Source: Phycisphaeraceae bacterium
GTDB taxonomy: Bacteria > Planctomycetota > Phycisphaerae > Phycisphaerales > UBA1924
Direction of reading: 5' to 3'
DNA: 64,000 nt
NCBI GenBank assembly: GCA_019636655.1
Contig: JAHBXB010000003.1
Location: forward strand, 372,001-436,000
The position numbers were made by a program, and so were the translations under genes. Below, in pieces: positions 1-64,000 of this stretch. Below the pieces are notes generated by a model. The model did not search any database. It saw only the letters and a list, made by a program, of their open reading frames with translations, and was not told the origin of the DNA. How positions within the stretch are numbered: the first letter of the stretch is position 1; each line of letters starts with the position of its first letter.

Positions 1-2
1 AT

Positions 3-1259
3 CTCGGATCCAGATCCGACCAACGTCTTCGGCTGCTGACAGCGTGCATCGCGAGGCTGAACGAAGCGGTGGATGAGCGGCTGCTCTCCGAAGCGGCTCT
101 CGACGCCGCCCTGGCTGGGAGTGGGTACACACGCGGCGGGGTGCTCCGTGCGCTCGATTCAGACGGCGATGTTGAGGTGGTCGCCACCACCCGGACGACG
201 GCAGGCGACACGACCGAGTTCCAGTTCAGTCGGTCGCTGATCCGACGTGCAGCGGCGGAAGGCACCGTGGCCCTCTTCGAGGGTGGCACACCGCTCACCT
301 CGGCGACCTACGGGAGCAGCATCGCGGAACTCCAGATCCACTCCGCGCTGTGCACACCGGTGCTGATGGGCGACACGCTGGCCGGCTTCCTGTACCTGGA
401 CGCACGGGGCGAGGAGTCCCGGGTGCGCACGGATGCGGCGGGTTTCTGTGAAGCCATCGCGACGGCCTACGGGATGTCCCTCGCCGCGCTCAAGAGAGCT
501 GAACTTGAGCGCCGCCAGCGGGAACTGATGGCTGAACTCACTTCGGCCCGCGATGCCCAGCAGTTCATTCTGCCCGCGGCATTCGGTCAGGTGGGCGTGG
601 TGCGGTACGCGATGGAAATGCGGCCAGGGCTCTTTGTCGCCGGGGATCTGTTTGACGTGATCGCCCTGGGCGATGGGCGCGTTGGTGTGAGCTTCGGCGA
701 TGTCGCCGGACACGGGGCCGGCTCTGCGATGCTGATGGCGTCGACCCAGTCCTATCTGAACGCAGAGCTCCGCTCGGCCGGAGACCCCGCCAGGGCGATG
801 AACGCCCTAAACCGCTACCTGTGCGACCACTCGGTGCACGGCCGGTTCGTGTCGCTCTGGCTCGGTGTCTTTTCCAGCGATGGTTCGCTTGAGTACGTTG
901 ATGGCGGGCACGGGCACTGGATGCACGTCCGTGGCAGCGAGCCGCTGGTGCTCGACGGGGCCACGTCGAACACGGGTATCCCGGTGGGCATTGATCCGCG
1001 GTTCGCCTACCGCGCATCATCACTGACTCTTCGGCCATCTGACCGCATTATCGCGTACAGTGACGGTGTCCTCGATCAACGGAGCACGATGGGCGAGCGG
1101 TTCGGCAAGGACCGAGTGCTCGCCGCGTTGTCAACGACCAAGTCCGCCGAAGAGGATATCGCGTCGATCTTCGCCGACCTGACCAGATGGGCCAACGGCG
1201 CGATACTCGACGACGATGCGACTGTTGCTTCCATCGAGTTCGAGGGCATTCGGCGGTAG
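3..1259 (+). CDS. GAF-SpoIIE (PP2C-type) serine phosphatase, 5' partial
   Basis: The frame is open from base 3, so the start lies left of the window; the GTG at 69 is only the first possible start inside it. The readable part begins with a GAF-like sensor domain (about the first 160 residues) and then a SpoIIE/RsbU-type phosphatase domain. The metal-binding aspartates sit in the motifs GDLFDV, GDVAGHG, AYSDGVLDQ and the terminal DDDATV. Such enzymes dephosphorylate Ser/Thr on regulators such as anti-sigma-factor antagonists. An FHA or second sensor domain upstream is possible but not visible. The stop is two bases from the stop of the convergent Ser/Thr kinase gene, so a kinase and a phosphatase lie tail to tail; whether they share a substrate is inference. 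Confidence 0.88.
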   Translation, partial: LGSRSDQRLRLLTACIARLNEAVDERLLSEAALDAALAGSGYTRGGVLRALDSDGDVEVVATTRTTAGDTTEFQFSRSLIRRAAAEGTVALFEGGTPLTSATYGSSIAELQIHSALCTPVLMGDTLAGFLYLDARGEESRVRTDAAGFCEAIATAYGMSLAALKRAELERRQRELMAELTSARDAQQFILPAAFGQVGVVRYAMEMRPGLFVAGDLFDVIALGDGRVGVSFGDVAGHGAGSAMLMASTQSYLNAELRSAGDPARAMNALNRYLCDHSVHGRFVSLWLGVFSSDGSLEYVDGGHGHWMHVRGSEPLVLDGATSNTGIPVGIDPRFAYRASSLTLRPSDRIIAYSDGVLDQRSTMGERFGKDRVLAALSTTKSAEEDIASIFADLTRWANGAILDDDATVASIEFEGIRR

Positions 1260-1261
1260 GT

Positions 1262-3934
1262 CTACCGCTTCGCGGTCCGATCCCGCATCGCCTCGGCCAG
1301 GCCCGGCCGGTCCCAAGCGTCGTAGAGCTTGGCAAGCCGACTAATCGCCTTGGTGGTGCGGGGATGGGCCTCACCAAAGAACTTCTCAAGAGCCGGAAGG
1401 CTTGCCTTGAGCTCCGATTCCGCCTCCTCGAACCGCTTCATCTCGGTCAGGCAATCGCCAAGGTTGTTGCGAAAGATCGCGAGGTAGTAGTGGTCTGCGG
1501 GGAGCTGATGGCTCGCGAGCATCAGGGCTTCCCGATACAGAGGCTCGGCCTCGGCGGGCTTGCCGAGCGCCTGCAGGCACATCGCCAGGTTGTTGATCTG
1601 CGGCCAGGCTTCCGGGTCGGCCATCTGGTCGGCTCGACGACGCGCCTCGACCACCTGTCGATAGAGCGGTTCGGCCTTGTCCAACTTTCCCTGGTCCTCG
1701 AGGAGGTAAGCGAGGTTACCCATCATGAGCAGCGTCTTGGGATGGTCCGGACCGAGCTTTCGGGTCTGGAGCCGTACCGCTTCCCGAAGCAGGGGTTCGG
1801 CCTCGTCTAGGCGTTTCTCCCCCACCAAGGCCACGGCAAGGTTCTGCATCGTCACGATCAGACTCGGGTGCTCGGGGTCCAGTTTTTGACGCCGGATCTC
1901 GAGCGCCTTCTTGATCAACTCGATCGCCTCGGCGCCGCGCCCCTGCTTCTGAACCGCGTTCGCCAGCGAGTTCATCGTGAACGCCGTGACCGGATGCTCC
2001 GGGCCGAAGACCTCGGACCTGATCTCCAGGGTCCGCCGGAGCAGTTCTTCGGCTTCCTCGAATCGGCCCAGCATGCTCAGCAGAGACCCGAGGTGGTCCA
2101 TGTTCGTCAGGACATCCCGATCGGTCCGGCCTCCCTTTGCCGTACCCAGCCGGATCGCCTCGCGGAGCAGGGGCTCGGCGGCCTTGAGGTTGCCGCGCTG
2201 GTACTCCAGGCTCGCAAGATCGCCGATGACCGCGGCCGACTCGGCACTGTCCGGGCCAAACCGTTCGATCGTCGCTTCCCGAGCATGGATCAGCAGCGGC
2301 TCGGACTCGTCGAACCTCGCCAGATCATTGAGCACGAGCGCGAGCATGCGCTCGGCGGTGATGGTCTCTGGATGATCGGGTCCGTACGTCTCCCGGGCAA
2401 GGTCGACGGCGTTCCGGGCGTGCGGCTCGGCCTTGGCCGACTGGCCGACCCCCTTGTACGTGTTCGCGATGGACCCGAGGATGGAGAGCCTGACCCGTGG
2501 GCGAGCCGGAGCGGACGCCTTGAGCGACTCCGCGGCGATATCCAGCATCTCCCTGACGGTCATGTCTCGTTCGTTGTCCTGCTCGGGATCGGCCGCGGTG
2601 AGCATCGTGGTGAGGAACTGGTTCACGGCCTTGGCGTTGGCCGCCTCCTCTTCCGCGGCTCGCTGAGCGATGGTCGCCTCGTTCTCCCGCCGCTGGGCCA
2701 GCTCCCATCCCCTCATCGCTTCGGCCGCTTGCCACGCCGTGGCAACCGCGCCGGCGATCAGGATGACGCCGGCGACCGCGATCGCGGCGACGAGGCCGCG
2801 GTTTCGGCGTGCGAACTTGGTGAACTGGTACACCGCGCTCGCGGGTCGCGCCACGATCGGTTCGTGCCTGAGGTAGCGCCCCAGGTCGGCAGCGAGTTCA
2901 GTCGCGGACTGGTACCGCCGCTCGCGGTCCCGCTCAAGGGCCTTCGAGCAGATGGTCTGGAGGTCGCCCCGCAGACCGCGGTCGCACGATCCGAGGAGAA
3001 CCGGCTCGTCCTGGCCGATGATCCTCACAGCCTCTGGGAACGTTCGATCGGCGATGGCGTGCGGGAGCCGGCCGGCGAGCAGTTCGTAGAGGATCACGCC
3101 GAGCGCGTACACGTCGGACCGGGTATCGAGGTCGTTGGGGTCGCCCGCGACCTGTTCGGGGCTCATGTAGGGCACCGTGCCGACCAGTTGACCCGCTTCC
3201 GTCTGCAGCGTCGCCGACGGGTTATCCGAATCCGCGCGGGCAATACCGAAGTCCAGGACTTTCGGCTCTCCGACGGCGTCGGCTCCTCGCCTTGCGATCA
3301 GGATGTTGCTGGGCTTGAGGTCACGGTGGATGATGCCCTTCTGGTGGGCATGGTGAACGGCATCGCACACCTTAATCATGAGGCGGATTCGGTCCCGCAC
3401 GCCGAGATCGGCCTGTCGAACATGGTCGCCCAGGGGCACCCCGTCGACGTGCTCCATCGCAAAGAACGGCTGAAGCCCAAGCCCTGTGTCCGCCGTTCCC
3501 GCCTCGTAGATCTGGGCGATACCCGGGTGCTGCAGGAGTCCCAGGATCTGCGCCTCGTGCTCGAACCTCCGAAGCATCCGCGGAGTCAGCAGCCCTGGGC
3601 GTACAACCTTCAGGGCGATGAGACGGTCCGGACGCTCTTGGCGGGCAAGGTACACCACTCCCATCCCGCCCTCACCGAGGACATCCACGATGGCGTAGGA
3701 CCCGATTCGCTCCGGATGGACCGGGCGTCTTCCGGGCTCCGAAGCTGCGATCCCCTCGCTCGCGGCCGATGGCCGATCAACGGTGGCTTCCTCCTGGCTC
3801 CGCATAAGCCGGTCGAAGTCCGCTCGACGGTCGGAAGGGCACCGACGGGCGATGAACGCCGCACGCTCCGAAGGCGGCAGCGCAACCGCGGCGCGAACAA
3901 GATCCAAGAGTGCGGTGTCTTCGATTCGGCTCAT
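1262..3934 (-). CDS. Ser/Thr protein kinase with transmembrane segment and TPR tail
   Basis: Protein of 890 residues. The kinase domain spans about 80-355: glycine loop GEGGMG at 87-92, ATP lysine K109 in IALKVV, helix-C glutamate near E127, catalytic loop HRDLKPSN at 203-210, DFG at 228-230 and SPEQ at 258-261. All catalytic residues are present, so it should be active. A basic stretch ARRNRG is followed by one membrane helix at about 381-401. The region from about 450 to the end is a long array of 42-residue TPR units of the kinesin-light-chain type, with motifs such as HPETI, HPVTAF, HPSLIV and HPKTLL. This architecture is very common in Planctomycetota and Acidobacteriota. The TPR part would face the periplasm and bind an unknown ligand. 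Confidence 0.93.
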   Translation of the reverse strand: MSRIEDTALLDLVRAAVALPPSERAAFIARRCPSDRRADFDRLMRSQEEATVDRPSAASEGIAASEPGRRPVHPERIGSYAIVDVLGEGGMGVVYLARQERPDRLIALKVVRPGLLTPRMLRRFEHEAQILGLLQHPGIAQIYEAGTADTGLGLQPFFAMEHVDGVPLGDHVRQADLGVRDRIRLMIKVCDAVHHAHQKGIIHRDLKPSNILIARRGADAVGEPKVLDFGIARADSDNPSATLQTEAGQLVGTVPYMSPEQVAGDPNDLDTRSDVYALGVILYELLAGRLPHAIADRTFPEAVRIIGQDEPVLLGSCDRGLRGDLQTICSKALERDRERRYQSATELAADLGRYLRHEPIVARPASAVYQFTKFARRNRGLVAAIAVAGVILIAGAVATAWQAAEAMRGWELAQRRENEATIAQRAAEEEAANAKAVNQFLTTMLTAADPEQDNERDMTVREMLDIAAESLKASAPARPRVRLSILGSIANTYKGVGQSAKAEPHARNAVDLARETYGPDHPETITAERMLALVLNDLARFDESEPLLIHAREATIERFGPDSAESAAVIGDLASLEYQRGNLKAAEPLLREAIRLGTAKGGRTDRDVLTNMDHLGSLLSMLGRFEEAEELLRRTLEIRSEVFGPEHPVTAFTMNSLANAVQKQGRGAEAIELIKKALEIRRQKLDPEHPSLIVTMQNLAVALVGEKRLDEAEPLLREAVRLQTRKLGPDHPKTLLMMGNLAYLLEDQGKLDKAEPLYRQVVEARRRADQMADPEAWPQINNLAMCLQALGKPAEAEPLYREALMLASHQLPADHYYLAIFRNNLGDCLTEMKRFEEAESELKASLPALEKFFGEAHPRTTKAISRLAKLYDAWDRPGLAEAMRDRTAKR

Positions 3935-4143
3935 GGCAATACCCAGTGTGATCCGCTTCGGGCAACACGTCCATTCGTCCAGAGCAAATGCTCCGGGCTC
4001 CAGCGAACAACCAGTGGAGCTCCCCCTGCTTGACCCCCGTGACTCCCCTTATCGGATCTCAGGCTCCTCCTGGCCAGGGGCATCGCGGTCCCGAGGCACA
4101 TCCCCTTCGGGCCGGACGGCCGCTATGCTTCGAACCCTGCAGG

Positions 4144-4230
4144 GCCGGAGTGGCGGAACTGGCAGACGCGACGGATTCAAAATCCGTTGGGGCTGATACC
4201 CCCGTGCAGGTTCGATTCCTGTCTCCGGCA
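4144..4230 (+). tRNA. tRNA-Leu (CAA anticodon)
   Basis: An 87-base cloverleaf with acceptor stem GCCGGAG/CTCCGGC and discriminator A at 4230. The anticodon stem ACGGA/TCCGT holds the loop TTCAAAA, giving anticodon CAA. The long variable arm (TGGGGCTGATACCCCCGT region) is typical of leucine tRNA, and the T loop is GGTTCGATTCC. No CCA is encoded. Confidence 0.96.
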
Positions 4231-4446
4231 TTGGCGAGTTGGCGGGCCTCCCGAGGGCTGCCGCCGTCGGCGTGGGCCGACAGAATCCGAGCAGCCGAAG
4301 GAACCCGACGTGCGGGGCCGGCGTACGAGGGCTGCACAGGGGAGGTGGAGCCGGGGGAGGGTTTCGCGGCTAACGTTGTGGTCCCCGACTCCGTTGGGGC
4401 CCGTCGCTCAGTTTTGTCCATATCCACGCACCAGAAAGGCGCACGC

Positions 4447-4791
4447 ATGTCGGATACCCCGAATCCTCAGCAGCAGCAGGCTCAGCTCCGCATCGACGAA
4501 GCGAAGATGCACACCACCTACGCCAACACGATCCGCACCTCGACGACCGCGGACGAGGTCGTGCTTGATTTCGGCATCAACCTGCCCATGCCATCCGAAG
4601 GAAACACGCCGACCTTCCTGTTCAGCGTCGGCAGCCGGGTGGTCATGAACTGGCGCGGCGCCAAGCGGCTCGCCATCAGTCTCGGACAGGTCATCCGCCA
4701 GTACGAGGAGCGCAACGGGACGATCGACATGGGGATGGGCCAGCAGCCCCAGCAAGGCGGCGATACGAACGGGCCTCGGCTGTCAAAGTGA
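4447..4791 (+). CDS. DUF3467 family protein
   Basis: A 114-residue protein whose core (about 20-90) reads YANTIRTSTTADEVVLDFG ... NWRGAKRLAISLGQVIRQYE, matching the small DUF3467 family found across many bacteria; its function is not known. The start ATG at 4447 was chosen over upstream in-frame codons because the protein family begins here, a GAAAGG ribosome site lies about 8 bases upstream, and the upstream reading frame runs through tRNA-Leu. Both ends are glutamine-rich. It is monocistronic: a strong terminator follows its stop. Confidence 0.85.
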   Translation: MSDTPNPQQQQAQLRIDEAKMHTTYANTIRTSTTADEVVLDFGINLPMPSEGNTPTFLFSVGSRVVMNWRGAKRLAISLGQVIRQYEERNGTIDMGMGQQPQQGGDTNGPRLSK

Positions 4792-4827
4792 CAGCCCGGC
4801 ACCGCCGCGGCAAAGGGACGGTCCAAG

Positions 4828-4867
4828 AACACGCGGGCGCCGCACGGCCCCGCGTGTTTGATTTTTT
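4828..4867 (+). terminator. Rho-independent terminator after DUF3467 gene
   Basis: A ten-base perfect inverted repeat AACACGCGGG (4828-4837) / CCCGCGTGTT (4849-4858) with an 11-base loop is followed by GATTTTTT. It separates the DUF3467 gene from the MoxR/Bat operon. Confidence 0.88.
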
Positions 4868-5003
4868 GGCGACACTTTTCCGATCGAAATGCGACGGACA
4901 ACGTACCCATAGGCATCGGGTAGATTGTCGCTCGCACCGAGCCAGCATCCGGCGGACCGGACCGACCGAGAGCGAGGCACAGAGCCCCACGAAGGATCCC
5001 CGC

Positions 5004-5993
5004 ATGACGACGGCAACGGGCACCATGAACAGCGAGATCGAGTCGCACGCACGGACGATCAAGTCGCTGACCGACAAGGTCGGCGAGACCGTCGTCGGGC
5101 AGGAAAAGATGGTAAAAGGCTTGATGATCGGCCTGCTCTCCAACGGCCACGTGCTGCTGGAGGGCGTGCCCGGTCTCGCCAAGACGCTGACGGTGAGCAC
5201 GCTCGCCCGAGCCATCGATGCGACCTACCAGAGAATCCAGTTCACGCCGGACCTGCTCCCGGCCGACGTCGTCGGCACACAGATCTACAACCCCCGCGAG
5301 GCGACCTTCTCCGCCCGCAAGGGGCCGGTTTTCGCGAACATCGTCCTCGCCGATGAGATCAACCGGGCGCCGGCGAAAGTCCAGTCAGCGCTCCTCGAGG
5401 CGATGCAGGAGCGTCACGTCACGATCGGCGACACCACGTTCCATCTCCCCGACCCCTTCCTTGTGCTCGCGACACAGAACCCGATCGAGCAGGAGGGCAC
5501 CTACCCGCTCCCCGAGGCGCAGGTCGATCGTTTCATGCTCAAACTGAAGATCGACTACCCGAGCAAGTCGCAGGAGCGCCTGATCCTGGACCGCATGGCG
5601 ACCACACAACGCCCCGCCGGCATATCACCCGTCATCCACATCAACGACCTGATTGCCGCCCGCGCGGCGGCGGATTCGGTGCACGTCGATGCCAAGATCC
5701 GGGACTACATCGTGGACATCGTGCACGCCACGCGGGAGCCGACCGAATACGGCCTCGCGCTCTCGAATCTCATCGAGTTCGGGGCCTCCCCCCGCGCCAC
5801 CATCGCGTTGACCATCGCGTCGAGGTCCCATGCCCTTCTCAGCGGCCGCGGCTACGTCACGCCGCACGATGTGAAGTCGGTCGCCATGGATGTGCTGCGC
5901 CACCGCGTGGGTGTCTCCTACGAGGCTGAGGCCCAGTCCATCACTCCCGAACGGATCGTCTCGCAGGTGCTGGAGGCCATCGCCGTTCCCTAG
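5004..5993 (+). CDS. MoxR family AAA+ ATPase (first gene of the Bat operon)
   Basis: A 329-residue MoxR-type AAA+ ATPase. Walker A is GVPGLAKT at 54-61, Walker B IVLADE at 113-118 followed by INRAPAKVQSALLEAMQE, and sensor 1 is ATQNPIEQEGTYPLPEAQ, all signatures of the family. MoxR ATPases act as chaperones for assembly or activation of VWA-domain proteins. The ATG at 5004 was preferred over upstream in-frame codons because the family N-terminus starts here; the upstream frame crosses the terminator at 4828-4867. It heads a unit of eight co-directional genes whose products include two VWA proteins, its likely clients. Confidence 0.93.
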   Translation: MTTATGTMNSEIESHARTIKSLTDKVGETVVGQEKMVKGLMIGLLSNGHVLLEGVPGLAKTLTVSTLARAIDATYQRIQFTPDLLPADVVGTQIYNPREATFSARKGPVFANIVLADEINRAPAKVQSALLEAMQERHVTIGDTTFHLPDPFLVLATQNPIEQEGTYPLPEAQVDRFMLKLKIDYPSKSQERLILDRMATTQRPAGISPVIHINDLIAARAAADSVHVDAKIRDYIVDIVHATREPTEYGLALSNLIEFGASPRATIALTIASRSHALLSGRGYVTPHDVKSVAMDVLRHRVGVSYEAEAQSITPERIVSQVLEAIAVP

Positions 5994-6031
5994 GCCGGAT
6001 CGACTCCCCACACCCGTCTCCAGGACGCTCC

Positions 6032-6919
6032 ATGACACCGGAACTGCTTGCACAACAGGTCCGCAACCTCGAGATCACGACCCGCCGCGTCGTGACCGAG
6101 GTCTTCGCCGGGGAGTACTCCTCGGCATTCAAGGGACGCGGCATCGAGTTCGCCGATGTGCGGGAGTACCAGCCCGGCGACGACGTCCGGACTATCGATT
6201 GGAACGTCACAGCCCGCGCAGGGCGTCCGTTCGTGAAGCGGTTCACGGAAGAGCGGGAACTGACGGTGATGCTCGCGGTGGACCTCAGCGCCAGCGGCGC
6301 ATTCGGGACGACCGACCGCGAGAAGCGTGAGCTCGCGGCCGAGGTCTGCGGGGTGCTGGCGTTCGCTGCTCTAAAGAAGAACGACCGCGTCGGGCTGCTC
6401 GCCTTCTCCGATGAGGTCGAGCTCTTCATCCCACCCCGCAAGGGCGCCCGCCACACACTCCGCCTGATCCGTGAGTTACTCGCCTTCGAACCCAATCGCA
6501 CCGGCACGAGCCTCGCCGCGGTATCGGATCACTTGGCGCGAGTGCTGCACCGGCGGAGCGTCCTGTTCGTCGTTTCCGATTTCCAAACCGAGCAGATCGA
6601 ACATCCCCTCGGCCTGCTGACCCAGCGCCACGATGTTGTTGCGATCGATGTATCCGACCCGCTTGAGTCCTCCCTCGACCGGCTCGGCCGGGGCATCGGC
6701 CTGGTCGAGGTGACGGATCCGGAGACCGGCCACCGAGTGCTGCTGGACACCTCAAGCCGGCGGGTCCGCAACGCCTACCGCGCGCTGTCGCACTCGATCC
6801 GCGGGCAACTCGACGCCACGCTCTCGCGGCTCGGCATCGATCGCGTCAGCATCGGAACCGATCGTGACTACATCCATGAACTCACCAAACTGTTCAAACG
6901 AAGAGAACACCGCCGCTGA
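6032..6919 (+). CDS. DUF58 domain protein
   Basis: A 295-residue protein with the DUF58 signature GRGIEFADVREYQPGDDVRTIDWN at about 36-59 and a degenerate VWA-like fold after it (LAVDLSASGAFGT resembles a MIDAS motif). DUF58 genes nearly always follow moxR in Bat-type operons; the protein is thought to work with the ATPase on the VWA proteins downstream. The gene begins 38 bases after the MoxR stop. Confidence 0.92.
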   Translation: MTPELLAQQVRNLEITTRRVVTEVFAGEYSSAFKGRGIEFADVREYQPGDDVRTIDWNVTARAGRPFVKRFTEERELTVMLAVDLSASGAFGTTDREKRELAAEVCGVLAFAALKKNDRVGLLAFSDEVELFIPPRKGARHTLRLIRELLAFEPNRTGTSLAAVSDHLARVLHRRSVLFVVSDFQTEQIEHPLGLLTQRHDVVAIDVSDPLESSLDRLGRGIGLVEVTDPETGHRVLLDTSSRRVRNAYRALSHSIRGQLDATLSRLGIDRVSIGTDRDYIHELTKLFKRREHRR

Positions 6920-6963
6920 CACGACGGCTCGACCCTGTGACGCATCAGCCGAAAGGACAATCG

Positions 6964-8049
6964 GTGAGCCTCAGTCCCCGCCAATCCCTCTCTCTGCCTC
7001 TCGTCGCCGCGGCCACCGCGCTGCTCTGGTCGGCCAGCGTTCTCGCTGACCAGCCGGCTCTGCCAGGCTCAAACGCCCCCGCCGCAACCGCATCGCGTGG
7101 CCCGCACAGCTCGACCTATCACGCCAAGGGCGGCACCCTCGTCGCATCGCTCTCAGATACCTCGCCTTCCTGCACCGACAAACTGGTCCTCACGCTCACC
7201 GCTGCCGGCGCTCCAGGTTCGGCGGTGTTGTGGCCCGATGTTCCCAGCGATCTCGGCGGATTCACGGTCTCCGGCACCACCGACAGCCCCCCCACTCTTG
7301 CGCGTGTTGGCGACAGGGCAGAGCTGCAGCAGGTCTCGCGCCGAACCTATGTGCTGGCGCCCTACCTGCCTGGCGACTACCGCATCCCGCCACTGAAAGT
7401 CCAGTTCAAGTCACCGGGCCACGATTCGGTCTCGATCTCTACCGACCCAATCTCCGTCCTCGTACGCTCCGAGATTGATCCGCAGGGTGATCCGCCTGAC
7501 CCGAGCGTGCTTCGCGAAGTTGTCTCGCTCCCGGCCGAATCGGCGCCGCCGTGGCTCTGGCTCGGTGTGGCCGGTGCCGGCGTAGCCGCGATCGCTATTG
7601 CTGCGGCGATTGCCTCGCTGCGGAACCGACGCCGGGCCCAGCCGATCGATCTTCTCGGGCTGCTGACAGGCCGCCTGCGGGCGCTGGACGCCTCCCTCCA
7701 ACAGGCGCCCGTGCGGCCCCTCGGTTTCTACATCGAACTGTCCGCGGTCCTGCGCGAGTACCTGTCCCTCCGCTTCCAGATCCCGGCGACCGAGATGACG
7801 ACACAGGAACTCGCCACCAGGCTGGATTCGTCCGAAGTTCCCGCCGCGGATCGCCCGTGGATCATCCCGCACCTTTCCCGCAGCGATGAGGCGAAGTTCG
7901 GGGGCGAGCAGTTCGGTATTGAGACTCTCCGCGATGATTGCCGGCGCGTCGCCCAGTTCATCGAGACCACGCACCCCGACGACAATGACCCCGGGAGCAA
8001 GCAAAGACCTCCCGCTGCGCCGCACGGTCGAGAGGAGGCCCGGCGATGA
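6964..8049 (+). CDS. BatD-like/DUF4381-like single-pass membrane protein
   Basis: The start is taken as GTG 6964, which has GAAAGGA six bases upstream; a GTG 27 bases earlier is in frame but has no ribosome site. The 361-residue product has a signal peptide (about 1-27, ending SASVLA), an extracytoplasmic beta-rich domain to about 190 that resembles one BatD module (YVLAPYLPGDYRIPPLKVQF), a membrane helix at about 196-219, a basic stop NRRRAQ, and a cytoplasmic helical domain with LREYLSLRFQIPATEMTTQEL as in DUF4381 and related Bat-operon proteins. It overlaps the next gene by four bases (ATGA). Confidence 0.8.
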   Translation: MSLSPRQSLSLPLVAAATALLWSASVLADQPALPGSNAPAATASRGPHSSTYHAKGGTLVASLSDTSPSCTDKLVLTLTAAGAPGSAVLWPDVPSDLGGFTVSGTTDSPPTLARVGDRAELQQVSRRTYVLAPYLPGDYRIPPLKVQFKSPGHDSVSISTDPISVLVRSEIDPQGDPPDPSVLREVVSLPAESAPPWLWLGVAGAGVAAIAIAAAIASLRNRRRAQPIDLLGLLTGRLRALDASLQQAPVRPLGFYIELSAVLREYLSLRFQIPATEMTTQELATRLDSSEVPAADRPWIIPHLSRSDEAKFGGEQFGIETLRDDCRRVAQFIETTHPDDNDPGSKQRPPAAPHGREEARR

Positions 8050-9080
8050 TGCGGTTCGAATCGCCATGGGCCCTGTTGCTGCTGGCGCTGGTCCCGCTTG
8101 TGATCTATCTCGCACGGCGCCCAGGTCGCACCGCCGCGCTCTTGCTCCCGACAGCACGCCTCGCGGCGATGTCCGGTCGCACGTGGCGAACCCGGCTGAT
8201 GCCGGCCCTGTGGCTGCTCCGTGCCGCCGCCGTGGCTCTCCTTGTCGTGGCGATCGCCAGGCCCCAGCTCGGTTCGGGTCGTGTTCAAACCAGCACGGAT
8301 GCTGTCGCCATCCAACTCGTCGTGGATCGGTCCGGTTCGATGGCCGAGCCAATGCTCTACCAGGGGTCGGCCGCTCGCCGGTTGGACGTTGTCAAGCACG
8401 TGCTCACCGGCTTTGTCGAAGGGAACGGAAGGGGCCTCAAGGGCCGCGCCGCCGACCTGGTCGGTCTTGTCTCTTTCGGATCGCTGGCCGAGACCGTGTG
8501 CCCCCTCGTCCGGGATCCCAAGGCACTGGTCGATCTCATCGATTCGATCCAGATCCCAACGACACGGGCCGAGGGCCAGACCGCGCTCGGAGACGGCTTG
8601 GCGCTCGGCGCCGCCCGCCTTCAGCGGGCCGAGGAGGACCTCAAGCGAAGGCAGGAGACGGGCGCAGGCGATTCGGTCACGATCAAGAGCAAAGTCATCG
8701 TGCTGCTCACCGATGGAGCCCAGACCCCCGGCCTCGGCGATCACATGCCGATCGAGGCTGCGCAGATGTGCGCGGACTGGGGAATCCGTGTCTACACCAT
8801 CGGCATCGGAGCCCGTGAGGGATTCTTCGATCTGCGCGAGTTCGATGAACCCACACTTCAGCGCATTGCGCAGATGACCGGCGGGGTCTACCGCCGTGCC
8901 CAGGACGGCGACGCCCTGGAGCGCATCTACGCCGAGATCGACTCGCTCGAAAAGACCCGCGTCCAGACGTTCGAGTACACCGACTACGAGGAGCGCTTCA
9001 CGACGTTTGCCGCCGCGGCGGCCGCCGCGCTCGCGGCGCAGGTCCTGCTCTCCGCAACCGTGCTCAGGAGGCTGCCCTGA
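8046..9080 (+). CDS. BatA-type VWA membrane protein
   Basis: A 344-residue protein with the BatA layout: two N-terminal membrane helices (about 8-22 and 56-72, the first preceded by MMRFESPWA), a VWA domain from about 85 with the MIDAS motif DRSGS at 94-98, and a hydrophobic C-terminal helix near 315-335. MIDAS binds a divalent cation used in protein contacts. The start overlaps the upstream stop and the stop codon overlaps the start of BatB by one base, so translation is coupled through the operon. Confidence 0.92.
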   Translation: MMRFESPWALLLLALVPLVIYLARRPGRTAALLLPTARLAAMSGRTWRTRLMPALWLLRAAAVALLVVAIARPQLGSGRVQTSTDAVAIQLVVDRSGSMAEPMLYQGSAARRLDVVKHVLTGFVEGNGRGLKGRAADLVGLVSFGSLAETVCPLVRDPKALVDLIDSIQIPTTRAEGQTALGDGLALGAARLQRAEEDLKRRQETGAGDSVTIKSKVIVLLTDGAQTPGLGDHMPIEAAQMCADWGIRVYTIGIGAREGFFDLREFDEPTLQRIAQMTGGVYRRAQDGDALERIYAEIDSLEKTRVQTFEYTDYEERFTTFAAAAAAALAAQVLLSATVLRRLP

Positions 9081-10105
9081 TGCTGTGGCTCCAGCAGACA
9101 TGGCTCTACGGGCTTGTCGCCGTCGTGGTGATCGCCCTGATCGCCGGCCTCAGTCTCATCCGCCGCAGGCGCGCTGTAGTCAGGATGATGGGCCCCGCGC
9201 TCGCCGATCGTGCCAGCGCCCGCGCCGGGATCCGACCCGCGCGTGCCTGGGCCCGTGCGGCGGCTGCCTTGCTGGCGCTGGCGTGCATCACCGCCGCGCT
9301 CGCCCGACCGGCCTGGAACCCGGTCCCGGTCCCCGCGACACGATCGGGCCGCGATGTCGCCATCCTGCTCGATGTCTCCCGAAGCATGCTGGCCCAGGAT
9401 CTCCGCCCCAACCGGCTCGAGCGGGCGAAGCTCGCCGTGAAGGACATGCTCGACGTTGCCAAGGGCGATCGCTTCGCCCTCATCGCCTTCGCGGGCTCAT
9501 CGGTCGTGAAATGCCCGCTGACAACCGACTATGGATTCGTACGCTTGGCCCTTGATGACGTGACGCCCGACACGATCTCCCGTGGCGGCACCATGATCGG
9601 CGATGCCGTCAGGACCGCGATGGACCAGGTGTTCGACACCGACGAGGCGTCGCAGTCGGAATACCGCGACATGATCATCTTCACCGACGGCGAGGACCAC
9701 GAGAGCTTCCCCACCGAGGCCGCCGCCGCCGCGGCGAAGAAGGGGGTCCGCATCATCACCGTCGGGCTCGGGAACGATCAGGATGGATCCGCGGTCCCGG
9801 TCGCCACCAGGACCGGAGCCCCGGGTGAACTGACCTACGAGGGCCGGCCGGTCAGGACGAAGATGAACCCGGACTCGCTGAGGCGCATCGCCGAGGCGAC
9901 TCCCGGCGGCGTCTTCCTGAATATGGGGACAGGCAACGCCGATTTCGACCGCCTCTACGAGCGACTGATGTCCGGCGCTTCGCGACGGGAGATCTCGGAC
10001 ACAGCCTCAATGAGGTACACGGAGGGATTCCAGTTCCTTCTCATCCCCGCACTCGCACTCTTGATCCTGGAGGGCCTGATCGGTGAACGCCCACGCCGCT
10101 CCTAA
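9080..10105 (+). CDS. BatB-type VWA membrane protein
   Basis: A 341-residue paralogue of the preceding BatA-type protein. Membrane helices lie at about 8-26 and 58-74, a VWA domain follows with MIDAS motif DVSRS at 98-102 and the second MIDAS-like region FTDGEDHE, and there is a C-terminal helix FLLIPALALLILEGLIGE. It probably forms a membrane complex with BatA and the other Bat proteins. The last 23 bases overlap the start of the TPR gene downstream. Confidence 0.92.
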   Translation: MLWLQQTWLYGLVAVVVIALIAGLSLIRRRRAVVRMMGPALADRASARAGIRPARAWARAAAALLALACITAALARPAWNPVPVPATRSGRDVAILLDVSRSMLAQDLRPNRLERAKLAVKDMLDVAKGDRFALIAFAGSSVVKCPLTTDYGFVRLALDDVTPDTISRGGTMIGDAVRTAMDQVFDTDEASQSEYRDMIIFTDGEDHESFPTEAAAAAAKKGVRIITVGLGNDQDGSAVPVATRTGAPGELTYEGRPVRTKMNPDSLRRIAEATPGGVFLNMGTGNADFDRLYERLMSGASRREISDTASMRYTEGFQFLLIPALALLILEGLIGERPRRS

Positions 10106-11636
10106 CCTTGCGCTCGCCGCCGCCCTGTCGCTCCTGGCGATCGCCTCCCCCGCGACCGCCCAGTCCGCGCGCGAGCGGATCGACCGCGGCAACACGCTCC
10201 TCCGTGAGTCAAAGCCCGCGGAAGCGATCGAGCAATACACCGCCGCGGCCAAGGACGCCCGCTATGCGGGCCAGGCCGACTACAACCGTGCCTGCGCCCT
10301 GGCCGATTCGGGCAACATTGAGGAGGCGGAGTCGCTCTTCCGCGAAGTCGATCATCGTGCCGCCGCAACGGACCCGTCGCTAGCCGCCAGGGCAAGGTAC
10401 AACCTCGGGGTGCTCGCATTTCGGAAGGCGGAGCAATCGCTTAGGACCGATCCCGGCAAGGCCATCGAGGGCCTCAAAGCCTCGGAGTCAAAGTTCCAGA
10501 GCGTGCTTGAACTTGAGCCGACAGATGCGTCTTCCGCCAGAAACGTCGAGGCCCTGCGGCGAGCGATCAAGTCCCTCGAAGACGCTCAGAAGGCCCAACA
10601 ACAACAGCAGCAACAGAAGCAGCAGGGTGGCCAAAAGCAGCAGGACAAGAGCGAAAAGCAGGACTCCAAGGACAACTCGGAGTCGGGTGGCGAGAATGGC
10701 CAGTCTTCTCCCGGCGAGGCAGACGGGCAACAGCAATCGGGGAGCGGCGGAAGCAAGAAGGGCGATCCGAACTCGCCGCAGCAGGGAGGCCAGTCCCAGC
10801 CGCAGTCGGGCGCCTCGGCTGATACTGGCAATCCGTCAGGTACGCCAAATCCGAATCAAGGCTCCCAGAAGGACAGGCATCCGCCCGAGACAGAAGATGG
10901 GCAGCCGCCCACACCGCCATCACCCGCGGACCAGCTCGATGACCTTGCCAGGAAACAGCAAGAAGCCGCAGAAAAGGCTGAGGCGCTCGCCAAGGACAAG
11001 CAGGCTCGCGGCGAGCAGCCCGCACAGAATCCCGAGGAGTTGGCCCGCCAGGCCGAGGAACTCGCGCGCGAGCAGGAGGCCCTGAACCAGCAAACCAAGG
11101 CCGCCGCGGATTCGCTGCGTCCAAAGAGTGATGACCGGGGTTCTCAACCACAGCGCCAACGGGCGGCCGACCGTGCCGACCAGGCGACGGACCTTCAGGA
11201 CCAAGCGGCCAGTGATCTCCGCGAGGGCAATCCCGACGCGGCAGCCAAGGCCCAGAAGCAGGCGGCCGAGCGCCTCCGCGAGGCCGCAACCTCGATGCGC
11301 AACGCCGAGAGCGACAGGTCAAGTTCCGAGCCCCGCACCGGCGAACAGAGTTCCAGTGAGAACGGATCGCCCGAGGACAAGGGCGCTGACAGCAAGTCCC
11401 ACGCCCAGACCGCAGAGGTTGGTGAGCACGAGGCCTCCAGCCAAGGCAAACCAGGCGAATCAGCTGCGGCCGCGGCGGCCGCCTCTGGCACGGCCGCCGA
11501 CGACTCGAACTCAAGCAGCCCGCGCGACATGACCGTCCTGAAGATCCTGGACAAGGAGCGGCGGGACCGTGAACTGCTCAAAGGCATCCGGCGATCGGCT
11601 TCCGGGCGGCCGTTGCCCGTCGACAAGGATTGGTGA
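10083..11636 (+). CDS. BatC-type TPR protein with long low-complexity region
   Basis: A 517-residue secreted or periplasmic protein: signal peptide 1-27 ending SPATAQS, then TPR units from about 30 to 165 (RGNTLLRESKPAEAIEQYTAA, ARYNLGVLAFRKAEQSL). From about 170 to 490 the sequence is a low-complexity stretch dominated by Gln, Ser, Gly, Glu, Lys and Asp, with coiled-coil-like Ala/Glu/Gln heptads at about 280-410. The C-terminus LKILDKERRDRELLKGIR is ordered and typical of BatC. The start is a GTG inside the BatB gene. The disordered linker is much longer than the usual short spacer. Confidence 0.85.
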   Translation: MNAHAAPNLALAAALSLLAIASPATAQSARERIDRGNTLLRESKPAEAIEQYTAAAKDARYAGQADYNRACALADSGNIEEAESLFREVDHRAAATDPSLAARARYNLGVLAFRKAEQSLRTDPGKAIEGLKASESKFQSVLELEPTDASSARNVEALRRAIKSLEDAQKAQQQQQQQKQQGGQKQQDKSEKQDSKDNSESGGENGQSSPGEADGQQQSGSGGSKKGDPNSPQQGGQSQPQSGASADTGNPSGTPNPNQGSQKDRHPPETEDGQPPTPPSPADQLDDLARKQQEAAEKAEALAKDKQARGEQPAQNPEELARQAEELAREQEALNQQTKAAADSLRPKSDDRGSQPQRQRAADRADQATDLQDQAASDLREGNPDAAAKAQKQAAERLREAATSMRNAESDRSSSEPRTGEQSSSENGSPEDKGADSKSHAQTAEVGEHEASSQGKPGESAAAAAAASGTAADDSNSSSPRDMTVLKILDKERRDRELLKGIRRSASGRPLPVDKDW

Positions 11637-11638
11637 TC

Positions 11639-13486
11639 ATGCACACTCGCCCCAACCCCCTGCTTCCGCTGGTCTTCGTTCTCACAGCGATCCTGGCGCC
11701 GCTCGGTTCCGCACGCGCGGCCGGCCCTGTCTCGGTCAGTGCCGAGCTCTCAACGACCCAGACCTATGTCGGTGATTCTGTCCAACTCCATGTTGTTGTC
11801 GACGGCACCACTTCGGCCGAGCAACCCGTTGTTCCCGGCGTTGACGGCCTTGCCGTCCGCTACGACAACATGATCGACGCGTCGCAGCGGATCCAGATGA
11901 ACATCAACGGCCGGGTCACCGATCGCTCGATCATCCGTGTGGTCTTCCAGTACGAGGTGACACCTACGCGGGCCGGCGTGATGACCATTCCCTCCATCCC
12001 TGTCACGGTCGACGGTCAGGTCTACCGGACCGTCCCGGTCTCGCTCTCGGCGGTCGAACCCGCGGATACCGACGACTTCAAGCTCGCCGTATCGCTCTCC
12101 TCGGCCGAGGCGTACGTGGGTGAGCCCGTCCGCCTGACCGTCACGTGGTACGTCTCCAAGCCCGTACGCAAGTACGTGTTCAGCCTGCCGGACGCCGATG
12201 GCGCCTACGACCTGCTCCCAGCGCCAAGCCCGCGGCCCGACACCGTTGCCGCGGACGACCCTCGATTCGCGAACCTGACGGTCATGGGATCACCAGTCGT
12301 CGGCACGATCTCCCGCGCAACGGTGAACGGCCGCACCTTCAACACCATCACCTTCGAGCAGGTGCTCATCCCTCGCAAGCCCGGTTCGATCACTCTCGGC
12401 CCGCTCCGGGCGGCGTTTGAGGCCATCGTCGGTCAACGGCAGCGAGGCTTCTTTGACAGCATCTTCGATGATCTCTCGGTCAGCGAGAGGTTCGTCGTCT
12501 CGGCGCCCAAGGCCACCCTCGCAGTCAAGCCGCTCCCGAGCGAAGGCAGGCCCTCGAACTTCTCCGGCCTTGTCGGCGAGTACTCCCTCCGTGCGGACGC
12601 GACGCCAACCGCAGTCAACGTCGGTGACCCGATTACTGTCACCGTCACGGTCAGTGGGCCGCCCCCTCTCGACCTGGTCCAGTCGATTCCCATCGAGCGG
12701 CAACGGTCGATCTACGAGTCGTTCAAGCTCCCCTCCGAACCCACGCTCCCACAGATCGATCGTGACCACGCACTGTTCACCTACACGCTGCGGGCTCGAT
12801 CCGACGGGGTCAAGCAGATCCCGCCGATCGAGTTGCCGTACTTTGACACGAAGTCCGGCGAGTACCGGGTCGCCCGAAGCGATCCCATCCCGCTCACCGT
12901 CCGTCCTACAACCAGTCTGACACTGGGTGGCGTGCCCGACCAGTCGGATCCGGCCCTTGCCCCGACAGCCAAGCCCGGCGGGTTGGCGCCGCTGATGGAT
13001 GCAAATCTGACCTTGGCCACCACGCGATTCGATCTTGTCGCCTTCATCGGGCGGCCCGCGTTCGTGGCCGCAGTTGCCGCCCCGCCGACCGCGTACCTCG
13101 GAATCGCAATCTTGCTTGCGGGCCGCCGCCGTGCCCGGCGAGATCCCGCCAAGCAACGCAGCAGAAACGCCATGAGGCGATTCTCGGAGTCGCTGGCGTC
13201 AGCACGAAGCGCCCCCCCAAGCGAGCAGCCGGCGAAAGTAAGCCAGGCCGCACGCTCGCTGATTGCCGACCTTCTCGAAAAGCCGGACGGCTCTTTGACC
13301 GACCAGGAATGCCTCGCCGTGGCCGAGTCCGCCGGCGCCTCAACCACCCGGCTGGCCGCCCTGCTCGCCGCCTGTGATGCTGCTCGCTTCGGAGGAGGAG
13401 GTACCTCAGGCTCCAGCACATCCCTTGTCGACGAGGCCGCCTCGATTGCCACGGACTTGCGATCCGAGATCCGGAGGAACAGATGA
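11639..13486 (+). CDS. BatD family membrane protein
   Basis: A 615-residue BatD: signal peptide ending GSARA at about 26, then repeated immunoglobulin-like beta modules (two clear copies of the pattern AYVGEPVRLTVTWYV / VNVGDPITVTVTVSG), a membrane helix near 475-495 (VAAVAAPPTAYLGIAILLAG) and a cytoplasmic tail. ATG 11639 is preferred to in-frame TTG 11630 and GTG 11633 because AAGGA ends nine bases upstream of it. BatD proteins are periplasmic partners of the VWA proteins. The stop overlaps the next start (ATGA). Confidence 0.9.
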   Translation: MHTRPNPLLPLVFVLTAILAPLGSARAAGPVSVSAELSTTQTYVGDSVQLHVVVDGTTSAEQPVVPGVDGLAVRYDNMIDASQRIQMNINGRVTDRSIIRVVFQYEVTPTRAGVMTIPSIPVTVDGQVYRTVPVSLSAVEPADTDDFKLAVSLSSAEAYVGEPVRLTVTWYVSKPVRKYVFSLPDADGAYDLLPAPSPRPDTVAADDPRFANLTVMGSPVVGTISRATVNGRTFNTITFEQVLIPRKPGSITLGPLRAAFEAIVGQRQRGFFDSIFDDLSVSERFVVSAPKATLAVKPLPSEGRPSNFSGLVGEYSLRADATPTAVNVGDPITVTVTVSGPPPLDLVQSIPIERQRSIYESFKLPSEPTLPQIDRDHALFTYTLRARSDGVKQIPPIELPYFDTKSGEYRVARSDPIPLTVRPTTSLTLGGVPDQSDPALAPTAKPGGLAPLMDANLTLATTRFDLVAFIGRPAFVAAVAAPPTAYLGIAILLAGRRRARRDPAKQRSRNAMRRFSESLASARSAPPSEQPAKVSQAARSLIADLLEKPDGSLTDQECLAVAESAGASTTRLAALLAACDAARFGGGGTSGSSTSLVDEAASIATDLRSEIRRNR

Positions 13487-14313
13487 GCCCCGCACTTCGC
13501 CTCATCGCGGCACTTGGCGTGATCTTGTCTGTTACGGCAAGTTCACTTGCCGCGGACACTACTGCCGATCCCTCCTCGCTGACCGCCGCGGCTGCTTCCG
13601 CATACCACGCCGGGATCGACAAACTCGCCAACTCGCCGGCCGCCGCCAAGGCGGACTTTGAGAGCAGCATCGCGGCGTACCGCGCCCTGATTCTCGGCCA
13701 GGGCATCGAGTCGGGCCCTCTCTGGTACAACCTTGGAAACGCCTACATGATGTCCGGCGATGTCGGCCGGGCGATCGCCGCCTACCTCCGCGCCCAGCGG
13801 CTGATGCCCGCCAGCCAGTCACTCTCCACCAACCTTGCAGACGCCAGGGCACGTGTCCCGTCGGCCGCCGCTCCTGCGGCCCGCGAACCGGCGTGGGCTT
13901 CGACCGCGTCGTTTACCCGCATCGTCCCCACGGCCTGGCAGGTCTACACGTTCCTCGCCTGCTTCGCCTTGTTTTGGGCTGTTCTGATTCTCCGGATGGT
14001 TGGTGTCCGCGGCAGACTCACATCAGTCCCCGCGTCCGCTCTGGCTGTGATTTCGCTCGTGGCATTTGCCTCATTGGCCCTGCAGACCGCCGCGGATGCT
14101 CGCGATCGCCGCGCTGTCATTATCAGTCCCACCGAGGGCCTGCCTTCTCCCGGCGCTGTCGCCACAAGCGAGGAGTCGGTCTCCCTGCCCGCTGGAAGCG
14201 AGTTGCAGGCGACCGCCCGGGTCGGCGAGTGGACCCAGGTACGGCTGGGCGACGGGCGGCAGATGTGGGTCCCGTCGCAGCGAGTCGAGATGGTGCTGGA
14301 TCGCCCGTCGTAG
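13483..14313 (+). CDS. BatE-type TPR/SH3 membrane protein
   Basis: A 276-residue protein: signal peptide 1-23, TPR units from about 38 to 125 (GPLWYNLGNAYMMSGDVGRAIAAYLRAQRL), two membrane helices at about 147-168 and 181-199, and a C-terminal bacterial SH3-like domain (PAGSELQATARVGEWTQVRLGDGRQMWVPSQRVEMV). This is the standard BatE layout and it is the last gene of the operon. No clear terminator follows within the 250 bases to the next gene. Confidence 0.88.
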   Translation: MSPALRLIAALGVILSVTASSLAADTTADPSSLTAAAASAYHAGIDKLANSPAAAKADFESSIAAYRALILGQGIESGPLWYNLGNAYMMSGDVGRAIAAYLRAQRLMPASQSLSTNLADARARVPSAAAPAAREPAWASTASFTRIVPTAWQVYTFLACFALFWAVLILRMVGVRGRLTSVPASALAVISLVAFASLALQTAADARDRRAVIISPTEGLPSPGAVATSEESVSLPAGSELQATARVGEWTQVRLGDGRQMWVPSQRVEMVLDRPS

Positions 14314-14566
14314 GCAGGCGGCGCCCCTCCCGCTCGAGCAACGCCTCGCCTTCCACGCGTTATTCGACGCAGCGCTATCGAGTAAATCCGGGGTACTTGG
14401 ATCGCCCGCCCGTCCGCGCCACGCGCGGTTGGTCGTGGCTCTCCTTTATAACGCTGGCGTGACCTTGCCGGTTGCTTGCCATCGAGCATAAGTGAGTGAC
14501 TGACTCGACGTGCATCTTGCGCGCTGTGTTCGGCGCGCCGTGCCCGTCTCTCGTGGGAGCAAAGAA

Positions 14567-17089
14567 GTGAAGAACTCGAAGCTGCACTTGGCGATCGTTG
14601 TTGCCGCGTTGCTCGCGACCAACAGCGCCCTGCTCGCGCAGGCGCCGACGGATCGCGCCTTTACCTACCAGGGGCAACTGCGGCAGGCAGGCGCCCCCTT
14701 CAACGGGAACTGTGACGTTCTCTTCACGCTCTGGGACTCGGCCTCCGGCGGGACCCAGGTTGGAACCACCCTCGGTCTCGCCAACACGAGTGTGACCCGC
14801 GGCTTGGTTTCATCGCAGCTCGACTTCGGACCCGGCGCTTTCAACGGCGACGGCCGCTGGCTGCAGATCGCAGTCCGCATTCCCGCTTGGAACGGGGTGG
14901 GCGTCGAGCCGCCGTACACAACCTTGAACCCACGTCAGTCCATTACCCCCGCCCCCTACGCCCTGTACGCGCTGAACGCCGCACAGGGAGCCCAGGGTGA
15001 AGCAGGCCCCGCTGGCCCAGAAGGCCCGGCCGGCGCCACCGGCCCGATGGGTCCCACCGGCCCCGTTGGGCCCGCCGGCGCCGCCGGCCCTCAGGGCGAA
15101 GCCGGACCGATGGGCCCCATGGGCCCGACTGGCGAGCAGGGTCCGCAGGGCGACACCGGCCCCGCCGGCCCCCAGGGTGATACGGGTGCCGCCGGACTCA
15201 GTTGGCAGTCAGCCTGGAACTCCGAAGCCGTCTACGCGATCGGAGACGCGGTCTTCTTCAACGGCTCGTCATATGTCGCCACCGCTCCCAGCGCCGGCGC
15301 CTCACCCGACACCAACCCCGCCGAGTGGTCGATGATCGCCGCGCAGGGCGAGGTCGGCCCGATGGGTCCCGCGGGCGCTGACGGCGCTCAGGGTCCTCAG
15401 GGTGAAGTCGGCCCGATGGGCCCCGCGGGCGCCGATGGCGCTCAGGGCCCCCAGGGTGAAGTCGGCCCGATGGGCCCCGCGGGCGCCGATGGCGCTCAGG
15501 GTCCCCAGGGCGAGGTCGGCCCGATGGGTCCCGCGGGCGCCGATGGCGCTCAGGGTCCCCAGGGCGAGGTCGGCCCGATGGGTCCCGCCGGCGCGGACGG
15601 CGCTCAGGGCCCACAGGGTGAAGTTGGCCCCATGGGCCCCGCCGGCGCCGATGGCGCTCAGGGCCCCCAGGGCGAGGTCGGCCCGATGGGCCCCGCGGGC
15701 GCTGATGGCGCCCAGGGCCCGCAGGGTGAAGTCGGCCCCATGGGCCCCGCGGGCGCTGACGGCGCCCAGGGTCCTCAGGGCGAGGTCGGCCCGATGGGCC
15801 CCGCGGGCGCTGACGGCGCCCAGGGTCCCCAGGGCGAGGTCGGCCCGATGGGTCCCGCGGGCGCCGATGGCGCTCAGGGTCCTCAGGGTGAAGTCGGCCC
15901 GATGGGTCCCGCCGGCGCTGATGGCGCCCAGGGCCCGCAGGGTGAAGTCGGCCCCATGGGTCCGGCCGGCGCGGATGGCGCTCAGGGCCCGCAGGGTGAA
16001 GTTGGCCCCATGGGCCCCGCCGGCGCCGATGGCGCTCAGGGCCCGCAGGGTGAAGTTGGTCCGATGGGTCCCGCGGGCGCGGACGGCGCTCAGGGTCCGC
16101 AGGGTGAAGTCGGACCGATGGGTCCGGCCGGCGCTGATGGCGCTCAGGGTCCCCAGGGCGAGGTCGGCCCGATGGGTCCCGCCGGCGCGGATGGCGCTCA
16201 GGGCCCCCAGGGTGAAGTCGGACCGATGGGTCCCGCCGGCGCGGACGGCGCTCAGGGTCCCCAGGGCGAGGTCGGCCCGATGGGTCCCGCGGGCGCGGAT
16301 GGCGCTCAGGGTCCCCAGGGCGAGGTCGGCCCGATGGGCCCCGCGGGCGCGGATGGCGCCCAGGGTCCCCAGGGCGAGGTCGGCCCGATGGGTCCCGCGG
16401 GCGCTGACGGCGCCCAGGGCCCGCAGGGTGAAGTCGGCCCCATGGGCCCCGCGGGCGCTGACGGCGCCCAGGGTCCTCAGGGTGAAGTCGGCCCGATGGG
16501 TCCCGCCGGTCCTCAGGGCTTGACTGGTGCGACAGGTCCCCAGGGACCGCAGGGTCTGACTGGCGCCACGGGGCCGCAGGGTCCTCAGGGCCTGACCGGA
16601 GCAACCGGACCGCAAGGACCACAGGGTCCCGGGGACACTCTTGTCCGCAAGACCGTGGACGAGACGGTCACGGAGTCAACCACACAGCAGAATGATGATC
16701 ACCTGTTCTTTGCCGTCGGAGCGAATCAGGTCTGGGTCTTCGATATGTTCCTGAGCGTCGCAACGAACGACAGCAACTGCGACCTTCAGGTCGGGTTCAC
16801 CGTTCCGGCCGGCGCGACGATCCGGTGGGGCGGCATCGGCCCCGCAAACGATGTCGGCAGCGACTGGGCCGATATCAATGTCAACCTCGGCACGACGAGC
16901 GGAACCGGGACCCTTGTCTACGGTGCGACCACAAGCGCCTCAACCATGGTTCGCGTCACGGGTACCGTGGTGACCGGGGCGACCGCTGGCAACGTTCAAC
17001 TCCAGTGGTCGATGAACACGAACCCGAGCGGTTCCGGCGACACGCTGACGGTCCAGTCCAACAGCTTCCTCAAGGCTAGCAAGTTCTAG
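14567..17089 (+). CDS. Secreted collagen-like repeat protein
   Basis: An 840-residue protein. GTG 14567 was chosen because GGGAG lies seven bases upstream and a signal peptide follows ([19 protein letters not shown]). After it comes a conserved domain of about 110 residues ([21 protein letters not shown], ending [14 protein letters not shown]) seen in many planctomycete surface proteins. A first Gly-X-Y block is interrupted at about 212-258 by a carbohydrate-binding-like module ([20 protein letters not shown]). Residues 262-639 are 21 identical copies of an 18-residue Gly-X-Y unit, followed by three [12 protein letters not shown] units. A C-terminal beta domain of about 150 residues probably acts as trimerisation head. 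It is likely a surface fibre. Confidence 0.88.
15350..16483 (+). repeat. Tandem repeat, 21 x 54 bp, encoding collagen-like units
   Basis: Twenty-one head-to-tail 54-base units, exactly 1134 bases, then a partial 22nd unit. Each encodes the 18-residue unit [18 protein letters not shown]. The amino-acid unit is invariant while wobble bases vary between copies (GAGGTC/GAAGTC/GAAGTT, CAGGGTCCT/CAGGGCCCG). The array also creates long spurious open frames on both strands. Confidence 0.97.
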
Positions 17090-17120
17090 TCCTGAGTACT
17101 CACCGGGCTCGTCCGGGTCC

Positions 17121-17154
17121 CGCCGCCGCGAGTGTGTTCAACCTCGCGGCGGCG
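17121..17154 (+). terminator. GC-rich hairpin after collagen-like gene
   Basis: A perfect 12-base inverted repeat CGCCGCCGCGAG / CTCGCGGCGGCG with a 10-base loop lies 32 bases after the stop. No T tract follows, so it may be a weak terminator or a transcript-stabilising hairpin. Confidence 0.5.
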
Positions 17155-17251
17155 GCCCCGGGCTCGGGTTCCGGGAAACGCGGAGACAAGACCGCAGTCT
17201 TGAAGATCCACACCCGGCTCACTTGATCCCGGGTGAACAGAAAGGACTCCC

Positions 17252-17722
17252 ATGTTTCACACCTCACACCGCAGCGCCCGTCGATCGGCCCCGCTGGGCC
17301 TGGTCGCCGCCCTCGGCGCGGCGGGCTTGCTGAGTTCGGCCGCGATAGCCGATCCTCCTGAACTGGACCTCTCCTGGTCCACCGTCGATGCCGGAACGGC
17401 GACCGGCGTCCGCGCCGCCACTGTGCGACTCTCGGGCACCGTCGGCCAGCACGACATCGATGAGATGTCGGGCGGCGACCTGTCGCTCCAGGGCGGTCTC
17501 TGGTCGGAGATGCCGACCGAGGGCGGCAACGACTGCCTCGCGGATTGGGATGGCAACGGCGCCATCGAGCCAGCGGACATCGCCGGGTTCATCAACGACT
17601 GGCTCGCCGACCTGAACTTCGGCACCACAATGGCCGACATCGACGGAGCCGACGGCATCGGGCCGACCGACGTGGCCGTGTTCATCACGACGTGGCTCAA
17701 CGCCGTGACCAACGGCTGCTGA
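17252..17722 (+). CDS. Small secreted protein with GC-type dockerin tail
   Basis: A 156-residue protein with an arginine-rich signal peptide (cleavage after AAIA near 34). A short beta module follows (SWSTVDAGT...LSGTVGQHDIDEMSGGDLSLQGGLW), which is common at the N-terminus of small planctomycete secreted proteins. The C-terminal 60 residues are two dockerin-like calcium-binding repeats (DWDGNGAIEPADIAGFINDW and DIDGADGIGPTDVAVFITTW) ending in Asn-Gly-Cys. The Gly-Cys end defines the GC-type dockerin class of Phycisphaerae, thought to be a sorting or anchoring tail rather than a cellulosomal dockerin. Confidence 0.85.
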   Translation: MFHTSHRSARRSAPLGLVAALGAAGLLSSAAIADPPELDLSWSTVDAGTATGVRAATVRLSGTVGQHDIDEMSGGDLSLQGGLWSEMPTEGGNDCLADWDGNGAIEPADIAGFINDWLADLNFGTTMADIDGADGIGPTDVAVFITTWLNAVTNGC

Positions 17723-17750
17723 TCGCGGCCGCGACAACTTGCGCACTCTA

Positions 17751-17787
17751 CAGCGGGCGCCGGACCTCCGGCGCCCGCTGTTTGTTT
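17751..17787 (+). terminator. Rho-independent terminator after dockerin gene
   Basis: A 14-base perfect inverted repeat (17751-17764 with 17767-17780, core CAGCGGGCGCC / GGCGCCCGCTG) is followed by TTTGTTT. It is a very stable hairpin 28 bases after the stop. Confidence 0.87.
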
Positions 17788-17834
17788 GCGAGCAGCCGCC
17801 CTCCCCGTGATCAGCGCCGGTAAACTGCGGCCAC

Positions 17835-18314
17835 ATGCCCGCCGAGCACGACCATCGCGGAAGCTGGCTCTTCCGCACGAGGGACGGACGCGGCGTCATG
17901 CGCGGCGTCACCGGCTCGATCGTGGACCGGTGGCGAGCGGTGGACCGCAAGTCTCTCACGGCGAACACGGGGCCCGCATTCCCGTCGGTGACCCTCGTGA
18001 TTCCGGTCATGGTGTTTGCCGTCGTCGCCGCGCCGAACCTATGGAGAGGAAGGACGCTCCTGGCCCTGATTGCGCTTGCGTTTCTGCTCTGGGTCCTCAG
18101 AATCATCCTTCTCTGGCAGGCGAGCGCCGGAGCCTTGGCGGAGCGCTGGATTCGACGGGGGCAGTGTCCATCGTGCGGCTACACCATCAAGGGCTTGAAG
18201 GCGGAGGACGATGGGTGCGTGGTCTGTCCGGAGTGCAATGGCGCCTGGAATATGGATGCGGGCGCCCCGTTGGCGCTCCCACTGCTTTCGACAAGAGATG
18301 GAACCCAGGCCTGA
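17835..18314 (+). CDS. Small membrane protein with zinc ribbon
   Basis: A 159-residue protein. Two membrane helices lie at about 49-70 (FPSVTLVIPVMVFAVVAAP) and 74-94, followed by a zinc ribbon CPSCGY ... CPECNGAW at about 110-136. The pattern of short membrane hairpin plus cytoplasmic double-CxxC ribbon recurs in many uncharacterised planctomycete proteins. I do not recognise a specific function. The gene lies alone between a terminator and tRNA-Tyr. Confidence 0.7.
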   Translation: MPAEHDHRGSWLFRTRDGRGVMRGVTGSIVDRWRAVDRKSLTANTGPAFPSVTLVIPVMVFAVVAAPNLWRGRTLLALIALAFLLWVLRIILLWQASAGALAERWIRRGQCPSCGYTIKGLKAEDDGCVVCPECNGAWNMDAGAPLALPLLSTRDGTQA

Positions 18315-18442
18315 ACCCGAGCCATTCGGCTCGCGGTGGCGCGAAGTGGCCACGCGAACGAATCGCGATTCGACGAAGTGCTGTCTCGTGGAGTTTCGAA
18401 GGGACGCCGACCGTCACGAGCGGACTCGCGGATCTGCATCAA

Positions 18443-18525
18443 TGGGCGCGGCAGGACTCGAACCTGCGAAGGCGTAAGCCATCAGATTTACAGTCTGACC
18501 CGTTTGACCACTTCGGTACACGCCC
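18443..18525 (-). tRNA. tRNA-Tyr (GTA anticodon)
   Basis: An 83-base cloverleaf on the minus strand: acceptor GGGCGTG/CGCGCCC with one G-T pair, discriminator A, anticodon stem TCAGA/TCTGA around loop CTGTAAA (anticodon GTA), a long variable arm and T loop GGTTCGAGTCC. No CCA is encoded. Confidence 0.96.
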
Positions 18526-18561
18526 GGGTTCCCGCGGCCAATCGCCGAAAGGGTCTGGACT

Positions 18562-19881
18562 TTATGGTGATGCCGGTCGGTTGTCCACGACCCGGCGGGA
18601 TGCCCCGGAGGGCACTCGTGCCGGGGATGCGCGTTGCTTCGGCGGCTGCCGCGCGGCCGGTTTGGGCTCGGCCGGAAGCTCGACACGGTCCGCCCCCAGG
18701 AAGGCGGCGTACTGGACCAGAGCCGCGCTCAGGTCCCGGAGACGGGCCTTGGTCGCCTTGATCTCCGGCTCCCACCACAGGCCGCGGACGCTCAGCCGGC
18801 CCCGGTCGCGGTCCAGTTTCGGGTCCAGCCGGCCGACGATTCGGACCCCGCGGCCGCCGCACTCGATGATCGGCAGAACGTAGTACCCGAAGCGCCGCTT
18901 CGGCTCCGGGACGTACGCCTCGAATCGGTAGTCGAATCCAAAGAGGCGAGCGCACCGCGCGCGGTCGCGGACGATCGGGTCGAAGGGGCTGAGGATTCGG
19001 ATGCCGCGGGGCATCGGGGCTTCCGCCGCGAGTTCCGCCCGGCGGCGCCAGTCGGCGAACGCGAACGCGTGACGAGGCGGCCCATCTCCGCAACCGGACA
19101 CCTCGACGGGCACAATGCGGCCCTTGGCCGCTTCGGCCCGGCACCATTGGGCGGCGCACTCGACCTCGAGCAGGCCCCAGAACGCAGCAAGTTCTCGCGG
19201 CGTTGCGGTGCCCAGGCGGTCCAGGGCCGTCCTGCAGGCCCACGCCACGTGGGTGCCTCTCTCGGGGGGGCGAGCGGGGTGAACCCCAGGGAGAACGCGC
19301 TCGACGAGGTCGTAGACCTTTTCGAAGCCACCGGCTCCGCCGCGGCGGGCGATGGCCAGGGAACCGGAGCGCCAGAGGTGCTCGAGCGCTGCCTTGGCCG
19401 GCTTCCAATCCCACCACGGCCCGTTGCGCCCTCCGGAATGCTCAAACTCGCGGGCAAGGAGGGGCCCCTCGCGGCGGATCCGGTCCAGAACAACCTCAAG
19501 CACATGCTGGTACTCGTCGCCCATCCGCTGGCGCAGCCAAGCCGAGGGACTTTCCCGGCGTGCGGCAAAGCGGTGCCCCCACTGCCGGTACAACTCCGTC
19601 GGGATAATCGCCGCATCGTGCGTCCAGCCCTCGAAGACGGCGCCGGATCGATGAAGCGGAGCCAGATCAGTGGGCCGGTAGGCGTGGAGCCGGCTCCAGA
19701 TGATGTGGTGGTGGGCACGCTCGACGGTGTAGATGCTGTCCACCTGCACAAAGCCGAGCCGCTTGATGACGCCCAGCACCTCGCGGCGGGGAGCCGGGCG
19801 GGTGGGATCGTCGAGCAGCCCGTGCCCATGCACGAACATCAGTCTCGCCACGTCGGCTGGGATGCGCCCGGGATCGCTCAC
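18562..19881 (-). CDS. YcaQ/AlkZ-type DNA glycosylase (winged-helix)
   Basis: A 439-residue protein of the HTH_42 (YcaQ/AlkZ) family of DNA glycosylases that remove bulky alkylated bases and unhook interstrand crosslinks. The catalytic Q-phi-D motif is seen as Q46-V47-D48 in GFVQVDSIYTVERAHHH; the following stretch IIWSRLHAYRP and the EGWTHDAAIIPTELY motif are family hallmarks. The C-terminal part (RRFGYYVLPIIECGGRGVRIVGRLDPKLDRD) matches the family's conserved end. It lies 28 bases downstream of the GH13 gene on the same strand and could be co-transcribed. The tail after about 415 is basic and low complexity. Confidence 0.88.
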   Translation of the reverse strand: MSDPGRIPADVARLMFVHGHGLLDDPTRPAPRREVLGVIKRLGFVQVDSIYTVERAHHHIIWSRLHAYRPTDLAPLHRSGAVFEGWTHDAAIIPTELYRQWGHRFAARRESPSAWLRQRMGDEYQHVLEVVLDRIRREGPLLAREFEHSGGRNGPWWDWKPAKAALEHLWRSGSLAIARRGGAGGFEKVYDLVERVLPGVHPARPPERGTHVAWACRTALDRLGTATPRELAAFWGLLEVECAAQWCRAEAAKGRIVPVEVSGCGDGPPRHAFAFADWRRRAELAAEAPMPRGIRILSPFDPIVRDRARCARLFGFDYRFEAYVPEPKRRFGYYVLPIIECGGRGVRIVGRLDPKLDRDRGRLSVRGLWWEPEIKATKARLRDLSAALVQYAAFLGADRVELPAEPKPAARQPPKQRASPARVPSGASRRVVDNRPASP

Positions 19882-19909
19882 GGGCCAGCGTAGCCAACGG
19901 GACAGGTAA

Positions 19910-22297
19910 TCAGCAGCCGTTGGTTACCGCCGACAGCCACGCGGCGATGAACACCGCGATGTCGCTCGGTTCCACGGCGCCGTTGCCGTCAAAATCGCTG
20001 GGTGCGGGCGGCGGGGTGCTGGCCTGCACATCGGCCAGCCACGCATTGATGAAGACCGCGATGTCGGTCGGGCTCACATCGCCGCTGTGATCAAAGTCGG
20101 CGGGGCAGGCCGGGAGAGCCTCGTGCCGGAGCAGGAGGATCGTCCGGGCCGGTATGTTGAGCGCCGCCGACTGCTGGAACGGACCTGATGCGATCGCCTC
20201 GACCGCGACCTCGCCCGTCGCCCCCCCACCCGGACCACCGTACTGGGTGTCGCTCGAGTTGATGACGACACTCCAACGCCCGTCGCGGGGCAGGCCGATC
20301 CGGTAGTCGCTGAGGCCGTTGTTCGAGAAGTTGGCCACGGCGACGAACGAGCCGCCGCCGACCTCATACCGCTCGAAGGCGAGGACATCGAGCGCCTCGT
20401 TGACGTGGTACGCCCACAGCGGCGAGTCGGCGTAGAGGGCAGGCTCGCTCGTGCGGAGGGCGATCAGGTCCTTGTAGAACTTGAACACGCCGGCATAGGT
20501 GGTCTTGTGCGACCAATCGATCTTGCTCGACTCCCAGCCATCGTCTTCGAGCCACTCGGTCCCTTGGACGATGGCGGGAACGCCGCGAGAGAGAAGGTTG
20601 AGAGCCTGCGCGAGGGTCGTCCGGCCGCGGGCGAACTCGTCGTCGTGCGGAGCCGTCGTGTCGATCTGCTTCACGGCCCGCTGGTGGTTGTTGAGCGGCC
20701 AGCAGTCGTCGTGCAGTTCGAAGTAGTTGAGGACGCTGCTGCCGGAAACACCGAAGCCCTGGCCGTCAAGGACGTTGGCGACCCGCTGCACGTTGGGGCT
20801 GGTGAACGCGGAGTCGAACACCGCGGCACGGACCGCCTCCTTGAACTCGTTCTGGTACTGGGCCGTGAAGCCGAGCCCGGAAGAGGTCGGATCGGTGACC
20901 CAGCGGTTATCGATGTAGATCTCGGCGATAGTGTGGGCATCGGCGTGCCGGCTGTTCCGCAGGTTGTTGACGCCGCGGATAAAGGCCTGGCCAGCGGACC
21001 ACTGCGGGGTCAGCCCGGAATCAGTGAGGTACATCGTGGCATCGACGCGGAAGCCGTCGAGCCGATAGTCGGTGAGCATCTGCTCGGCGGAGTCGAGATA
21101 GAAGTTGAAGACCCCGGCCTTGTCGAAATCGGCCTGGGCCCCCCACGGCGTGTCCACCGCGGTGCTGTCGAAGTACAACTGCGTGCCGTCGAAGTTCCAC
21201 AGGAAGTTGTCGCTGGAGGAGACGTGGTTCCAGACCACATCGAGGATGACGGCGATACCGCGCTGGTGCAGCGCATCGACCATCTGCTTGAACTGGTCGG
21301 GAGTACCGAGCTTGGACTCGATCGCCCACGGCGTTACCGAGTTGTACCCGCCGGAAAAATCGCCGGGGAACTCGTGGACCGGGTTGAGCATCACGGCGTT
21401 CACGCCAAGCTGGGCGAGGTGATCGGCCCGCGCCGCCACATCGATGTACCGCGACGGATTCGGGGTGACCCCGCCGGGGTCGTTACGGCCCGCGAACGAG
21501 CCGACGTGGAGCTGGTAGATGACCAGCTCGCCGGTCGGTCTGGAACTGAAGCCCGGGGCCTGCCATTGGTAGGCATCCTGATCGACAATTACTGCGTTGT
21601 AGTTGTTCGTCGGAACCAGCGCCGCCGCACGAGGATCCGAGTTCCAGACCGAGTTGTTGAAGAAGTACTTGTACGACTGGCCAGCAACGGCGCCGGGGAC
21701 AAAGCCGATGAAGTGCTCGCCTACCTTCGCCAACGGGTTGGCCGTCGACCAGGAGTTGAACTCCCCCCGGACGTGCGCGGTTGTCCGCGACGGCGACCAG
21801 ACCTTGAAGACGGTACCACCCGAGACCGGCGTCGCCCCCACGGGGGCGTGCTCCAGGGTGGTGAAGTTGATCTCAAACTGGTTGGTCGTGACCAGGTCGT
21901 CCGACATCCCCAGTCGGCTGTAGTAGTCCGTATCGGCGCCGTCGGTGATCTCGAAGAGGTACCGCTCGGTCGATGCGGCCGTCGCCGGGATCGTGGCCTC
22001 CCAGAGGTCGTAGGGTCCGCGGCTGCCCGTCTTCGCCGCGTCAACGAATGTCACGGTCCCGGTATCGACCCGGACACGGACGGCGGTGACGTCGTCCCGC
22101 AGCGTCTGGAGGAGCACCGTGAACGCCTCGCCGTTCCTGGGGACGCGGGGGCGGCGGCTGTTCCAATCAATGTGGCTGACCCCCGACCATTGAACGTTGC
22201 CGTCAATCTGGGCAAGTGTGGCCAGCGGGGATGCATATAGGGCTGTCGCGACGGCGCCGGCTCGGAGAGTTGCGACAGAACGGGGCAGGAGAGGCAT
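19910..22297 (-). CDS. Secreted GH13 branching-enzyme-like protein with GC-type dockerin
   Basis: ATG 22297 has GGAGG six bases upstream and is preferred to an in-frame codon 24 bases earlier; the product has 795 residues. It has a signal peptide, an N-terminal beta domain, a CBM48-like domain (VFKVWSPSRTTAHVRGEFNSW), then a GH13 barrel. The barrel carries region I DVVWNH, region II GFRVDATMY with the nucleophile Asp, region III IAEIYI with the acid Glu, and region IV ELHDD. This resembles glycogen-branching or alpha-amylase-type enzymes, but exported. A C-terminal beta domain is followed by two dockerin-like repeats ending NGC. A role in processing external alpha-glucan is inferred; substrate and reaction are not fixed by sequence. 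Confidence 0.87.
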   Translation of the reverse strand: MPLLPRSVATLRAGAVATALYASPLATLAQIDGNVQWSGVSHIDWNSRRPRVPRNGEAFTVLLQTLRDDVTAVRVRVDTGTVTFVDAAKTGSRGPYDLWEATIPATAASTERYLFEITDGADTDYYSRLGMSDDLVTTNQFEINFTTLEHAPVGATPVSGGTVFKVWSPSRTTAHVRGEFNSWSTANPLAKVGEHFIGFVPGAVAGQSYKYFFNNSVWNSDPRAAALVPTNNYNAVIVDQDAYQWQAPGFSSRPTGELVIYQLHVGSFAGRNDPGGVTPNPSRYIDVAARADHLAQLGVNAVMLNPVHEFPGDFSGGYNSVTPWAIESKLGTPDQFKQMVDALHQRGIAVILDVVWNHVSSSDNFLWNFDGTQLYFDSTAVDTPWGAQADFDKAGVFNFYLDSAEQMLTDYRLDGFRVDATMYLTDSGLTPQWSAGQAFIRGVNNLRNSRHADAHTIAEIYIDNRWVTDPTSSGLGFTAQYQNEFKEAVRAAVFDSAFTSPNVQRVANVLDGQGFGVSGSSVLNYFELHDDCWPLNNHQRAVKQIDTTAPHDDEFARGRTTLAQALNLLSRGVPAIVQGTEWLEDDGWESSKIDWSHKTTYAGVFKFYKDLIALRTSEPALYADSPLWAYHVNEALDVLAFERYEVGGGSFVAVANFSNNGLSDYRIGLPRDGRWSVVINSSDTQYGGPGGGATGEVAVEAIASGPFQQSAALNIPARTILLLRHEALPACPADFDHSGDVSPTDIAVFINAWLADVQASTPPPAPSDFDGNGAVEPSDIAVFIAAWLSAVTNGC

Positions 22298-22501
22298 GGA
22301 GATCCTCCGGATCGGGGGCACAGCGGGGTGTCAGAGCGACCTGCCGGGCCGGAAGGGCCCGCCGGAGCAGTATCGTACGCGACGCGTGCGGAAGTGGTGC
22401 ACAGTTGCCGCGAACTTTCGCGGGTTTCTCGTCCCGAGCGGGGCTGAGATCCGTTCCAAACCCCCCGCTCGCCCGCCCCAAATCCGGACCTAGCGTTGGC
22501 G

Positions 22502-23044
22502 ATGCAGAACGTCGAGTTCAAGGCCGAGCTTCGAGATCTGCCCCTCGCGAGAACCATCGTCCTGGCTACCGGCGGCCTCCATGCGGAGACGATCCGCCAG
22601 GTCGACACGTACCACCGGCTCGCGGATGGTCGGCTGAAGAAGCGGGAGATCGCGAGGATCGGCCCCGACGGCGGTGAACCCGAGACCGCAGTGGAGTGGA
22701 TTTACTACGACCGGGCCGATAAGTCGGGACCGAGGCTGAGCCGGTACGACGTCTTCAGCCCCGAACAGGTCGCAACGCGGTACGGGGTGACACCGCTCCC
22801 GGTCTGGGTTGTGGTACGGAAGATCCGCGAGGTGTACCTGGTCGACGGCGTGCGGGTCCACCTCGATGATGTCGAAGGGCTCGGAACGTACCTCGAGTTC
22901 GAGGCGCCCGTATCCCCGGACCGCCGCATCCCGGCGTGCTTTGCGCTGGTGGATTCTCTTCGTACCAGACTCCAGCCGGTGCTCGGAGAACCGATCGACT
23001 GCTCGTACAGCGACTTGCTCGCGCCCCCGGCGGAATCGGTTTAG
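22502..23044 (+). CDS. CYTH domain protein (CyaB/thiamine-triphosphatase-like)
   Basis: A 180-residue protein of the CYTH superfamily, metal-dependent phosphohydrolases or cyclases acting on triphosphates. The N-terminal NVEFKAELRD is a variant of the ExExK motif with Asn in the first position, as in many class IV adenylate-cyclase-like proteins. Downstream charged strands VWVVVRKIREVYLVDGVRVHLDDVEGLGTYLEFEAPV form the tunnel. ATG 22502 is chosen. Substrate cannot be told from sequence. The gene is divergent from the GH13 gene. Confidence 0.8.
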   Translation: MQNVEFKAELRDLPLARTIVLATGGLHAETIRQVDTYHRLADGRLKKREIARIGPDGGEPETAVEWIYYDRADKSGPRLSRYDVFSPEQVATRYGVTPLPVWVVVRKIREVYLVDGVRVHLDDVEGLGTYLEFEAPVSPDRRIPACFALVDSLRTRLQPVLGEPIDCSYSDLLAPPAESV

Positions 23045-23099
23045 GACGGCACAACTTCCGCGTACCGCACCACCCCATTGCCAACTTGTAGGCCGGAAA

Positions 23100-23172
23100 T
23101 GGGCAGTCCCGGACTTGAACCGGGAACCCCAGCATTTTCAATGCTGTGCTCTACCAATTGAGCTAACTGCCC
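23100..23172 (-). tRNA. tRNA-Phe (GAA anticodon)
   Basis: A 73-base cloverleaf on the minus strand: acceptor GGGCAGT/ACTGCCC, D loop AGCTCAATTGGTAGAGC, anticodon stem CAGCA/TGCTG around TTGAAAA (anticodon GAA), and T loop GGTTCAAGTCC. No CCA is encoded. Confidence 0.97.
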
Positions 23173-23274
23173 TGCTTCAAGGCAAACTCCTCAAGCGTCA
23201 AGGGTACCGGGGCGGCCTCTTGGGTCAAGCGGGTCCGGATCGGACGAACCGGCATTCCGATACGATCGGCGGAG

Positions 23275-24186
23275 ATGCCCGAACCGACCCGCAGCGATGC
23301 GCCAGACGCCGAGCCCGCCGCACCCGGCGCCGTGCCGCCGCTGCTCCGCGTCGAGTCCCTGGTGGTCGAGTTCCCCCGCGCCGGCGGCGCCTTTGGACTG
23401 CGGCGCAAGGCTACGCGCGTTGTGGACGGCGTCAGTTTCGAGGTCGCCCGCGGCGAGACGCTCGGGCTCGTTGGCGAATCCGGGAGCGGCAAGACAACGA
23501 TCGGGCGGGCCGTGCTGCGCCTTGTCCCCGCCGCGAGCGGCCGGGTTCTCTTTGAGGGACGGGATGTGCTGGCGATGTCGGAAGGCGGGCTGCGCCCGCT
23601 GCGCCGCCGGATGCAGATCGTGTTCCAGGATCCCGGCGGTTCGCTAAGCCCCCGGATGCGCCTCGGCGAGATCGTCGCCGAACCGCTGGTCGTGCACCGC
23701 CTGGTCTCGTCTCGAGCCGAAGCGAGGACGCGGGTCGACGCGCTGCTCGAGCGATGCGGCATGCCGACCGACAGCGCGGACCGCTACCCGCACGAACTCT
23801 CTGGCGGGCAGAAACAGCGAGTAGCCATCGCGCGGGCGCTGGCGCTGGAGCCGAGCCTGCTGGTATGTGATGAGCCGACGAGCGCGCTCGACGCTTCGGT
23901 CCAGGCGCAGATCCTCAACCTGCTCAGGGACCTTCAGCGCGACCTCTCCCTCTCCTACCTGTTCATCAGCCATGACCTGGCCGTCGTCAGCCACATGTGC
24001 GACCGGATCGCCGTGCTCAAAGGCGGGCGGCTTGTTGAGATCGGCGAGACGGACACAGTTGTGCGAGCGCCCGCGCACCCATACACGCGCACGCTGCTGG
24101 ATGCGGTGCCATCGCTCCACAGAGAACTCTTGACGGCGCCGGCGGGCGTCACACCCAGACCTGGACGATCAGGTTCGGCTCCTTGA
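23275..24186 (+). CDS. Peptide-type ABC transporter ATP-binding protein (OppF/DppF-like), orphan
   Basis: A 303-residue ABC ATPase: Walker A GESGSGKT near 68-75, Q loop FQDPGGSLSPRM, signature LSGGQKQR near 181-188, Walker B LLVCDEP and switch His in ISHDLAVVSHM. The C-terminal HPYTRTLLDAVPS motif is specific to oligopeptide/dipeptide (OppF/DppF) importers. No permease, binding protein or partner OppD is nearby, so it either serves a transporter encoded elsewhere or has another role. Its last 38 bases overlap the convergent gene at 24149. Confidence 0.9.
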   Translation: MPEPTRSDAPDAEPAAPGAVPPLLRVESLVVEFPRAGGAFGLRRKATRVVDGVSFEVARGETLGLVGESGSGKTTIGRAVLRLVPAASGRVLFEGRDVLAMSEGGLRPLRRRMQIVFQDPGGSLSPRMRLGEIVAEPLVVHRLVSSRAEARTRVDALLERCGMPTDSADRYPHELSGGQKQRVAIARALALEPSLLVCDEPTSALDASVQAQILNLLRDLQRDLSLSYLFISHDLAVVSHMCDRIAVLKGGRLVEIGETDTVVRAPAHPYTRTLLDAVPSLHRELLTAPAGVTPRPGRSGSAP

Positions 24187-24538
24187 GCTTCCCGGTCCAC
24201 TCGCCAACGGTCGTGGTCGAGAGTTTCACCTCGTAATCGGGATGCTGGTCGAGCCACTCGTTGATCTGCCGGTCGAGATTCTCAAGACTGTCACCGGTGA
24301 GCTTGCAATGGAAGGTCCGGCAATGGCAGGCCCCGGTCCCGGTTCCCTTCGGCTTTCGCGCCCAGTCCTCCTGGTGCTTCGCCGCGCCGAGCGATTGCTC
24401 GACAAGCTTGATCTGCGGCTTGGCTTCAGGGTGATCGCTCGAGGTGGGCGAGGTCGTCGCGGGGCGATGGCCGAGACCTCCGCCTCCCGTGAACTGGATC
24501 TCCGGCGACCGCCTGATCTGGTGAATCCACGGCGTCAT
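24149..24538 (-). CDS. Hypothetical protein with Cys/His cluster
   Basis: A 129-residue protein I do not recognise. ATG 24538 has GGGAGG five bases upstream. The first 60 residues look disordered; the second half looks folded and contains CHCRTFHC (a Cys/His cluster that could bind metal) and LDRQINEWLDQHPDYEVKL, ending LIVQVWV. The gene is transcribed toward the ABC ATPase gene, with a 38-base convergent overlap. The clear ribosome site and ordered C-terminal half argue for a real gene. Confidence 0.55.
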   Translation of the reverse strand: MTPWIHQIRRSPEIQFTGGGGLGHRPATTSPTSSDHPEAKPQIKLVEQSLGAAKHQEDWARKPKGTGTGACHCRTFHCKLTGDSLENLDRQINEWLDQHPDYEVKLSTTTVGEWTGKLKEPNLIVQVWV

Positions 24539-24670
24539 GCGTACCTCCCATGGGCGAATGCCCTGTTGGTGGAACGAACCCTGATCCCGGGCCCTCGAAG
24601 GGCTGGTCGAATGACCTTTCCGGGGCGTCTCACATGGCCGCCTCAGTATCGCGGAACTGCCGCGAGAACG

Positions 24671-25054
24671 CTACCGCTGACGAACAAAGTGCCACCACAT
24701 TGCCTCTGGAGGCCCGTACAAGCGGTGTCCAACCCATCGGGCCGATGGTCCCTCACCGAAGGCAACGGTGAGATCAAGGCGGGCGTCCGTCCGCTCGGTG
24801 ATGACGCACTCACCGGCGGCGATCCGCCGCACGGAGCCCCGCCCGCCGGAAACCTCCCCTTCGAACTCCAGGTAGGCCCGCCGGTGGTCGGGACGGCTCA
24901 GGGCACGCACTTCCGTGCACCCTGGCTGGTCCATCCGCTCCTGGACCCGAAACGACAGGAGCCCCCCCAGGGGCGGGCCGTCGGGCTCGAAGAGCCAGTC
25001 AAAGTGGACGCTCCCATCCGGGAGGGTGTGCTCGAGGAGTACGCAGGCACCCAT
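24671..25054 (-). CDS. LigD 3'-phosphoesterase-like protein
   Basis: A 127-residue protein resembling the stand-alone phosphoesterase domain of bacterial LigD (DNA polymerase/ligase N-terminal domain). The visible pattern is H9, H17 and D19 in LLEHTLPDGSVHFDWLFEPDG, then RPDHRRAYLEFEGEVSGGRGSV, which parallels the H...HxD...DH..Y..FEG metal-binding scheme. LigD phosphoesterases trim 3' phosphate or ribonucleotide ends in non-homologous end joining. No Ku or ligase gene is in the window. ATG 25054 is chosen because upstream codons look non-coding; there is no strong ribosome site. Confidence 0.6.
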   Translation of the reverse strand: MGACVLLEHTLPDGSVHFDWLFEPDGPPLGGLLSFRVQERMDQPGCTEVRALSRPDHRRAYLEFEGEVSGGRGSVRRIAAGECVITERTDARLDLTVAFGEGPSARWVGHRLYGPPEAMWWHFVRQR

Positions 25055-25216
25055 TGTGGAATGGTAAGGTCCCCCCTCCCCCTTGGGAAGCGGGCCGCGG
25101 CGAGCCCCTACCCGGAACAGGGCCCCGCTGGTCCCACAACGCACCGCGAACCGATACACTCTCTGCCAACCACCTTCGGCAGGATGACCGAAGGCCCTAT
25201 TTCACGAGAGATCGAG

Positions 25217-25915
25217 ATGAATACACGCCGTTTCTCACCAGACCGATCACGCCCGATCATGTGCGTTCTCCTGCTTGGCATGGCCATGCTGTTCCTTCCA
25301 GCCTGCGCCCAGCGTTCGTTGTCCGCGGTGCGTGAGAGTGGCGAGAGGCACTACGTCGCCGGCCAGTACAGCGAGGCGATTGTGGACTTCCAGGAGTACG
25401 TCGAGCGACTGCCGGGGGACCCGGTCGGGCAGTACAACCTTGGACGGGCCTACCTGAAGGTCACCCCACCCCGCCCCGTGCCGGCCCGCGAGCACCTCTG
25501 GCTCGCCTACCCGCAGCGGATGAACGATCCCGCGGTTGTTGACGCCCTGTGCGATGCTTTGGTCGCCGGCGACCGCGACGAGGAGTTGTACAAGCTCCTG
25601 CGGCAGCGTGCGCTCGACCGGCAGCAGGTCAGCGACTACCTGCGGCTGGCCCGCTACGCCCAGGAACTGGGAGATGCCGACGAGGCCCGACAGGCTCTCG
25701 TCATGGCCGCGAGGCTTGATGAGGGCCAAACCGTCGAGGTTCAGCTGGCCATGGTCGACTTTTACAGCAGCATCGGCGACAAGGACCAGGCCGTCCGGCG
25801 GCTCAGGATGGCCTATTACCTGAACCCACGCGACACACGAGTAGCCGAGCGGATGAAGACGCTCAATGCCGTGACGGGGCCCACGTTCGCGATCAAGCCA
25901 GATGAGGCTCCCTGA
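25217..25915 (+). CDS. TPR lipoprotein
   Basis: A 232-residue protein with signal peptide and lipobox LPAC (cysteine near 30), so a lipoprotein. TPR units follow (HYVAGQYSEAIVDFQEYVERL, VGQYNLGRAYLK, QAVRRLRMAYYLNPRD). ATG 25217 was chosen over upstream in-frame codons because it begins the signal peptide. Partners are unknown. A strong terminator follows. Confidence 0.82.
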   Translation: MNTRRFSPDRSRPIMCVLLLGMAMLFLPACAQRSLSAVRESGERHYVAGQYSEAIVDFQEYVERLPGDPVGQYNLGRAYLKVTPPRPVPAREHLWLAYPQRMNDPAVVDALCDALVAGDRDEELYKLLRQRALDRQQVSDYLRLARYAQELGDADEARQALVMAARLDEGQTVEVQLAMVDFYSSIGDKDQAVRRLRMAYYLNPRDTRVAERMKTLNAVTGPTFAIKPDEAP

Positions 25916-25941
25916 CCGGGGGCCCGATAGAAACGTCCACC

Positions 25942-25973
25942 GCGAGGGCCCCAGCGGCCCTCGCTTCCTTTTT
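25942..25973 (+). terminator. Rho-independent terminator after TPR lipoprotein gene
   Basis: Nine-base perfect inverted repeat GCGAGGGCC (25942-25950) / GGCCCTCGC (25956-25964), five-base loop, then TTCCTTTTT. Confidence 0.9.
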
Positions 25974-25987
25974 GGTAGACCCCTTGG

Positions 25988-26015
25988 TTGACATTCCCGG
26001 GGCTCTATCTACCAT
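25988..26015 (+). promoter_or_regulatory. Predicted sigma-70-type promoter of the SAM-cycle regulator
   Basis: A perfect -35 hexamer TTGACA (25988-25993), 16-base spacer, and -10-like TACCAT (26010-26015). The predicted transcript start near 26022 leaves only about 10 bases before the ATG at 26032, so the message would have almost no leader. Confidence 0.5.
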
Positions 26016-26016
26016 T

Positions 26017-26034
26017 CATCCGGATAAACGGATG
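26017..26034 (+). promoter_or_regulatory. Palindromic candidate operator at regulator start
   Basis: Perfect inverted repeat CATCCG-N6-CGGATG; its right arm contains the start codon of the ArsR-type regulator. Its position over the predicted transcription start suits autorepression by the dimeric winged-helix protein. No second copy is evident upstream of ahcY. Confidence 0.45.
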
Positions 26035-27015
26035 GATCGCACAGCCGCCGACACCTTGGTCACCGCCCGTCTCGCCGCGCTTGGCGAGATGATCCGCCTT
26101 CGCCTCCTTCGGCTGCTCGAAGAAGAGGAGTTATCGGTGGGTGAGTTGGCGCGGGTCGTCCAGCTCCCGCAATCAACGGTCAGTCGCCACCTCAAGGTGC
26201 TCGCCGATGGAGAGTGGCTGTTCAAGCGGAGCGAGGGCACGGCGACGCTGTACCGGCTGGTTCTCGACGACATGGATGCAAACGCAAGGGCCCTTTGGCT
26301 CGCGGTCCGGGCACAGATGAGCCCGGACCATTCGCCGGAACTCGCCGAGGACACGCGGCGGCTGGAGTCGGTGCTCGCCGAGCGACGGACCGACAGCCAG
26401 TCGTTCTTCGGCCGCGTCGTGGGGGAATGGGACGATCTGAGAAATGATCTCTTCGGCGACCGCGCCACGTTCCAGGCGATGCTGTCGCTCCTCCCCCGAG
26501 ATTGGACCGTAGCCGACCTTGGCTGCGGCACCGGGAACGCGGCGGAGTTGTTGGCCGCCAATGTCGCTCGCGTGATCGCCGTGGACCAGTCGGCCCCGAT
26601 GATCAAAGCCGCGAAGAAGCGTCTGGCTGGGTGCGACAACGTGGACTTCCGTCGCGGCGACCTTGACGCCTTGCCACTGTCGGCCGGAGAGGTCGATGCA
26701 GCGGTGTGCGTGCTGGTCCTGCACCATGTTGCGGACCCCAGCGCCGCATGTGCGGAGATCCATCGCACGGTGCGCCCCGGCGGCGTTGTCCTGATCGTGG
26801 ACATGGTGGAGCACGAGCGGGCGTCCTACCGCCACACCATGGGCCACCGGTGGCTGGGGTTCTCGCGGTCGGCTATCGAGCGTCTGCTGACCCAGGCCGG
26901 GTTCCGAAACCCGAAGTACCAGGAGTTGCGATCACACCCTGAGGCCAAGGGCCCGGGCTTGTTTGCCTGCACGGCGTTCGCCGGATCGGACGCTGGCCGG
27001 AAGGTCCCAGAATGA
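26032..27015 (+). CDS. ArsR-type regulator fused to SAM methyltransferase (SahR-like)
   Basis: A 327-residue fusion. Residues 1-95 are an ArsR-type winged helix (LGEMIRLRLLRLLEEEELSVGELA, recognition helix QSTVSRHLKVL). Residues about 145-300 are a class I methyltransferase with SAM motif VADLGCGTGNA, acidic VIAVDQS, and VCVLVLHHVADP. ATG 26032 is preferred to GTG 25972, which lies in the terminator's T tract. It precedes ahcY and metF on the same strand; ArsR-family regulators next to SAM-cycle genes are known (SahR in Proteobacteria responds to S-adenosylhomocysteine). Sensing SAM or SAH through the methyltransferase fold is inference. Confidence 0.85.
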   Translation: MDRTAADTLVTARLAALGEMIRLRLLRLLEEEELSVGELARVVQLPQSTVSRHLKVLADGEWLFKRSEGTATLYRLVLDDMDANARALWLAVRAQMSPDHSPELAEDTRRLESVLAERRTDSQSFFGRVVGEWDDLRNDLFGDRATFQAMLSLLPRDWTVADLGCGTGNAAELLAANVARVIAVDQSAPMIKAAKKRLAGCDNVDFRRGDLDALPLSAGEVDAAVCVLVLHHVADPSAACAEIHRTVRPGGVVLIVDMVEHERASYRHTMGHRWLGFSRSAIERLLTQAGFRNPKYQELRSHPEAKGPGLFACTAFAGSDAGRKVPE

Positions 27016-27083
27016 CAGTCAAACCGTCACCGACCGCACGAGCGCACGCTCGGTGCGCGAGGGGGCGGATCACGTAGCGCTTG

Positions 27084-27102
27084 TATCGGCACGAGGCCGA
27101 TA
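27084..27102 (+). promoter_or_regulatory. Inverted repeat in the ahcY leader
   Basis: Perfect seven-base arms TATCGGC / GCCGATA around ACGAG, 24 bases before the ahcY start codon. It could be an operator or a leader hairpin. Its sequence differs from the palindrome at the regulator gene. Confidence 0.4.
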
Positions 27103-27126
27103 GACACTCAACCCCTCGGAGATCCC

Positions 27127-28674
27127 ATGAGCACGACCACTGCCGCGAAACCTGCTTCCAAGTCTTCCAACGGCACGGCCTCCAGCGCCCGCCCGGCGTT
27201 CAAGGTTCGGGACCTTTCGCTGGCCGAACTGGGCCGCAAGGAGATCCGACTTGCCGAACACGAAATGCCGGGGCTGATGGCCCTGCGCGAACGGTACAAG
27301 GGCAAGAAGCCGCTGGCCGGCGCAAAGATCATGGGCTCGCTGCACATGACCGTTCAGACGGCCGTGCTGATCGAGACGCTCGTGGACCTGGGCGCGGACG
27401 TCCGCTGGGTCTCGTGCAACATCTTCAGCACGCAGGACTCCGCCGCGGCCGCGGTGGCCGTCGGCCCCAACGGCACGGTCGAGAATCCCAAGGGGGTTCC
27501 GGTCTTCGCGTGGAAGGGTGAGACCCTTGAAGAGTACTGGTGGTGCACGGACCAGGCGCTGGCGTGGCCCGATGGCACCGGCCCGAACCTGCTGCTGGAC
27601 GACGGCGGCGATGCCACGCTGCTCGTCCACAAGGGCTTCGAGTTCGAGAAAGCCGGCAGCGTTCCCGCCTTCAACGCGGAGAGCGACCCCGAGGAATGGG
27701 GCGTGATCCTCGACCTTCTGCGCGAGCAGCAGAAGGCCAACCCGGGGCGGTTTACCAAGGTTCTCAAGGGGATCAAGGGCGTGAGCGAGGAGACGACGAC
27801 CGGCGTGCTCCGGCTGTACGAGATGCAGCGGGCGGGCACGCTGGCATTCCCCGCGATCAACGTGAACGACTCGGCGACCAAGAGCAAGTTCGACAACCTC
27901 TACGGCTGCCGGCACTCGCTGGTCGACGGCCTGAACCGTGCGACGGACGTCATGCTCTCGGGCAAGGTGGCCCTGGTGCTCGGGTACGGCGATGTCGGCA
28001 AGGGGTGCTGCCAGGCGCTCCGCGGGCAAGGCTGCCGCGTGATCGTCACCGAGATCGATCCGATCAACGCCCTGCAGGCCGCGATGGAGGGGTACCAGGT
28101 CGCGACGCTCGACGACGTCGTCGAGACGGCGGACATCTTCATCACCGCCACCGGCAACAAGGACGTCATCAACCTGTCCCACATGAAGCGGATGAAGGAC
28201 AAGGCGATCGTTGCGAACATCGGCCACTTCGACAACGAGATCGACATGGCCTCGTTGCTCAGGGCGTGCGACAAGGGCGAGGCCAAGCGGATCAACATCA
28301 AGGCCCAGTACGACGAGTTCGTCTTCCAGCCCGGCACCTCCGGCGAGAAAAGCATCCTGGTGCTGGCCGAGGGCCGGCTGATGAACCTGGGGTGCGCAAC
28401 CGGCCACCCGTCGTTCGTCATGTCCTCGTCCTTCACAAACCAGACGATCGCGCAGCTTGATCTGTGGCTCAACGCCAACAACAAGCCGACGCTCAGCGGG
28501 TTCAAGTACGAGACCGGCAAGGTCTACACGCTGCCCAAGAAGCTCGACGAGGAGGTGGCCCGTCTGCACCTGGCCAAACTCGGCGTCAGGCTGACGCGGC
28601 TGACCGACGCGCAGGCGAAGTACCTGGGCATCTCGCCCGACGGACCGTACAAGTCCGACCACTACCGGTATTGA
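27127..28674 (+). CDS. ahcY: Adenosylhomocysteinase
   Basis: A 515-residue S-adenosylhomocysteine hydrolase, which splits SAH into adenosine and homocysteine and so relieves product inhibition of methyltransferases. Seen: substrate-site segments [15 protein letters not shown] and [16 protein letters not shown], the NAD-binding motif [10 protein letters not shown] near 281, and the conserved end [11 protein letters not shown]. The N-terminal 25 residues are a Ala/Ser-rich extension beyond the usual start. A GGAG ribosome site lies five bases before the ATG. It sits between the SahR-like regulator and metF, forming a SAM-cycle unit. Confidence 0.97.
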
Positions 28675-28683
28675 TCGGCTTGC

Positions 28684-28711
28684 GGGGGCACGGCCTAGCG
28701 GCCCTGCCCCC
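28684..28711 (+). terminator. Hairpin between ahcY and metF
   Basis: GGGGGCA-C-GGCC / GGCC-C-TGCCCCC with one mismatch and a TAGC loop, ten bases after the ahcY stop. There is no T tract, so it may attenuate or stabilise the ahcY message rather than end it. Confidence 0.4.
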
Positions 28712-28741
28712 GATTCCCACAACCTCTCCCGAGTGTGACTG

Positions 28742-29704
28742 TTGCACATCCAGGACATTCTCAAACTCGACCCGACGACGTTCTCCTTCGAGTTTTTCCC
28801 GCCGAAGTCGGCGGAGGCGGCGGAGGCGCTGTTCCAGTCGGCCAAGGAACTCGAGGCGCTCAAGCCGAGTTTCGTTTCGGTGACCTACGGCGCCGGCGGT
28901 TCAACACGGGAACTGACCCGCGACCTTGTGGTGCGGCTCAAGTCGTCGACGCGGCTGGACCCGGTGCCGCACCTGACCTGCGTGTGTCACTCGCAGGACG
29001 AGGTCAAGTCGATCCTGGACCGGTACGCCGAGGCGGGGATCACCAACATCCTCGCCCTGGGTGGGGACGTCCCCAAGTCCCTGAACGGCCATGACCGCAG
29101 CTCCGATTCGTTCCGCTATGCCGCCGACCTGGTCCGCTACATCCGGCAGTACAACGACGGCGGCGGGCACTTCGACCGTCGGGGATTTGGTATCGGTGTC
29201 GCAGGATACCCGGAGGGTCATCCCGGAACGCCCAACCGCCTCCGCGAGATGGAGCTGCTCAAGGCGAAGGTCGACGCGGGCGCCGACTACATCGTCACGC
29301 AGCTTTTCTTCGAGAACCGGGACTTCTTCGATTTCCGGGATCGATGCGAGTTGATGGGCATCAAGGTCCCGATCCTCGCCGGGATCATGCCGGTCACCTC
29401 GCTCCCGGGGATGCTCCGGATGGCGGATTTGGCGCTGGGATGCCGCTTCCCGGCCCCGCTGATGCGGGCAATCAACCGCACCAGCGGCGATGCCGATGCG
29501 ATCAGGCGGGTCGGCGTGCACTGGGCGACGGAGCAGTGCCGCGACCTCTTGGACAATGACACCCGCGGAATCCACTTCTACACACTGAACCGGTCGACGG
29601 CGACGCGCGACATCTATCTCAATCTTGGTGTACAGGATTCGCGGTCGCTGTCACGGCCCGGCAAGGACCAGGTGATCTGGACCACGACGCCCCCGGGCGC
29701 GTGA
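28742..29704 (+). CDS. metF: Methylenetetrahydrofolate reductase
   Basis: A 320-residue MetF: a FAD-dependent TIM barrel that reduces 5,10-methylene-THF to 5-methyl-THF, the methyl donor for remaking methionine from homocysteine. Family motifs are FSFEFFPPKS at the start, SVTYGAGGSTR, HLTCVCHS, ILALGGDVPK, and AGYPEGHP near the folate site. The start must be the TTG at 28742: an in-frame TGA lies two codons upstream and no other start fits the conserved N-terminus. It is 67 bases after ahcY and convergent with the amidotransferase gene. Confidence 0.95.
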   Translation: MHIQDILKLDPTTFSFEFFPPKSAEAAEALFQSAKELEALKPSFVSVTYGAGGSTRELTRDLVVRLKSSTRLDPVPHLTCVCHSQDEVKSILDRYAEAGITNILALGGDVPKSLNGHDRSSDSFRYAADLVRYIRQYNDGGGHFDRRGFGIGVAGYPEGHPGTPNRLREMELLKAKVDAGADYIVTQLFFENRDFFDFRDRCELMGIKVPILAGIMPVTSLPGMLRMADLALGCRFPAPLMRAINRTSGDADAIRRVGVHWATEQCRDLLDNDTRGIHFYTLNRSTATRDIYLNLGVQDSRSLSRPGKDQVIWTTTPPGA

Positions 29705-29714
29705 AAACCCGCCA

Positions 29715-30542
29715 TCAGTCGCCGACCGCGGCGACGAGGCGCCGGAACAACGCGATGCCGAATCGGTGGTCCTCGGTTCGCTCCGGGTGCCACTGCACAC
29801 CGATGAAAAACCTCCTCGCGGGATCGTCGATCGCCTCGATCACGCCATCGGCCGAGCGGGCAATCACCCGGAGCCGTCCCGCGTCGCATACGGCCTGGTG
29901 GTGGTGGCTGGTCACTCCCCCACCGTCGGCCGCCGAGTCGGCCGGTGGCAGCGCCCCCGGAACAAGCACGGTGATGGGGTGCAGCCGGTTGCCGCTGTGG
30001 CTCTCGGCGGTCTCCAGCACATCTGGAAGGTGCTGGTGCAACCGGCCGCCGTGGGTCAGAGCCATCATCTGCATACCCAGGCACACACCGAGCACCGGAC
30101 GCTCCGGATGGGCCCCGAGCGCAGCGAGCAGCGCGGTCTCGTAGGCCTGGCGAACCGGGTGGATCGGCGTCGCTTTCGGGTGCGTCGGCATTCCAAAGGG
30201 CTCCGTCCTCGGGTCGTCGCCACCGGTCAGGACAACGGCATCAAGGAGGCCGACATGGGTCTCGGCCATCGCCGGGTCTGGCGGCAGAATGATCGGCACG
30301 CCCCCGGCCTCCTTCACCGCGCGGGCATAGGCGAGCGAGCAGGTCGCACGTGGCTTCCCCTCGACTGGCTCGGAGAGATCCGCGGTGATCCCGACGACCG
30401 GGCGTCGCCGCTGCGGCGCCGGCTGGCCGACCGGCGCCTGTCGCGGTGCAGCCGCCTGGTCGTGACGGGGCGACTGCCTCCAACCGCCAAACTCGCTGCG
30501 ATCCCTTGGCACGCTGACACTCCGAAGCCTGGCCACGCACAC
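29715..30542 (-). CDS. Peptidase C26 / gamma-glutamyl-GABA hydrolase-like amidotransferase
   Basis: A class I glutamine-amidotransferase-like hydrolase of the PuuD/C26 group. The nucleophile Cys is in GVCLGMQMM and the His-Glu pair in GVQWHPERTED; the N-terminal core starts at PVVGITADL near residue 48. The first 46 residues are basic and low complexity, so the true start may be further in (GTG at 30512 is in frame), and no clear ribosome site decides it. Family members cleave gamma-glutamyl amide bonds, for example in polyamine breakdown; no such pathway genes are adjacent. Confidence 0.85.
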   Translation of the reverse strand: MCVARLRSVSVPRDRSEFGGWRQSPRHDQAAAPRQAPVGQPAPQRRRPVVGITADLSEPVEGKPRATCSLAYARAVKEAGGVPIILPPDPAMAETHVGLLDAVVLTGGDDPRTEPFGMPTHPKATPIHPVRQAYETALLAALGAHPERPVLGVCLGMQMMALTHGGRLHQHLPDVLETAESHSGNRLHPITVLVPGALPPADSAADGGGVTSHHHQAVCDAGRLRVIARSADGVIEAIDDPARRFFIGVQWHPERTEDHRFGIALFRRLVAAVGD

Positions 30543-30608
30543 AGCCGCGATGCAAGGATACTCGTCGGAACCGGCCCGACCGGGACGGCGAGCGAGTACA
30601 CTCCCTGC

Positions 30609-32114
30609 ATGTCCACTCGAACAGTACTCATCTGGCTCGGTGTCGCGATCGTGCTCGGGGTGGCCCTTGTAGTGATCCTTCGAGGTCCGAGCCCGGCCGG
30701 CTCTTCAGGAGCGGGCGGAGCCGTCGTGCCGGGTTCGGTGATCCTGGCGTTTGACCAGGCCCTGGTCACGACCATCGACATCGAAGACCCGGATGGGAAG
30801 ACCCACTCGATCCGACGCGGCGCCGGGCCCGACCAGTGGCTGATCCAAATGCCGACCTCCGGATCGGAGCCGGGGCCGACGTGGAGCGTCTTGCCGCAGC
30901 GTGTCCGCGGCGCCCTGCGGAGGCTGTCGGAACTCAGAGCCCGCGCCGCGGCGGAGGGGGAGTCCGGTATCGGGGAGCGATTCACCACCGTCACGATCAC
31001 GCTCTCCGACGGGTCGCGCCGGCGTCTTCGCCTCGCGGAGCGGGTACTGGCTGGAGCCGGGCTCGCCGAGACGGACGAGATACCGAGCGGAAACGACACG
31101 GCGGCCGACGTGCGGTTGGCGCAGATCGACTCGGGGATCCACGAGATGTTCCGCGCCGCCGATCTGGCGTTCTGGCGCGACACCGCGGCGCTGCCCGGGA
31201 TCGGTCCGGAGGCAAGCCGGATCACGATCAAGAACTCCGACAGAACGATCGCCCTTGCCCGGCTCAAGGAACGCTGGTTCGTGCGGCAGCCGGTCTCCGC
31301 GCCGGCCAACGAGCCCCGGGTTGCGTCGATCATCCGGGCGCTCAACGGCGTGGTCATCACCGACTTCCTGGATTCCAGGCAGCCCGATGGTTCGATGACC
31401 GGCCTTGATGCTCCGGTGGCCGTGGTGACTACCGAGACCGATGCGGGCCCGACAAGTCCTGCAGGTGGCACGACCACGTTCCAGCTCAGCGTGGGCGGGC
31501 CGGCCGACACGACCGGCAAGTCCCTGTTCGCATCACTCACGACAGGAGACGGACCGCCCCGCACCTTCGTCATTGACGCCGCGGGTCTGTCCGCGGCTCT
31601 CTCATCCGATCCGATCGCATACATCGCGGCGCCGGCGACCCACCTGAGCCCGGCAGATGTCGGGGGCATCGCGTTCACAGGCGAGCCCGACCCGGCGGCG
31701 CCGACCGCGCCTGCCGCTGCGCCGGCTCGCAGAAGCCTCAAGCGGAGTCTCTCGAACTGGGTTGAGGTGCTGCCCAATGGGTCCGAGTCGATGCTCGCGG
31801 AGGCACAGGCCAAGGGAGCAGTCGACTTCCTGGCGTTGCTCCACGACCGCCAGCCTGCGTCAGTCGTGATCACGGCGCCGCACGAATACCGGCGCATGGG
31901 GGAGATCTCCCTGCTTTCACTCGATGATTCTCCGCTGGACATCGTGGAGATCGGCGTCGCAGGACAGGCGCTCGTCGCACGCTCGGGAGAGGTCTATCGG
32001 TCCTATCCCATGGAAGCGGTACCGGCGTTCGTACGCGACTGGCTCGTGCGAAGCGGGGCCGCGATCACACCGGTTCCCGCGGTGGCCGGGGATCCGACGG
32101 ATCCGATGAAGTAG
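30609..32114 (+). CDS. DUF4340 domain membrane-anchored protein
   Basis: A 501-residue protein: one N-terminal membrane helix (about 7-26, VLIWLGVAIVLGVALVVIL) followed by a long extracytoplasmic region with DUF4340 features (ITIKNSDRTIALARLKERWFVRQP, TGLDAPVAVVT). DUF4340 proteins usually lie beside GldF/GldG-type ABC transporter genes; none is present here. The gene diverges from the amidotransferase gene and converges on purD, six bases apart. Confidence 0.78.
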   Translation: MSTRTVLIWLGVAIVLGVALVVILRGPSPAGSSGAGGAVVPGSVILAFDQALVTTIDIEDPDGKTHSIRRGAGPDQWLIQMPTSGSEPGPTWSVLPQRVRGALRRLSELRARAAAEGESGIGERFTTVTITLSDGSRRRLRLAERVLAGAGLAETDEIPSGNDTAADVRLAQIDSGIHEMFRAADLAFWRDTAALPGIGPEASRITIKNSDRTIALARLKERWFVRQPVSAPANEPRVASIIRALNGVVITDFLDSRQPDGSMTGLDAPVAVVTTETDAGPTSPAGGTTTFQLSVGGPADTTGKSLFASLTTGDGPPRTFVIDAAGLSAALSSDPIAYIAAPATHLSPADVGGIAFTGEPDPAAPTAPAAAPARRSLKRSLSNWVEVLPNGSESMLAEAQAKGAVDFLALLHDRQPASVVITAPHEYRRMGEISLLSLDDSPLDIVEIGVAGQALVARSGEVYRSYPMEAVPAFVRDWLVRSGAAITPVPAVAGDPTDPMK

Positions 32115-32120
32115 TAGCGG

Positions 32121-33440
32121 CTAGCGGCCGGTGTCGGCGCCGATGTCCTTGCGGTAGGTCTTGCCCTCGAATCGGATCAGGTCGCAGGCGCGGTAGGCAC
32201 GCTGGCGGGCCTGCTCCATCGACTCGCCGACCGCGGTCACGCTCAGCACCCGCCCGCCGGCCGTCACGATCCGGCCCGCCTCATCTCGCCGCGTACCGGA
32301 GTGGAACACCGTGACGCCCTCGACCTCGGCGGCGTCAGCGAGGCCCTCAACGGGAACACCCGTGCGAGGCCGATCGGGGTAGCCGTGGCTCGCGAGCACG
32401 ACACAGCAGGACGCGGCGGGTTGCCAGTCGATCGACACGTTGTCGAGTTTACGGGTCGCCGTTGCCAGGCAGACATCCACCAAATCCGCCCGCATACGGG
32501 TCATGAGGACCTGGCACTCGGGGTCGCCGAAGCGGGTGTTGAACTCCAGCACCTTCGGACCGGCGGGCGTGAGCATGATCCCGGCGTACAGGACGCCTCG
32601 GAAGTCGATCCCATCACGCTTCAAGGTGTCGATCGTGGGGACGAGGATCTCGCGGTAGACGCGCTCGATGACCTTGTCGTCGGTGACACCGCCCGGACAG
32701 AACGCGCCCATGCCTCCGGTATTCGGACCGGTGTCGCCGTCTCCAAGGCGTTTGTGGTCCTGGCATGCCTCAAGAAGGTAGATGGTCCGGCCATCCACCA
32801 GCGCGAGAACGGAGGCCTCTCGGCCGCGCAGCCGCTCCTCAATAACGACCTTCGCGCCCGCGTCTCCGAACTCCCGCCGGACCATGATCCGATCGATCGC
32901 GGCAACCGCATCGTCGGCGGTGTCGGGCACGATGACGCCCTTTCCCTGGGCAAGCCCCGCGGCCTTGACCACCTGCGGGGACTCACGCGAGCGGATGTAT
33001 TCTTTCGCCGCGTCGGCATCCGAAAAGACCCGTCCTTCCGCAGTGGGGATCGCCGCCGCGCGGAAGAGTTGCTTCGCCCATGCCTTGTCCGACTCGAGCA
33101 TGGCCGCCTGTTTTCCGGGGCCGAACACGACCGGGGCCGCATCGCCGCTCCCGGTGCCCGCGGCAAGGGCATCGGCCAGCCCAGCGGCAAGCGGGGCTTC
33201 GGGCCCGATGATCACCAGGCCAACCCGCTCTTTCTCGCAGAACCGCTGAAGCCGAAACGGCCGGTCGTATTCGATAGGCACATCGGCGGCTCGCCCAAGC
33301 TCGGCAAGGCCGGGGTTCTCGGGATGGGTGAGCCATAACTGGCCCAACCGGCCGGACTGGCGGAGCTTCCACGCAATCGCGTGCTCACGCCCCCCACCGC
33401 CGACTAGCAGAACATTGACCCGCTCGGTGCTCTTTGTCAT
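32121..33440 (-). CDS. purD: Phosphoribosylamine-glycine ligase (GAR synthetase)
   Basis: A 439-residue PurD, which joins phosphoribosylamine and glycine with ATP in step two of purine synthesis. The N-terminal domain starts with LLVGGGGREHAIAWKL; the ATP-grasp part shows SRESPQVVKAAGLAQGKGV, VIEERLRGREASVLALVDG, the family signature RFGDPECQ near 305, and LEFNTRFGDPE. Length and motifs are normal. No other pur gene is adjacent. Confidence 0.97.
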   Translation of the reverse strand: MTKSTERVNVLLVGGGGREHAIAWKLRQSGRLGQLWLTHPENPGLAELGRAADVPIEYDRPFRLQRFCEKERVGLVIIGPEAPLAAGLADALAAGTGSGDAAPVVFGPGKQAAMLESDKAWAKQLFRAAAIPTAEGRVFSDADAAKEYIRSRESPQVVKAAGLAQGKGVIVPDTADDAVAAIDRIMVRREFGDAGAKVVIEERLRGREASVLALVDGRTIYLLEACQDHKRLGDGDTGPNTGGMGAFCPGGVTDDKVIERVYREILVPTIDTLKRDGIDFRGVLYAGIMLTPAGPKVLEFNTRFGDPECQVLMTRMRADLVDVCLATATRKLDNVSIDWQPAASCCVVLASHGYPDRPRTGVPVEGLADAAEVEGVTVFHSGTRRDEAGRIVTAGGRVLSVTAVGESMEQARQRAYRACDLIRFEGKTYRKDIGADTGR

Positions 33441-33517
33441 CGGGCGATGGTAGCCGAGGCCCTTGGACGCATATGGGCTGACTTCCGGCCCAATCAGTGG
33501 CCGCGCGCGAACAGTTG

Positions 33518-34192
33518 TTACGGTCCCACGAGCACAGCTGCCACCTCCGGCCTCCGGGCCGAGACCGCAACGTCGCGGGCGGATCGCCCTCGCTTGTCGA
33601 CGATGGTGGTGCTGGCTCCGGCATTCTTCAACGCGCGTGCAACCTCGACGTGGCCTTCCCGCGCGGCCAGATGCAGGGCCGTCCAGCCATCTGCCCGCTG
33701 AGCATTCAGGGGTGCGTTGCGGGCGATCATCGCCACAACAACGTCGAGTTCCCCGTTCTTTGCAGCGAACATGAGGGCAGTCTGCATCTGGCGGTCACGG
33801 ACCTGCTGGTCCGTGGGGGCGTCGACAAGGAGGATCGCCGCGGACGTGTTGGACCGGTGGCATGCGATCATCAGCGGCGTTCGCCCGTCCTCATCGATCG
33901 CATCCGGGCTTGCTCCCGCGGCCAGAAGGGCGCGGATCGCTGCATCGTTGCCGGCGATGGCAGCCACATGCAGCGGGGTGTTGAAGTCGCGAGGTTCGTG
34001 GGCGTTCGGGTCGGCGCCAGCAACCGCCGCGGCACCGAGTGCCGCTGAATCGTTGGAAGCCGCTGCCACAAACCATTGATTGGACTTTGGATCAACCGTG
34101 GCAGATCCGCCGCGAGCCCCCTGGTTGCAGCCGATCAGGGCCATCTGCACGGACGCGGCGAGGACGCAGGCAAGCGATGCTCTGGGATTCAC
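33518..34192 (-). CDS. Ankyrin-repeat lipoprotein
   Basis: A 224-residue protein. GTG 34192 has GGAGGA about five bases upstream and gives a proper signal peptide with lipobox LIGC near 24; an ATG 39 bases earlier is less likely. Five ankyrin repeats follow (DFNTPLHVAAIAGNDAAIRALLAAGASPDA, RTPLMIACHR, QTALMFAAKNGELDVVVAMI, WTALHLAAREGHVEVARAL). It would sit on the periplasmic side of a membrane as a protein-binding scaffold. It diverges from the glycosyltransferase gene at 34279. Confidence 0.87.
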   Translation of the reverse strand: MNPRASLACVLAASVQMALIGCNQGARGGSATVDPKSNQWFVAAASNDSAALGAAAVAGADPNAHEPRDFNTPLHVAAIAGNDAAIRALLAAGASPDAIDEDGRTPLMIACHRSNTSAAILLVDAPTDQQVRDRQMQTALMFAAKNGELDVVVAMIARNAPLNAQRADGWTALHLAAREGHVEVARALKNAGASTTIVDKRGRSARDVAVSARRPEVAAVLVGP

Positions 34193-34278
34193 GGGCTCCT
34201 CCTGGAAGTTCGGGTTGAACCGGCGCTTCACAGCCTACCAAGACCTCGCCCGGCGGCGTTTCGACATTCCACTGTAAG

Positions 34279-35568
34279 ATGAACGGGATGGCGCCAGAAG
34301 CGACCCAGGCTGCTCCTTCCTCCGCTCCCAGGCTCCGGTGGGTCCTGATCGCCCCGACGTACAACCATGCCCGAACGCTTGGCGCGGTTCTAGCATCGCT
34401 CGGTCAGTATCGCCTTCCCATCATTGTCGTCAACGACGGCGCCACCGACGCGACCGAGGCTGTGCTCGAACAGTGGTTGGGAAGCCCGTCCGAACCGGCC
34501 AGAAGCGTGGTCACACACGCGACCAACCAGGGCAAAGCGGCCGCGCTGCGTTCCGGCTTTGCGGCGGCGATCCGGGCGGGGTATTCCCATGCCATCACGA
34601 TCGATACCGACGGCCAGCACGCCGCGGCGGACCTTGCGCAACTCGTACGGCTCTCCGAAGGCGACCCCGGCGCCCTGGTCGTTGGCGCCCGACGGGGCAA
34701 CGGCTCGGGCGCCCCCGTGGCCAGCCGCCTTGGTCGCGCCGTCTCGAACGCCCTTGTCTGGTATGAGAGCGGTATCTCAACCACAGACAGCCAGTCCGGC
34801 ATGCGCGTGTATCCGCTTTCGCATCTTGGGACGCTGGCCAGCGATGCCGAGCGGTACGGGTTCGAGACCGAGGTGCTTGTGCGCGCGGGCTGGCATGGCA
34901 TTCCGGTAATCGAATGCCCGATTCAGTGCATCTACCGCGTCCCGGGGGGACGCACCACTCACTTCCGACTCGTCCGGGACACGGTGTCGTCGGTCGTGAT
35001 GCACGCACGCCTCATGATGCGGGCGCATGCTCCGGGACCTGATCGCGTTGGGCTGACCAAAGACTACCGCACCGGTACGGTCCTGCGGCGCCTCGGCCAC
35101 TGGTTCAGCCCGCGGCGTCTGCGGCTGATGGCCCGGGGGGATGCGGCCTCTCGGGAACGACTCTCGGCATCCGTCGGTGTCGGACTGATGATGGCCGCGC
35201 TGCCCATCTACGGCCTGAAGACGGTGACCTGCCTGTGGCTCTCGCGCCGGTTCTGCCTCCACCCGCTCGCCGTGGTCAGCATCTCGAGCCTCTCCACCCC
35301 GCCGCTCGGACTGGTGTTTGTCGCGATCGCGCTCTGTGTCGGGGGGATCGCGTTGCACGGCCAGATCCCCGACCTCGCGGACCTGAATCTGCGGCAGGCG
35401 TCCCGGTGGTCGACCGTCAATGCCCTGCTGATCGAATGGCTCGTCGGCAGCGTTGCGGCGTCGGCGCTGCTCGGCCTGATCGGGTACTCACTGACCCGAG
35501 CCCTGCTTATGCGTCCTGCACACCGGCCGCCGGCGCTGATTGACCGCCCGAGCCACGAGGGCGCCTGA
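34279..35568 (+). CDS. GT2 glycosyltransferase fused to DUF2062 domain
   Basis: A 429-residue fusion. Residues 20-245 are a GT-A fold family 2 transferase (LIAPTYNHARTLGAVLASL, VVNDGATDAT, metal motif DTDGQH near 112-117). Residues about 290-390 form a DUF2062 membrane domain (SVGVGLMMAALPIYGLKT, FCLHPLAVVSISSLSTPPLG). The same pairing occurs in aryl-polyene clusters, where it is thought to modify the pigment or its lipid carrier. Its 3' end overlaps the halogenase-like gene by 62 bases on the other strand. No clear ribosome site precedes the ATG; an ATG three codons in is possible. Confidence 0.85.
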   Translation: MNGMAPEATQAAPSSAPRLRWVLIAPTYNHARTLGAVLASLGQYRLPIIVVNDGATDATEAVLEQWLGSPSEPARSVVTHATNQGKAAALRSGFAAAIRAGYSHAITIDTDGQHAAADLAQLVRLSEGDPGALVVGARRGNGSGAPVASRLGRAVSNALVWYESGISTTDSQSGMRVYPLSHLGTLASDAERYGFETEVLVRAGWHGIPVIECPIQCIYRVPGGRTTHFRLVRDTVSSVVMHARLMMRAHAPGPDRVGLTKDYRTGTVLRRLGHWFSPRRLRLMARGDAASRERLSASVGVGLMMAALPIYGLKTVTCLWLSRRFCLHPLAVVSISSLSTPPLGLVFVAIALCVGGIALHGQIPDLADLNLRQASRWSTVNALLIEWLVGSVAASALLGLIGYSLTRALLMRPAHRPPALIDRPSHEGA

Positions 35569-36883
35569 TCACTCCCGGCGGCCGCGGCCCAGATCCGACC
35601 ATGGGAAGCTCGTCCGGCGGCTGCGCGGCGAGGCAGAACGGTGCGCGTCTCGGCGAGAGTTCCGCGTATTGCTGCAACCACACGAACACCTCGAAGGCGA
35701 GGTGCCGCCACCGCAACGACCATGGCTGGCGAGGAAAGACCTGCCCGGCGAGAATTGAGATGATGGCGCCGGGAATCTGGAGCGGACCCGTCCCGTGAAC
35801 AAACAGTTCGCGGAAGGAGTGCTTGTAGTAACTCCGGATGAGCCTCCAGAACGGCCTGGTGCCGCACTCGATGTGGCGTCGATACCGACGCTGCGCCGTG
35901 GCAGGCCTCATCACGCCGCGGAGCATCTCCGCGGACAGGTCCGCCGCGCACGATGCGCTCATCATCGCCAGCGTGACGCCGGTCGAGAATATCGGGTCGA
36001 GGAAGCACGCGGCATCTCCGAGCAAGAAGTACCCGGGCCCGCAGTAGGGCCGGCACCGGTAACTGAAGTCTGAGAGCACGGCGTTCTCATTGCTCCCGGT
36101 GGCGCCCCTCATGCGGTGTCGGACGACCGGGCATCTGGCGATCGCCCACTGCAGGAGTCGCGTTGGGGGAACACCCAGCGTGCGGACAAACGACGGGCGT
36201 GTCACAAACCCCACGCTCGTTGTTGACTCATTCAGGGCGATCAACCAGAACCACCCCTCGTCGCACATGAGAATGGCGGGGTGCCCGGCTCCCCGGTCTG
36301 GCAGCCGCTCCACACCATCAAAGTGCTGGAAATAGGCCACCTTCTGGAGCTCGGGGTCTTCAAAGTTGCGACGCAGGTTCAACTCGCGTCCCACCAGCGT
36401 GCTGGACCCGCTTGCATCAAGCAGAACTCGGCCCCGCACCGGCCCCGCCGCGCATTCCAGCTCGATGTCCCCTTCGGAGAGCCGCGAGATGCTCTTGACG
36501 GCGCACTGCTCAAGGACATCCGCGCCGGAATCCCGCGCCGTGTTCAAGAGCAACTCATCGAAGCACGACCGCTCGATGTTAAAGACGGGCACGCCGGGAA
36601 GCAGGCCATCGGTGAACGAGAATGTCCGCGTCGCCGGGTCGTTTCCGAAACCGAACTCGGCGCCGAACTTCGCCACGTGGGGGAGAGCTAGCACGGCCCG
36701 GTCGATGCCAAGCTCTCGCAGCAGGGGCATGGTCCGCGGCAGGATCGACTCCCCGATATGGAACCTCGGATGCCGGTCCTTCTCGAGCACGCAGACGCTG
36801 AACCCGGCGCGGGACAGGAGGATCGCGGCGGTTGAACCGGCAGGTCCGCCCCCGGCAATGACGACGTCGTATTCCCGCTTCAT
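35507..36883 (-). CDS. FAD-dependent halogenase-like oxidoreductase
   Basis: A 458-residue flavoprotein of the tryptophan-halogenase/geranylgeranyl-reductase superfamily. FAD motif GGGPAG is at 11-16 and HIGESILP at 42-49. Three halogenase features are present: a lysine (K72) at the position of the catalytic halogenase lysine, W211-F-W213-L-I215-A216 in place of WxWxIP (Ala for Pro), and FLDPIFSTG at 294-302 matching FxxPxxSxG. The GD at 289-290 binds FAD ribityl. Xanthomonadins are brominated aryl polyenes, so halogenation of the aryl head is plausible; hydroxylation or desaturation is the alternative. Its ATG overlaps the KS-CLF stop by four bases. ATG 36883 is preferred to an upstream in-frame start. 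Confidence 0.82.
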   Translation of the reverse strand: MKREYDVVIAGGGPAGSTAAILLSRAGFSVCVLEKDRHPRFHIGESILPRTMPLLRELGIDRAVLALPHVAKFGAEFGFGNDPATRTFSFTDGLLPGVPVFNIERSCFDELLLNTARDSGADVLEQCAVKSISRLSEGDIELECAAGPVRGRVLLDASGSSTLVGRELNLRRNFEDPELQKVAYFQHFDGVERLPDRGAGHPAILMCDEGWFWLIALNESTTSVGFVTRPSFVRTLGVPPTRLLQWAIARCPVVRHRMRGATGSNENAVLSDFSYRCRPYCGPGYFLLGDAACFLDPIFSTGVTLAMMSASCAADLSAEMLRGVMRPATAQRRYRRHIECGTRPFWRLIRSYYKHSFRELFVHGTGPLQIPGAIISILAGQVFPRQPWSLRWRHLAFEVFVWLQQYAELSPRRAPFCLAAQPPDELPMVGSGPRPPGVIRRPRGSGGQSAPAAGVQDA

Positions 36884-39210
36884 ACACCCCTCCCAACGGG
36901 TGTTTCCGCCCCGCCGAGCCGCCGCTCCAAGCGTTCGAGCCCGACCGCCGATGCTGCCCCTGACCAGTCCGTGCACAACGAGGCCAACACCTCACCGGTC
37001 GAGCCGCCCACCAGCTCCCTGGCGATCCCCACGAACGGCGACACCGCGAACAGCTCGCCGAACACCTCGCTCCCCGATCCGCTGTCCTTCATGCCCGCCC
37101 GGCGCAGCCCAAGCTGCTCTGCCCGATCCACCCATGTGCCGCTTGCGGATCCGATCACCCGGCCCGGCACCGGCTTGAGCCGAGTGAGTACCGATGCCAC
37201 CGCCCCTGCCGGCCCGCCGCCCCCCCCAGCCCGCGGCATGGCCCACCGGCTCCCAAGCACGGCCCCATACGCCATCGCCCCGCGTGCCGCGGCCGCGGTA
37301 CTCGATTCGACCACGAACGCGACCCCGCCGAACGACCTGAAGAACCCCGGATGCCGCGCGTTCGACACACGTTCATCGCTCGCATGCAGCCCGTACTCCC
37401 TATAGGCATCATCGACAACGCCGCAGGGGGCCTCCGCGGCCACGACGAGGACTGTGTCGGCCGTGCCGTTTTGAACGCGGAGCGCCGCCAGAGCCAATGC
37501 ATCGAGCCCGGCGGTGCGCGAGCCGATGATCGTCTGGCAGGCCCCCCGCACGCCCAGCGACACACTCAGGTGCGCGGCCGCAGCGTTGGGAACCCCCTCG
37601 GCAAAGAGCACAGGATTGGCGGCCATGACCCCCTGGGAGACAATCTCCGAGTAGTACTCGTAACAGAACGACGCCGACCCGTGCATCGAGCCCAGGATCG
37701 CATTCGCAGAGGCCAATCGCTCGCGGTCACCGCCCAGACCGGCGTCCCGGACGGCCATCGCGGCGGCCGCCAGCGAGAACTTGACGTATTGGCTGAGACG
37801 GCGTGCCCGACGCACGTTCAGGTACTCGGCCATCGCCTCGTCACTGATCCCCTGTCCGCGTTGCGCCCGAGAGTCCGGAGGCCGACAGCAGCAGTTCACG
37901 AACGCCGCGTGCCCCACCGCGCCAGGCAGAACAACACCCACGCCGGTGATGCACGCGCGTCGCCCCGCGGGCAGGCCGGATCCCGCACGCGCCGACTGCT
38001 TGCGGTGGCGCTCCGCCTGGGTCAGCACCACGCACGTGTTGGCGCCGCCGAACCCGAGCGAAGTGTTGAGGGTGCATGGCACAGGGCGATCCGCCGCGCC
38101 GCCGCTCGACACGTTCAGCCCAGGAAACTCGATCTCCTCCGCCCGTACGTTCGGGCACGCGGGAACCCGCTGATCCCGCAGTGCCATGCACGACATCACC
38201 AGCTCAACCGCTCCAGCGCCGCCAAGTGTGTGGCCAAGAAAGCTCTTGAACCCGACGACAGGCACCCGAGGAAGGTCTTCGCCGAGCAGCCGCGACAGGG
38301 CCCGGAACTCGGACTCGTCATTCTCGGGTGTTCCGGTCGCATGGGCGGCGATCAGCCCAAGGTCCGCCGCTTCGACCCCGGCGCCGCGGAGGGCCTGTTG
38401 CATTGCTGCGAGCGCTCCCTCCCCCTGCGGGTGCGGCTGCGTGAGGTGGTGCGAGTCGGCCGTCTCTCCCCAGCCCGCCAGGACCGCCCGCACGCGTGCT
38501 CCACGCTCGGCGGCCTCGCACGCCCGCTCGAGGATCACGATCCCGTACCCCTCGGCCACCTTCATCCCCTGGCGACCACGGCAGAAGGGCCGGAGAGGCC
38601 CCTCCGCGATCAGCCTGAGCGAGTTGAACCCCGCCCAGGCATACTCGCTGATCGCGTCGTACCCGCCCGCGACGACCACGTCTGCCTGACCAGATTCGAG
38701 GAGCGTTGCGGCCAGCGCCACCGCCCCGAGACTCGATGAGCAGGCGGAGCACGTTGTGAGGGCGCCGCCCTCAATACCCAGGCCATCGAGAGATATTCTT
38801 GCGGTCGCGCTTGCAAGAAATGAGCCAAGGTCCCTTGCCTTGCCCGACCGCAGGAAGCGGCCGCCCGCTCGCAGCCCGTGAAGCGTGGTGCCAAGGACGG
38901 CGCACCGGCGAGAAGCGGGCCCGATCGCGGCGGAGAGGCCCGCATCCGCAAGGGCGTGCTCGATCGTCCATCGAAGATAGCGGGCTTCGCGAGGGAGGCC
39001 CGGGCAATACGAGGAGGGCAGGTCCGCCGCCTGGCCCCCGAGGCTCCCCGGAGGAAGGGCCGACTCGATATCCGTCATCGGGGCCATCCCGCAGCGTCCG
39101 GCCAGCATCGCACGCCAGATCGACTCGGCATCACCCCCCAGCGACGCGGTCGCCGCCACACCGGTAATGGCGATCGGAACTCGCTCGGTTTGCTCGCACC
39201 GTTCAGGCAC
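36880..39210 (-). CDS. Fused ketosynthase and chain-length-factor-like protein (KS-CLF)
   Basis: One 776-residue polypeptide with two thiolase-fold ketosynthase domains. Domain 1 (about 10-400) is intact: Cys157 in TTCSACSSS, His290 in AAHATGTPEND, Lys322 and His327 in FKSFLGHTLGGAG. Domain 2 (about 418-765) keeps the fold but has lost all three catalytic residues: the Cys site reads TIIGSRTAGLDAL (Arg565 at the Cys position), HGTGT is SASGTWVD, and no KxxxGH is present. That is the pattern of a chain-length factor. In aryl-polyene synthases KS and CLF are normally separate subunits of a heterodimer that builds the conjugated polyene; here they are one chain. The start overlaps the upstream acyltransferase by eight bases. 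Confidence 0.88.
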   Translation of the reverse strand: MPERCEQTERVPIAITGVAATASLGGDAESIWRAMLAGRCGMAPMTDIESALPPGSLGGQAADLPSSYCPGLPREARYLRWTIEHALADAGLSAAIGPASRRCAVLGTTLHGLRAGGRFLRSGKARDLGSFLASATARISLDGLGIEGGALTTCSACSSSLGAVALAATLLESGQADVVVAGGYDAISEYAWAGFNSLRLIAEGPLRPFCRGRQGMKVAEGYGIVILERACEAAERGARVRAVLAGWGETADSHHLTQPHPQGEGALAAMQQALRGAGVEAADLGLIAAHATGTPENDESEFRALSRLLGEDLPRVPVVGFKSFLGHTLGGAGAVELVMSCMALRDQRVPACPNVRAEEIEFPGLNVSSGGAADRPVPCTLNTSLGFGGANTCVVLTQAERHRKQSARAGSGLPAGRRACITGVGVVLPGAVGHAAFVNCCCRPPDSRAQRGQGISDEAMAEYLNVRRARRLSQYVKFSLAAAAMAVRDAGLGGDRERLASANAILGSMHGSASFCYEYYSEIVSQGVMAANPVLFAEGVPNAAAAHLSVSLGVRGACQTIIGSRTAGLDALALAALRVQNGTADTVLVVAAEAPCGVVDDAYREYGLHASDERVSNARHPGFFRSFGGVAFVVESSTAAAARGAMAYGAVLGSRWAMPRAGGGGGPAGAVASVLTRLKPVPGRVIGSASGTWVDRAEQLGLRRAGMKDSGSGSEVFGELFAVSPFVGIARELVGGSTGEVLASLCTDWSGAASAVGLERLERRLGGAETPVGRGV

Positions 39211-40147
39211 TCACCGCGTCCTCTTCAAAGGCCGCTCCAAGCACAAGCCACTGCGACGGGTATCGGGCGATCATCGTCTCAATCGACCTGGCCATCGCGA
39301 CCAGCGACGGGTCCGTCGCACCCGGGCCTGGATCGCTCTGCCCCGGCTCGATCGCCGGACACAAGTGGACGGCGAACCGGCCCGATGCGAGCCGCACCGT
39401 AAACACAGGCACGATCGGGCTCCCGGTAATCCGCGCAAGGCGGATCGCGCCGGTTGGAAGGCGGAGATGGCCGTGGAGAAACGGGACCACCTCGAACCGC
39501 TGGCCGGGCATCGCCCGGTCCGCCTGCATCACGACGACGTCGCCGCCTAGCAGCGCATCGCGCAGGCCCATCCACGTCGACATCCCCTCATCAATCGGCG
39601 CCTCAAGCGCACCCAGGAGCCGCCGCAATCTCGCCCGCATGGCCTCGAATGGTCCGGATGCGTCCCGCTTGTACACCACGTGCACCCGCTGCTCGACACG
39701 CATGAGCGCCGCCAGTCCCACTTCAAACGAACCCATGTGAGCCGTGACGAGAACGACCCCTCGGCCATCACCCCGAAGTGCCCGGTAGGCCTCCTCGCCT
39801 TCGACTCGCTCGATTCGTCCCCGCAGCCGCTCGATCGGCTCGCGGTTTGCCTGGCCGACGTCCAGAATAAACTCGTAGAAACTGTCCAGCACCGCCCGAG
39901 TGAACGCCCGCCCCTCGGATGGACTCAGCGGCCTTCCAAAGATCCGTGTCGCGTTTCGACGGGTCTGCACCCGGACCCCGCGAGAAACGAGCGGAACAAC
40001 TCGTGTTACCAGAGGCCGGATTGCCCTCAGTACACCCGGTGCCCTCACCGCGAGTCCAAAGAACGGCCCAAGCGCCTTCGGCGTGGTGGTAGGCGTTGCC
40101 CCGAGGGCTGCAGACTGCACCGAAATGTCCACCCGAGCCTGCATCAA
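39203..40147 (-). CDS. LpxL/HtrB-type lysophospholipid acyltransferase
   Basis: A 314-residue acyltransferase of the lipid A late-acyltransferase family. The catalytic HX4E motif is in TAHMGSFEVG and the later conserved segments are GGDVVVMQADRAMPG, LPTGAIRLARITGSPIVPVF. Such enzymes occur in aryl-polyene clusters and are thought to attach the polyene or a fatty acyl chain to a lipid. An N-terminal hydrophobic segment near 25-60 may anchor it to the inner membrane. It is the first gene of a three-gene minus-strand unit and diverges from the PlsC-like gene at 40216. Confidence 0.85.
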   Translation of the reverse strand: MMQARVDISVQSAALGATPTTTPKALGPFFGLAVRAPGVLRAIRPLVTRVVPLVSRGVRVQTRRNATRIFGRPLSPSEGRAFTRAVLDSFYEFILDVGQANREPIERLRGRIERVEGEEAYRALRGDGRGVVLVTAHMGSFEVGLAALMRVEQRVHVVYKRDASGPFEAMRARLRRLLGALEAPIDEGMSTWMGLRDALLGGDVVVMQADRAMPGQRFEVVPFLHGHLRLPTGAIRLARITGSPIVPVFTVRLASGRFAVHLCPAIEPGQSDPGPGATDPSLVAMARSIETMIARYPSQWLVLGAAFEEDAVSA

Positions 40148-40215
40148 CGCGCAGTATACAGGGGCCCACTCCGAGCGATCGCCGGCGGATCGCGGTTCGG
40201 TATCATGATGAGGAC

Positions 40216-40881
40216 ATGGGATCGCTCTTCTACCGGTCGTGCAGGCTCTGCAGCCGGTTCATCGCGTGGCAGACGCTCCGGGAAGTCGTTCTTGATTCCG
40301 ACCGCGCCGACCGAAAGGGCGGCTTCATCATTGCCTGCACGCACCTAAGCCATCTCGAACCGATACTCGTTTCAGCGACGATCGAGCGGCACATCCGCTG
40401 GATGGCACGCATCGAGTTTTATCGCCCCTGGTGGGGTGCCGCGGCGCTCAACCTTGGCGGCGCGTTCCCGGTCGACCGCTACGGATGCTCGCTCCCGGCC
40501 GTCCGCACGGCCGTCCGGCTCGCACAATCCGGGGAGTGCGTCGGCATCTTTCCGGAAGGTGGCGTAGCCAAGGGACGGCAGTCGATGCTCCGCGGCGCAC
40601 CCTTCAAGCACGGGGTCTGCACCGTCGCCGTTGCCTCGCGTACACCGATTCTGCCGGTCATCGTGCTTGGCACGGACAGGCTCAATCAGGTGTCGCCCTG
40701 GCTGCCCTTCCGTCGAGGCCGGCTGTGGTATGCGTTCGGCCACGATGTCGCCCCGCCGCCACGCTCGGCCTCTCGCCGGGCCGATCGCGCCGAGATGGCC
40801 TCCCGGTTGGGAGCTGAGTTCATCCGGCTGTACCACGACCTCCTCGCCAGGACGGGGCTGACGGACGGCGACATTCCCTGA
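40216..40881 (+). CDS. PlsC-like 1-acylglycerol-3-phosphate acyltransferase
   Basis: A 221-residue PlsC-family acyltransferase with HX4E in CTHLSHLEPIL and the substrate motif FPEGGVAKG. ATG 40216 follows GAGGA closely and starts the family fold; upstream in-frame codons belong to the intergenic region. It is 16 bases before a second PlsC-like gene, so the two probably form one transcript. In this context they may build or remodel the lipid anchor of the pigment. Confidence 0.85.
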   Translation: MGSLFYRSCRLCSRFIAWQTLREVVLDSDRADRKGGFIIACTHLSHLEPILVSATIERHIRWMARIEFYRPWWGAAALNLGGAFPVDRYGCSLPAVRTAVRLAQSGECVGIFPEGGVAKGRQSMLRGAPFKHGVCTVAVASRTPILPVIVLGTDRLNQVSPWLPFRRGRLWYAFGHDVAPPPRSASRRADRAEMASRLGAEFIRLYHDLLARTGLTDGDIP

Positions 40882-40897
40882 CCACCGGATCCCCCCG

Positions 40898-41605
40898 ATG
40901 AGTGACGCGTTCTATCGAGCCGTGCGGTTCCTGGGCTCCGCTCCGTTCTGGATCAGCGGTTCTCCCGTTGTCATTGGCGCGGAGCACATCCCCCTCAGTG
41001 GGCGGTGCATTCTCGCGGCTACGCACCAGAGCCCGTACGACGTGGCGCTGCTCATCCGGCACACCCCGCGGCTCCTGGACTTCGTGAGCATCGTCGAGGT
41101 CTTCCAGAATCCGTTTGTCGCCTGGTTCTACGGATCCTTGAACGCATTCCCGCTCGATCGCTCCCGGCCGGACGCCAAGACCGTCCGGATTATCCTGGAA
41201 CGGCTCGAGCGAGACCGGGCGGTTGCGATGTTCCCGGAGGGTGCGTTCCGCAAGGGGGCCGAATCGGTGGTCTACACCCGGCGCATCCGCCAGGGTGTCG
41301 GCCGAGTTGCGAGGTTGACCGCCTCGCCGGTCGTCCCCTGCGTGATTGTTGATTCCCATCTCTACAGCCGTCCGGCAAGCTGGCTCCCGTTCCGTCTCAC
41401 ACGATACGGGCTGATCTACGGCGACCCGATCGACCCGGCGCTCGACCCGGACGACATCGAATCGCGACTGGTCGATGCGTTTGTCGCCCTGCACGCCCGG
41501 CTCAACTCGCACATGGTTCACTCCGCCCGCGCACGCCGGCCCGCGGAGCACGGCGGATCAGGATCGGCATCAACAGCAGCAGGGAGCCAACGCCGGACGC
41601 CATGA
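40898..41605 (+). CDS. PlsC-like acyltransferase, second copy
   Basis: A 235-residue PlsC-family protein with the canonical HX4D (ATHQSPYDVA) and FPEGAFRKG motifs. Overall similarity to the preceding gene product is clear but distant. The last 35 residues (HSARARRPAEHGG and after) are basic and low complexity and lie over the 3' end of the MMPL gene on the other strand: a 104-base convergent overlap. The family fold ends before the overlap, so the tail may be dispensable. Confidence 0.83.
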   Translation: MSDAFYRAVRFLGSAPFWISGSPVVIGAEHIPLSGRCILAATHQSPYDVALLIRHTPRLLDFVSIVEVFQNPFVAWFYGSLNAFPLDRSRPDAKTVRIILERLERDRAVAMFPEGAFRKGAESVVYTRRIRQGVGRVARLTASPVVPCVIVDSHLYSRPASWLPFRLTRYGLIYGDPIDPALDPDDIESRLVDAFVALHARLNSHMVHSARARRPAEHGGSGSASTAAGSQRRTP

Positions 41606-44114
41606 TCCCCACGGCGGAGACGAGCCCGAGGGACTGTATGGCCGGCGTGTGCGAGATGCACAGCGAGCCGAACGCCGTCGCGGTCGTGCCTACCGAGAGC
41701 GAGATGGCATGAACCGTGGGTCGCAGGTGCGGCCGCAGTTCGGCGCGCGTCGCGCCGTCCGAACGGAAGACCGACACAAGAAACACACCGGCATCAACCG
41801 CGATCCCTCCGAGCAGCGGGATGGCAACCGTATTGATGGGATTGAAGAGCTGCCGCGTCGCGACGATGAACGCAACGGTGGCGACCGCCGCAAACGCCAG
41901 CGGAAGAAGCGCCAGCAGCACATCGACAGCGCGACGGAAGACAATCATCAGCCAGAGCAGCACGAGCCCGAACGAGATTGCTATTGCTCGCGGGAGCCCG
42001 ACCCTGGCGGCCGCGTCCAGCTCCTCGGACACGGCGTCGATCCCCGCAACTGTGACCTCCCCGCCACGAACACCCGACGCCGCCTTCCTGAGCGCCGCGA
42101 TGGTGTGCCGCCGCTGCTCGCGGTCGTGCAGCGGCTCCGCAAGCCGCACAACGAGCATGGTGCTCGTCGGTTGACCTCCGCCAACCAGGCTCGCGGCCGG
42201 AAAGACCCGCTCCGCCACCGAGCGATACCGCATGACGTCGGCCACGGTCGGCACACGCCGCGACCCCAGGATCTCAGCAAGCACCCCTCTGTAGCCGGCG
42301 TAGGCCTTCGGTTCGAACTGACTCTCTGCAATCGCTGCATCAAACGCCTCGATGACCCTGCTCGGATCGAGCCGGTCGAGCATCCGCAGCCTGCCCGCGG
42401 TCTGCCTCGGATCAGGCAGAAGCGTGCCCAACCCCAGAACGGCAGTCACCCCTGCCTCGCGGCACGCCGGCGAGGTCAGCGCGCGGGCAGCATCGTGCGC
42501 AACGCCGACCAGCTGGTCCGCCGCCGCCGCCCGCACCTCGATCGGGACCAGAGCCCCCTGCCTCGAGAACCGCCGCATGACCTCCGAAGTCGCATCGAGG
42601 GCCTTGCTCGGGCGAGGGTGCATCACGGTGAGGTCCGACTCGAAGCCGATCGAGAACCCCTGGGCGGCCGCCGCCACAACGCCCGCACCAAGAATCGCCA
42701 GCGACAGTCCCATGCACGTGCGAGGCCGGTCCACAACACCATCGGCAAACCTATTGAACATCGCCCGGCCCGCCGCCCGATGCGTCTCTCGTCGATCAGT
42801 GACCGCCAGCACCGCCGGCATCAGCACGAACACCGCGAGGAACGCCCCGAGCAGCCCCGCTGCCCCCATGACCGCGAAGTCGCTCAGCATCTTGATCGTG
42901 GAGGGCCACAGGCTCATAAATCCGAAGATGCTCGTGAAGCAGTTGGTCCCGATCGGCACGGCCATGTGCCGTGCCGTCTCCACCGACGCCGCCGCGCTGC
43001 CCTGGCCCTCGCCGCGATACCCGTCGTAGCGAGACAGGAAGTGGACCCCGTAGTCAGCGCCGATCCCCGCGAGCAACGCCGCAATCATCGCCGCCAGCGG
43101 CGAGACCTCGCGGACCACCACCGCCACCGCGCCAACCCCCGCCAGCATGCCGACGGCCGCGACTCCGCCGATCACCAGACCCGCCGACCATCGGCTGTAG
43201 AACAGGAAGAACAAGGCATACAGCAGCGCCACCGAGGCCAGAACGCTCACGATCGAGTCACGCCGAATGACACGTGAGGTTTCGCGCGCAATAGCCGCGG
43301 ACCCCGCCATGGCCACGCTCAGACCCGTCGAGTTCGTCTTGGCCGCGAGCCGTTCAACGGCATCGACCGTCCTGCCCGCCGCTTCGTAGTCCCCACCATC
43401 CCCCACGGTTCCAATGCTCAGGAGAATCGCCCGGCCATCGTCCGACAACTCTGGCTTCCCGACCACAGGGGCATCAGCCGCGACGTCCGAGCGCAGCTCG
43501 GGCGGCACCAGATCGAATAGGCGAAGGGGATCCCGCAGGACCCCCTCACTCAGCGCCGCCCCAGCGGCGCCCGGCGCGGAGATCATCGCCTCGTTTCTCG
43601 CAATCTGCCTGCGGATCTGCGCCGGCTGCAGCCGGCGCTCGAGCTCCTCCACGGCCCCTTCGCTGAGATAGAACACGCCATGAGGGAGCATCACCTCGCG
43701 TGCGAACCTCAGCAGTTCAGGATCCTCGCGGAACCGCGCCCACAAGACGAGCCGCGAAGCGACCGGGTCGCTCCCCAGTGCTGACGCAAGGCGCGTCGCA
43801 TAGCCCACCAACTCCGCCCGCCCCGCGTCATCGGCTGCACGGCCCTCCGGAAGCTCTACCAGCAGCATCAACTCCGCCCCGGACCGGTACCCGGAAACAA
43901 CCCGCTCCATCGCGGCGGCGGCGCCGGAACCACTCCCGAGTATGCCGGTCAGGGACGACGTGATGTGAAGCCGACTGAGCGAAACCAAGGAGAAGGCCAG
44001 GACCACCACCGCGCCCGCCAGCACCCAGCCCGGCCGCGTCGCGGACCACCCTGCGAGGCGTGCAGCAAGGTCGCCGATGTGTCCCGAATCAGTCCTGGTT
44101 GAGGCACGACTCAA
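41502..44114 (-). CDS. MMPL/RND-type lipid exporter
   Basis: An 870-residue RND-superfamily transporter of the MMPL group. Twelve membrane helices are expected: one near 28-48, a block at about 265-420 with the motif GIGADYGVHFLSRYDGY, a large periplasmic loop before each block, and a second block near 690-860. MMPL proteins in aryl-polyene clusters move the finished pigment out of the inner membrane. Its start overlaps the stop of the upstream lipoprotein gene by four bases, so it is translated with the export partners and biosynthetic genes upstream. Confidence 0.9.
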   Translation of the reverse strand: MSRASTRTDSGHIGDLAARLAGWSATRPGWVLAGAVVVLAFSLVSLSRLHITSSLTGILGSGSGAAAAMERVVSGYRSGAELMLLVELPEGRAADDAGRAELVGYATRLASALGSDPVASRLVLWARFREDPELLRFAREVMLPHGVFYLSEGAVEELERRLQPAQIRRQIARNEAMISAPGAAGAALSEGVLRDPLRLFDLVPPELRSDVAADAPVVGKPELSDDGRAILLSIGTVGDGGDYEAAGRTVDAVERLAAKTNSTGLSVAMAGSAAIARETSRVIRRDSIVSVLASVALLYALFFLFYSRWSAGLVIGGVAAVGMLAGVGAVAVVVREVSPLAAMIAALLAGIGADYGVHFLSRYDGYRGEGQGSAAASVETARHMAVPIGTNCFTSIFGFMSLWPSTIKMLSDFAVMGAAGLLGAFLAVFVLMPAVLAVTDRRETHRAAGRAMFNRFADGVVDRPRTCMGLSLAILGAGVVAAAAQGFSIGFESDLTVMHPRPSKALDATSEVMRRFSRQGALVPIEVRAAAADQLVGVAHDAARALTSPACREAGVTAVLGLGTLLPDPRQTAGRLRMLDRLDPSRVIEAFDAAIAESQFEPKAYAGYRGVLAEILGSRRVPTVADVMRYRSVAERVFPAASLVGGGQPTSTMLVVRLAEPLHDREQRRHTIAALRKAASGVRGGEVTVAGIDAVSEELDAAARVGLPRAIAISFGLVLLWLMIVFRRAVDVLLALLPLAFAAVATVAFIVATRQLFNPINTVAIPLLGGIAVDAGVFLVSVFRSDGATRAELRPHLRPTVHAISLSVGTTATAFGSLCISHTPAIQSLGLVSAVGIMASGVGSLLLLMPILIRRAPRAGVRGRSEPCAS

Positions 44115-44854
44115 GGGATCGCCCTTGCCCGCTGCGACGGCACAAACGCCCCGGGGGGCAACTCTCCGTTAATTTCCAGTTGGCGCACCCGGACAACCAC
44201 CTCGCCCGCCTGGCTCCGTATTCGCACCCGCATCGGCCAGATGGCCCCGTCCACCGCCTGGTACTGATCGAGAACGACCTCCCCGCCGTTCAACGAGGCG
44301 CCGGACCCCATCACAAACCGCCGCGGCGCCAGTGTGGCCCGGACAATCTCGCACACCACATCGTCTCGCCCCAGAGCGGCCCCGCACGCGATAAGCATCG
44401 AAGCGTCCGCACGGACGGGCCGCGCGGTCCTGAAGTAGCCCGGTCCGAGCAGCCCCAAAACATCTCGCACCCCTGTCGACGACACGTGCTCGGCGTCCAG
44501 GCGCCGACCGCCCTGTTCCTCTTCCGGCGTCATCAACCACGCCCCATCATCCGTTACCGTCAGATCAAACACAGCGTGCCCGAACTTCCACGCGCGCATC
44601 CTCATCTTGCCGGGAAGTTCGGCCACTATCACGCCATCAACTCGAACGCTCTGACCCTCGGAGTCGGTGAGGTCCAGGTCGCACTCCGCCACGAGATGCG
44701 TCACCGAGGCCTGGCGATCCGCGATGGTTGTGAGCGACTCCTCGGCACTCATCGTTGGGTAAACCGGCAGTGAGCCCGCACACCCGCTCAACAGCCCGGC
44801 CGCGGCCGCCGCTGCTCCCGTCATCGTCCTTCGGCACACCACTTGGATCTCCAC
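44111..44854 (-). CDS. Lipoprotein, LolB/LolA-like fold (pigment export partner)
   Basis: A 247-residue lipoprotein with lipobox LLSGC near 24. GTG 44854, directly after the upstream stop, is chosen because it supplies the two arginines before the hydrophobic core; ATG 44824 would leave no positive charge. The mature part is rich in beta strands (VRVDGVIVAELPGKMRMRAWKFG, VRIRSQAGEVVVRVRQLEI), consistent with the half-barrel of LolA/LolB lipid carriers. Together with the MMPL exporter and the LolA-like gene it probably hands lipid-linked pigment to the outer membrane. Family assignment is by pattern only. Confidence 0.65.
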   Translation of the reverse strand: MEIQVVCRRTMTGAAAAAAGLLSGCAGSLPVYPTMSAEESLTTIADRQASVTHLVAECDLDLTDSEGQSVRVDGVIVAELPGKMRMRAWKFGHAVFDLTVTDDGAWLMTPEEEQGGRRLDAEHVSSTGVRDVLGLLGPGYFRTARPVRADASMLIACGAALGRDDVVCEIVRATLAPRRFVMGSGASLNGGEVVLDQYQAVDGAIWPMRVRIRSQAGEVVVRVRQLEINGELPPGAFVPSQRARAIP

Positions 44855-46315
44855 CTAGACGAGGTGTCGGAGGACCTTGCCCGTCGCCGACTTCGGCAGC
44901 GACGCCGAGAGCTCAATCGACCGCGGAACCTTGACCGACGAGAGTCTTGCCCGAACATAACGCCGGAGTTCATCAGGGGTGGGCGGCTGATCCGCACACG
45001 GAACCACAACCGCACGGAGCCTTTGCACCGTCTGAGAGGCCGCTACCGGCACAACGACGCACTCGGCGACCCCGGGGTGCGTAGCAAGCACCCGCTCAAC
45101 CTCAAGGGGGTTCACCTTGAATCCCCCGACGTCGATCAGGTGCTTGAGCCTTCCGGTGATCCAGATCCGGCCAATCGCATCGGTCCTCGCCAGGTCTCCG
45201 GTCAGCAGGTACCCATCGACCAACGGAACATCTCCGTCAAGGTACTCCGACAGCATGGAGGCCGCGCGGACCGCCAGCTGTCCCTCTTGGCCTGTTGGGA
45301 GCAACCGGCTCGGATCCGCAATATCCACAATGCGAATCGAAACTCCGGCGAGCGGCCGACCGACAGAAGCCGGATCGAACCCATCAGATCCCGGCGCATC
45401 GATCGCCACGGTCCCAAGCTCAGTCGCCCCGTAGAGCTGCCCGATGTCAGCCCCCCACGCCGCGGCGAACCCCCGGCGCACCGGGTCGGGCAGGGGCGAA
45501 CCCGCCGACACAGCCAGCCGAAGCGCCGTGGGACGCGTGCGCTCGCGGCGAGCGAGCGCCTCAAAGACAAACGGAACCCCGGGAAGTACTGTGGCTCCCT
45601 CCTCGAGCTCCCGCGCGACGTACTCGGCGTCGAACTGCCCCATCACGCGGAGCCCGGCCCCGGCGGTCAACGCGCCCACCAGCACATCCACACCGTACGA
45701 GTGGCTGAGCGACGTCGGAAACACGATCCGATCCGCGGCGGTCAGGCCCATACCGGCGATCACCCCGGCCGCGTCGGCATCCAACGACTCGCTCGTTCGC
45801 ACGACGAGCTTCGGCAGTCCCGTCGTTCCGGAGGACCCGAGCACCAGCGAACCATGGGCCGTGGGCACCAGCGCGTTCCGGTTCACGCCGAGTCCCAACG
45901 CCAGGTGACTGAGCGCCGGTTCCGCCTCAAGGCCTGGACCAACCAACGCGGCAACGGCCCCGGCCCGCGTCGCCGCCGCCAGCGCCTCGGGGCCCGCGAT
46001 CTGCGGGTGCATCGGCAGAAACCGCAGGCCGGCCGCGATGGCCGCACAGAACCACGCCGCGAACTCAGTACCGGCCGGGAGCACCGCAATCAGCACGTCG
46101 CCCGGGTCCAGGGACCCGCGAAGTTGCTGAGTCCGTGAAGACACGAGACCCGCCAACTCGCCGAAGGTACAGCGCCCCCTCGCCCCGTCCAGTTCCCCCA
46201 CCGCTTCCGCCTCCGGCCGTTCCAGCGCGTGCCGGTTGATCGCATCAATCACCCCCCACCCAACGCCCTGCGCGCCGGAGGAGCGTTCCAGCCGCTGCTC
46301 GACCGACCTATTCAT
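44855..46315 (-). CDS. AMP-dependent acyl/aryl-acid ligase
   Basis: A 486-residue adenylate-forming enzyme: P-loop-like A3 motif SLVLGSSGTTGLPK near 150-163, A5 YGATE, A7 TGDLARTD, A8 ITGRLKHLIDVGG and A10 lysine in LPKSATGKVLRH. ATG 46315 is taken over an upstream in-frame start because the upstream stretch is Arg/Trp-rich shadow of the chorismatase gene. It overlaps that gene by eight bases. In this cluster its likely job is to activate the hydroxybenzoate made by the chorismatase and load it on the ACP. Confidence 0.9.
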   Translation of the reverse strand: MNRSVEQRLERSSGAQGVGWGVIDAINRHALERPEAEAVGELDGARGRCTFGELAGLVSSRTQQLRGSLDPGDVLIAVLPAGTEFAAWFCAAIAAGLRFLPMHPQIAGPEALAAATRAGAVAALVGPGLEAEPALSHLALGLGVNRNALVPTAHGSLVLGSSGTTGLPKLVVRTSESLDADAAGVIAGMGLTAADRIVFPTSLSHSYGVDVLVGALTAGAGLRVMGQFDAEYVARELEEGATVLPGVPFVFEALARRERTRPTALRLAVSAGSPLPDPVRRGFAAAWGADIGQLYGATELGTVAIDAPGSDGFDPASVGRPLAGVSIRIVDIADPSRLLPTGQEGQLAVRAASMLSEYLDGDVPLVDGYLLTGDLARTDAIGRIWITGRLKHLIDVGGFKVNPLEVERVLATHPGVAECVVVPVAASQTVQRLRAVVVPCADQPPTPDELRRYVRARLSSVKVPRSIELSASLPKSATGKVLRHLV

Positions 46316-47255
46316 GCGGCGCGCCACCCATGCGGCCCGGCACCACCGTCGCCTCGATCTCCACCAGCAACTCGGCCCGGCAGATCTTCGCCGGGAAGTA
46401 CTCCACATCGGCGGTCCGTGGCAACCTCCCCGACAGGGCCGCCCTCAGCGCCGAACGATCCGCGGGCCGCCGAAAGTAGACTCGCGCCGTTTCGGTCCCG
46501 TCTATCGAGTACGAGTCTGGACCCGGCACGCCCCGAGCCAGACGATCGATATTCGCGAGCGTTTCCTCCAGTTGAAGCGACAGCGAGCCCGGATGCACAG
46601 AGTCCTCACCCCTGATGCTCGCCGTGCCCGAGACGAGGAGACGCCGGCCCAGCGGCAATGAGGCCACTGTCGCCCGTGCAAAGCACGGCGGCCGCGGACC
46701 ATACGCCCGGGAGTACTCAAACGCAGGAATCTGCCGCGGATTCTCTACCGGCACACCGGGCACACCTGATCCCATCGCGCATACGACGAGGTGGTCGCCA
46801 TCATGACCTACCGCCGATGCGGCCGGGAGAACTCCCGCGAAGGGTCTGGTCCCGAAGCACCGCGTATAGGCGGCGAATCGACCCAAGTTGAAGACCCGGT
46901 AGCGATCAAGCCCTTCATCCATCTGGTCGTGGATGCCGGGCACAAACGCCCACGTCCTCAGCGGATGCGGGAAGCCACCCTCGTTCAGGCCCGCGAGCAC
47001 CAGTTCGAACACCGCCGCGACACTCTCGTTCAGTTGGCCCGTCGACAGGCTCGTGGCGCCAGGCACGACAGCGGCCACCATCCCGATCCCGTCGCCCCGG
47101 TAGTGCTCTAACCCCGCCGACCCTCCCGCGGCCAGCCCCGCAAGACGGGAGGCGACCATGTGGGGCGTCAGCCGCCTCGCCCACGCCGGCACCATCGCCC
47201 TCCCCGATGACTGCAGCAGTTCAGCGCCCTGGCTCGCCACGCTCGTCTCCAGCAC
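46308..47255 (-). CDS. Chorismatase of the FkbO/Hyg5/XanB2 family
   Basis: A 315-residue chorismatase that should hydrolyse chorismate to a hydroxybenzoate (3-HBA and/or 4-HBA) or a related product plus pyruvate. Family landmarks: NLGRFAAYTRCFG, NPRQIPAFEYSRAYGPRPPCFARA, VSGTASIRGEDSVHPGSLSLQ and the end CRAELLVEIEATVV. In Xanthomonas, XanB2 of this family supplies the aromatic starter of xanthomonadin. Product type cannot be settled by eye. The start is a GTG nine bases after the LolA-like gene and the stop overlaps the AMP-ligase start, matching a starter-synthesis then activation order. Confidence 0.85.
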   Translation of the reverse strand: MLETSVASQGAELLQSSGRAMVPAWARRLTPHMVASRLAGLAAGGSAGLEHYRGDGIGMVAAVVPGATSLSTGQLNESVAAVFELVLAGLNEGGFPHPLRTWAFVPGIHDQMDEGLDRYRVFNLGRFAAYTRCFGTRPFAGVLPAASAVGHDGDHLVVCAMGSGVPGVPVENPRQIPAFEYSRAYGPRPPCFARATVASLPLGRRLLVSGTASIRGEDSVHPGSLSLQLEETLANIDRLARGVPGPDSYSIDGTETARVYFRRPADRSALRAALSGRLPRTADVEYFPAKICRAELLVEIEATVVPGRMGGAPHE

Positions 47256-47264
47256 CCTGTGGTC

Positions 47265-48065
47265 TCAGGGCGTCCTCTCGGGACCGTTGCCCGCGCCAGC
47301 CTCGCTCCGATGGACACCGCGAACGTCCCCCATCGGGCGGGACACGCGAGTCGTCTGCGGCACCTTGAGTTCGAGATCATCCGGCTTCATCCCGGTGTTC
47401 AGTCGCACATGGCTGAACACGATCTCCGTCTCCTCGCCCTCCGGATCGGTCATGACCACCCGCTTCGCCGCCGGCGCTGATTCATCGATCAGAACCCGCA
47501 CAAAACTGACGTGCCGCCGCAGGGCTTCGGACCTCGGCGTGAGCCGAAGAGCAAGACTCTTACCATCGCCATCCTCGCCCATGATCCGTGGCTCCAAGGG
47601 CTCGATTTCGAACCGCTCCCGAAGCACGGCCAACCGAGGAAGCGGCCCGCCTGCAAGGTCCCTGAACCCCTCGCCGACCGGATAGATCTCCAGCAGACCA
47701 TCGTCCGGGTAGTACATCTGGATCGACTCGCTCGAGACCAAGAGCGACGACTTCCGCGGCGAGGCGGTGTCCCATCGAACCAGTTCCCCCTTTGCCCGGA
47801 CAACTCCCTGGGACACCAGCGGCTTCTTGAGAAGCGGCGAGTGCCGCCGTTGCTCGAAGTCGGCGCGGAGATCCTGCACCGTGGACATCGCCGCGTCAAC
47901 CGCCTCGAGCCGCTCAACAAATCGCGACCCATCAGAGGACGAAGCGGACTGGGATGCGGCGGGCTGGCAGAATGAGTCCAACGGTCGGCCCCACCATGAC
48001 GCCATCGCACACGCGGCGGCGATCGCAAAGCGGCACACGGGACCGACGGCTCCAATCAGCATCAC
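47265..48065 (-). CDS. LolA-like outer-membrane lipoprotein carrier
   Basis: A 266-residue secreted protein with a hydrophobic N-terminus (about 5-30) and a LolA-type beta half-barrel: QDLRADFEQRRHSPLLKKPLVSQGVVRAKGELVRW, SSLLVSSESIQMYYPDDGLLEIYPV. Periplasmic LolA-like proteins are standard in aryl-polyene clusters and are thought to ferry the lipid-linked pigment. The GTG at 48065 overlaps the dehydratase stop; an ATG one codon on is equally possible. Confidence 0.83.
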   Translation of the reverse strand: MMLIGAVGPVCRFAIAAACAMASWWGRPLDSFCQPAASQSASSSDGSRFVERLEAVDAAMSTVQDLRADFEQRRHSPLLKKPLVSQGVVRAKGELVRWDTASPRKSSLLVSSESIQMYYPDDGLLEIYPVGEGFRDLAGGPLPRLAVLRERFEIEPLEPRIMGEDGDGKSLALRLTPRSEALRRHVSFVRVLIDESAPAAKRVVMTDPEGEETEIVFSHVRLNTGMKPDDLELKVPQTTRVSRPMGDVRGVHRSEAGAGNGPERTP

Positions 48066-48481
48066 TCCACCCTCGCCAGAACAAGCGACCCCGATGCGGC
48101 GACCGCCCCGGCAACCGTCGCCCGCACATCAAAGAGGCACAGACCCGACATCTCCCGGGCCAGTACCGAGTGCAGCCGGATCTCCGCCGGCGGAACAATG
48201 CCGGTATGAAACTTCACATCCACCTGCGCCAGCCTCGCTGAAGGAGAATACCCCGAAGCCCCGCCGGAAAAGGCCATCACGCCGGACACCTGGGCGAGCG
48301 CCTCGGCGACCAGCACACCGGGCACGACCGGGTTGTCCGGGAAGTGGCCTGCAAAGAAATCCTCATCTCCCCGCACCCGCCAGGTGCCCAGAACGCTCCT
48401 CCCCGCCTCGAGTTCCTCGACGCTGGTTACAAACAGGAACGGCGGCCGGTGCGGCAGGTTTTCCAGCGTCCCTGTGCGCAT
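48062..48481 (-). CDS. FabZ-like 3-hydroxyacyl-ACP dehydratase
   Basis: A 139-residue hot-dog protein. The catalytic His is in FFAGHFPDNPVVPGVL and the acidic residue in EALAQVSG, with the family start NLPHRPPFLFV. It would remove water from 3-hydroxyacyl intermediates to create the conjugated double bonds of the polyene. It lies five bases after the ACP gene and overlaps the LolA-like gene. Confidence 0.92.
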   Translation of the reverse strand: MRTGTLENLPHRPPFLFVTSVEELEAGRSVLGTWRVRGDEDFFAGHFPDNPVVPGVLVAEALAQVSGVMAFSGGASGYSPSARLAQVDVKFHTGIVPPAEIRLHSVLAREMSGLCLFDVRATVAGAVAASGSLVLARVE

Positions 48482-48486
48482 GAGGA

Positions 48487-48759
48487 TCAGCCTCTCTTCG
48501 AGCCATCCTGTGGCAACCCCTCGATCAGCAACCCGAGTGTTGTCACATTCGTAAACGCCGCCTTGCTCATCGATCCGTCCGTGATCTTGACACCGAACTC
48601 CTTCTCAAGCTCCGTCACGATCAGCAGGATGTCGAGTGAATCGAGGTCGTACTCGCCCCCTACCAGCGGCATGGTGTCCTCGAACAGCGTCTGCTCATCC
48701 ACTTTCAGACACCGGCGGATCACCCCCTTCACGCGGCTCAATGTCTCGGTGCTAGGCAT
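48487..48759 (-). CDS. Acyl carrier protein
   Basis: A 90-residue carrier protein. The phosphopantetheine serine is S41 in YDLDSLDILLIVTELEKEFGV, a variant of the DSL motif, with flanking acidic helix residues as in dedicated polyketide/aryl-polyene ACPs. It is the first gene of the seven-gene minus-strand unit that runs to the MMPL exporter and is divergent from the methyltransferase gene. Confidence 0.93.
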   Translation of the reverse strand: MPSTETLSRVKGVIRRCLKVDEQTLFEDTMPLVGGEYDLDSLDILLIVTELEKEFGVKITDGSMSKAAFTNVTTLGLLIEGLPQDGSKRG

Positions 48760-48844
48760 GCGACTCCGTAGACTCCTGTCCGACGCCGTGCGCCGCCGGC
48801 CCGAACGCTGACTCGAGCGAGCCCTCCGTATCCGAACCAGCCTG

Positions 48845-48850
48845 TATGAT
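48845..48850 (+). promoter_or_regulatory. Possible -10 element for the methyltransferase gene
   Basis: TATGAT lies 34 bases before the ATG at 48885 inside the 125-base gap between the divergent ACP and methyltransferase genes. No good -35 hexamer is seen at normal spacing. Confidence 0.3.
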
Positions 48851-48884
48851 ACGGGCCGGATGCGACGATTTCAGGAGCTCGGAC

Positions 48885-49676
48885 ATGGCTGTCCATGACT
48901 GGCCCGACTCATCGGGCTCATCACCGCCGCCGCTCGCCCCGCATCCGACGATCCCTCGCTCGTACTCGGCGCCCGAGCACAAGCGGGCATTTCTCAACGG
49001 CATTTTCGACGAGACCGCGCCGGACTACGACCGGGTCGAGCGGTGGCTCTCCCTCGGCAGCGGCCGTTGGTACCGCCGAAAGGCCCTGGCAAGGGCCGGC
49101 CTGCAACCCGGGATGCGCGTCGCCGACATCGCCGTAGGAACCGGGCTTGTCGCGGGAGAGGCGCTCAAACTGGCCGGACCGACCGGCAACGTTGTCGGGG
49201 TCGACCCCAGCCCGCAGATGATGCGACGGGCCAGGGAACGGCTGGGCATCGAGACGTTCGAAGGGACCGCGGAGTCCCTTCCGCTCCTCGCCGGATCGTT
49301 CGACTTCCTCTCGATGGGGTACGCCCTGCGCCACGTCGATGACCTCAACGGTGCGTTTCGAGAGTTTCACAGGGTGCTCAACCCCGGTGGTCCATTCGGC
49401 CCGGGGCGTCTGTGCATCCTGGAGATCACACGCCCCCGCACGCGTGCCGGGCGGGCGTGGCTTTATGCGTACCTGGGGGGTGTCTCGCGCCTGCTCGGCG
49501 CCGTCGCTAGGCTCTCGCCTAGGACCCCGGAACTCTGGCAGTACTACTGGGAGACCATCGACCGCTGCCTCCCCCCGGAGCTGATTCTCGAGTCGCTCCG
49601 CAACGCCGGCTTCTCGAACGAGCGGCGGCACGTCGTAAGCGGGATCTTCTCGGAATACACGGCGACACGCGCGTAA
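48885..49676 (+). CDS. UbiE/MenG-like SAM methyltransferase
   Basis: A 263-residue class I methyltransferase of the UbiE/COQ5 type: the N-terminal IFDETAPDYDRVERWLSLGSGRWYRRKAL matches the family entry, SAM motif ADIAVGTGLV, VVGVDPSPQMM, and FLSMGYALRHVDD. ATG 48885 is preferred to an earlier in-frame codon because AGGAG ends seven bases upstream. Methyltransferases are usual in aryl-polyene clusters, where they alkylate the aryl head; a quinone-pathway role is the alternative, but the context favours the pigment. Confidence 0.85.
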   Translation: MAVHDWPDSSGSSPPPLAPHPTIPRSYSAPEHKRAFLNGIFDETAPDYDRVERWLSLGSGRWYRRKALARAGLQPGMRVADIAVGTGLVAGEALKLAGPTGNVVGVDPSPQMMRRARERLGIETFEGTAESLPLLAGSFDFLSMGYALRHVDDLNGAFREFHRVLNPGGPFGPGRLCILEITRPRTRAGRAWLYAYLGGVSRLLGAVARLSPRTPELWQYYWETIDRCLPPELILESLRNAGFSNERRHVVSGIFSEYTATRA

Positions 49677-49709
49677 CGGCCCCCCGCCATCCCGCCCGCG
49701 CCGATCACC

Positions 49710-51653
49710 CTACTTGCCAGCCGCCTCTTCTGCTTCCTTCGCAAGTTGCTCGCTGACCTTGCGTTCCTCCGTGTCGACCCTGTATCGCTTGAGATAGCTC
49801 GCGAGCGTGAAGGGATCGTCCGTCAGGTCCTTGAAGGCGTCCTGGGCCGCCATCCCGGCGAGTTCCCGGTCGCGTTGACGCATCTTCTCAACGGTCATCG
49901 GCATAAACCCAGTGATCCGGATGACCGCGACGGCGAGCTTCGAGGGGAGCGGAACGGCCAGCGTCGTCACCGCCGCGTCGGCCTCGGAGACGGGCTTGAG
50001 CGGGTCGAGCTTCTCGGCCGTGTCCATAACCTCGTTTCGGAGCTGTGGGGTGTCGATGTCGAACGGAATCGGATCTTGGCGGGTGATACGGATATCACGG
50101 GCCACCTTGGGGATCCGCTGGAACGGGTCGATCGCCTCAGGGTCCAGGAACGTCCGGTCGTTTGCAATTCCCTCGATTCCGCTCGCGATCGCCCGCTGGC
50201 GAAGGCTGGGCGCGTCGGCCTGGAGTTGCTTGAAGGCTTCGAGACGCTGGTAGTCGGTGGTGAGACGGTCGCGGATCTCTTCCCACGAATCCGGCGGCGA
50301 CTCGGCCCGACCGGCGAGGACCGTAAAGAAGTACATGTTGCCGGACTGATCCTCAATCGGACCGAAGGGCACCCGCTCTTGGATCCCCAGGTCGTTGGCC
50401 GGCGCGATCTCCTTTGCGCGAAGTGAGAGGTCCGCAAAGAGAATGCGGGCGTTGCCGCGGGTGAGGTACGCGCGGCCAATGTTGCGGGCGCCAAAGAGGG
50501 CCGTGCGGTCCTGCCACGAGTTCATGACCGTAACCGTGGGCGGAGTCACCGAAATGCCGGAGGTGGTCTTGATGCGCTCGGCGACGGTATCACGGATCGA
50601 TTCGAGCGACGGGGCAGCCCAGTCAGGGGGAAGTACAAAGTACTCCCCAGCCGCCGCCGTCTCCAGCCGCATGGTGGACTTGGCGATCTCGCCGCGGATC
50701 GTGCGGACGGCCTCGGCAAGGATCTTGTCGGTCTTCTCCTTGCGGATCTGGGCCTCGATCCCCGGCCTCGCGGTCTCAAACTCGGGGCTGGAAGCGGCGT
50801 CGGCCTTCCCGGGGTTGGCCGCGAGGAATCGCTTGTGCACCTCGATCGGGTCGATTGGGATCTGCTTCTCCCACTCGGTTCGGTCCAGGGCGATCCACTC
50901 GATCTTGACACGCGGCGGCAAGGTATATCCGATGCCGTACTCACCCTCGCCCTGCTTGACACCCTTGTAGGTCGCGAAGAGTTCCGCAAGCGCGGCGTCG
51001 TCCGGCTTGGGAATCTTGGGGGCAAGTCGCTCGGAGTTGAGGTAGACGTAGTCTATAATGGCCTGGTCGAAGTTATGGCGACCCTCGATGGCCTCCCGCT
51101 GGATGGAGAGGGCCCCGGGCCCGGCGCGGTACAGACTCTCCACGCGATTGACGCCGCGGAACTTGGCGAGGGCCATGTAGAGCTCGTCGGAGGTCATGTG
51201 GGCCGACGCGGCCGATTGCAGCGCCATCTGCTCAACGCCGGAGCGGGCGTTCTCGACCAGTCTGGACATGTCGAGATCGCGGATGCCGGACTGGAACGCC
51301 TGCATCGCCTGGCGCTGAGCGACCAGATTGGCGACGTCCCTGAGCAGCCGCTGGCCGTCCTCCGGGCCGCCGATGAGACCCTCGCGGGCCGCCTCGTAGG
51401 ATTGGAGGATCCACGTATCGAGGTTCGTCTGCTTGTCCATCAGCCCGAGCTGCTCGAGGATGTACTGCTCGTACTTGGCGCGATTGGCTTGGGCGCCGGT
51501 AATCTTGGTGTCGTTGATGCGCATATAGGTCGCGCCCTCGCCCGCCCCGCGCCCCATCTGGGACACGGTCTGCGGGAGCAGGAAGGCGACCATGAGCAGC
51601 GCCCCGCCGACCACCAGGATCCAACGGTTGTACTTGCGCAGGAACTTGAGCAT
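49710..51653 (-). CDS. PpiD/SurA-N-like periplasmic chaperone
   Basis: A 647-residue protein with a short cytoplasmic start, one membrane helix (about 12-30, ILVVGGALLMVAFLLPQTV) and a large periplasmic part. The segment TYMRINDTKITGAQANRAKYEQYILEQL resembles the SurA/PpiD N-terminal chaperone domain. A middle region with QERVPFGPIEDQSGNMYFFTVL is PPIase-adjacent in style, but I see no clear parvulin active site. Planctomycetes carry several such long PpiD relatives. It lies downstream of rpsD on the same strand, 145 bases away. Confidence 0.75.
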   Translation of the reverse strand: MLKFLRKYNRWILVVGGALLMVAFLLPQTVSQMGRGAGEGATYMRINDTKITGAQANRAKYEQYILEQLGLMDKQTNLDTWILQSYEAAREGLIGGPEDGQRLLRDVANLVAQRQAMQAFQSGIRDLDMSRLVENARSGVEQMALQSAASAHMTSDELYMALAKFRGVNRVESLYRAGPGALSIQREAIEGRHNFDQAIIDYVYLNSERLAPKIPKPDDAALAELFATYKGVKQGEGEYGIGYTLPPRVKIEWIALDRTEWEKQIPIDPIEVHKRFLAANPGKADAASSPEFETARPGIEAQIRKEKTDKILAEAVRTIRGEIAKSTMRLETAAAGEYFVLPPDWAAPSLESIRDTVAERIKTTSGISVTPPTVTVMNSWQDRTALFGARNIGRAYLTRGNARILFADLSLRAKEIAPANDLGIQERVPFGPIEDQSGNMYFFTVLAGRAESPPDSWEEIRDRLTTDYQRLEAFKQLQADAPSLRQRAIASGIEGIANDRTFLDPEAIDPFQRIPKVARDIRITRQDPIPFDIDTPQLRNEVMDTAEKLDPLKPVSEADAAVTTLAVPLPSKLAVAVIRITGFMPMTVEKMRQRDRELAGMAAQDAFKDLTDDPFTLASYLKRYRVDTEERKVSEQLAKEAEEAAGK

Positions 51654-51798
51654 GCGAGAATGACCCCGGGGTGCACTGCAGGGAGAACTCCGCGGCGTCG
51701 CCCGGCGCGCGGGGCGTGGGCGAAGCCGGGGTGGCGTACCGCCCGGGCCCGACGCTCCCCTGGATCGGGCGAGACTCGGCCGGCGCGGTCGCCCTTGA

Positions 51799-52398
51799 TT
51801 AGCGGTAGAACTCGACGATCAGGTTCGCGTTGACATCGAACGGGATCTGGTCCGACGTCGGAAGCGCGACAACACGCAGGGTGAGTTCGCCGGGGTTGAG
51901 GTCAAGCCAGCCCGGGACCTCGTGGCCGGGGAGGGACTCCATGTTCTCGCGGATGAGCTTCTGGATCTTCGGCTTGAGGGTGATGACGTCCCCGACCTTG
52001 ACCGAGCAGGACGGACGATCAGTCTTGCGGCCGTTGAGCAGAACGTGCCCGTGGGCGACAATCTGACGAGCGGCCCAGATCGTGCGAGCCAGGCCCGCCC
52101 GACGGACGGCGTTGTCAAGGCGGCGCTCGAGGAGCTGCAGGAGAACCTCGCCGGTGTTGCCGGTGCCGCGGGTGGCCTCGGCGACGTAGCGGCGGAACTG
52201 CTTCTCGAGGACGCTGTAGTGGTGGCGGAGCTTCTGCTTCTCGTTGAGGCGCAGGCCGTAGTCACGCAGACGGCGGCCGCGGTACCCGTGCATCCCGGGC
52301 GGGGTGAGCTCACGCTTGGATGTGTGCTTGGGGTTGTCGGCGATGGGAACGCCGATCCGACGGGAGAGCTTAACCTTGGGACCTGTGTACCGAGCCAT
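51799..52398 (-). CDS. rpsD: 30S ribosomal protein S4
   Basis: A 199-residue S4 with the standard start MARYTGPKVKLSRRIG, the S4 RNA-binding domain RRLDNAVRRAGLARTIWAARQIVAHGHVLLNG, and the usual end LIVEFYR. It lacks the N-terminal zinc-binding cysteines, so it is the zinc-free form. It stands apart from other ribosomal genes. In its leader a six-base inverted repeat CTTCCT-AA-AGGAAG lies at 52428-52441 upstream of the start; S4 often represses its own synthesis through leader structure, but this hairpin is not a proven site. Confidence 0.98.
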   Translation of the reverse strand: MARYTGPKVKLSRRIGVPIADNPKHTSKRELTPPGMHGYRGRRLRDYGLRLNEKQKLRHHYSVLEKQFRRYVAEATRGTGNTGEVLLQLLERRLDNAVRRAGLARTIWAARQIVAHGHVLLNGRKTDRPSCSVKVGDVITLKPKIQKLIRENMESLPGHEVPGWLDLNPGELTLRVVALPTSDQIPFDVNANLIVEFYR

Positions 52399-52613
52399 CG
52401 CGCTGATTCCTTCCGTCCCCGGCCTGGCTTCCTAAAGGAAGTGGCGGGGTGCCCGCGGTGGAACGCGGGCGATCTGCGCCGGGTGGCCGCGGCTGCGGTC
52501 CGGCAGGGGTGAGATCCGGGCATGACTGAGCCGGGATGTGGAGGGGGATTGAAGCACTCGGAAGGGGGAAGGTCAACTGGGCCCCAAACACCCGCCGGCA
52601 GGGCGGGCGGGGC

Positions 52614-55283
52614 TCAACACCCGGTATTGACCGCCGCCAGCCAGGACGAAATGAACACGCCGATGTCGGCCGCCTCGACCGTGCCGTTGCGATCAAAGTC
52701 GCCGTCGAGGGACCCCTGGTTGAGGCTGGTGATCCAGAGGTTGATGAAGGCGCCGATGTCGCGGGGCTCGACAATCCCGTTGCAGTCCGTATCAGCAGGG
52801 CAAAGGCCGATCGACGCGGGAGCAGTCGCGGCGGAGCCGCAGGCGTTGGAAACCACGCAGTCGTACGACCCCGCGTCCGCCCCGGCGATGTTTGCGATCT
52901 GGAGTGTGGGCGTCTGGGCGCCCGCGATGATCGAGGCGTGAGGGGTGGGGCCGTCGGCGAGGAGCTGGCCATTGCGGCGCCAAGTGAAGGAAAGGCCGGA
53001 ATAGCCCGCGGCGGGGGTCGTGCGGAGGGTGACCGTTGAGTTGATGCAGGCGAGCGGAACAGCCACCGGGTGGCCGGCGATCCAGGGGGTATTGGTGTCG
53101 GTCCAGCGATGGAAGTATCGGCTTGGTGAGGCGCCGAGCGTGCCGGCGCTCGTCCCGATCAGGAGTTCGTCGTGATCCACGAGGAGAGCGTTGACGGTGG
53201 CGGTGCTGGCGAACGGCGGTCCCCAATCCGGATCGAGGTGCCGCCAAGTTGAGCCGTTCCATCGCATCAGGGCGTTCCCGCCGACCACAAGGTCGCCGCG
53301 GTAGACCACCGCAGCGTTGGCGTTAGCGTCCTGCGGTGGGTTTCCGACGGGGCTCCAGTTCACGCCGTTCCAACTCGCGACGCCGAAGACAGGACCGAAC
53401 CCATCGGCGGTCGAGAACTGGCCGACGGCGATGAGGGCACCGTTGTAGATGACAAGCGCCTTGACGGAGCCGGTCGGGCCGATGCCCCCGCCCAGCGCTC
53501 GCCATGCGGAACCGTCCCAGCGGGCAACTCGGTTCGCGGGCACGCCGTCGATCGTGGTGAACTCGCCCGCGGCGATCAGTTCACCCTGAAACTCGGCCAG
53601 AGCGCGGACGGCGCCGTTGGCGCCAGAGCCGAAGGGCTGCCACGAGGCGCCGTCCCACCGTCGGATATTGGCAGATGCGGCGCTGCCTCCACCCAAGCCC
53701 GCCGCGAAGTCCCCACCCACGATGAGGCTTCCGTTGTAGCTCCGGAGGGCATGGATGACTGGCAGCGTTGACGTAGTCGACAGGGTTGAGGAAAGAGGTT
53801 GCCAGGTTGTCCCGTCAAAGCGAGCGACAAGCGTCATCGGTGAGAAGTTGGCGCCGGCATACGTGAAGTACCCCGCGGCGTAGAGCGAACCGGTGTGCTC
53901 CGCAAAGGCTCGGCACTCGGTGTAGGAGTCGCACCGGATGTTGGACCCGAATCCGGCGGCCCCAACGGGAATGGCCGAATCTCCACTCCACGACAGCGGG
54001 GAGTTCAGCACCCTTGCCGAATCGAACTTCTTGCACTGAACGCCGCGGCCGATGATCGTCGCGCCGGCTCGCGTCGCAAACGCTTGAACCTCGCTCACGA
54101 TCGCCGAGGGAACGAGGGACCAGGCCTGACCATCGAACGCCGCCATTCCCTGGCTGGGAACGCCGCCGAGACCATAAAAATCGCCGACCACGACGAGGCG
54201 ATCGCCGCAAGCGGCCATACCTCGAACCCTGCCGGGGCAGAACGCTGAGAGCGACTGCCATCCGCTGCCGGTCCATCGGTTCACGGATCCCTCATCGACA
54301 AAGCCGCAGATACCCGCGGACCGGGAGACGGCCGCGGACTGGTAGAGCGAACCACCAACAACCGCCACGAGCGATCCCGTGGTGTACCCCATGCCCGACC
54401 ATGCCTGGCCATTCCATCTCGCAACATTGGTGGCGGTGGCGCCGCCCGCTGCGACGAAGCTGCCGGAGACAATCAGGTTACCCTTGTAGTGATCCATGGA
54501 GTTCACCTGGGCCGGCGGGTACTGGCCCTGGTCAGAGACTCCGCCACCGAGGGACTGCCATGCCGAACCGTCCCACCGGACAATGTGGTTGTATGTCTGG
54601 CCATTCAGCGCGGCGAACTGCCCAGCCATGATCGGCTCACCGTTGTACATGGTGACGGCGTTTACTCTCGCGCCAGCAAGCGGGCCCGCCAGGACCTGCC
54701 ACTGTGCCCCGTCCCATCGGACGAACCCCGCCGCGCCGCCGGCAACCAGTTCGCCATCATGCGAGGAGAGAACAACACCCTCCCCCGGCGCGGCGGGAGA
54801 TGCCGTCGAGCCCAGCGGAGGCGGGACGGCGTGCCATGTTCCATCCCAACGGGCGCACCCCTGAACCGGAACGCCCCCGGCGCTGGAAAAACTACCAAGA
54901 ACGAAGAGGCTCCCGGCGTGATCGGCCATCGAGCGCACCGGCCCAAGCAGTTGATTGGCACCGAAGGGCGTCAGGCCGGAACCCATGGGAAGAAACTGCT
55001 CGCCGTCGAAGAGCGCGATGTTGGCCGCGTTCGCAACCCCCGCCGCCGAGAACGATCCGGCAATCACTGTTTGCGGTGGCAGCGGACCCGGCCCGTCGGG
55101 GTCCCAACTGGCGACGCGAGAGGGCACCGGGTAGATCGGATTGCCCGATGCGTCGGGGACGGTCGCGCCCGAGACGCCGGTGTAGGAACCACCGCGCAGC
55201 CACTGCCCCTCGCACTGGGCACGGACGACCGGGGCAATGGCAAGCGAGACGAGCGACGCGGCAAGGAGAGAGGTCTTGATCAC
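52614..55283 (-). CDS. Secreted repeat protein with Ig-like and GC-type dockerin domains
   Basis: An 889-residue exported protein (signal peptide to VVRAQ; GTG start with GGAG seven bases upstream). Most of it (about 30-770) is a repeat built on VARWDGSAWRALGGGI ... VKALVIYNGALIAVGQFSTADG, suggesting beta-propeller-like blades. An Ig-like domain follows (TFTWRRNGQLL... ANIAGADAGSYDCVVSNACG), then two dockerin-like repeats DTDCNGIVEPRDIGAFINLW and DFDRNGTVEAADIGVFISSW ending TGC. It is a tandem paralogue of the next gene, 45 bases away. It probably acts at the cell surface; ligand unknown. Confidence 0.87.
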   Translation of the reverse strand: MIKTSLLAASLVSLAIAPVVRAQCEGQWLRGGSYTGVSGATVPDASGNPIYPVPSRVASWDPDGPGPLPPQTVIAGSFSAAGVANAANIALFDGEQFLPMGSGLTPFGANQLLGPVRSMADHAGSLFVLGSFSSAGGVPVQGCARWDGTWHAVPPPLGSTASPAAPGEGVVLSSHDGELVAGGAAGFVRWDGAQWQVLAGPLAGARVNAVTMYNGEPIMAGQFAALNGQTYNHIVRWDGSAWQSLGGGVSDQGQYPPAQVNSMDHYKGNLIVSGSFVAAGGATATNVARWNGQAWSGMGYTTGSLVAVVGGSLYQSAAVSRSAGICGFVDEGSVNRWTGSGWQSLSAFCPGRVRGMAACGDRLVVVGDFYGLGGVPSQGMAAFDGQAWSLVPSAIVSEVQAFATRAGATIIGRGVQCKKFDSARVLNSPLSWSGDSAIPVGAAGFGSNIRCDSYTECRAFAEHTGSLYAAGYFTYAGANFSPMTLVARFDGTTWQPLSSTLSTTSTLPVIHALRSYNGSLIVGGDFAAGLGGGSAASANIRRWDGASWQPFGSGANGAVRALAEFQGELIAAGEFTTIDGVPANRVARWDGSAWRALGGGIGPTGSVKALVIYNGALIAVGQFSTADGFGPVFGVASWNGVNWSPVGNPPQDANANAAVVYRGDLVVGGNALMRWNGSTWRHLDPDWGPPFASTATVNALLVDHDELLIGTSAGTLGASPSRYFHRWTDTNTPWIAGHPVAVPLACINSTVTLRTTPAAGYSGLSFTWRRNGQLLADGPTPHASIIAGAQTPTLQIANIAGADAGSYDCVVSNACGSAATAPASIGLCPADTDCNGIVEPRDIGAFINLWITSLNQGSLDGDFDRNGTVEAADIGVFISSWLAAVNTGC

Positions 55284-55328
55284 GGTCGGCTCCTGGCGGT
55301 CTTGGCTTCCTGGTTCAACGCTGAGGGT

Positions 55329-57917
55329 TCAGCAGCCCGTCTGCACACCCTGCAGCCACGCGGAGATGAATCCAAAGATGTCGGCGGGCTCGACGGTCCC
55401 GTTGCGGTCAAAGTCGCCGGCGAGTGTGCCGGCGTGCAGGCTGGCAAGCCACACCTGGATGAACGCGGCGATGTCGGTCGGCTCGATCGCCCCGTTGCAG
55501 TCCGTGTCCGCCATGCAGACCGTAACAACCGCGGCGGCGCTGACGGCCGAGCCGCAGGTGTTCTGCACATGGCAGGTGTAGGAGGCGGAGTCAGCGGCAC
55601 TCAGGTTTGAGACCCGCAGCGTCGCGGTCGCGGACCCGGCAACGAGTGAACCAGACTGGGTCAGACCGTCGACGAGGGGCTGGCCATTGCGGCTCCAGCG
55701 GTACGTGAGACCGGGGTAGCCCGAAGCGGGCGAGACCGTGAGGACAGCGGACGAGTTGGGACACGCATGCGGAACACCGACGGGCTGTACGGCGATCCAA
55801 GGGATGTTGGTCTCGGTCCAGCGGGCGAAGTAGCGGGCCGTGGTTGAGCCCGACGAAATGTAGTCGGTAGCAACGAGGAGCTCGTCGCGGTCGGCGGCGA
55901 GCGCGTACACATAGCTGGAGTGATAGATGCCGTTGCCAACGGCCCGCCACCGCGAACCGTTCCAGCCGGCGAGCGACTCAACCGCGACCTCGCCCGCCTT
56001 GGTGAAGATCCCGCCGACGACGAGTTCACCGCGAAGGATCGTCGCTGCCAACGCGGAGCAGTACGATGTGCTGGTCAGGCCGTTGCCAAGCGGATGCCAC
56101 GACTCTCCGTCCCAGCGTGCGATGGAGTTCAGCGCGGCGCCGCTGGTAGAGCCAAATGACCCGCAGGCCACAAGGTCTCCGTTGTACTCGATAAGCGCTC
56201 GCACCCGCCCCGAGATGGTGCCTGCGAGGGGATGCCACTCGGAACCAGTCCACGCCAAGACCCCGAATGTTCCGCCAACGATCAGCTCGCCGCGGAACTC
56301 GAGCAGAGCATCAACCTCGTACACGGAACTGATTCCAATGCCCTGCCACTGAGTGCCATCCCACCGGCGGAGGCGTCCATCTATGGGGCCGCTGAGCGAA
56401 CCCCCTGCGTAGATGCTGCCCTGGAAGCTGGCCAAAGCATTGACCCTCTGATAGCCAGCCGGGAAGAAGCTCGTGGCCCGCCACTCGGAGCCATCCCAGT
56501 GCGCGACATTCTCTCGAAAATCCCCGCCCGCGAAGAGTTCGCCGCCGTGGGCGACCATGGCATAGATGGAAGATGCGCCATAGCAAGAGGAACTGCAGCC
56601 GAGAGCAGGTGTCCCGATAGGCACGAATGAAACGCCGTTCCACCTGAGGGGCGCATTGGGCACGTTGCCCCTGTATGCGGTCGAACACGGCGGCGCAGAA
56701 CCTGCATAAGTCATTCCGTCAACGCTGTAGAACGACAGGACTGGGTAGGTGATCCCCTCCGCAAAGTCCGACCATGACTGGCCATCAAAGGATGCCATGT
56801 GACGGGAGGGAACACCCCCGAGACCGGAGAAGCCACCGACGGCCACGAGCTTGTCGCCGACTAGCCCGAGCGAAACGCCACCGGGAGTGTCGGAAGCCAC
56901 CGTGACCCAACTCCCTTCCCATCGCTGGACCATGCTGACCGTGATGTCCATATGGCACGAGTAGGAGTGATAAGGGGACCCTCCCGCCCGGTAGAGGTTG
57001 CCTTGATAGATGGCGAGTGCCGAACCACGTGTGCTCGTCGACATCGCCGTCCATTGTTGACCGTTCCAGCGAGCCGCATTGGAGGCGACAATCGGACCAG
57101 CGTGCGAGAAGTTCCCGATCACGATCAGGTCGCCCTCATAGACCGCAAGCGAGTACACACCGGCGAGGCCCTGCATGTAGTCCACCTGCCGAACTCCGTC
57201 GCCAACCGGCTCCCACCGGCCGCCGGGGTTCCAACGAACGATGTTGTTGTACTGGTTGGCCCCGATCGTCTGAAACACCCCTGCGAGTATCGGTTGTCCT
57301 TGGTAGATCGCAATCCCGTACACTGATGCGCCCGGCAACGGATCCGCAAGCGACACCCACTGATCGCCCTCCCAACGGAAGAACCCCAGGCTGCCCCCCG
57401 CGTAGAGCCGCTCTCCCTCAACCCGGAGGACCATTGCCGGGCTGCCAAGCTCGCCGGTGAATCCCGGCGGCGGCGTGAACCGGTGCCATGCGCCGTCCCA
57501 TATCGCGCACCCCTGCGAGGGCACGCCACCGGCAGCACTGAAGTACCCAAGCACGATGACCTTGCCATTGAACTCAACCATGGACCGCACCGGAGCGAAG
57601 GGCTCCGGGCTTGTCACGGACCCAATCCCCGTCCCCATCGGCAGGAACCGCTGGCCGTCCCACATCGCGATGTTGACAGCGGCAGTCTTGCCGATGCCGT
57701 TGAAGAACCCGGCGAAGACGGCGTTCGTTGGAAGCGGGCCGGGGCCGTCAGGGTCCCACCCAGCCGCATGCGAGACGTAGGAGCCGCCGTAGCTGTTGGA
57801 GGCGCCCCAGCCTCCGCCGAGAGACCCGCCCGGAATCCACCGACCGTTGCACTGCGCATTCGCCGCCGCGGCAACCGCGACGGCTGCGACGGCACCGGCA
57901 ATCAAGCGGCTGAGCAT
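55329..57917 (-). CDS. Secreted repeat protein, tandem paralogue
   Basis: An 862-residue paralogue of the adjacent gene product with the same order: signal peptide (to ANAQ), WDG-type repeats (IARWDGESWHPLGNGL, LAALIEY/GGTFG blocks), an Ig-like domain (YRWSRNGQPLVDG, SAADSASYTCHVQNTCG) and two dockerin-like repeats ending TGC. ATG 57917 is preferred to an in-frame TTG 12 bases earlier. Shared N-terminal text (WDPDGPGPLP, GQRFLPMGTG) shows the pair arose by duplication, with several blades since diverged. Confidence 0.87.
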   Translation of the reverse strand: MLSRLIAGAVAAVAVAAAANAQCNGRWIPGGSLGGGWGASNSYGGSYVSHAAGWDPDGPGPLPTNAVFAGFFNGIGKTAAVNIAMWDGQRFLPMGTGIGSVTSPEPFAPVRSMVEFNGKVIVLGYFSAAGGVPSQGCAIWDGAWHRFTPPPGFTGELGSPAMVLRVEGERLYAGGSLGFFRWEGDQWVSLADPLPGASVYGIAIYQGQPILAGVFQTIGANQYNNIVRWNPGGRWEPVGDGVRQVDYMQGLAGVYSLAVYEGDLIVIGNFSHAGPIVASNAARWNGQQWTAMSTSTRGSALAIYQGNLYRAGGSPYHSYSCHMDITVSMVQRWEGSWVTVASDTPGGVSLGLVGDKLVAVGGFSGLGGVPSRHMASFDGQSWSDFAEGITYPVLSFYSVDGMTYAGSAPPCSTAYRGNVPNAPLRWNGVSFVPIGTPALGCSSSCYGASSIYAMVAHGGELFAGGDFRENVAHWDGSEWRATSFFPAGYQRVNALASFQGSIYAGGSLSGPIDGRLRRWDGTQWQGIGISSVYEVDALLEFRGELIVGGTFGVLAWTGSEWHPLAGTISGRVRALIEYNGDLVACGSFGSTSGAALNSIARWDGESWHPLGNGLTSTSYCSALAATILRGELVVGGIFTKAGEVAVESLAGWNGSRWRAVGNGIYHSSYVYALAADRDELLVATDYISSGSTTARYFARWTETNIPWIAVQPVGVPHACPNSSAVLTVSPASGYPGLTYRWSRNGQPLVDGLTQSGSLVAGSATATLRVSNLSAADSASYTCHVQNTCGSAVSAAAVVTVCMADTDCNGAIEPTDIAAFIQVWLASLHAGTLAGDFDRNGTVEPADIFGFISAWLQGVQTGC

Positions 57918-58168
57918 TGATTGTTCCAAGATTGTCTTGCGAGAGGTTCGGTCAGACCGGAAGCCCGAGTGGACTATTACATTGTGCCACGAATCGGCCG
58001 CCCTGTAAAGCGGTGATCACCCAAGTGGAAAGAACACCTCCACCCTCCACCCCCGGGGGGGCAATCCCCCGCGTCCACCACATGGCATGGCACACCGCAC
58101 CGCGGCCCGAACGGCCGCAGGGCCGCCCCGCCCTGCTCTGTAAAGAACTGGTTGCCCGGGGGCGCCGG

Positions 58169-59599
58169 CTACGCCCCAATCAGTTCGTGGTCGTCCTTCG
58201 CCTGCTTGCGCGGATCCGTCTTCGCGATGATCTTGCTGACACCGTGCTGGTTGAAGCCCTTGTAGCCGTCGTTGCGTTCGAGGTTCTCAAGGTGCGAGCC
58301 GATGGCCCCCTGAGCGCGGAACTGCGACGCGAGCGCCGGCGTCACCAACTGCTGCGCCAGGAGCCGATCGATTCGATCATCGGCAACCTTCCACCGCTCC
58401 CCGACCGTAAACGCCTGGCGCAGAAACTCAAAGTTCGTAAACGGTTCCATCGTCTCGATGTGAGCAGCCTCGAGCTGCGCCCGGAGCGAATCGAAGTCGA
58501 ACTGGCATTCAAGGTGGTGCATCCCGGCCTGCAGCATCGCCTCGCCGTGGAGACCGCACCAGAGGCCGACCGTGCCAAGCTCGGAGCGAGCGGGGAGCCC
58601 CTCGTGCGCAAAGTCGCCGCGGACCTCGTCCGGAGAAAGATCGACGTCGGCAAAGATCGTGATGTTGCAAGCCGGCTGCTCGAGAACTTGGGCCCCCCAC
58701 CCGGCCTCCTCGCCCGCGTAGAACCGCTCGCGGCAGCGGAACCCCAGCCGCTCCAGGACGCGGATGAGGCGGGGGAAGCAGTGACGCGAGGATCGGTAGG
58801 TGTGGTGGTCGTGGTTGGCCCAGCCCAGACCGAGCTTGTCCTGGCGGGCCTTCTGGATCTGGGCGGCCCGATTGCGGCGCTGCCAGTACTGCCGCTCCGC
58901 AGCAAAAAACAGGTCGCACGAGAGATCAACACCCAGGTCGGCGATGGAGGACTCGACCAACTGATCGATGTGGTCGTACCCAATCTCGTCGTCGGCCCAG
59001 TCCCGCGTGCGGCGGCGGAACGCCTCGCGGTGCTTGAGGATCTTGACGACCTTGGCCTCCTCGACCTCGGGAACGGTGTAGCCGCGGTAGCCATGGCGTT
59101 CGACGATCAGGAGAACCGCACCCTTGGCCCGGAAGGCAAGGGCGCGCCGCAGCTGCGCCATCGGCTCGCCCTCGATCGGGTGCTCGTCCGTGATGTTGTG
59201 GGCCGCCAGGAAGTCAACCACCGAGTCCGCCTTGATCGCAACACGGGTAACGGCGTTGGAATCAAGAACGACCTGCGGGAAGATGCCGCCGTCATGCACA
59301 TAGCAGTCCGGGGCGCCGGGGGCGGCACGACGGATAAAGCCCGCGGCCGTGAGGCTGGCGCGAAGCTCGGGAGTGCGGTGAACCTGGATGTAATCGATCC
59401 AGTCGACAAAGCGGGTGCCGGACTCGTGCTTCATGCGCCGAGCGAGCTCGGCCGAGCTGGGACAGGCCTTGAGGAACTCGTCGACAATCGCGTTGATGAG
59501 AGCCTGGGCCTGGGGCTGCGGCTTCCACTGGAACTGCTCGAGCGGATCGGTCTTGGAAACCGGGGCGGACGGACCAGCGGTGGCGGCTTTGGCGGACAT
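58169..59599 (-). CDS. Conserved hypothetical protein, possible VOC-like domains
   Basis: A 476-residue soluble protein. ATG 59599 is chosen because AAGGAG lies about ten bases upstream. I do not recognise it securely. Blocks such as WANHDHHTYRSSRHCFPRLI, RFYAGEEAGWGAQVL, and GMHHLECQFDFDSLRAQLEAA look like paired VOC/glyoxalase-type metal modules (His/Glu-rich beta units), which would suit a dioxygenase or lyase. That is a guess from pattern. No operon partner is evident: the genes on either side are tens to hundreds of bases away. Confidence 0.6.
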   Translation of the reverse strand: MSAKAATAGPSAPVSKTDPLEQFQWKPQPQAQALINAIVDEFLKACPSSAELARRMKHESGTRFVDWIDYIQVHRTPELRASLTAAGFIRRAAPGAPDCYVHDGGIFPQVVLDSNAVTRVAIKADSVVDFLAAHNITDEHPIEGEPMAQLRRALAFRAKGAVLLIVERHGYRGYTVPEVEEAKVVKILKHREAFRRRTRDWADDEIGYDHIDQLVESSIADLGVDLSCDLFFAAERQYWQRRNRAAQIQKARQDKLGLGWANHDHHTYRSSRHCFPRLIRVLERLGFRCRERFYAGEEAGWGAQVLEQPACNITIFADVDLSPDEVRGDFAHEGLPARSELGTVGLWCGLHGEAMLQAGMHHLECQFDFDSLRAQLEAAHIETMEPFTNFEFLRQAFTVGERWKVADDRIDRLLAQQLVTPALASQFRAQGAIGSHLENLERNDGYKGFNQHGVSKIIAKTDPRKQAKDDHELIGA

Positions 59600-59698
59600 G
59601 AAAACCACTCTCCTTGCCCCCCCCGCTCCCGCCGCAGCGCGGCGCACATCACCCACAGGGTAGGGCCCGGCAGGTCGACCAGTGCCGCGGGGGCCGGT

Positions 59699-60328
59699 TC
59701 ACCCCCCGGGGTTGGTGACCTGGAAGTCGGCGTAGACCTGCTGGCCCTTGACCGTGCAGCCGAGTTCCTCGAGCCAGACGGCCACCTCGGTGTTGCACGT
59801 GTGGGCGGACCAGTAGGACGTGTCGGACTTGACGTACACCCATCCCGTAGGCGCATGGAAGATCAGTTCGTCTTCCCGCTTCCGGTAGGCCTCATCCAGC
59901 TTCGCGATCAGCCGGTCGACATCCTGCTTGGACACCCTGACGTTGTAGACCACATCCGCAGTGGTCTGCATGCGGATGGTCATCTCGTTGAGCGGCCCTG
60001 GCCATTCCTTGACGCACAGGGTCCCCTGCGATGGAGAAGTCAGGATCGGGAAGACGTTGAGCCACGTGTTCCACTTGAGCGCCTCCCACGTCCACGACGA
60101 GAAGGCGAACTCGGTCACCCGGTCATTGTCCCGCGGGACCATCAGGCTGGAGTGCTTCCCGTAATCAACGATGTACACCGAGACCGGGTCGTGTGGATTC
60201 TTCGGCGGCACAACGGTCGTGGCGCACCCGCCGGCCGCGACCGCAAGGAACACCAACGCACCAACCCCGGCCATCCGAACGGATAACGAGTGAAGCGGGC
60301 GAGCAACGGTCGATTCGGTCCCTGGCAT
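59699..60328 (-). CDS. Lipoprotein, DUF2459-like
   Basis: A 209-residue lipoprotein: signal peptide with lipobox AGGC near residue 35, then SVYIVDYGKHSSLMVPRDN and DTSYWSAHTCNTEVAVWLEELGC. The dyad of a glycine-histidine strand and CNT..WL helix resembles DUF2459, an uncharacterised group related to NlpC/papain-like folds. Catalytic activity is not established. An in-frame ATG at residue 19 is a second possible start. Confidence 0.6.
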   Translation of the reverse strand: MPGTESTVARPLHSLSVRMAGVGALVFLAVAAGGCATTVVPPKNPHDPVSVYIVDYGKHSSLMVPRDNDRVTEFAFSSWTWEALKWNTWLNVFPILTSPSQGTLCVKEWPGPLNEMTIRMQTTADVVYNVRVSKQDVDRLIAKLDEAYRKREDELIFHAPTGWVYVKSDTSYWSAHTCNTEVAVWLEELGCTVKGQQVYADFQVTNPGG

Positions 60329-60628
60329 TTTGCTGGATGCTCCTGAGCGCGCGGCTCAGGCATGGTATCGCGACGATCCGATCGCACTCCCCAAAAACGG
60401 CGACGGGCTCTTCATCCGGCAGCGCGTCAAGTCGCCGGATGTTGAGCCGCGTGCGCCGCGTGTGGTTCCCGGAGCTTTCGCTCGGGAGGAGATCAGGACT
60501 GCTCCCATATAGACGGGGCTGATCCCACCGGTGTGACGTAACTTCCGAAAAAATCAGGGACTGTGGAAAAACCCGCCGGGGATGACACCAGGACACCCGG
60601 TTCGGGCTCCAGGCGGTACCCTCTCCGC
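60329..60628. other. Intergenic region, nothing recognised
   Basis: The 300 bases between the divergent DUF2459-like and LOG genes contain no convincing gene, terminator or repeat. Promoters for both flanking genes should lie here; an A-rich patch (CCGAAAAAATC) near 60546 is the only AT-rich stretch. Confidence 0.5.
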
Positions 60629-61231
60629 ATGGGACGAGAACTCCGCCGGATCTGTGTCTTCTGCGGCGCCAACTCGGGCCGGCGGGAAGTGTTCGCCGAC
60701 GCCGCAAGGGATCTCGGCGCCACCCTCGTGAAACGGAGGATCGAGTTGGTATACGGCGGCGGACACGTCGGCCTGATGGGGATCGTGGCCAATTCCGCCC
60801 TGTCGCACGGAGGCCAGGCCATCGGGGTCATCCCGAGGCTCCTGCTCGACAAGGAGCTCGGGCACCAGAAACTCACTCGCCAGATCGTCGTGGAGTCCAT
60901 GCACGAGCGCAAGGCGACGATGGCAAGCCTGTCCGACGGGTTCATCACCCTGCCCGGCGGTATGGGCACGTTTGAGGAAACCTTCGAAGTGCTGACCTGG
61001 GCGCAGCTTGGTATTCACGCCAAGCCCTGTGGGCTCCTGAACGTCGATGGATTCTTCGACCCCCTGCTCGCGTTCCTCGATCACGCGGTGGCCGAGGGCT
61101 TCTACCAGCGGGTGCACCGCGACTTGTTGCTCTCCGACACCGACCCCTCTCGCCTGCTGGATCGAATGGCCGCCTTCGAGCCGCCGCGGGAAATGCCGAT
61201 CGGGAGCTTCCTCGGGCCCAGGCACACCTGA
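60629..61231 (+). CDS. LOG-family nucleoside 5'-monophosphate phosphoribohydrolase
   Basis: A 200-residue Rossmann protein of the TIGR00730/LOG family, which removes the base from (cytokinin-type) nucleoside monophosphates; in bacteria the substrate may be ordinary AMP or other NMPs. Landmarks: VFCGANSGRR, LVYGGGHVGLMG, active-site MHERKATMASLSDGFITLPGGMGTFEE. ATG 60629 is chosen over an in-frame ATG 66 bases earlier that would add a Gly/Arg-rich stretch not usual in the family. Confidence 0.92.
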   Translation: MGRELRRICVFCGANSGRREVFADAARDLGATLVKRRIELVYGGGHVGLMGIVANSALSHGGQAIGVIPRLLLDKELGHQKLTRQIVVESMHERKATMASLSDGFITLPGGMGTFEETFEVLTWAQLGIHAKPCGLLNVDGFFDPLLAFLDHAVAEGFYQRVHRDLLLSDTDPSRLLDRMAAFEPPREMPIGSFLGPRHT

Positions 61232-61236
61232 CCGAA

Positions 61237-61908
61237 TCAGCCTCGCCGCCGGCGGCATCCGAACAGCCCAGCCACACCGAATAGGACGCCGGCCGCCGGC
61301 GCGGGCACAATGCCGACGTTGTCGATATCAACCGTGAGCGGAGCGGACTGCCCCGCTAGGCCGGCATCAACCATCAAACCAAACTGCAGGCGGGCGACCG
61401 ACGCAAATGTGCCTGCGAAGGTCGTCCCCTCATAGATGAACGGCGTCGCCGGGTTGATCGCTACCGAAAGCGTGGTCCACTCGTTCGGTTGCACCGCCGT
61501 CGGCAAAACCGCCACTGCTCCAGGGCCCGCGGCCGGCGCAAAGCGGGTATAAAAAGTCACCGGCACGGGCCCGTTGTGGCGGAGTGAAAACGTCAGTTCC
61601 GTCACCCCCGAGGCCAGCCAGTCGCCCACGAACGCGTTGTTCGAAGAGTTGAAGTTGCTCTGTGCGCGGAACAGCAGGGGTTGATCCCCGACTATGGCAG
61701 ATGCGAGGGATACATCGGTGCTGCCGTAAGCGGATCCGTCCGGCCCGCCCGAGGGGAAGTAGTTCAAAGGGGTCAGAACCGAACCCACGCTCCAGTTGTT
61801 CGCGGCGGAGTTGAACGGCTCAGTGAACGGGTTGATGACCGCCTGGGCGGAGCCCGCCAAGGCAAGAGCAGCAACGAGAGCGGCGGCGGTGGTGGCATTC
61901 ATGGACAT
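61237..61908 (-). CDS. PEP-CTERM-type exported protein
   Basis: A 223-residue protein with signal peptide (to GSAQA near 24), a beta-sandwich body, and a C-terminal sorting tail VPAPAAGVLFGVAGLFGCRRRRG. The tail has the proline motif, hydrophobic stretch and Arg cluster of PEP-CTERM proteins, which are cut by an exosortase. AAGGAG lies six bases before the ATG. No exosortase gene is in the window. Confidence 0.85.
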   Translation of the reverse strand: MSMNATTAAALVAALALAGSAQAVINPFTEPFNSAANNWSVGSVLTPLNYFPSGGPDGSAYGSTDVSLASAIVGDQPLLFRAQSNFNSSNNAFVGDWLASGVTELTFSLRHNGPVPVTFYTRFAPAAGPGAVAVLPTAVQPNEWTTLSVAINPATPFIYEGTTFAGTFASVARLQFGLMVDAGLAGQSAPLTVDIDNVGIVPAPAAGVLFGVAGLFGCRRRRG

Positions 61909-61965
61909 CGGGATCTCCTTTTACCCACTCCGTTTGGGGGGACCGGAGGGGGACACAATGTATTC

Positions 61966-61988
61966 TTGTTGAGACTGAGTTTCAACAA
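61966..61988. promoter_or_regulatory. Inverted repeat between divergent PEP-CTERM and rlmN genes
   Basis: TTGTTGA / TCAACAA arms with a nine-base spacer, in the 100-base gap between two divergent genes. It could be an operator for either promoter or a short transcript hairpin. Confidence 0.35.
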
Positions 61989-62008
61989 CGGTCGAGATTC
62001 TGGCCAAA

Positions 62009-63196
62009 ATGCTGCGCCGGGGCAGCTTCGGGGGCGTTTCCTACGATCGCACCGTGAAGCACCCGCCCTTCCACATCTTTGAGTTCACACCCGAGTCGCT
62101 TGGCGTTTGGTGCAAGGACCGGGGAATGCAGGCCTTCCGGGGGAAGCAGATCCTCGAGTGGGTATACGAACGGGGCGTCGTCGACGCGGGCCAGATGTCG
62201 AATCTGTCGAAGCGGGACCGGGAAGTACTCGCCACGGAGATGCGATTCCTCTCCGGCACGGTGCTCTCGCAGCAGACCGCCACGGACGGAACCCAGAAGC
62301 TGCTGGTGCAGTGGGATGACGGGAGCGCAGGCACTCCGTCCTCGCTCCCGCAACTCCCGTCGCCGGACCCAGCAAGGCAGACCGAGTGCGTGATGATCCC
62401 CGCGACCGGTGACGACGGCGAGGTGAGCCGGCGGACGGCGTGCATCTCCTCGCAGGTAGGGTGTCCTGTGGGGTGCCGGTTCTGTGCCTCTGGGCAGGGA
62501 GGACTCGACGGCAACCTCTCCGCCGGACGGATCGTGGAGCAGGTCTGGCGACTCGGCCGCCTGCCCGGCGTTGGACGCATCTCCAACGTGGTATTCATGG
62601 GGATGGGCGAGCCGCTGAGCAACTTCGGCCCCGTGATGAACGCGGTGCGGACCCTGGCCTCCGCCTGGGCGACGGGCATCTCGGCCCGCAAGATCACGAT
62701 CTCGACGGTGGGACTGCCCAAGGCGATCGAACGCCTCGCCGAGCAACTCGAACTCCCCGTAACACTCGCCCTCTCGCTGCACGCTCCGAACGACGAACTC
62801 CGTCGGAGGCTGATCCCGTGGGCGGAGTACTCCACCATCAAGGAACTGCTCGCCTCCTGCCAGAGGTGGTTTGAGAAGACGGGGCGCGAGATCACGCTGG
62901 AATACACGCTGCTGCGCGGCGTCAACGACCGGCCGGAGCACGCGAGGGAACTGTCACGCCTCGCCAAGTCACTCCGTGCAAACATCAACCTCATCCGGTA
63001 CAACGAGGTGCCGGGGCTCGGCCTCGACGGCGGCGAGTTCCGCCGCCCTCACGATGAAGACGTGCTCGCCTTCCAGATGATCCTGCGCGACCAGCACGTG
63101 AACACCCACATCCGCCGCAGCCGGGGCAGGGATATCGCCGCGGCGTGCGGGCAGTTGCGGCACGAGGCCGCGGAGCGGGAGAAGCGACCTGCCTGA
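62009..63196 (+). CDS. rlmN: 23S rRNA A2503 / tRNA methyltransferase RlmN
   Basis: A radical-SAM methyltransferase (395 residues with the ATG at 62009; a GTG at 62054 is a possible shorter start). Radical-SAM motif CxxxCxxC is seen as CPVGCRFCASG. Other landmarks are RGKQILEWVYE, TDGTQKLLVQW, ECVMIPATGDD, NVVFMGMGEPLSN, EYTLLRGVND, and a conserved Cys near the C-terminus (AAACGQLR) that forms the covalent intermediate. It methylates C2 of A2503 in 23S rRNA and A37 in some tRNAs. Confidence 0.95.
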   Translation: MLRRGSFGGVSYDRTVKHPPFHIFEFTPESLGVWCKDRGMQAFRGKQILEWVYERGVVDAGQMSNLSKRDREVLATEMRFLSGTVLSQQTATDGTQKLLVQWDDGSAGTPSSLPQLPSPDPARQTECVMIPATGDDGEVSRRTACISSQVGCPVGCRFCASGQGGLDGNLSAGRIVEQVWRLGRLPGVGRISNVVFMGMGEPLSNFGPVMNAVRTLASAWATGISARKITISTVGLPKAIERLAEQLELPVTLALSLHAPNDELRRRLIPWAEYSTIKELLASCQRWFEKTGREITLEYTLLRGVNDRPEHARELSRLAKSLRANINLIRYNEVPGLGLDGGEFRRPHDEDVLAFQMILRDQHVNTHIRRSRGRDIAAACGQLRHEAAEREKRPA

Positions 63197-63305
63197 CCTC
63201 GGCGCCAGCCCGGGCCAGGAAGCCTCCGCCAGCGTCAACGGGGCGACGGGCGGTGCAGCGCCGGCGTGGGACGGATGGGGCCGTGAGTTCCACCCGTTTA
63301 CCGAC

Positions 63306-63998
63306 GTGCACGCGGCGGCGCTCGTGTGCACAGTGATCGCCATCACGGGCGTCGTGTGGATCGGATGGAAGACGGCGCGGGCGTCCGCTCGCCCCGAGCG
63401 CGCGGACCCCCCCGGCCGCCTTCTGGGCGCGCTGGCACTGGCGTACTGGATCGCGCTGATCGCGTGGTGGCTCATCCCCTCGCGGTTCGATCCAAGCCGG
63501 TCGCTGCCGCTGCACTACTGCGATGTCGCGGGGCTGGTGGCCGCGGCAGCGCTGCTCACCGGGCGAAGATGGGTCACCTCGCTGCTGTACTTCTGGGCCA
63601 TCCCCCTGTGCACGCAGGCGTTCGTGACGCCCGTGGTACGCCTGGGCCCCGCATTCGCGGAGTTCTGGATCTTCTGGGAAAGCCACACGCTGATCGTCGG
63701 CTCGGCCGTCTACGCGGTCGTCGTGCGCGGCTTCCGGCCGGAGTTCAGGGACCTGCGGACCGCATGGCTCATCAGCGTCGCCTACGCAGCCGCGATCTTC
63801 ACGCTCGATGCGTTCACGGGATGGAACTACGCGTACCTCGGTCCGGGGGCAGAGGGCGCAGGGACGCTCGTGGACGTCCTCGGACCCTGGCCGGCACGGG
63901 CCGCCGTGATCGTGCTGATCGCGTCGGCCGCCATGGTGCTGGCATGGGTTCCCTGGTGGATGTTCACGGGGCCCGGGACGCCGAGCCTGGAACGCTAG
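63306..63998 (+). CDS. TIGR02206/YwaF-like integral membrane protein
   Basis: A protein with about six membrane helices and family features PLHYCDVAGLVAAAALLTG, WAIPLCTQAF, WIFWESHTLIVGSAVYAV, FTGWNYAYLG. The first usual start is GTG 63306, but the open frame continues upstream through residues FHPFTDV that look like the true family N-terminus, and no ATG, GTG or TTG precedes it back to the RlmN stop. A rare start such as the CTG at 63189, which overlaps the RlmN stop, or a base error would explain this. It lies just after rlmN on the same strand. Confidence 0.75.
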   Translation: MHAAALVCTVIAITGVVWIGWKTARASARPERADPPGRLLGALALAYWIALIAWWLIPSRFDPSRSLPLHYCDVAGLVAAAALLTGRRWVTSLLYFWAIPLCTQAFVTPVVRLGPAFAEFWIFWESHTLIVGSAVYAVVVRGFRPEFRDLRTAWLISVAYAAAIFTLDAFTGWNYAYLGPGAEGAGTLVDVLGPWPARAAVIVLIASAAMVLAWVPWWMFTGPGTPSLER

Positions 63999-64000
63999 CA

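Follow-up and report, generated by a model that had tools for sequence, protein, structure and literature searches.

Organization of the gene cluster

We analysed a 64,000-nucleotide stretch of DNA (hereafter the window) and confirmed that positions 34279–49676 hold a real gene cluster (Table 1), in which all of the gene types listed in an earlier note, from the chorismatase through to the halogenase-like flavoprotein, are present, each with a Pfam match. The host order of planctomycetes has been little studied. The Phycisphaerae-like host proposed earlier agrees with the closest named relatives, which are Phycisphaerales among the best 80 of 361 chorismatase matches. Since nearly the same gene set, often with its order kept, recurs across other Phycisphaerae genomes, the cluster is not a product of chance. 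One set of loci was collected via the chorismatase, with the best 80 of the 361 matches kept, and the presence of a chorismatase in that set is by construction; among 19 genomes with loci from the search with the fused ketosynthase (KS)–chain length factor (CLF), a chorismatase was absent from the stretch read in six, of which two are cut at a contig end. L030 and L055–L072 duplicate some contigs of L074–L153, which reduces the 49 fused loci to 39 distinct ones.

Table 1. Genes of the cluster, with positions in the window
Product	Position	Strand	Supporting matches
GT2-DUF2062 glycosyltransferase-like protein	34279..35568	+	PF00535 3.8e-17, PF09835 2.5e-09; 32% to GT2 of canonical APE cluster
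Flavin-dependent halogenase-like protein	35507..36976	-	PF04820 (Trp_halogenase) 2.5e-26
Fused ketosynthase (about 1-405) and chain length factor (about 411-776)	36880..39210	-	PF00109/PF02801; ketoacyl synthase 2.1e-36
LpxL/HtrB-type acyltransferase	39203..40147	-	PF03279 3.2e-22; homologue in 31/31 fused loci examined for it
PlsC-type acyltransferase 1	40096..40881	+	PF01553 1.4e-15; orthologues in L055/L077 and L074
PlsC-type acyltransferase 2	40898..41605	+	PF01553 1.3e-19
MMPL/RND-type lipid exporter	41502..44114	-	PF03176 4.5e-36; HpnN-like 153 bits, below cut-off
LolB-like outer-membrane lipoprotein (predicted), 247 aa	44111..44854	-	Lipobox Cys, AF2 model, Foldseek
AMP-dependent ligase for aryl starter (putative)	44855..46408	-	PF00501 8e-41, PF13193 1.2e-16
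Chorismatase, FkbO/Hyg5/XanB2 family	46308..47255	-	PF21168 5.1e-17; TIGR04444 3.5e-46, below its cut-off; 5AG3 2.7e-32
LolA-like periplasmic carrier	47265..48065	-	PF03548 3.9e-09; NF053544 flexirubin LolA2 1.3e-13, below cut-off
FabZ-like 3-hydroxyacyl-ACP dehydratase	48062..48481	-	PF07977 (FabA/FabZ) 9.1e-19
Acyl carrier protein	48487..48759	-	PF00550 (PP-binding) 8e-07
UbiE-type SAM methyltransferase	48846..49676	+	PF01209 3.4e-24; homologues in several related clusters

Judging from the reading frames, the AMP ligase and the halogenase-like protein (Hal) probably start at internal ATG codons near 46312 and 36883, respectively, each overlapping the upstream stop codon. The 247-residue ORF gave no Pfam or NCBIfam match; its lipobox Cys25 was invariant in 12 of 12 rows, and its AF2 model (pLDDT 81.7) retrieved LolA3 (3.6e-09) and LolB (2.1e-07) in Foldseek, so that the modelled product is a LolA/LolB-fold lipoprotein. 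Because LolA, this LolB-fold protein and an MMPL transporter are all present, export to the outer membrane fits the cluster.

We then inspected the key residues of three enzymes, in alignments whose row counts include some of the repeated contigs. The single FabZ-like dehydratase of the window cluster keeps its His11 (45 of 45 ungapped rows) and Glu60 (47 of 47), and a survey of 31 fused loci gave 30 instances of a FabZ-like ORF. Lys103 of Hal, which we take to be the conserved active-site lysine of flavin-dependent halogenases, occurred in 66 of 66 rows, seven of which are paralogues with less than 30% identity; it aligns with a lysine of 3E1T and 8ZOP, at a position where the enzyme of the canonical aryl-polyene (APE) cluster L168 has Glu. 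Hal also matched PDB halogenases and scored 186 bits with the CmlS model, below its cut-off. On this sequence evidence, the FAD enzyme is a candidate halogenase, which may do something else. The chorismatase carries Gly210 and Cys292, the marker residues of the Hyg5 type, as 5AG3 has Gly and Cys where the FkbO structure 4BPS has two Ala residues. The Cys was found in 90 of 90 ungapped rows and the Gly in 94 of 94, the latter partly by construction, since it lies within one of the two search patterns. The product of a chorismatase is not predictable from an alignment alone (PMC3949708).

A single-chain ketosynthase–chain length factor

The KS and the CLF are encoded in a single ORF for a 776-residue protein, a feature that the earlier note had missed and that sets the cluster apart. 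In an alignment of 41 rows, including one repeated contig, the KS triad of Cys157, His290 and His327 was intact in every row, and the CLF site matching the KS Cys never held a Cys, with Arg there in 33 rows. A Gln at 559, six residues ahead of this site, was present in 21 of the 41 rows; Lysobacter ORF16 itself, a CLF-like protein with an essential Gln (Q166), lies outside the alignment. The AF2 model of the fused protein (pLDDT 90.8, pTM 0.94) matched over its full length the fold of 6RIW, the KS-CLF didomain of PfaC, with a TM-score of 0.80 by query, and VIA-align gave single KS chains only, with the CLF half not covered.

Altogether, the searches yielded 39 distinct relatives with the fusion, every one of them in a Planctomycetota record or in a genome from the same order as the window; L060 and L084, which are fused but truncated by a contig end, were excluded from this count. 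Since so many distinct fused ORFs exist, an assembly artefact was rejected. The genome G356 has both the fused gene and a chorismatase. There are exceptions: in L061 (G464) no CLF match follows the KS ORF, and in L031 (G092), from a planctomycete of a class other than the window's, the KS and the CLF are separate ORFs (412 and 407 aa), accompanied by homologues of the chorismatase, Hal, the AMP ligase and MMPL. L086, L128 and L131 begin inside the KS-CLF gene and their fusion state was not judged; L072 is cut. The two functions are also separate genes in five acidobacterial loci and in the canonical aryl-polyene cluster.

The likeness to PfaC, a polyunsaturated fatty acid (PUFA) synthase component that likewise has KS and CLF in one chain, raises the alternative that the cluster makes an aryl fatty acid, polyunsaturated or modified in some other way and joined to a membrane lipid, by a logic closer to that of PUFA synthases or fatty-acid synthesis than to that of pigments. 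The best NCBIfam model for the KS, fabF (below its cut-off), and the several acyltransferases also point in this direction. The identity to PfaC is 18%, the Pfam matches of the cluster include no other PUFA-synthase gene, and a PfaA-type partner with tandem ACPs had no match among its genes. Against the alternative, those Pfam matches also contain neither an enoyl reductase nor an isomerase nor a multi-ACP protein, a chorismatase and an AMP ligase lie within the cluster, and the KS halves group with the Acidobacteriota and ApeO/Xan KS (support 90/93 in the KS and CLF tree), which leaves the aryl fatty acid a very improbable product. For that tree, A_L104 was left out and the fused rows were thinned to 12 CLF and 3 KS.

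Phylogeny

The earlier note had named KS phylogeny as a check on the aryl-polyene assignment, and the outcome was divided: the KS is not inside the Xanthomonas/ApeO clade, although joining it with the ApeO/Xan clade was not rejected (p-AU 0.429). In the second KS tree, the window-type KS forms a clade of its own (100/100), and the nearest clade is that of Acidobacteriota (86/74, unstarred). The row own_L027, with a branch length of 10 in the first KS tree, was dropped from the second, for which the fused rows were thinned from 28 to 13. A quick tree placed the chorismatase on the same side as Acidobacteriota. A recent transfer from Xanthomonas-type bacteria is thus not favoured, as the KS (in the unstarred placement) and the chorismatase (in the quick tree) lie with Acidobacteriota and not with most Proteobacteria.

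The ketoreductase

A second distinguishing feature, also missed earlier, is that no ketoreductase was found in the cluster; none of the 11 SDR matches in the genome falls in the window. Nor was one detected near any of the 39 distinct fused loci, 22 of which have at least 5 kb on both sides, in a search whose queries were only three of the SDR proteins of the genome. The locus L031, with its separate KS and CLF, likewise yielded none. A ketoreductase is present at eight of nine proteobacterial loci with a KS and at three of the five acidobacterial loci with separate KS and CLF, and its deletion in Lysobacter abolished the pigment (PMC3691225).

Taken at face value, this absence would suit a non-polyene aromatic lipid: the KS-CLF would make a 3-hydroxybenzoyl polyketide left unreduced in whole or in part, and acylation, halogenation and export would turn it into a phenolic lipid of the outer membrane. 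We regard this product as improbable, since the conserved FabZ-like ORF, with its His and Glu kept, would be without a clear use in the absence of reduction, and since a housekeeping FabG exists. Indeed, the sole SDR of the window's genome above the FabG cut-off adjoins fabH and fabD. Most likely, we infer, the FabG of fatty-acid synthesis supplies the ketoreductase step in trans.

The same aryl-polyene pathway might instead draw on a dedicated ketoreductase encoded at another locus, an account that overlaps with the FabG proposal and differs in the reductase only. In Azoarcus the pathway genes are split between two unlinked loci (PMC3949708), the KS-CLF gene of G356 is far removed from the homologues of Hal and the AMP ligase, and the 11 SDR matches offer candidates. 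However, when five stretches covering six of these 11 were read, one proved to be the fab operon, and in the remaining four the query genes from fatty-acid synthesis and the cluster gave no further match; we consider a dedicated reductase rather unlikely.

Comparison with known systems

In published experiments, pigments of the xanthomonadin type are started by a XanB2-type chorismatase and an AMP ligase, and need the KS, ACP, ketoreductase and CLF-like ORF16 (PMC3949708, PMC3691225). The xanthomonadin/arcuflavin clusters of Xanthomonas, Lysobacter and Azoarcus BH72 share with the window cluster these two starter genes, a KS with a CLF-like partner, an ACP and a dehydratase, as well as LolA, an exporter, an acyltransferase, a glycosyltransferase, a methyltransferase and a halogenase (PMC3949708, Table 1). 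In contrast to them, the window cluster has a fused KS-CLF, one dehydratase instead of two, a LolB-fold lipoprotein and a KS from another clade, and lacks a detectable ketoreductase; its CLF is a full-length domain, whereas the similarity of Lysobacter ORF16 to a CLF is confined to the N-terminal half of the latter.

The APE clusters of the E. coli and Pseudoalteromonas type share the KS, CLF, ACP, AMP ligase, dehydratase, GT2, LolA-like and LolB-like proteins, an RND/MMPL transporter and a related FAD enzyme. For the gene comparison we used a cluster on a Pseudoalteromonas plasmid, which has an aromatic amino acid lyase, a ketoreductase, two ACPs, two dehydratases, a second KS and a 233-aa CLF; the window cluster has a chorismatase instead and is without those extras. 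The KS, GT2, FAD enzyme, AMP ligase, dehydratase, ACP, LolA, MMPL and LpxL proteins of the window match the canonical cluster L168, some of them weakly, and for the CLF half no significant similarity to that cluster's short CLF was found. The known aryl-polyene logic that the earlier note had read here therefore stands for the chorismatase, ligase, ACP, FabZ, KS with CLF, LolA, MMPL and halogenase-like genes; with KS and CLF fused and no ketoreductase found, the set is not the canonical one.

The fusion is not unique in biology, an idea rejected since, besides PfaC, the double KS proteins of Priestia megaterium and Streptomyces plasmids carry a KS and a CLF-like half in one ORF (809 and 787 aa), in other gene contexts with a ketoreductase. 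Their KS halves fall outside the window's group, and a shared clade of the CLF halves was not rejected (p 0.162). The chorismatase-linked loci of Acidobacteriota, as the nearest KS clade, differ in their separate KS and CLF genes. A chorismatase match on a Caballeronia plasmid and a KS match in Variovorax both lie outside pigment clusters.

Proposed biosynthetic pathway

From the gene content, the cluster probably encodes a xanthomonadin-like aryl-polyene pathway that is primed with 3-hydroxybenzoate and exports its product to the outer membrane; clusters of this kind have so far turned up in Phycisphaerae and related planctomycetes. The chorismatase would form 3-hydroxybenzoate, which the AMP ligase would activate for the acyl carrier protein, and the single-chain KS-CLF would extend this starter with malonyl units. 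Ketoreduction would come from outside the cluster, likely from FabG, and FabZ would dehydrate after every round to give a growing conjugated polyene chain. The ring would then be methylated and may be halogenated, the acyltransferases and the GT2 protein would join the chain to a lipid, and MMPL, LolA and the LolB-like lipoprotein would carry the presumably coloured product, which the earlier note predicted to be yellow and to protect against oxidative stress, to the outer membrane.

Counting for the aryl-polyene reading are the gene content, the chorismatase marker residues, the KS triad with no Cys in the CLF, the FabZ residues, the L168 matches, the export genes, the position of FabG beside fabH and fabD, and an antiSMASH table with one arylpolyene cluster in Phycisphaera mikurensis (PMC8882080). 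Counting against it are the missing ketoreductase, the KS outside the Xanthomonas/ApeO clade, the lack of a significant match between the CLF half and the short canonical CLF, the CLF Arg where Lysobacter ORF16 needs Gln, the published caution over predicting a chorismatase product from an alignment, the six of 19 genomes whose stretch read lacks a chorismatase, and the colours, as P. mikurensis is pink and carotenoids have been identified as the source of planctomycete colours (PMC8882080, PMC12078418). By that table, the idea of aryl polyenes in Phycisphaerae is already partly in print; the extension of the class to planctomycetes, proposed earlier, is supported for the xanthomonadin-like logic and was partly anticipated.

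More tentatively, the cluster could represent a distinct planctomycete aryl-polyene architecture, in which a single-chain KS-CLF is combined with a chorismatase, the pathway's own ketoreductase has been lost and FabG runs the reduction. Export would take one of two forms, with LolA, the LolB-fold protein and MMPL in one and an ABC-2 permease plus a class-III aminotransferase in the other, and many uncultured Phycisphaerae would make a polyene lipid that is as yet undescribed and may be halogenated. A 2025 review assigns to the class Planctomycetia all five of the compound classes reported for planctomycetes (PMC12078418), and on that account the chemistry of Phycisphaerae is open ground. If the proposal is true, a fixed one-to-one KS-CLF without a dedicated ketoreductase would offer a clear-cut way to test whether aryl-polyene and fatty-acid synthesis can share FabG. 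The single-chain protein is also a handy object for structural and chain-length work, and P. mikurensis, as a cultured strain, renders the pathway testable.

Gene organization of the cluster

We analyzed the 14 genes of the cluster together with their surroundings (see table). Several adjacent cluster genes overlap by a few bases each. One flank holds purD and the gene for an ankyrin-repeat protein; the other holds a SurA-like protein, which scored under the Pfam cut-off. These flanking genes look unrelated to the cluster. When the window ORFs at 26000-34200 and 49650-58000 were compared with 31 related loci, only a single matching ORF was found, in the fetched locus L082.

Features of the cluster, its surroundings, and separate loci with KS genes
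Feature	Position	Strand	Description
Window	G000:C3:372001-436000		host genome of 3.66 Mb
Cluster	34279-49676		14 genes
ACP, FabZ-like dehydratase, LolA-like carrier, chorismatase, AMP ligase, lipoprotein, MMPL exporter, LpxL-type acyltransferase, KS-CLF, halogenase-like flavoprotein		minus	in transcription order
Two PlsC-type acyltransferases		plus	mid-cluster
GT2-DUF2062 and UbiE-type methyltransferase		plus	one at each cluster end
Ankyrin-repeat protein	33518-34231		adjoins the cluster
Two large adjacent ORFs	52614-57929	minus	889 and 866 aa; both match one ORF beside the L082 fused cluster
Second KS gene pair of the window's genome (L042)	G000:C2:627045-630003		39% and 31% identity to E. 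coli FabF
Fused double-KS of a Priestia megaterium plasmid	L155:9001-11430		part of a small type II PKS-like cluster that also encodes FabG, FabZ, ACP, and malonyltransferase

Fusion of KS and CLF

The first half of the 776-residue ORF is the KS and the second is the CLF, whereas the CLF of the canonical aryl-polyene cluster, from a Pseudoalteromonas plasmid, is a separate 233-aa protein. The Cys, His, and His of the KS are kept in all 41 aligned fused sequences (the window protein together with those of 39 distinct loci plus a truncated repeat), and at the CLF site matching the KS Cys, none of these rows has Cys and 33 have Arg. The AlphaFold2 model of the protein, built with 26 aligned sequences, gave a pLDDT of 90.8 and a pTM of 0.94, and its top Foldseek match was the PfaC KS-CLF didomain (6RIW), over the full length and with a TM-score of 0.80 by query.

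All 39 distinct fused loci originate from Planctomycetota-labelled records or from genomes that share the window's order or family, and the fused protein is present in 33 of the 80 named loci from the chorismatase search (the best 80 of 361). KS and CLF are separate ORFs in all five acidobacterial loci with both, and no fused ORF was found in the nine proteobacterial loci with a KS. There are two planctomycete exceptions: L031, in which KS and CLF are separate genes, and L061, which has no recognised CLF. The host of L031 is a planctomycete outside the window's class, and its cluster is chorismatase-linked. Since the double-KS proteins of Priestia and Streptomyces plasmids are also fused, the fusion as such is not new; its occurrence within a chorismatase-primed cluster seems to be the new part, and no published description of it was found in the text retrieved by our literature search.

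In the phylogenetic analysis, the fused KSs formed one clade with support of 100/100, nearest to the acidobacterial KSs (86/74, unstarred), and their grouping with the ApeO/Xanthomonas-type KSs was not rejected (p-AU 0.429). When CLFs were added, the fused KSs joined the acidobacterial and ApeO/Xan KSs (90/93), apart from Priestia and Streptomyces; a single clade of the CLF halves with Priestia/Streptomyces was not rejected (p 0.162).

The ketoreductase step

The earlier note had read the cluster as following aryl-polyene gene logic. The expected gene types are indeed present, but KS and CLF are fused and no KR was found. None of the 11 SDR matches in the window's genome lies within the window, and the only SDR over the FabG cut-off adjoins fabH and fabD. 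A BLAST search with three SDR proteins from this genome detected a KR in none of the 39 distinct fused loci, of which 22 include 5 kb or more of sequence to either side; the same search detected it in eight of the nine KS-containing proteobacterial loci (some of them closely related), three of the five acidobacterial loci that have both KS and CLF, and the single myxococcal locus with KSs. Furthermore, no reductase was among the listed families of further genes conserved across 31 fused loci. Since the non-fused L031 also lacked a detectable KR, the loss is not necessarily tied to the fusion.

Because the His and Glu of FabZ are kept, we infer that FabG would supply the ketoreductase step from outside the cluster. 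The Lysobacter pigment pathway requires its cluster KR (PMC3691225), and the missing KR is therefore the main gap in this reading. The cluster probably works like a xanthomonadin cluster, but since the KR was looked for and not found, it is not placed as a canonical member.

The proposed starter

At two marker positions the window chorismatase has Gly and Cys, as in 5AG3, where FkbO has Ala at both. The Cys is present in 90 of 90 ungapped rows and the Gly in 94 of 94, the latter partly by construction, as it lies inside a search pattern. XanB2-type enzymes yield 3- and 4-hydroxybenzoate, and ArcT was active with 3-hydroxybenzoate; the same paper states that the chorismatase product is not predictable from an alignment (PMC3949708). 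We then inspected the 19 genomes fetched from the KS-CLF search (18 of the 19 others matching at 1e-75 or better, without G512, plus G550). The stretch read contained a chorismatase in 13, and none was found in that of the other six (L056, L059, L060, L061, L071, and L072), with the L060 and L072 stretches stopping at a contig edge. In some relatives the starter may be a different one, or the gene may lie far from the cluster. A quick chorismatase tree separated planctomycete, acidobacterial, and myxococcal sequences from the actinobacterial and most of the proteobacterial ones (support 99); two proteobacterial rows grouped with the planctomycete set.

Distribution and published record

By chorismatase, the best named relatives are Phycisphaerales MAGs, at 58% identity among the best 80 of 361. 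KS-CLF matches at 1e-75 or better occur in 20 of 201 genomes of the window's order, its own included, and in two of 68 in its own family; across the phylum, 24 of 392 genomes have a chorismatase match at 1e-5, again including its own. Among 12 other chorismatase genomes whose surroundings were read, more of the cluster was present in two, G356 and G092. The distribution is thus patchy. G356, almost surely Phycisphaera mikurensis, has the fused KS-CLF, LpxL, LolA, FabZ, ACP, GT2, and chorismatase at one locus; its homologues of Hal and the AMP ligase lie at other places in the genome. P. mikurensis is listed with a chromosome of 3,803,225 bp and one arylpolyene cluster by antiSMASH, possibly this locus (PMC8882080), and two other papers tabulate single arylpolyene clusters in other planctomycetes (PMC11588811, PMC10923784). 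Planctomycetes are also among the phyla with type II KS-CLF hits in a paper whose retrieved text has neither "fused" nor "fusion" (PMC10132072), and no gene-level account of planctomycete arylpolyene clusters was among the hits listed by our literature search.

Predicted export and tailoring

In the 247-aa protein the lipobox Cys is invariant (12 of 12 rows), and the predicted structure showed a LolA/LolB fold by Foldseek. Together with LolA and MMPL, this lipoprotein is the predicted outer-membrane route, by analogy with aryl-polyene clusters, in which ApeL is LolA-like, ApeM is an RND protein, and ApeN is LolB-like (PMC8253772). Two export versions occur among the 31 fused loci: 13 have LolA and another 16 have a class-III aminotransferase, accompanied in 11 by an ABC-2 permease, and LolA and the aminotransferase never occur together (0 of 31). 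Sister clusters L063-L071 and others have the class-III aminotransferase, often with the ABC-2 permease, and lack LolA. Nine of the 31 add a polysaccharide deacetylase, also seen in Azoarcus (PMC3949708). Finally, the halogenase Lys of the flavoprotein is kept in 66 of 66 rows, seven of which are paralogues below 30% identity, whereas Glu occupies this site in the related FAD enzyme of the canonical aryl-polyene cluster. The flavoprotein is a putative halogenase, and halogenation is likely.
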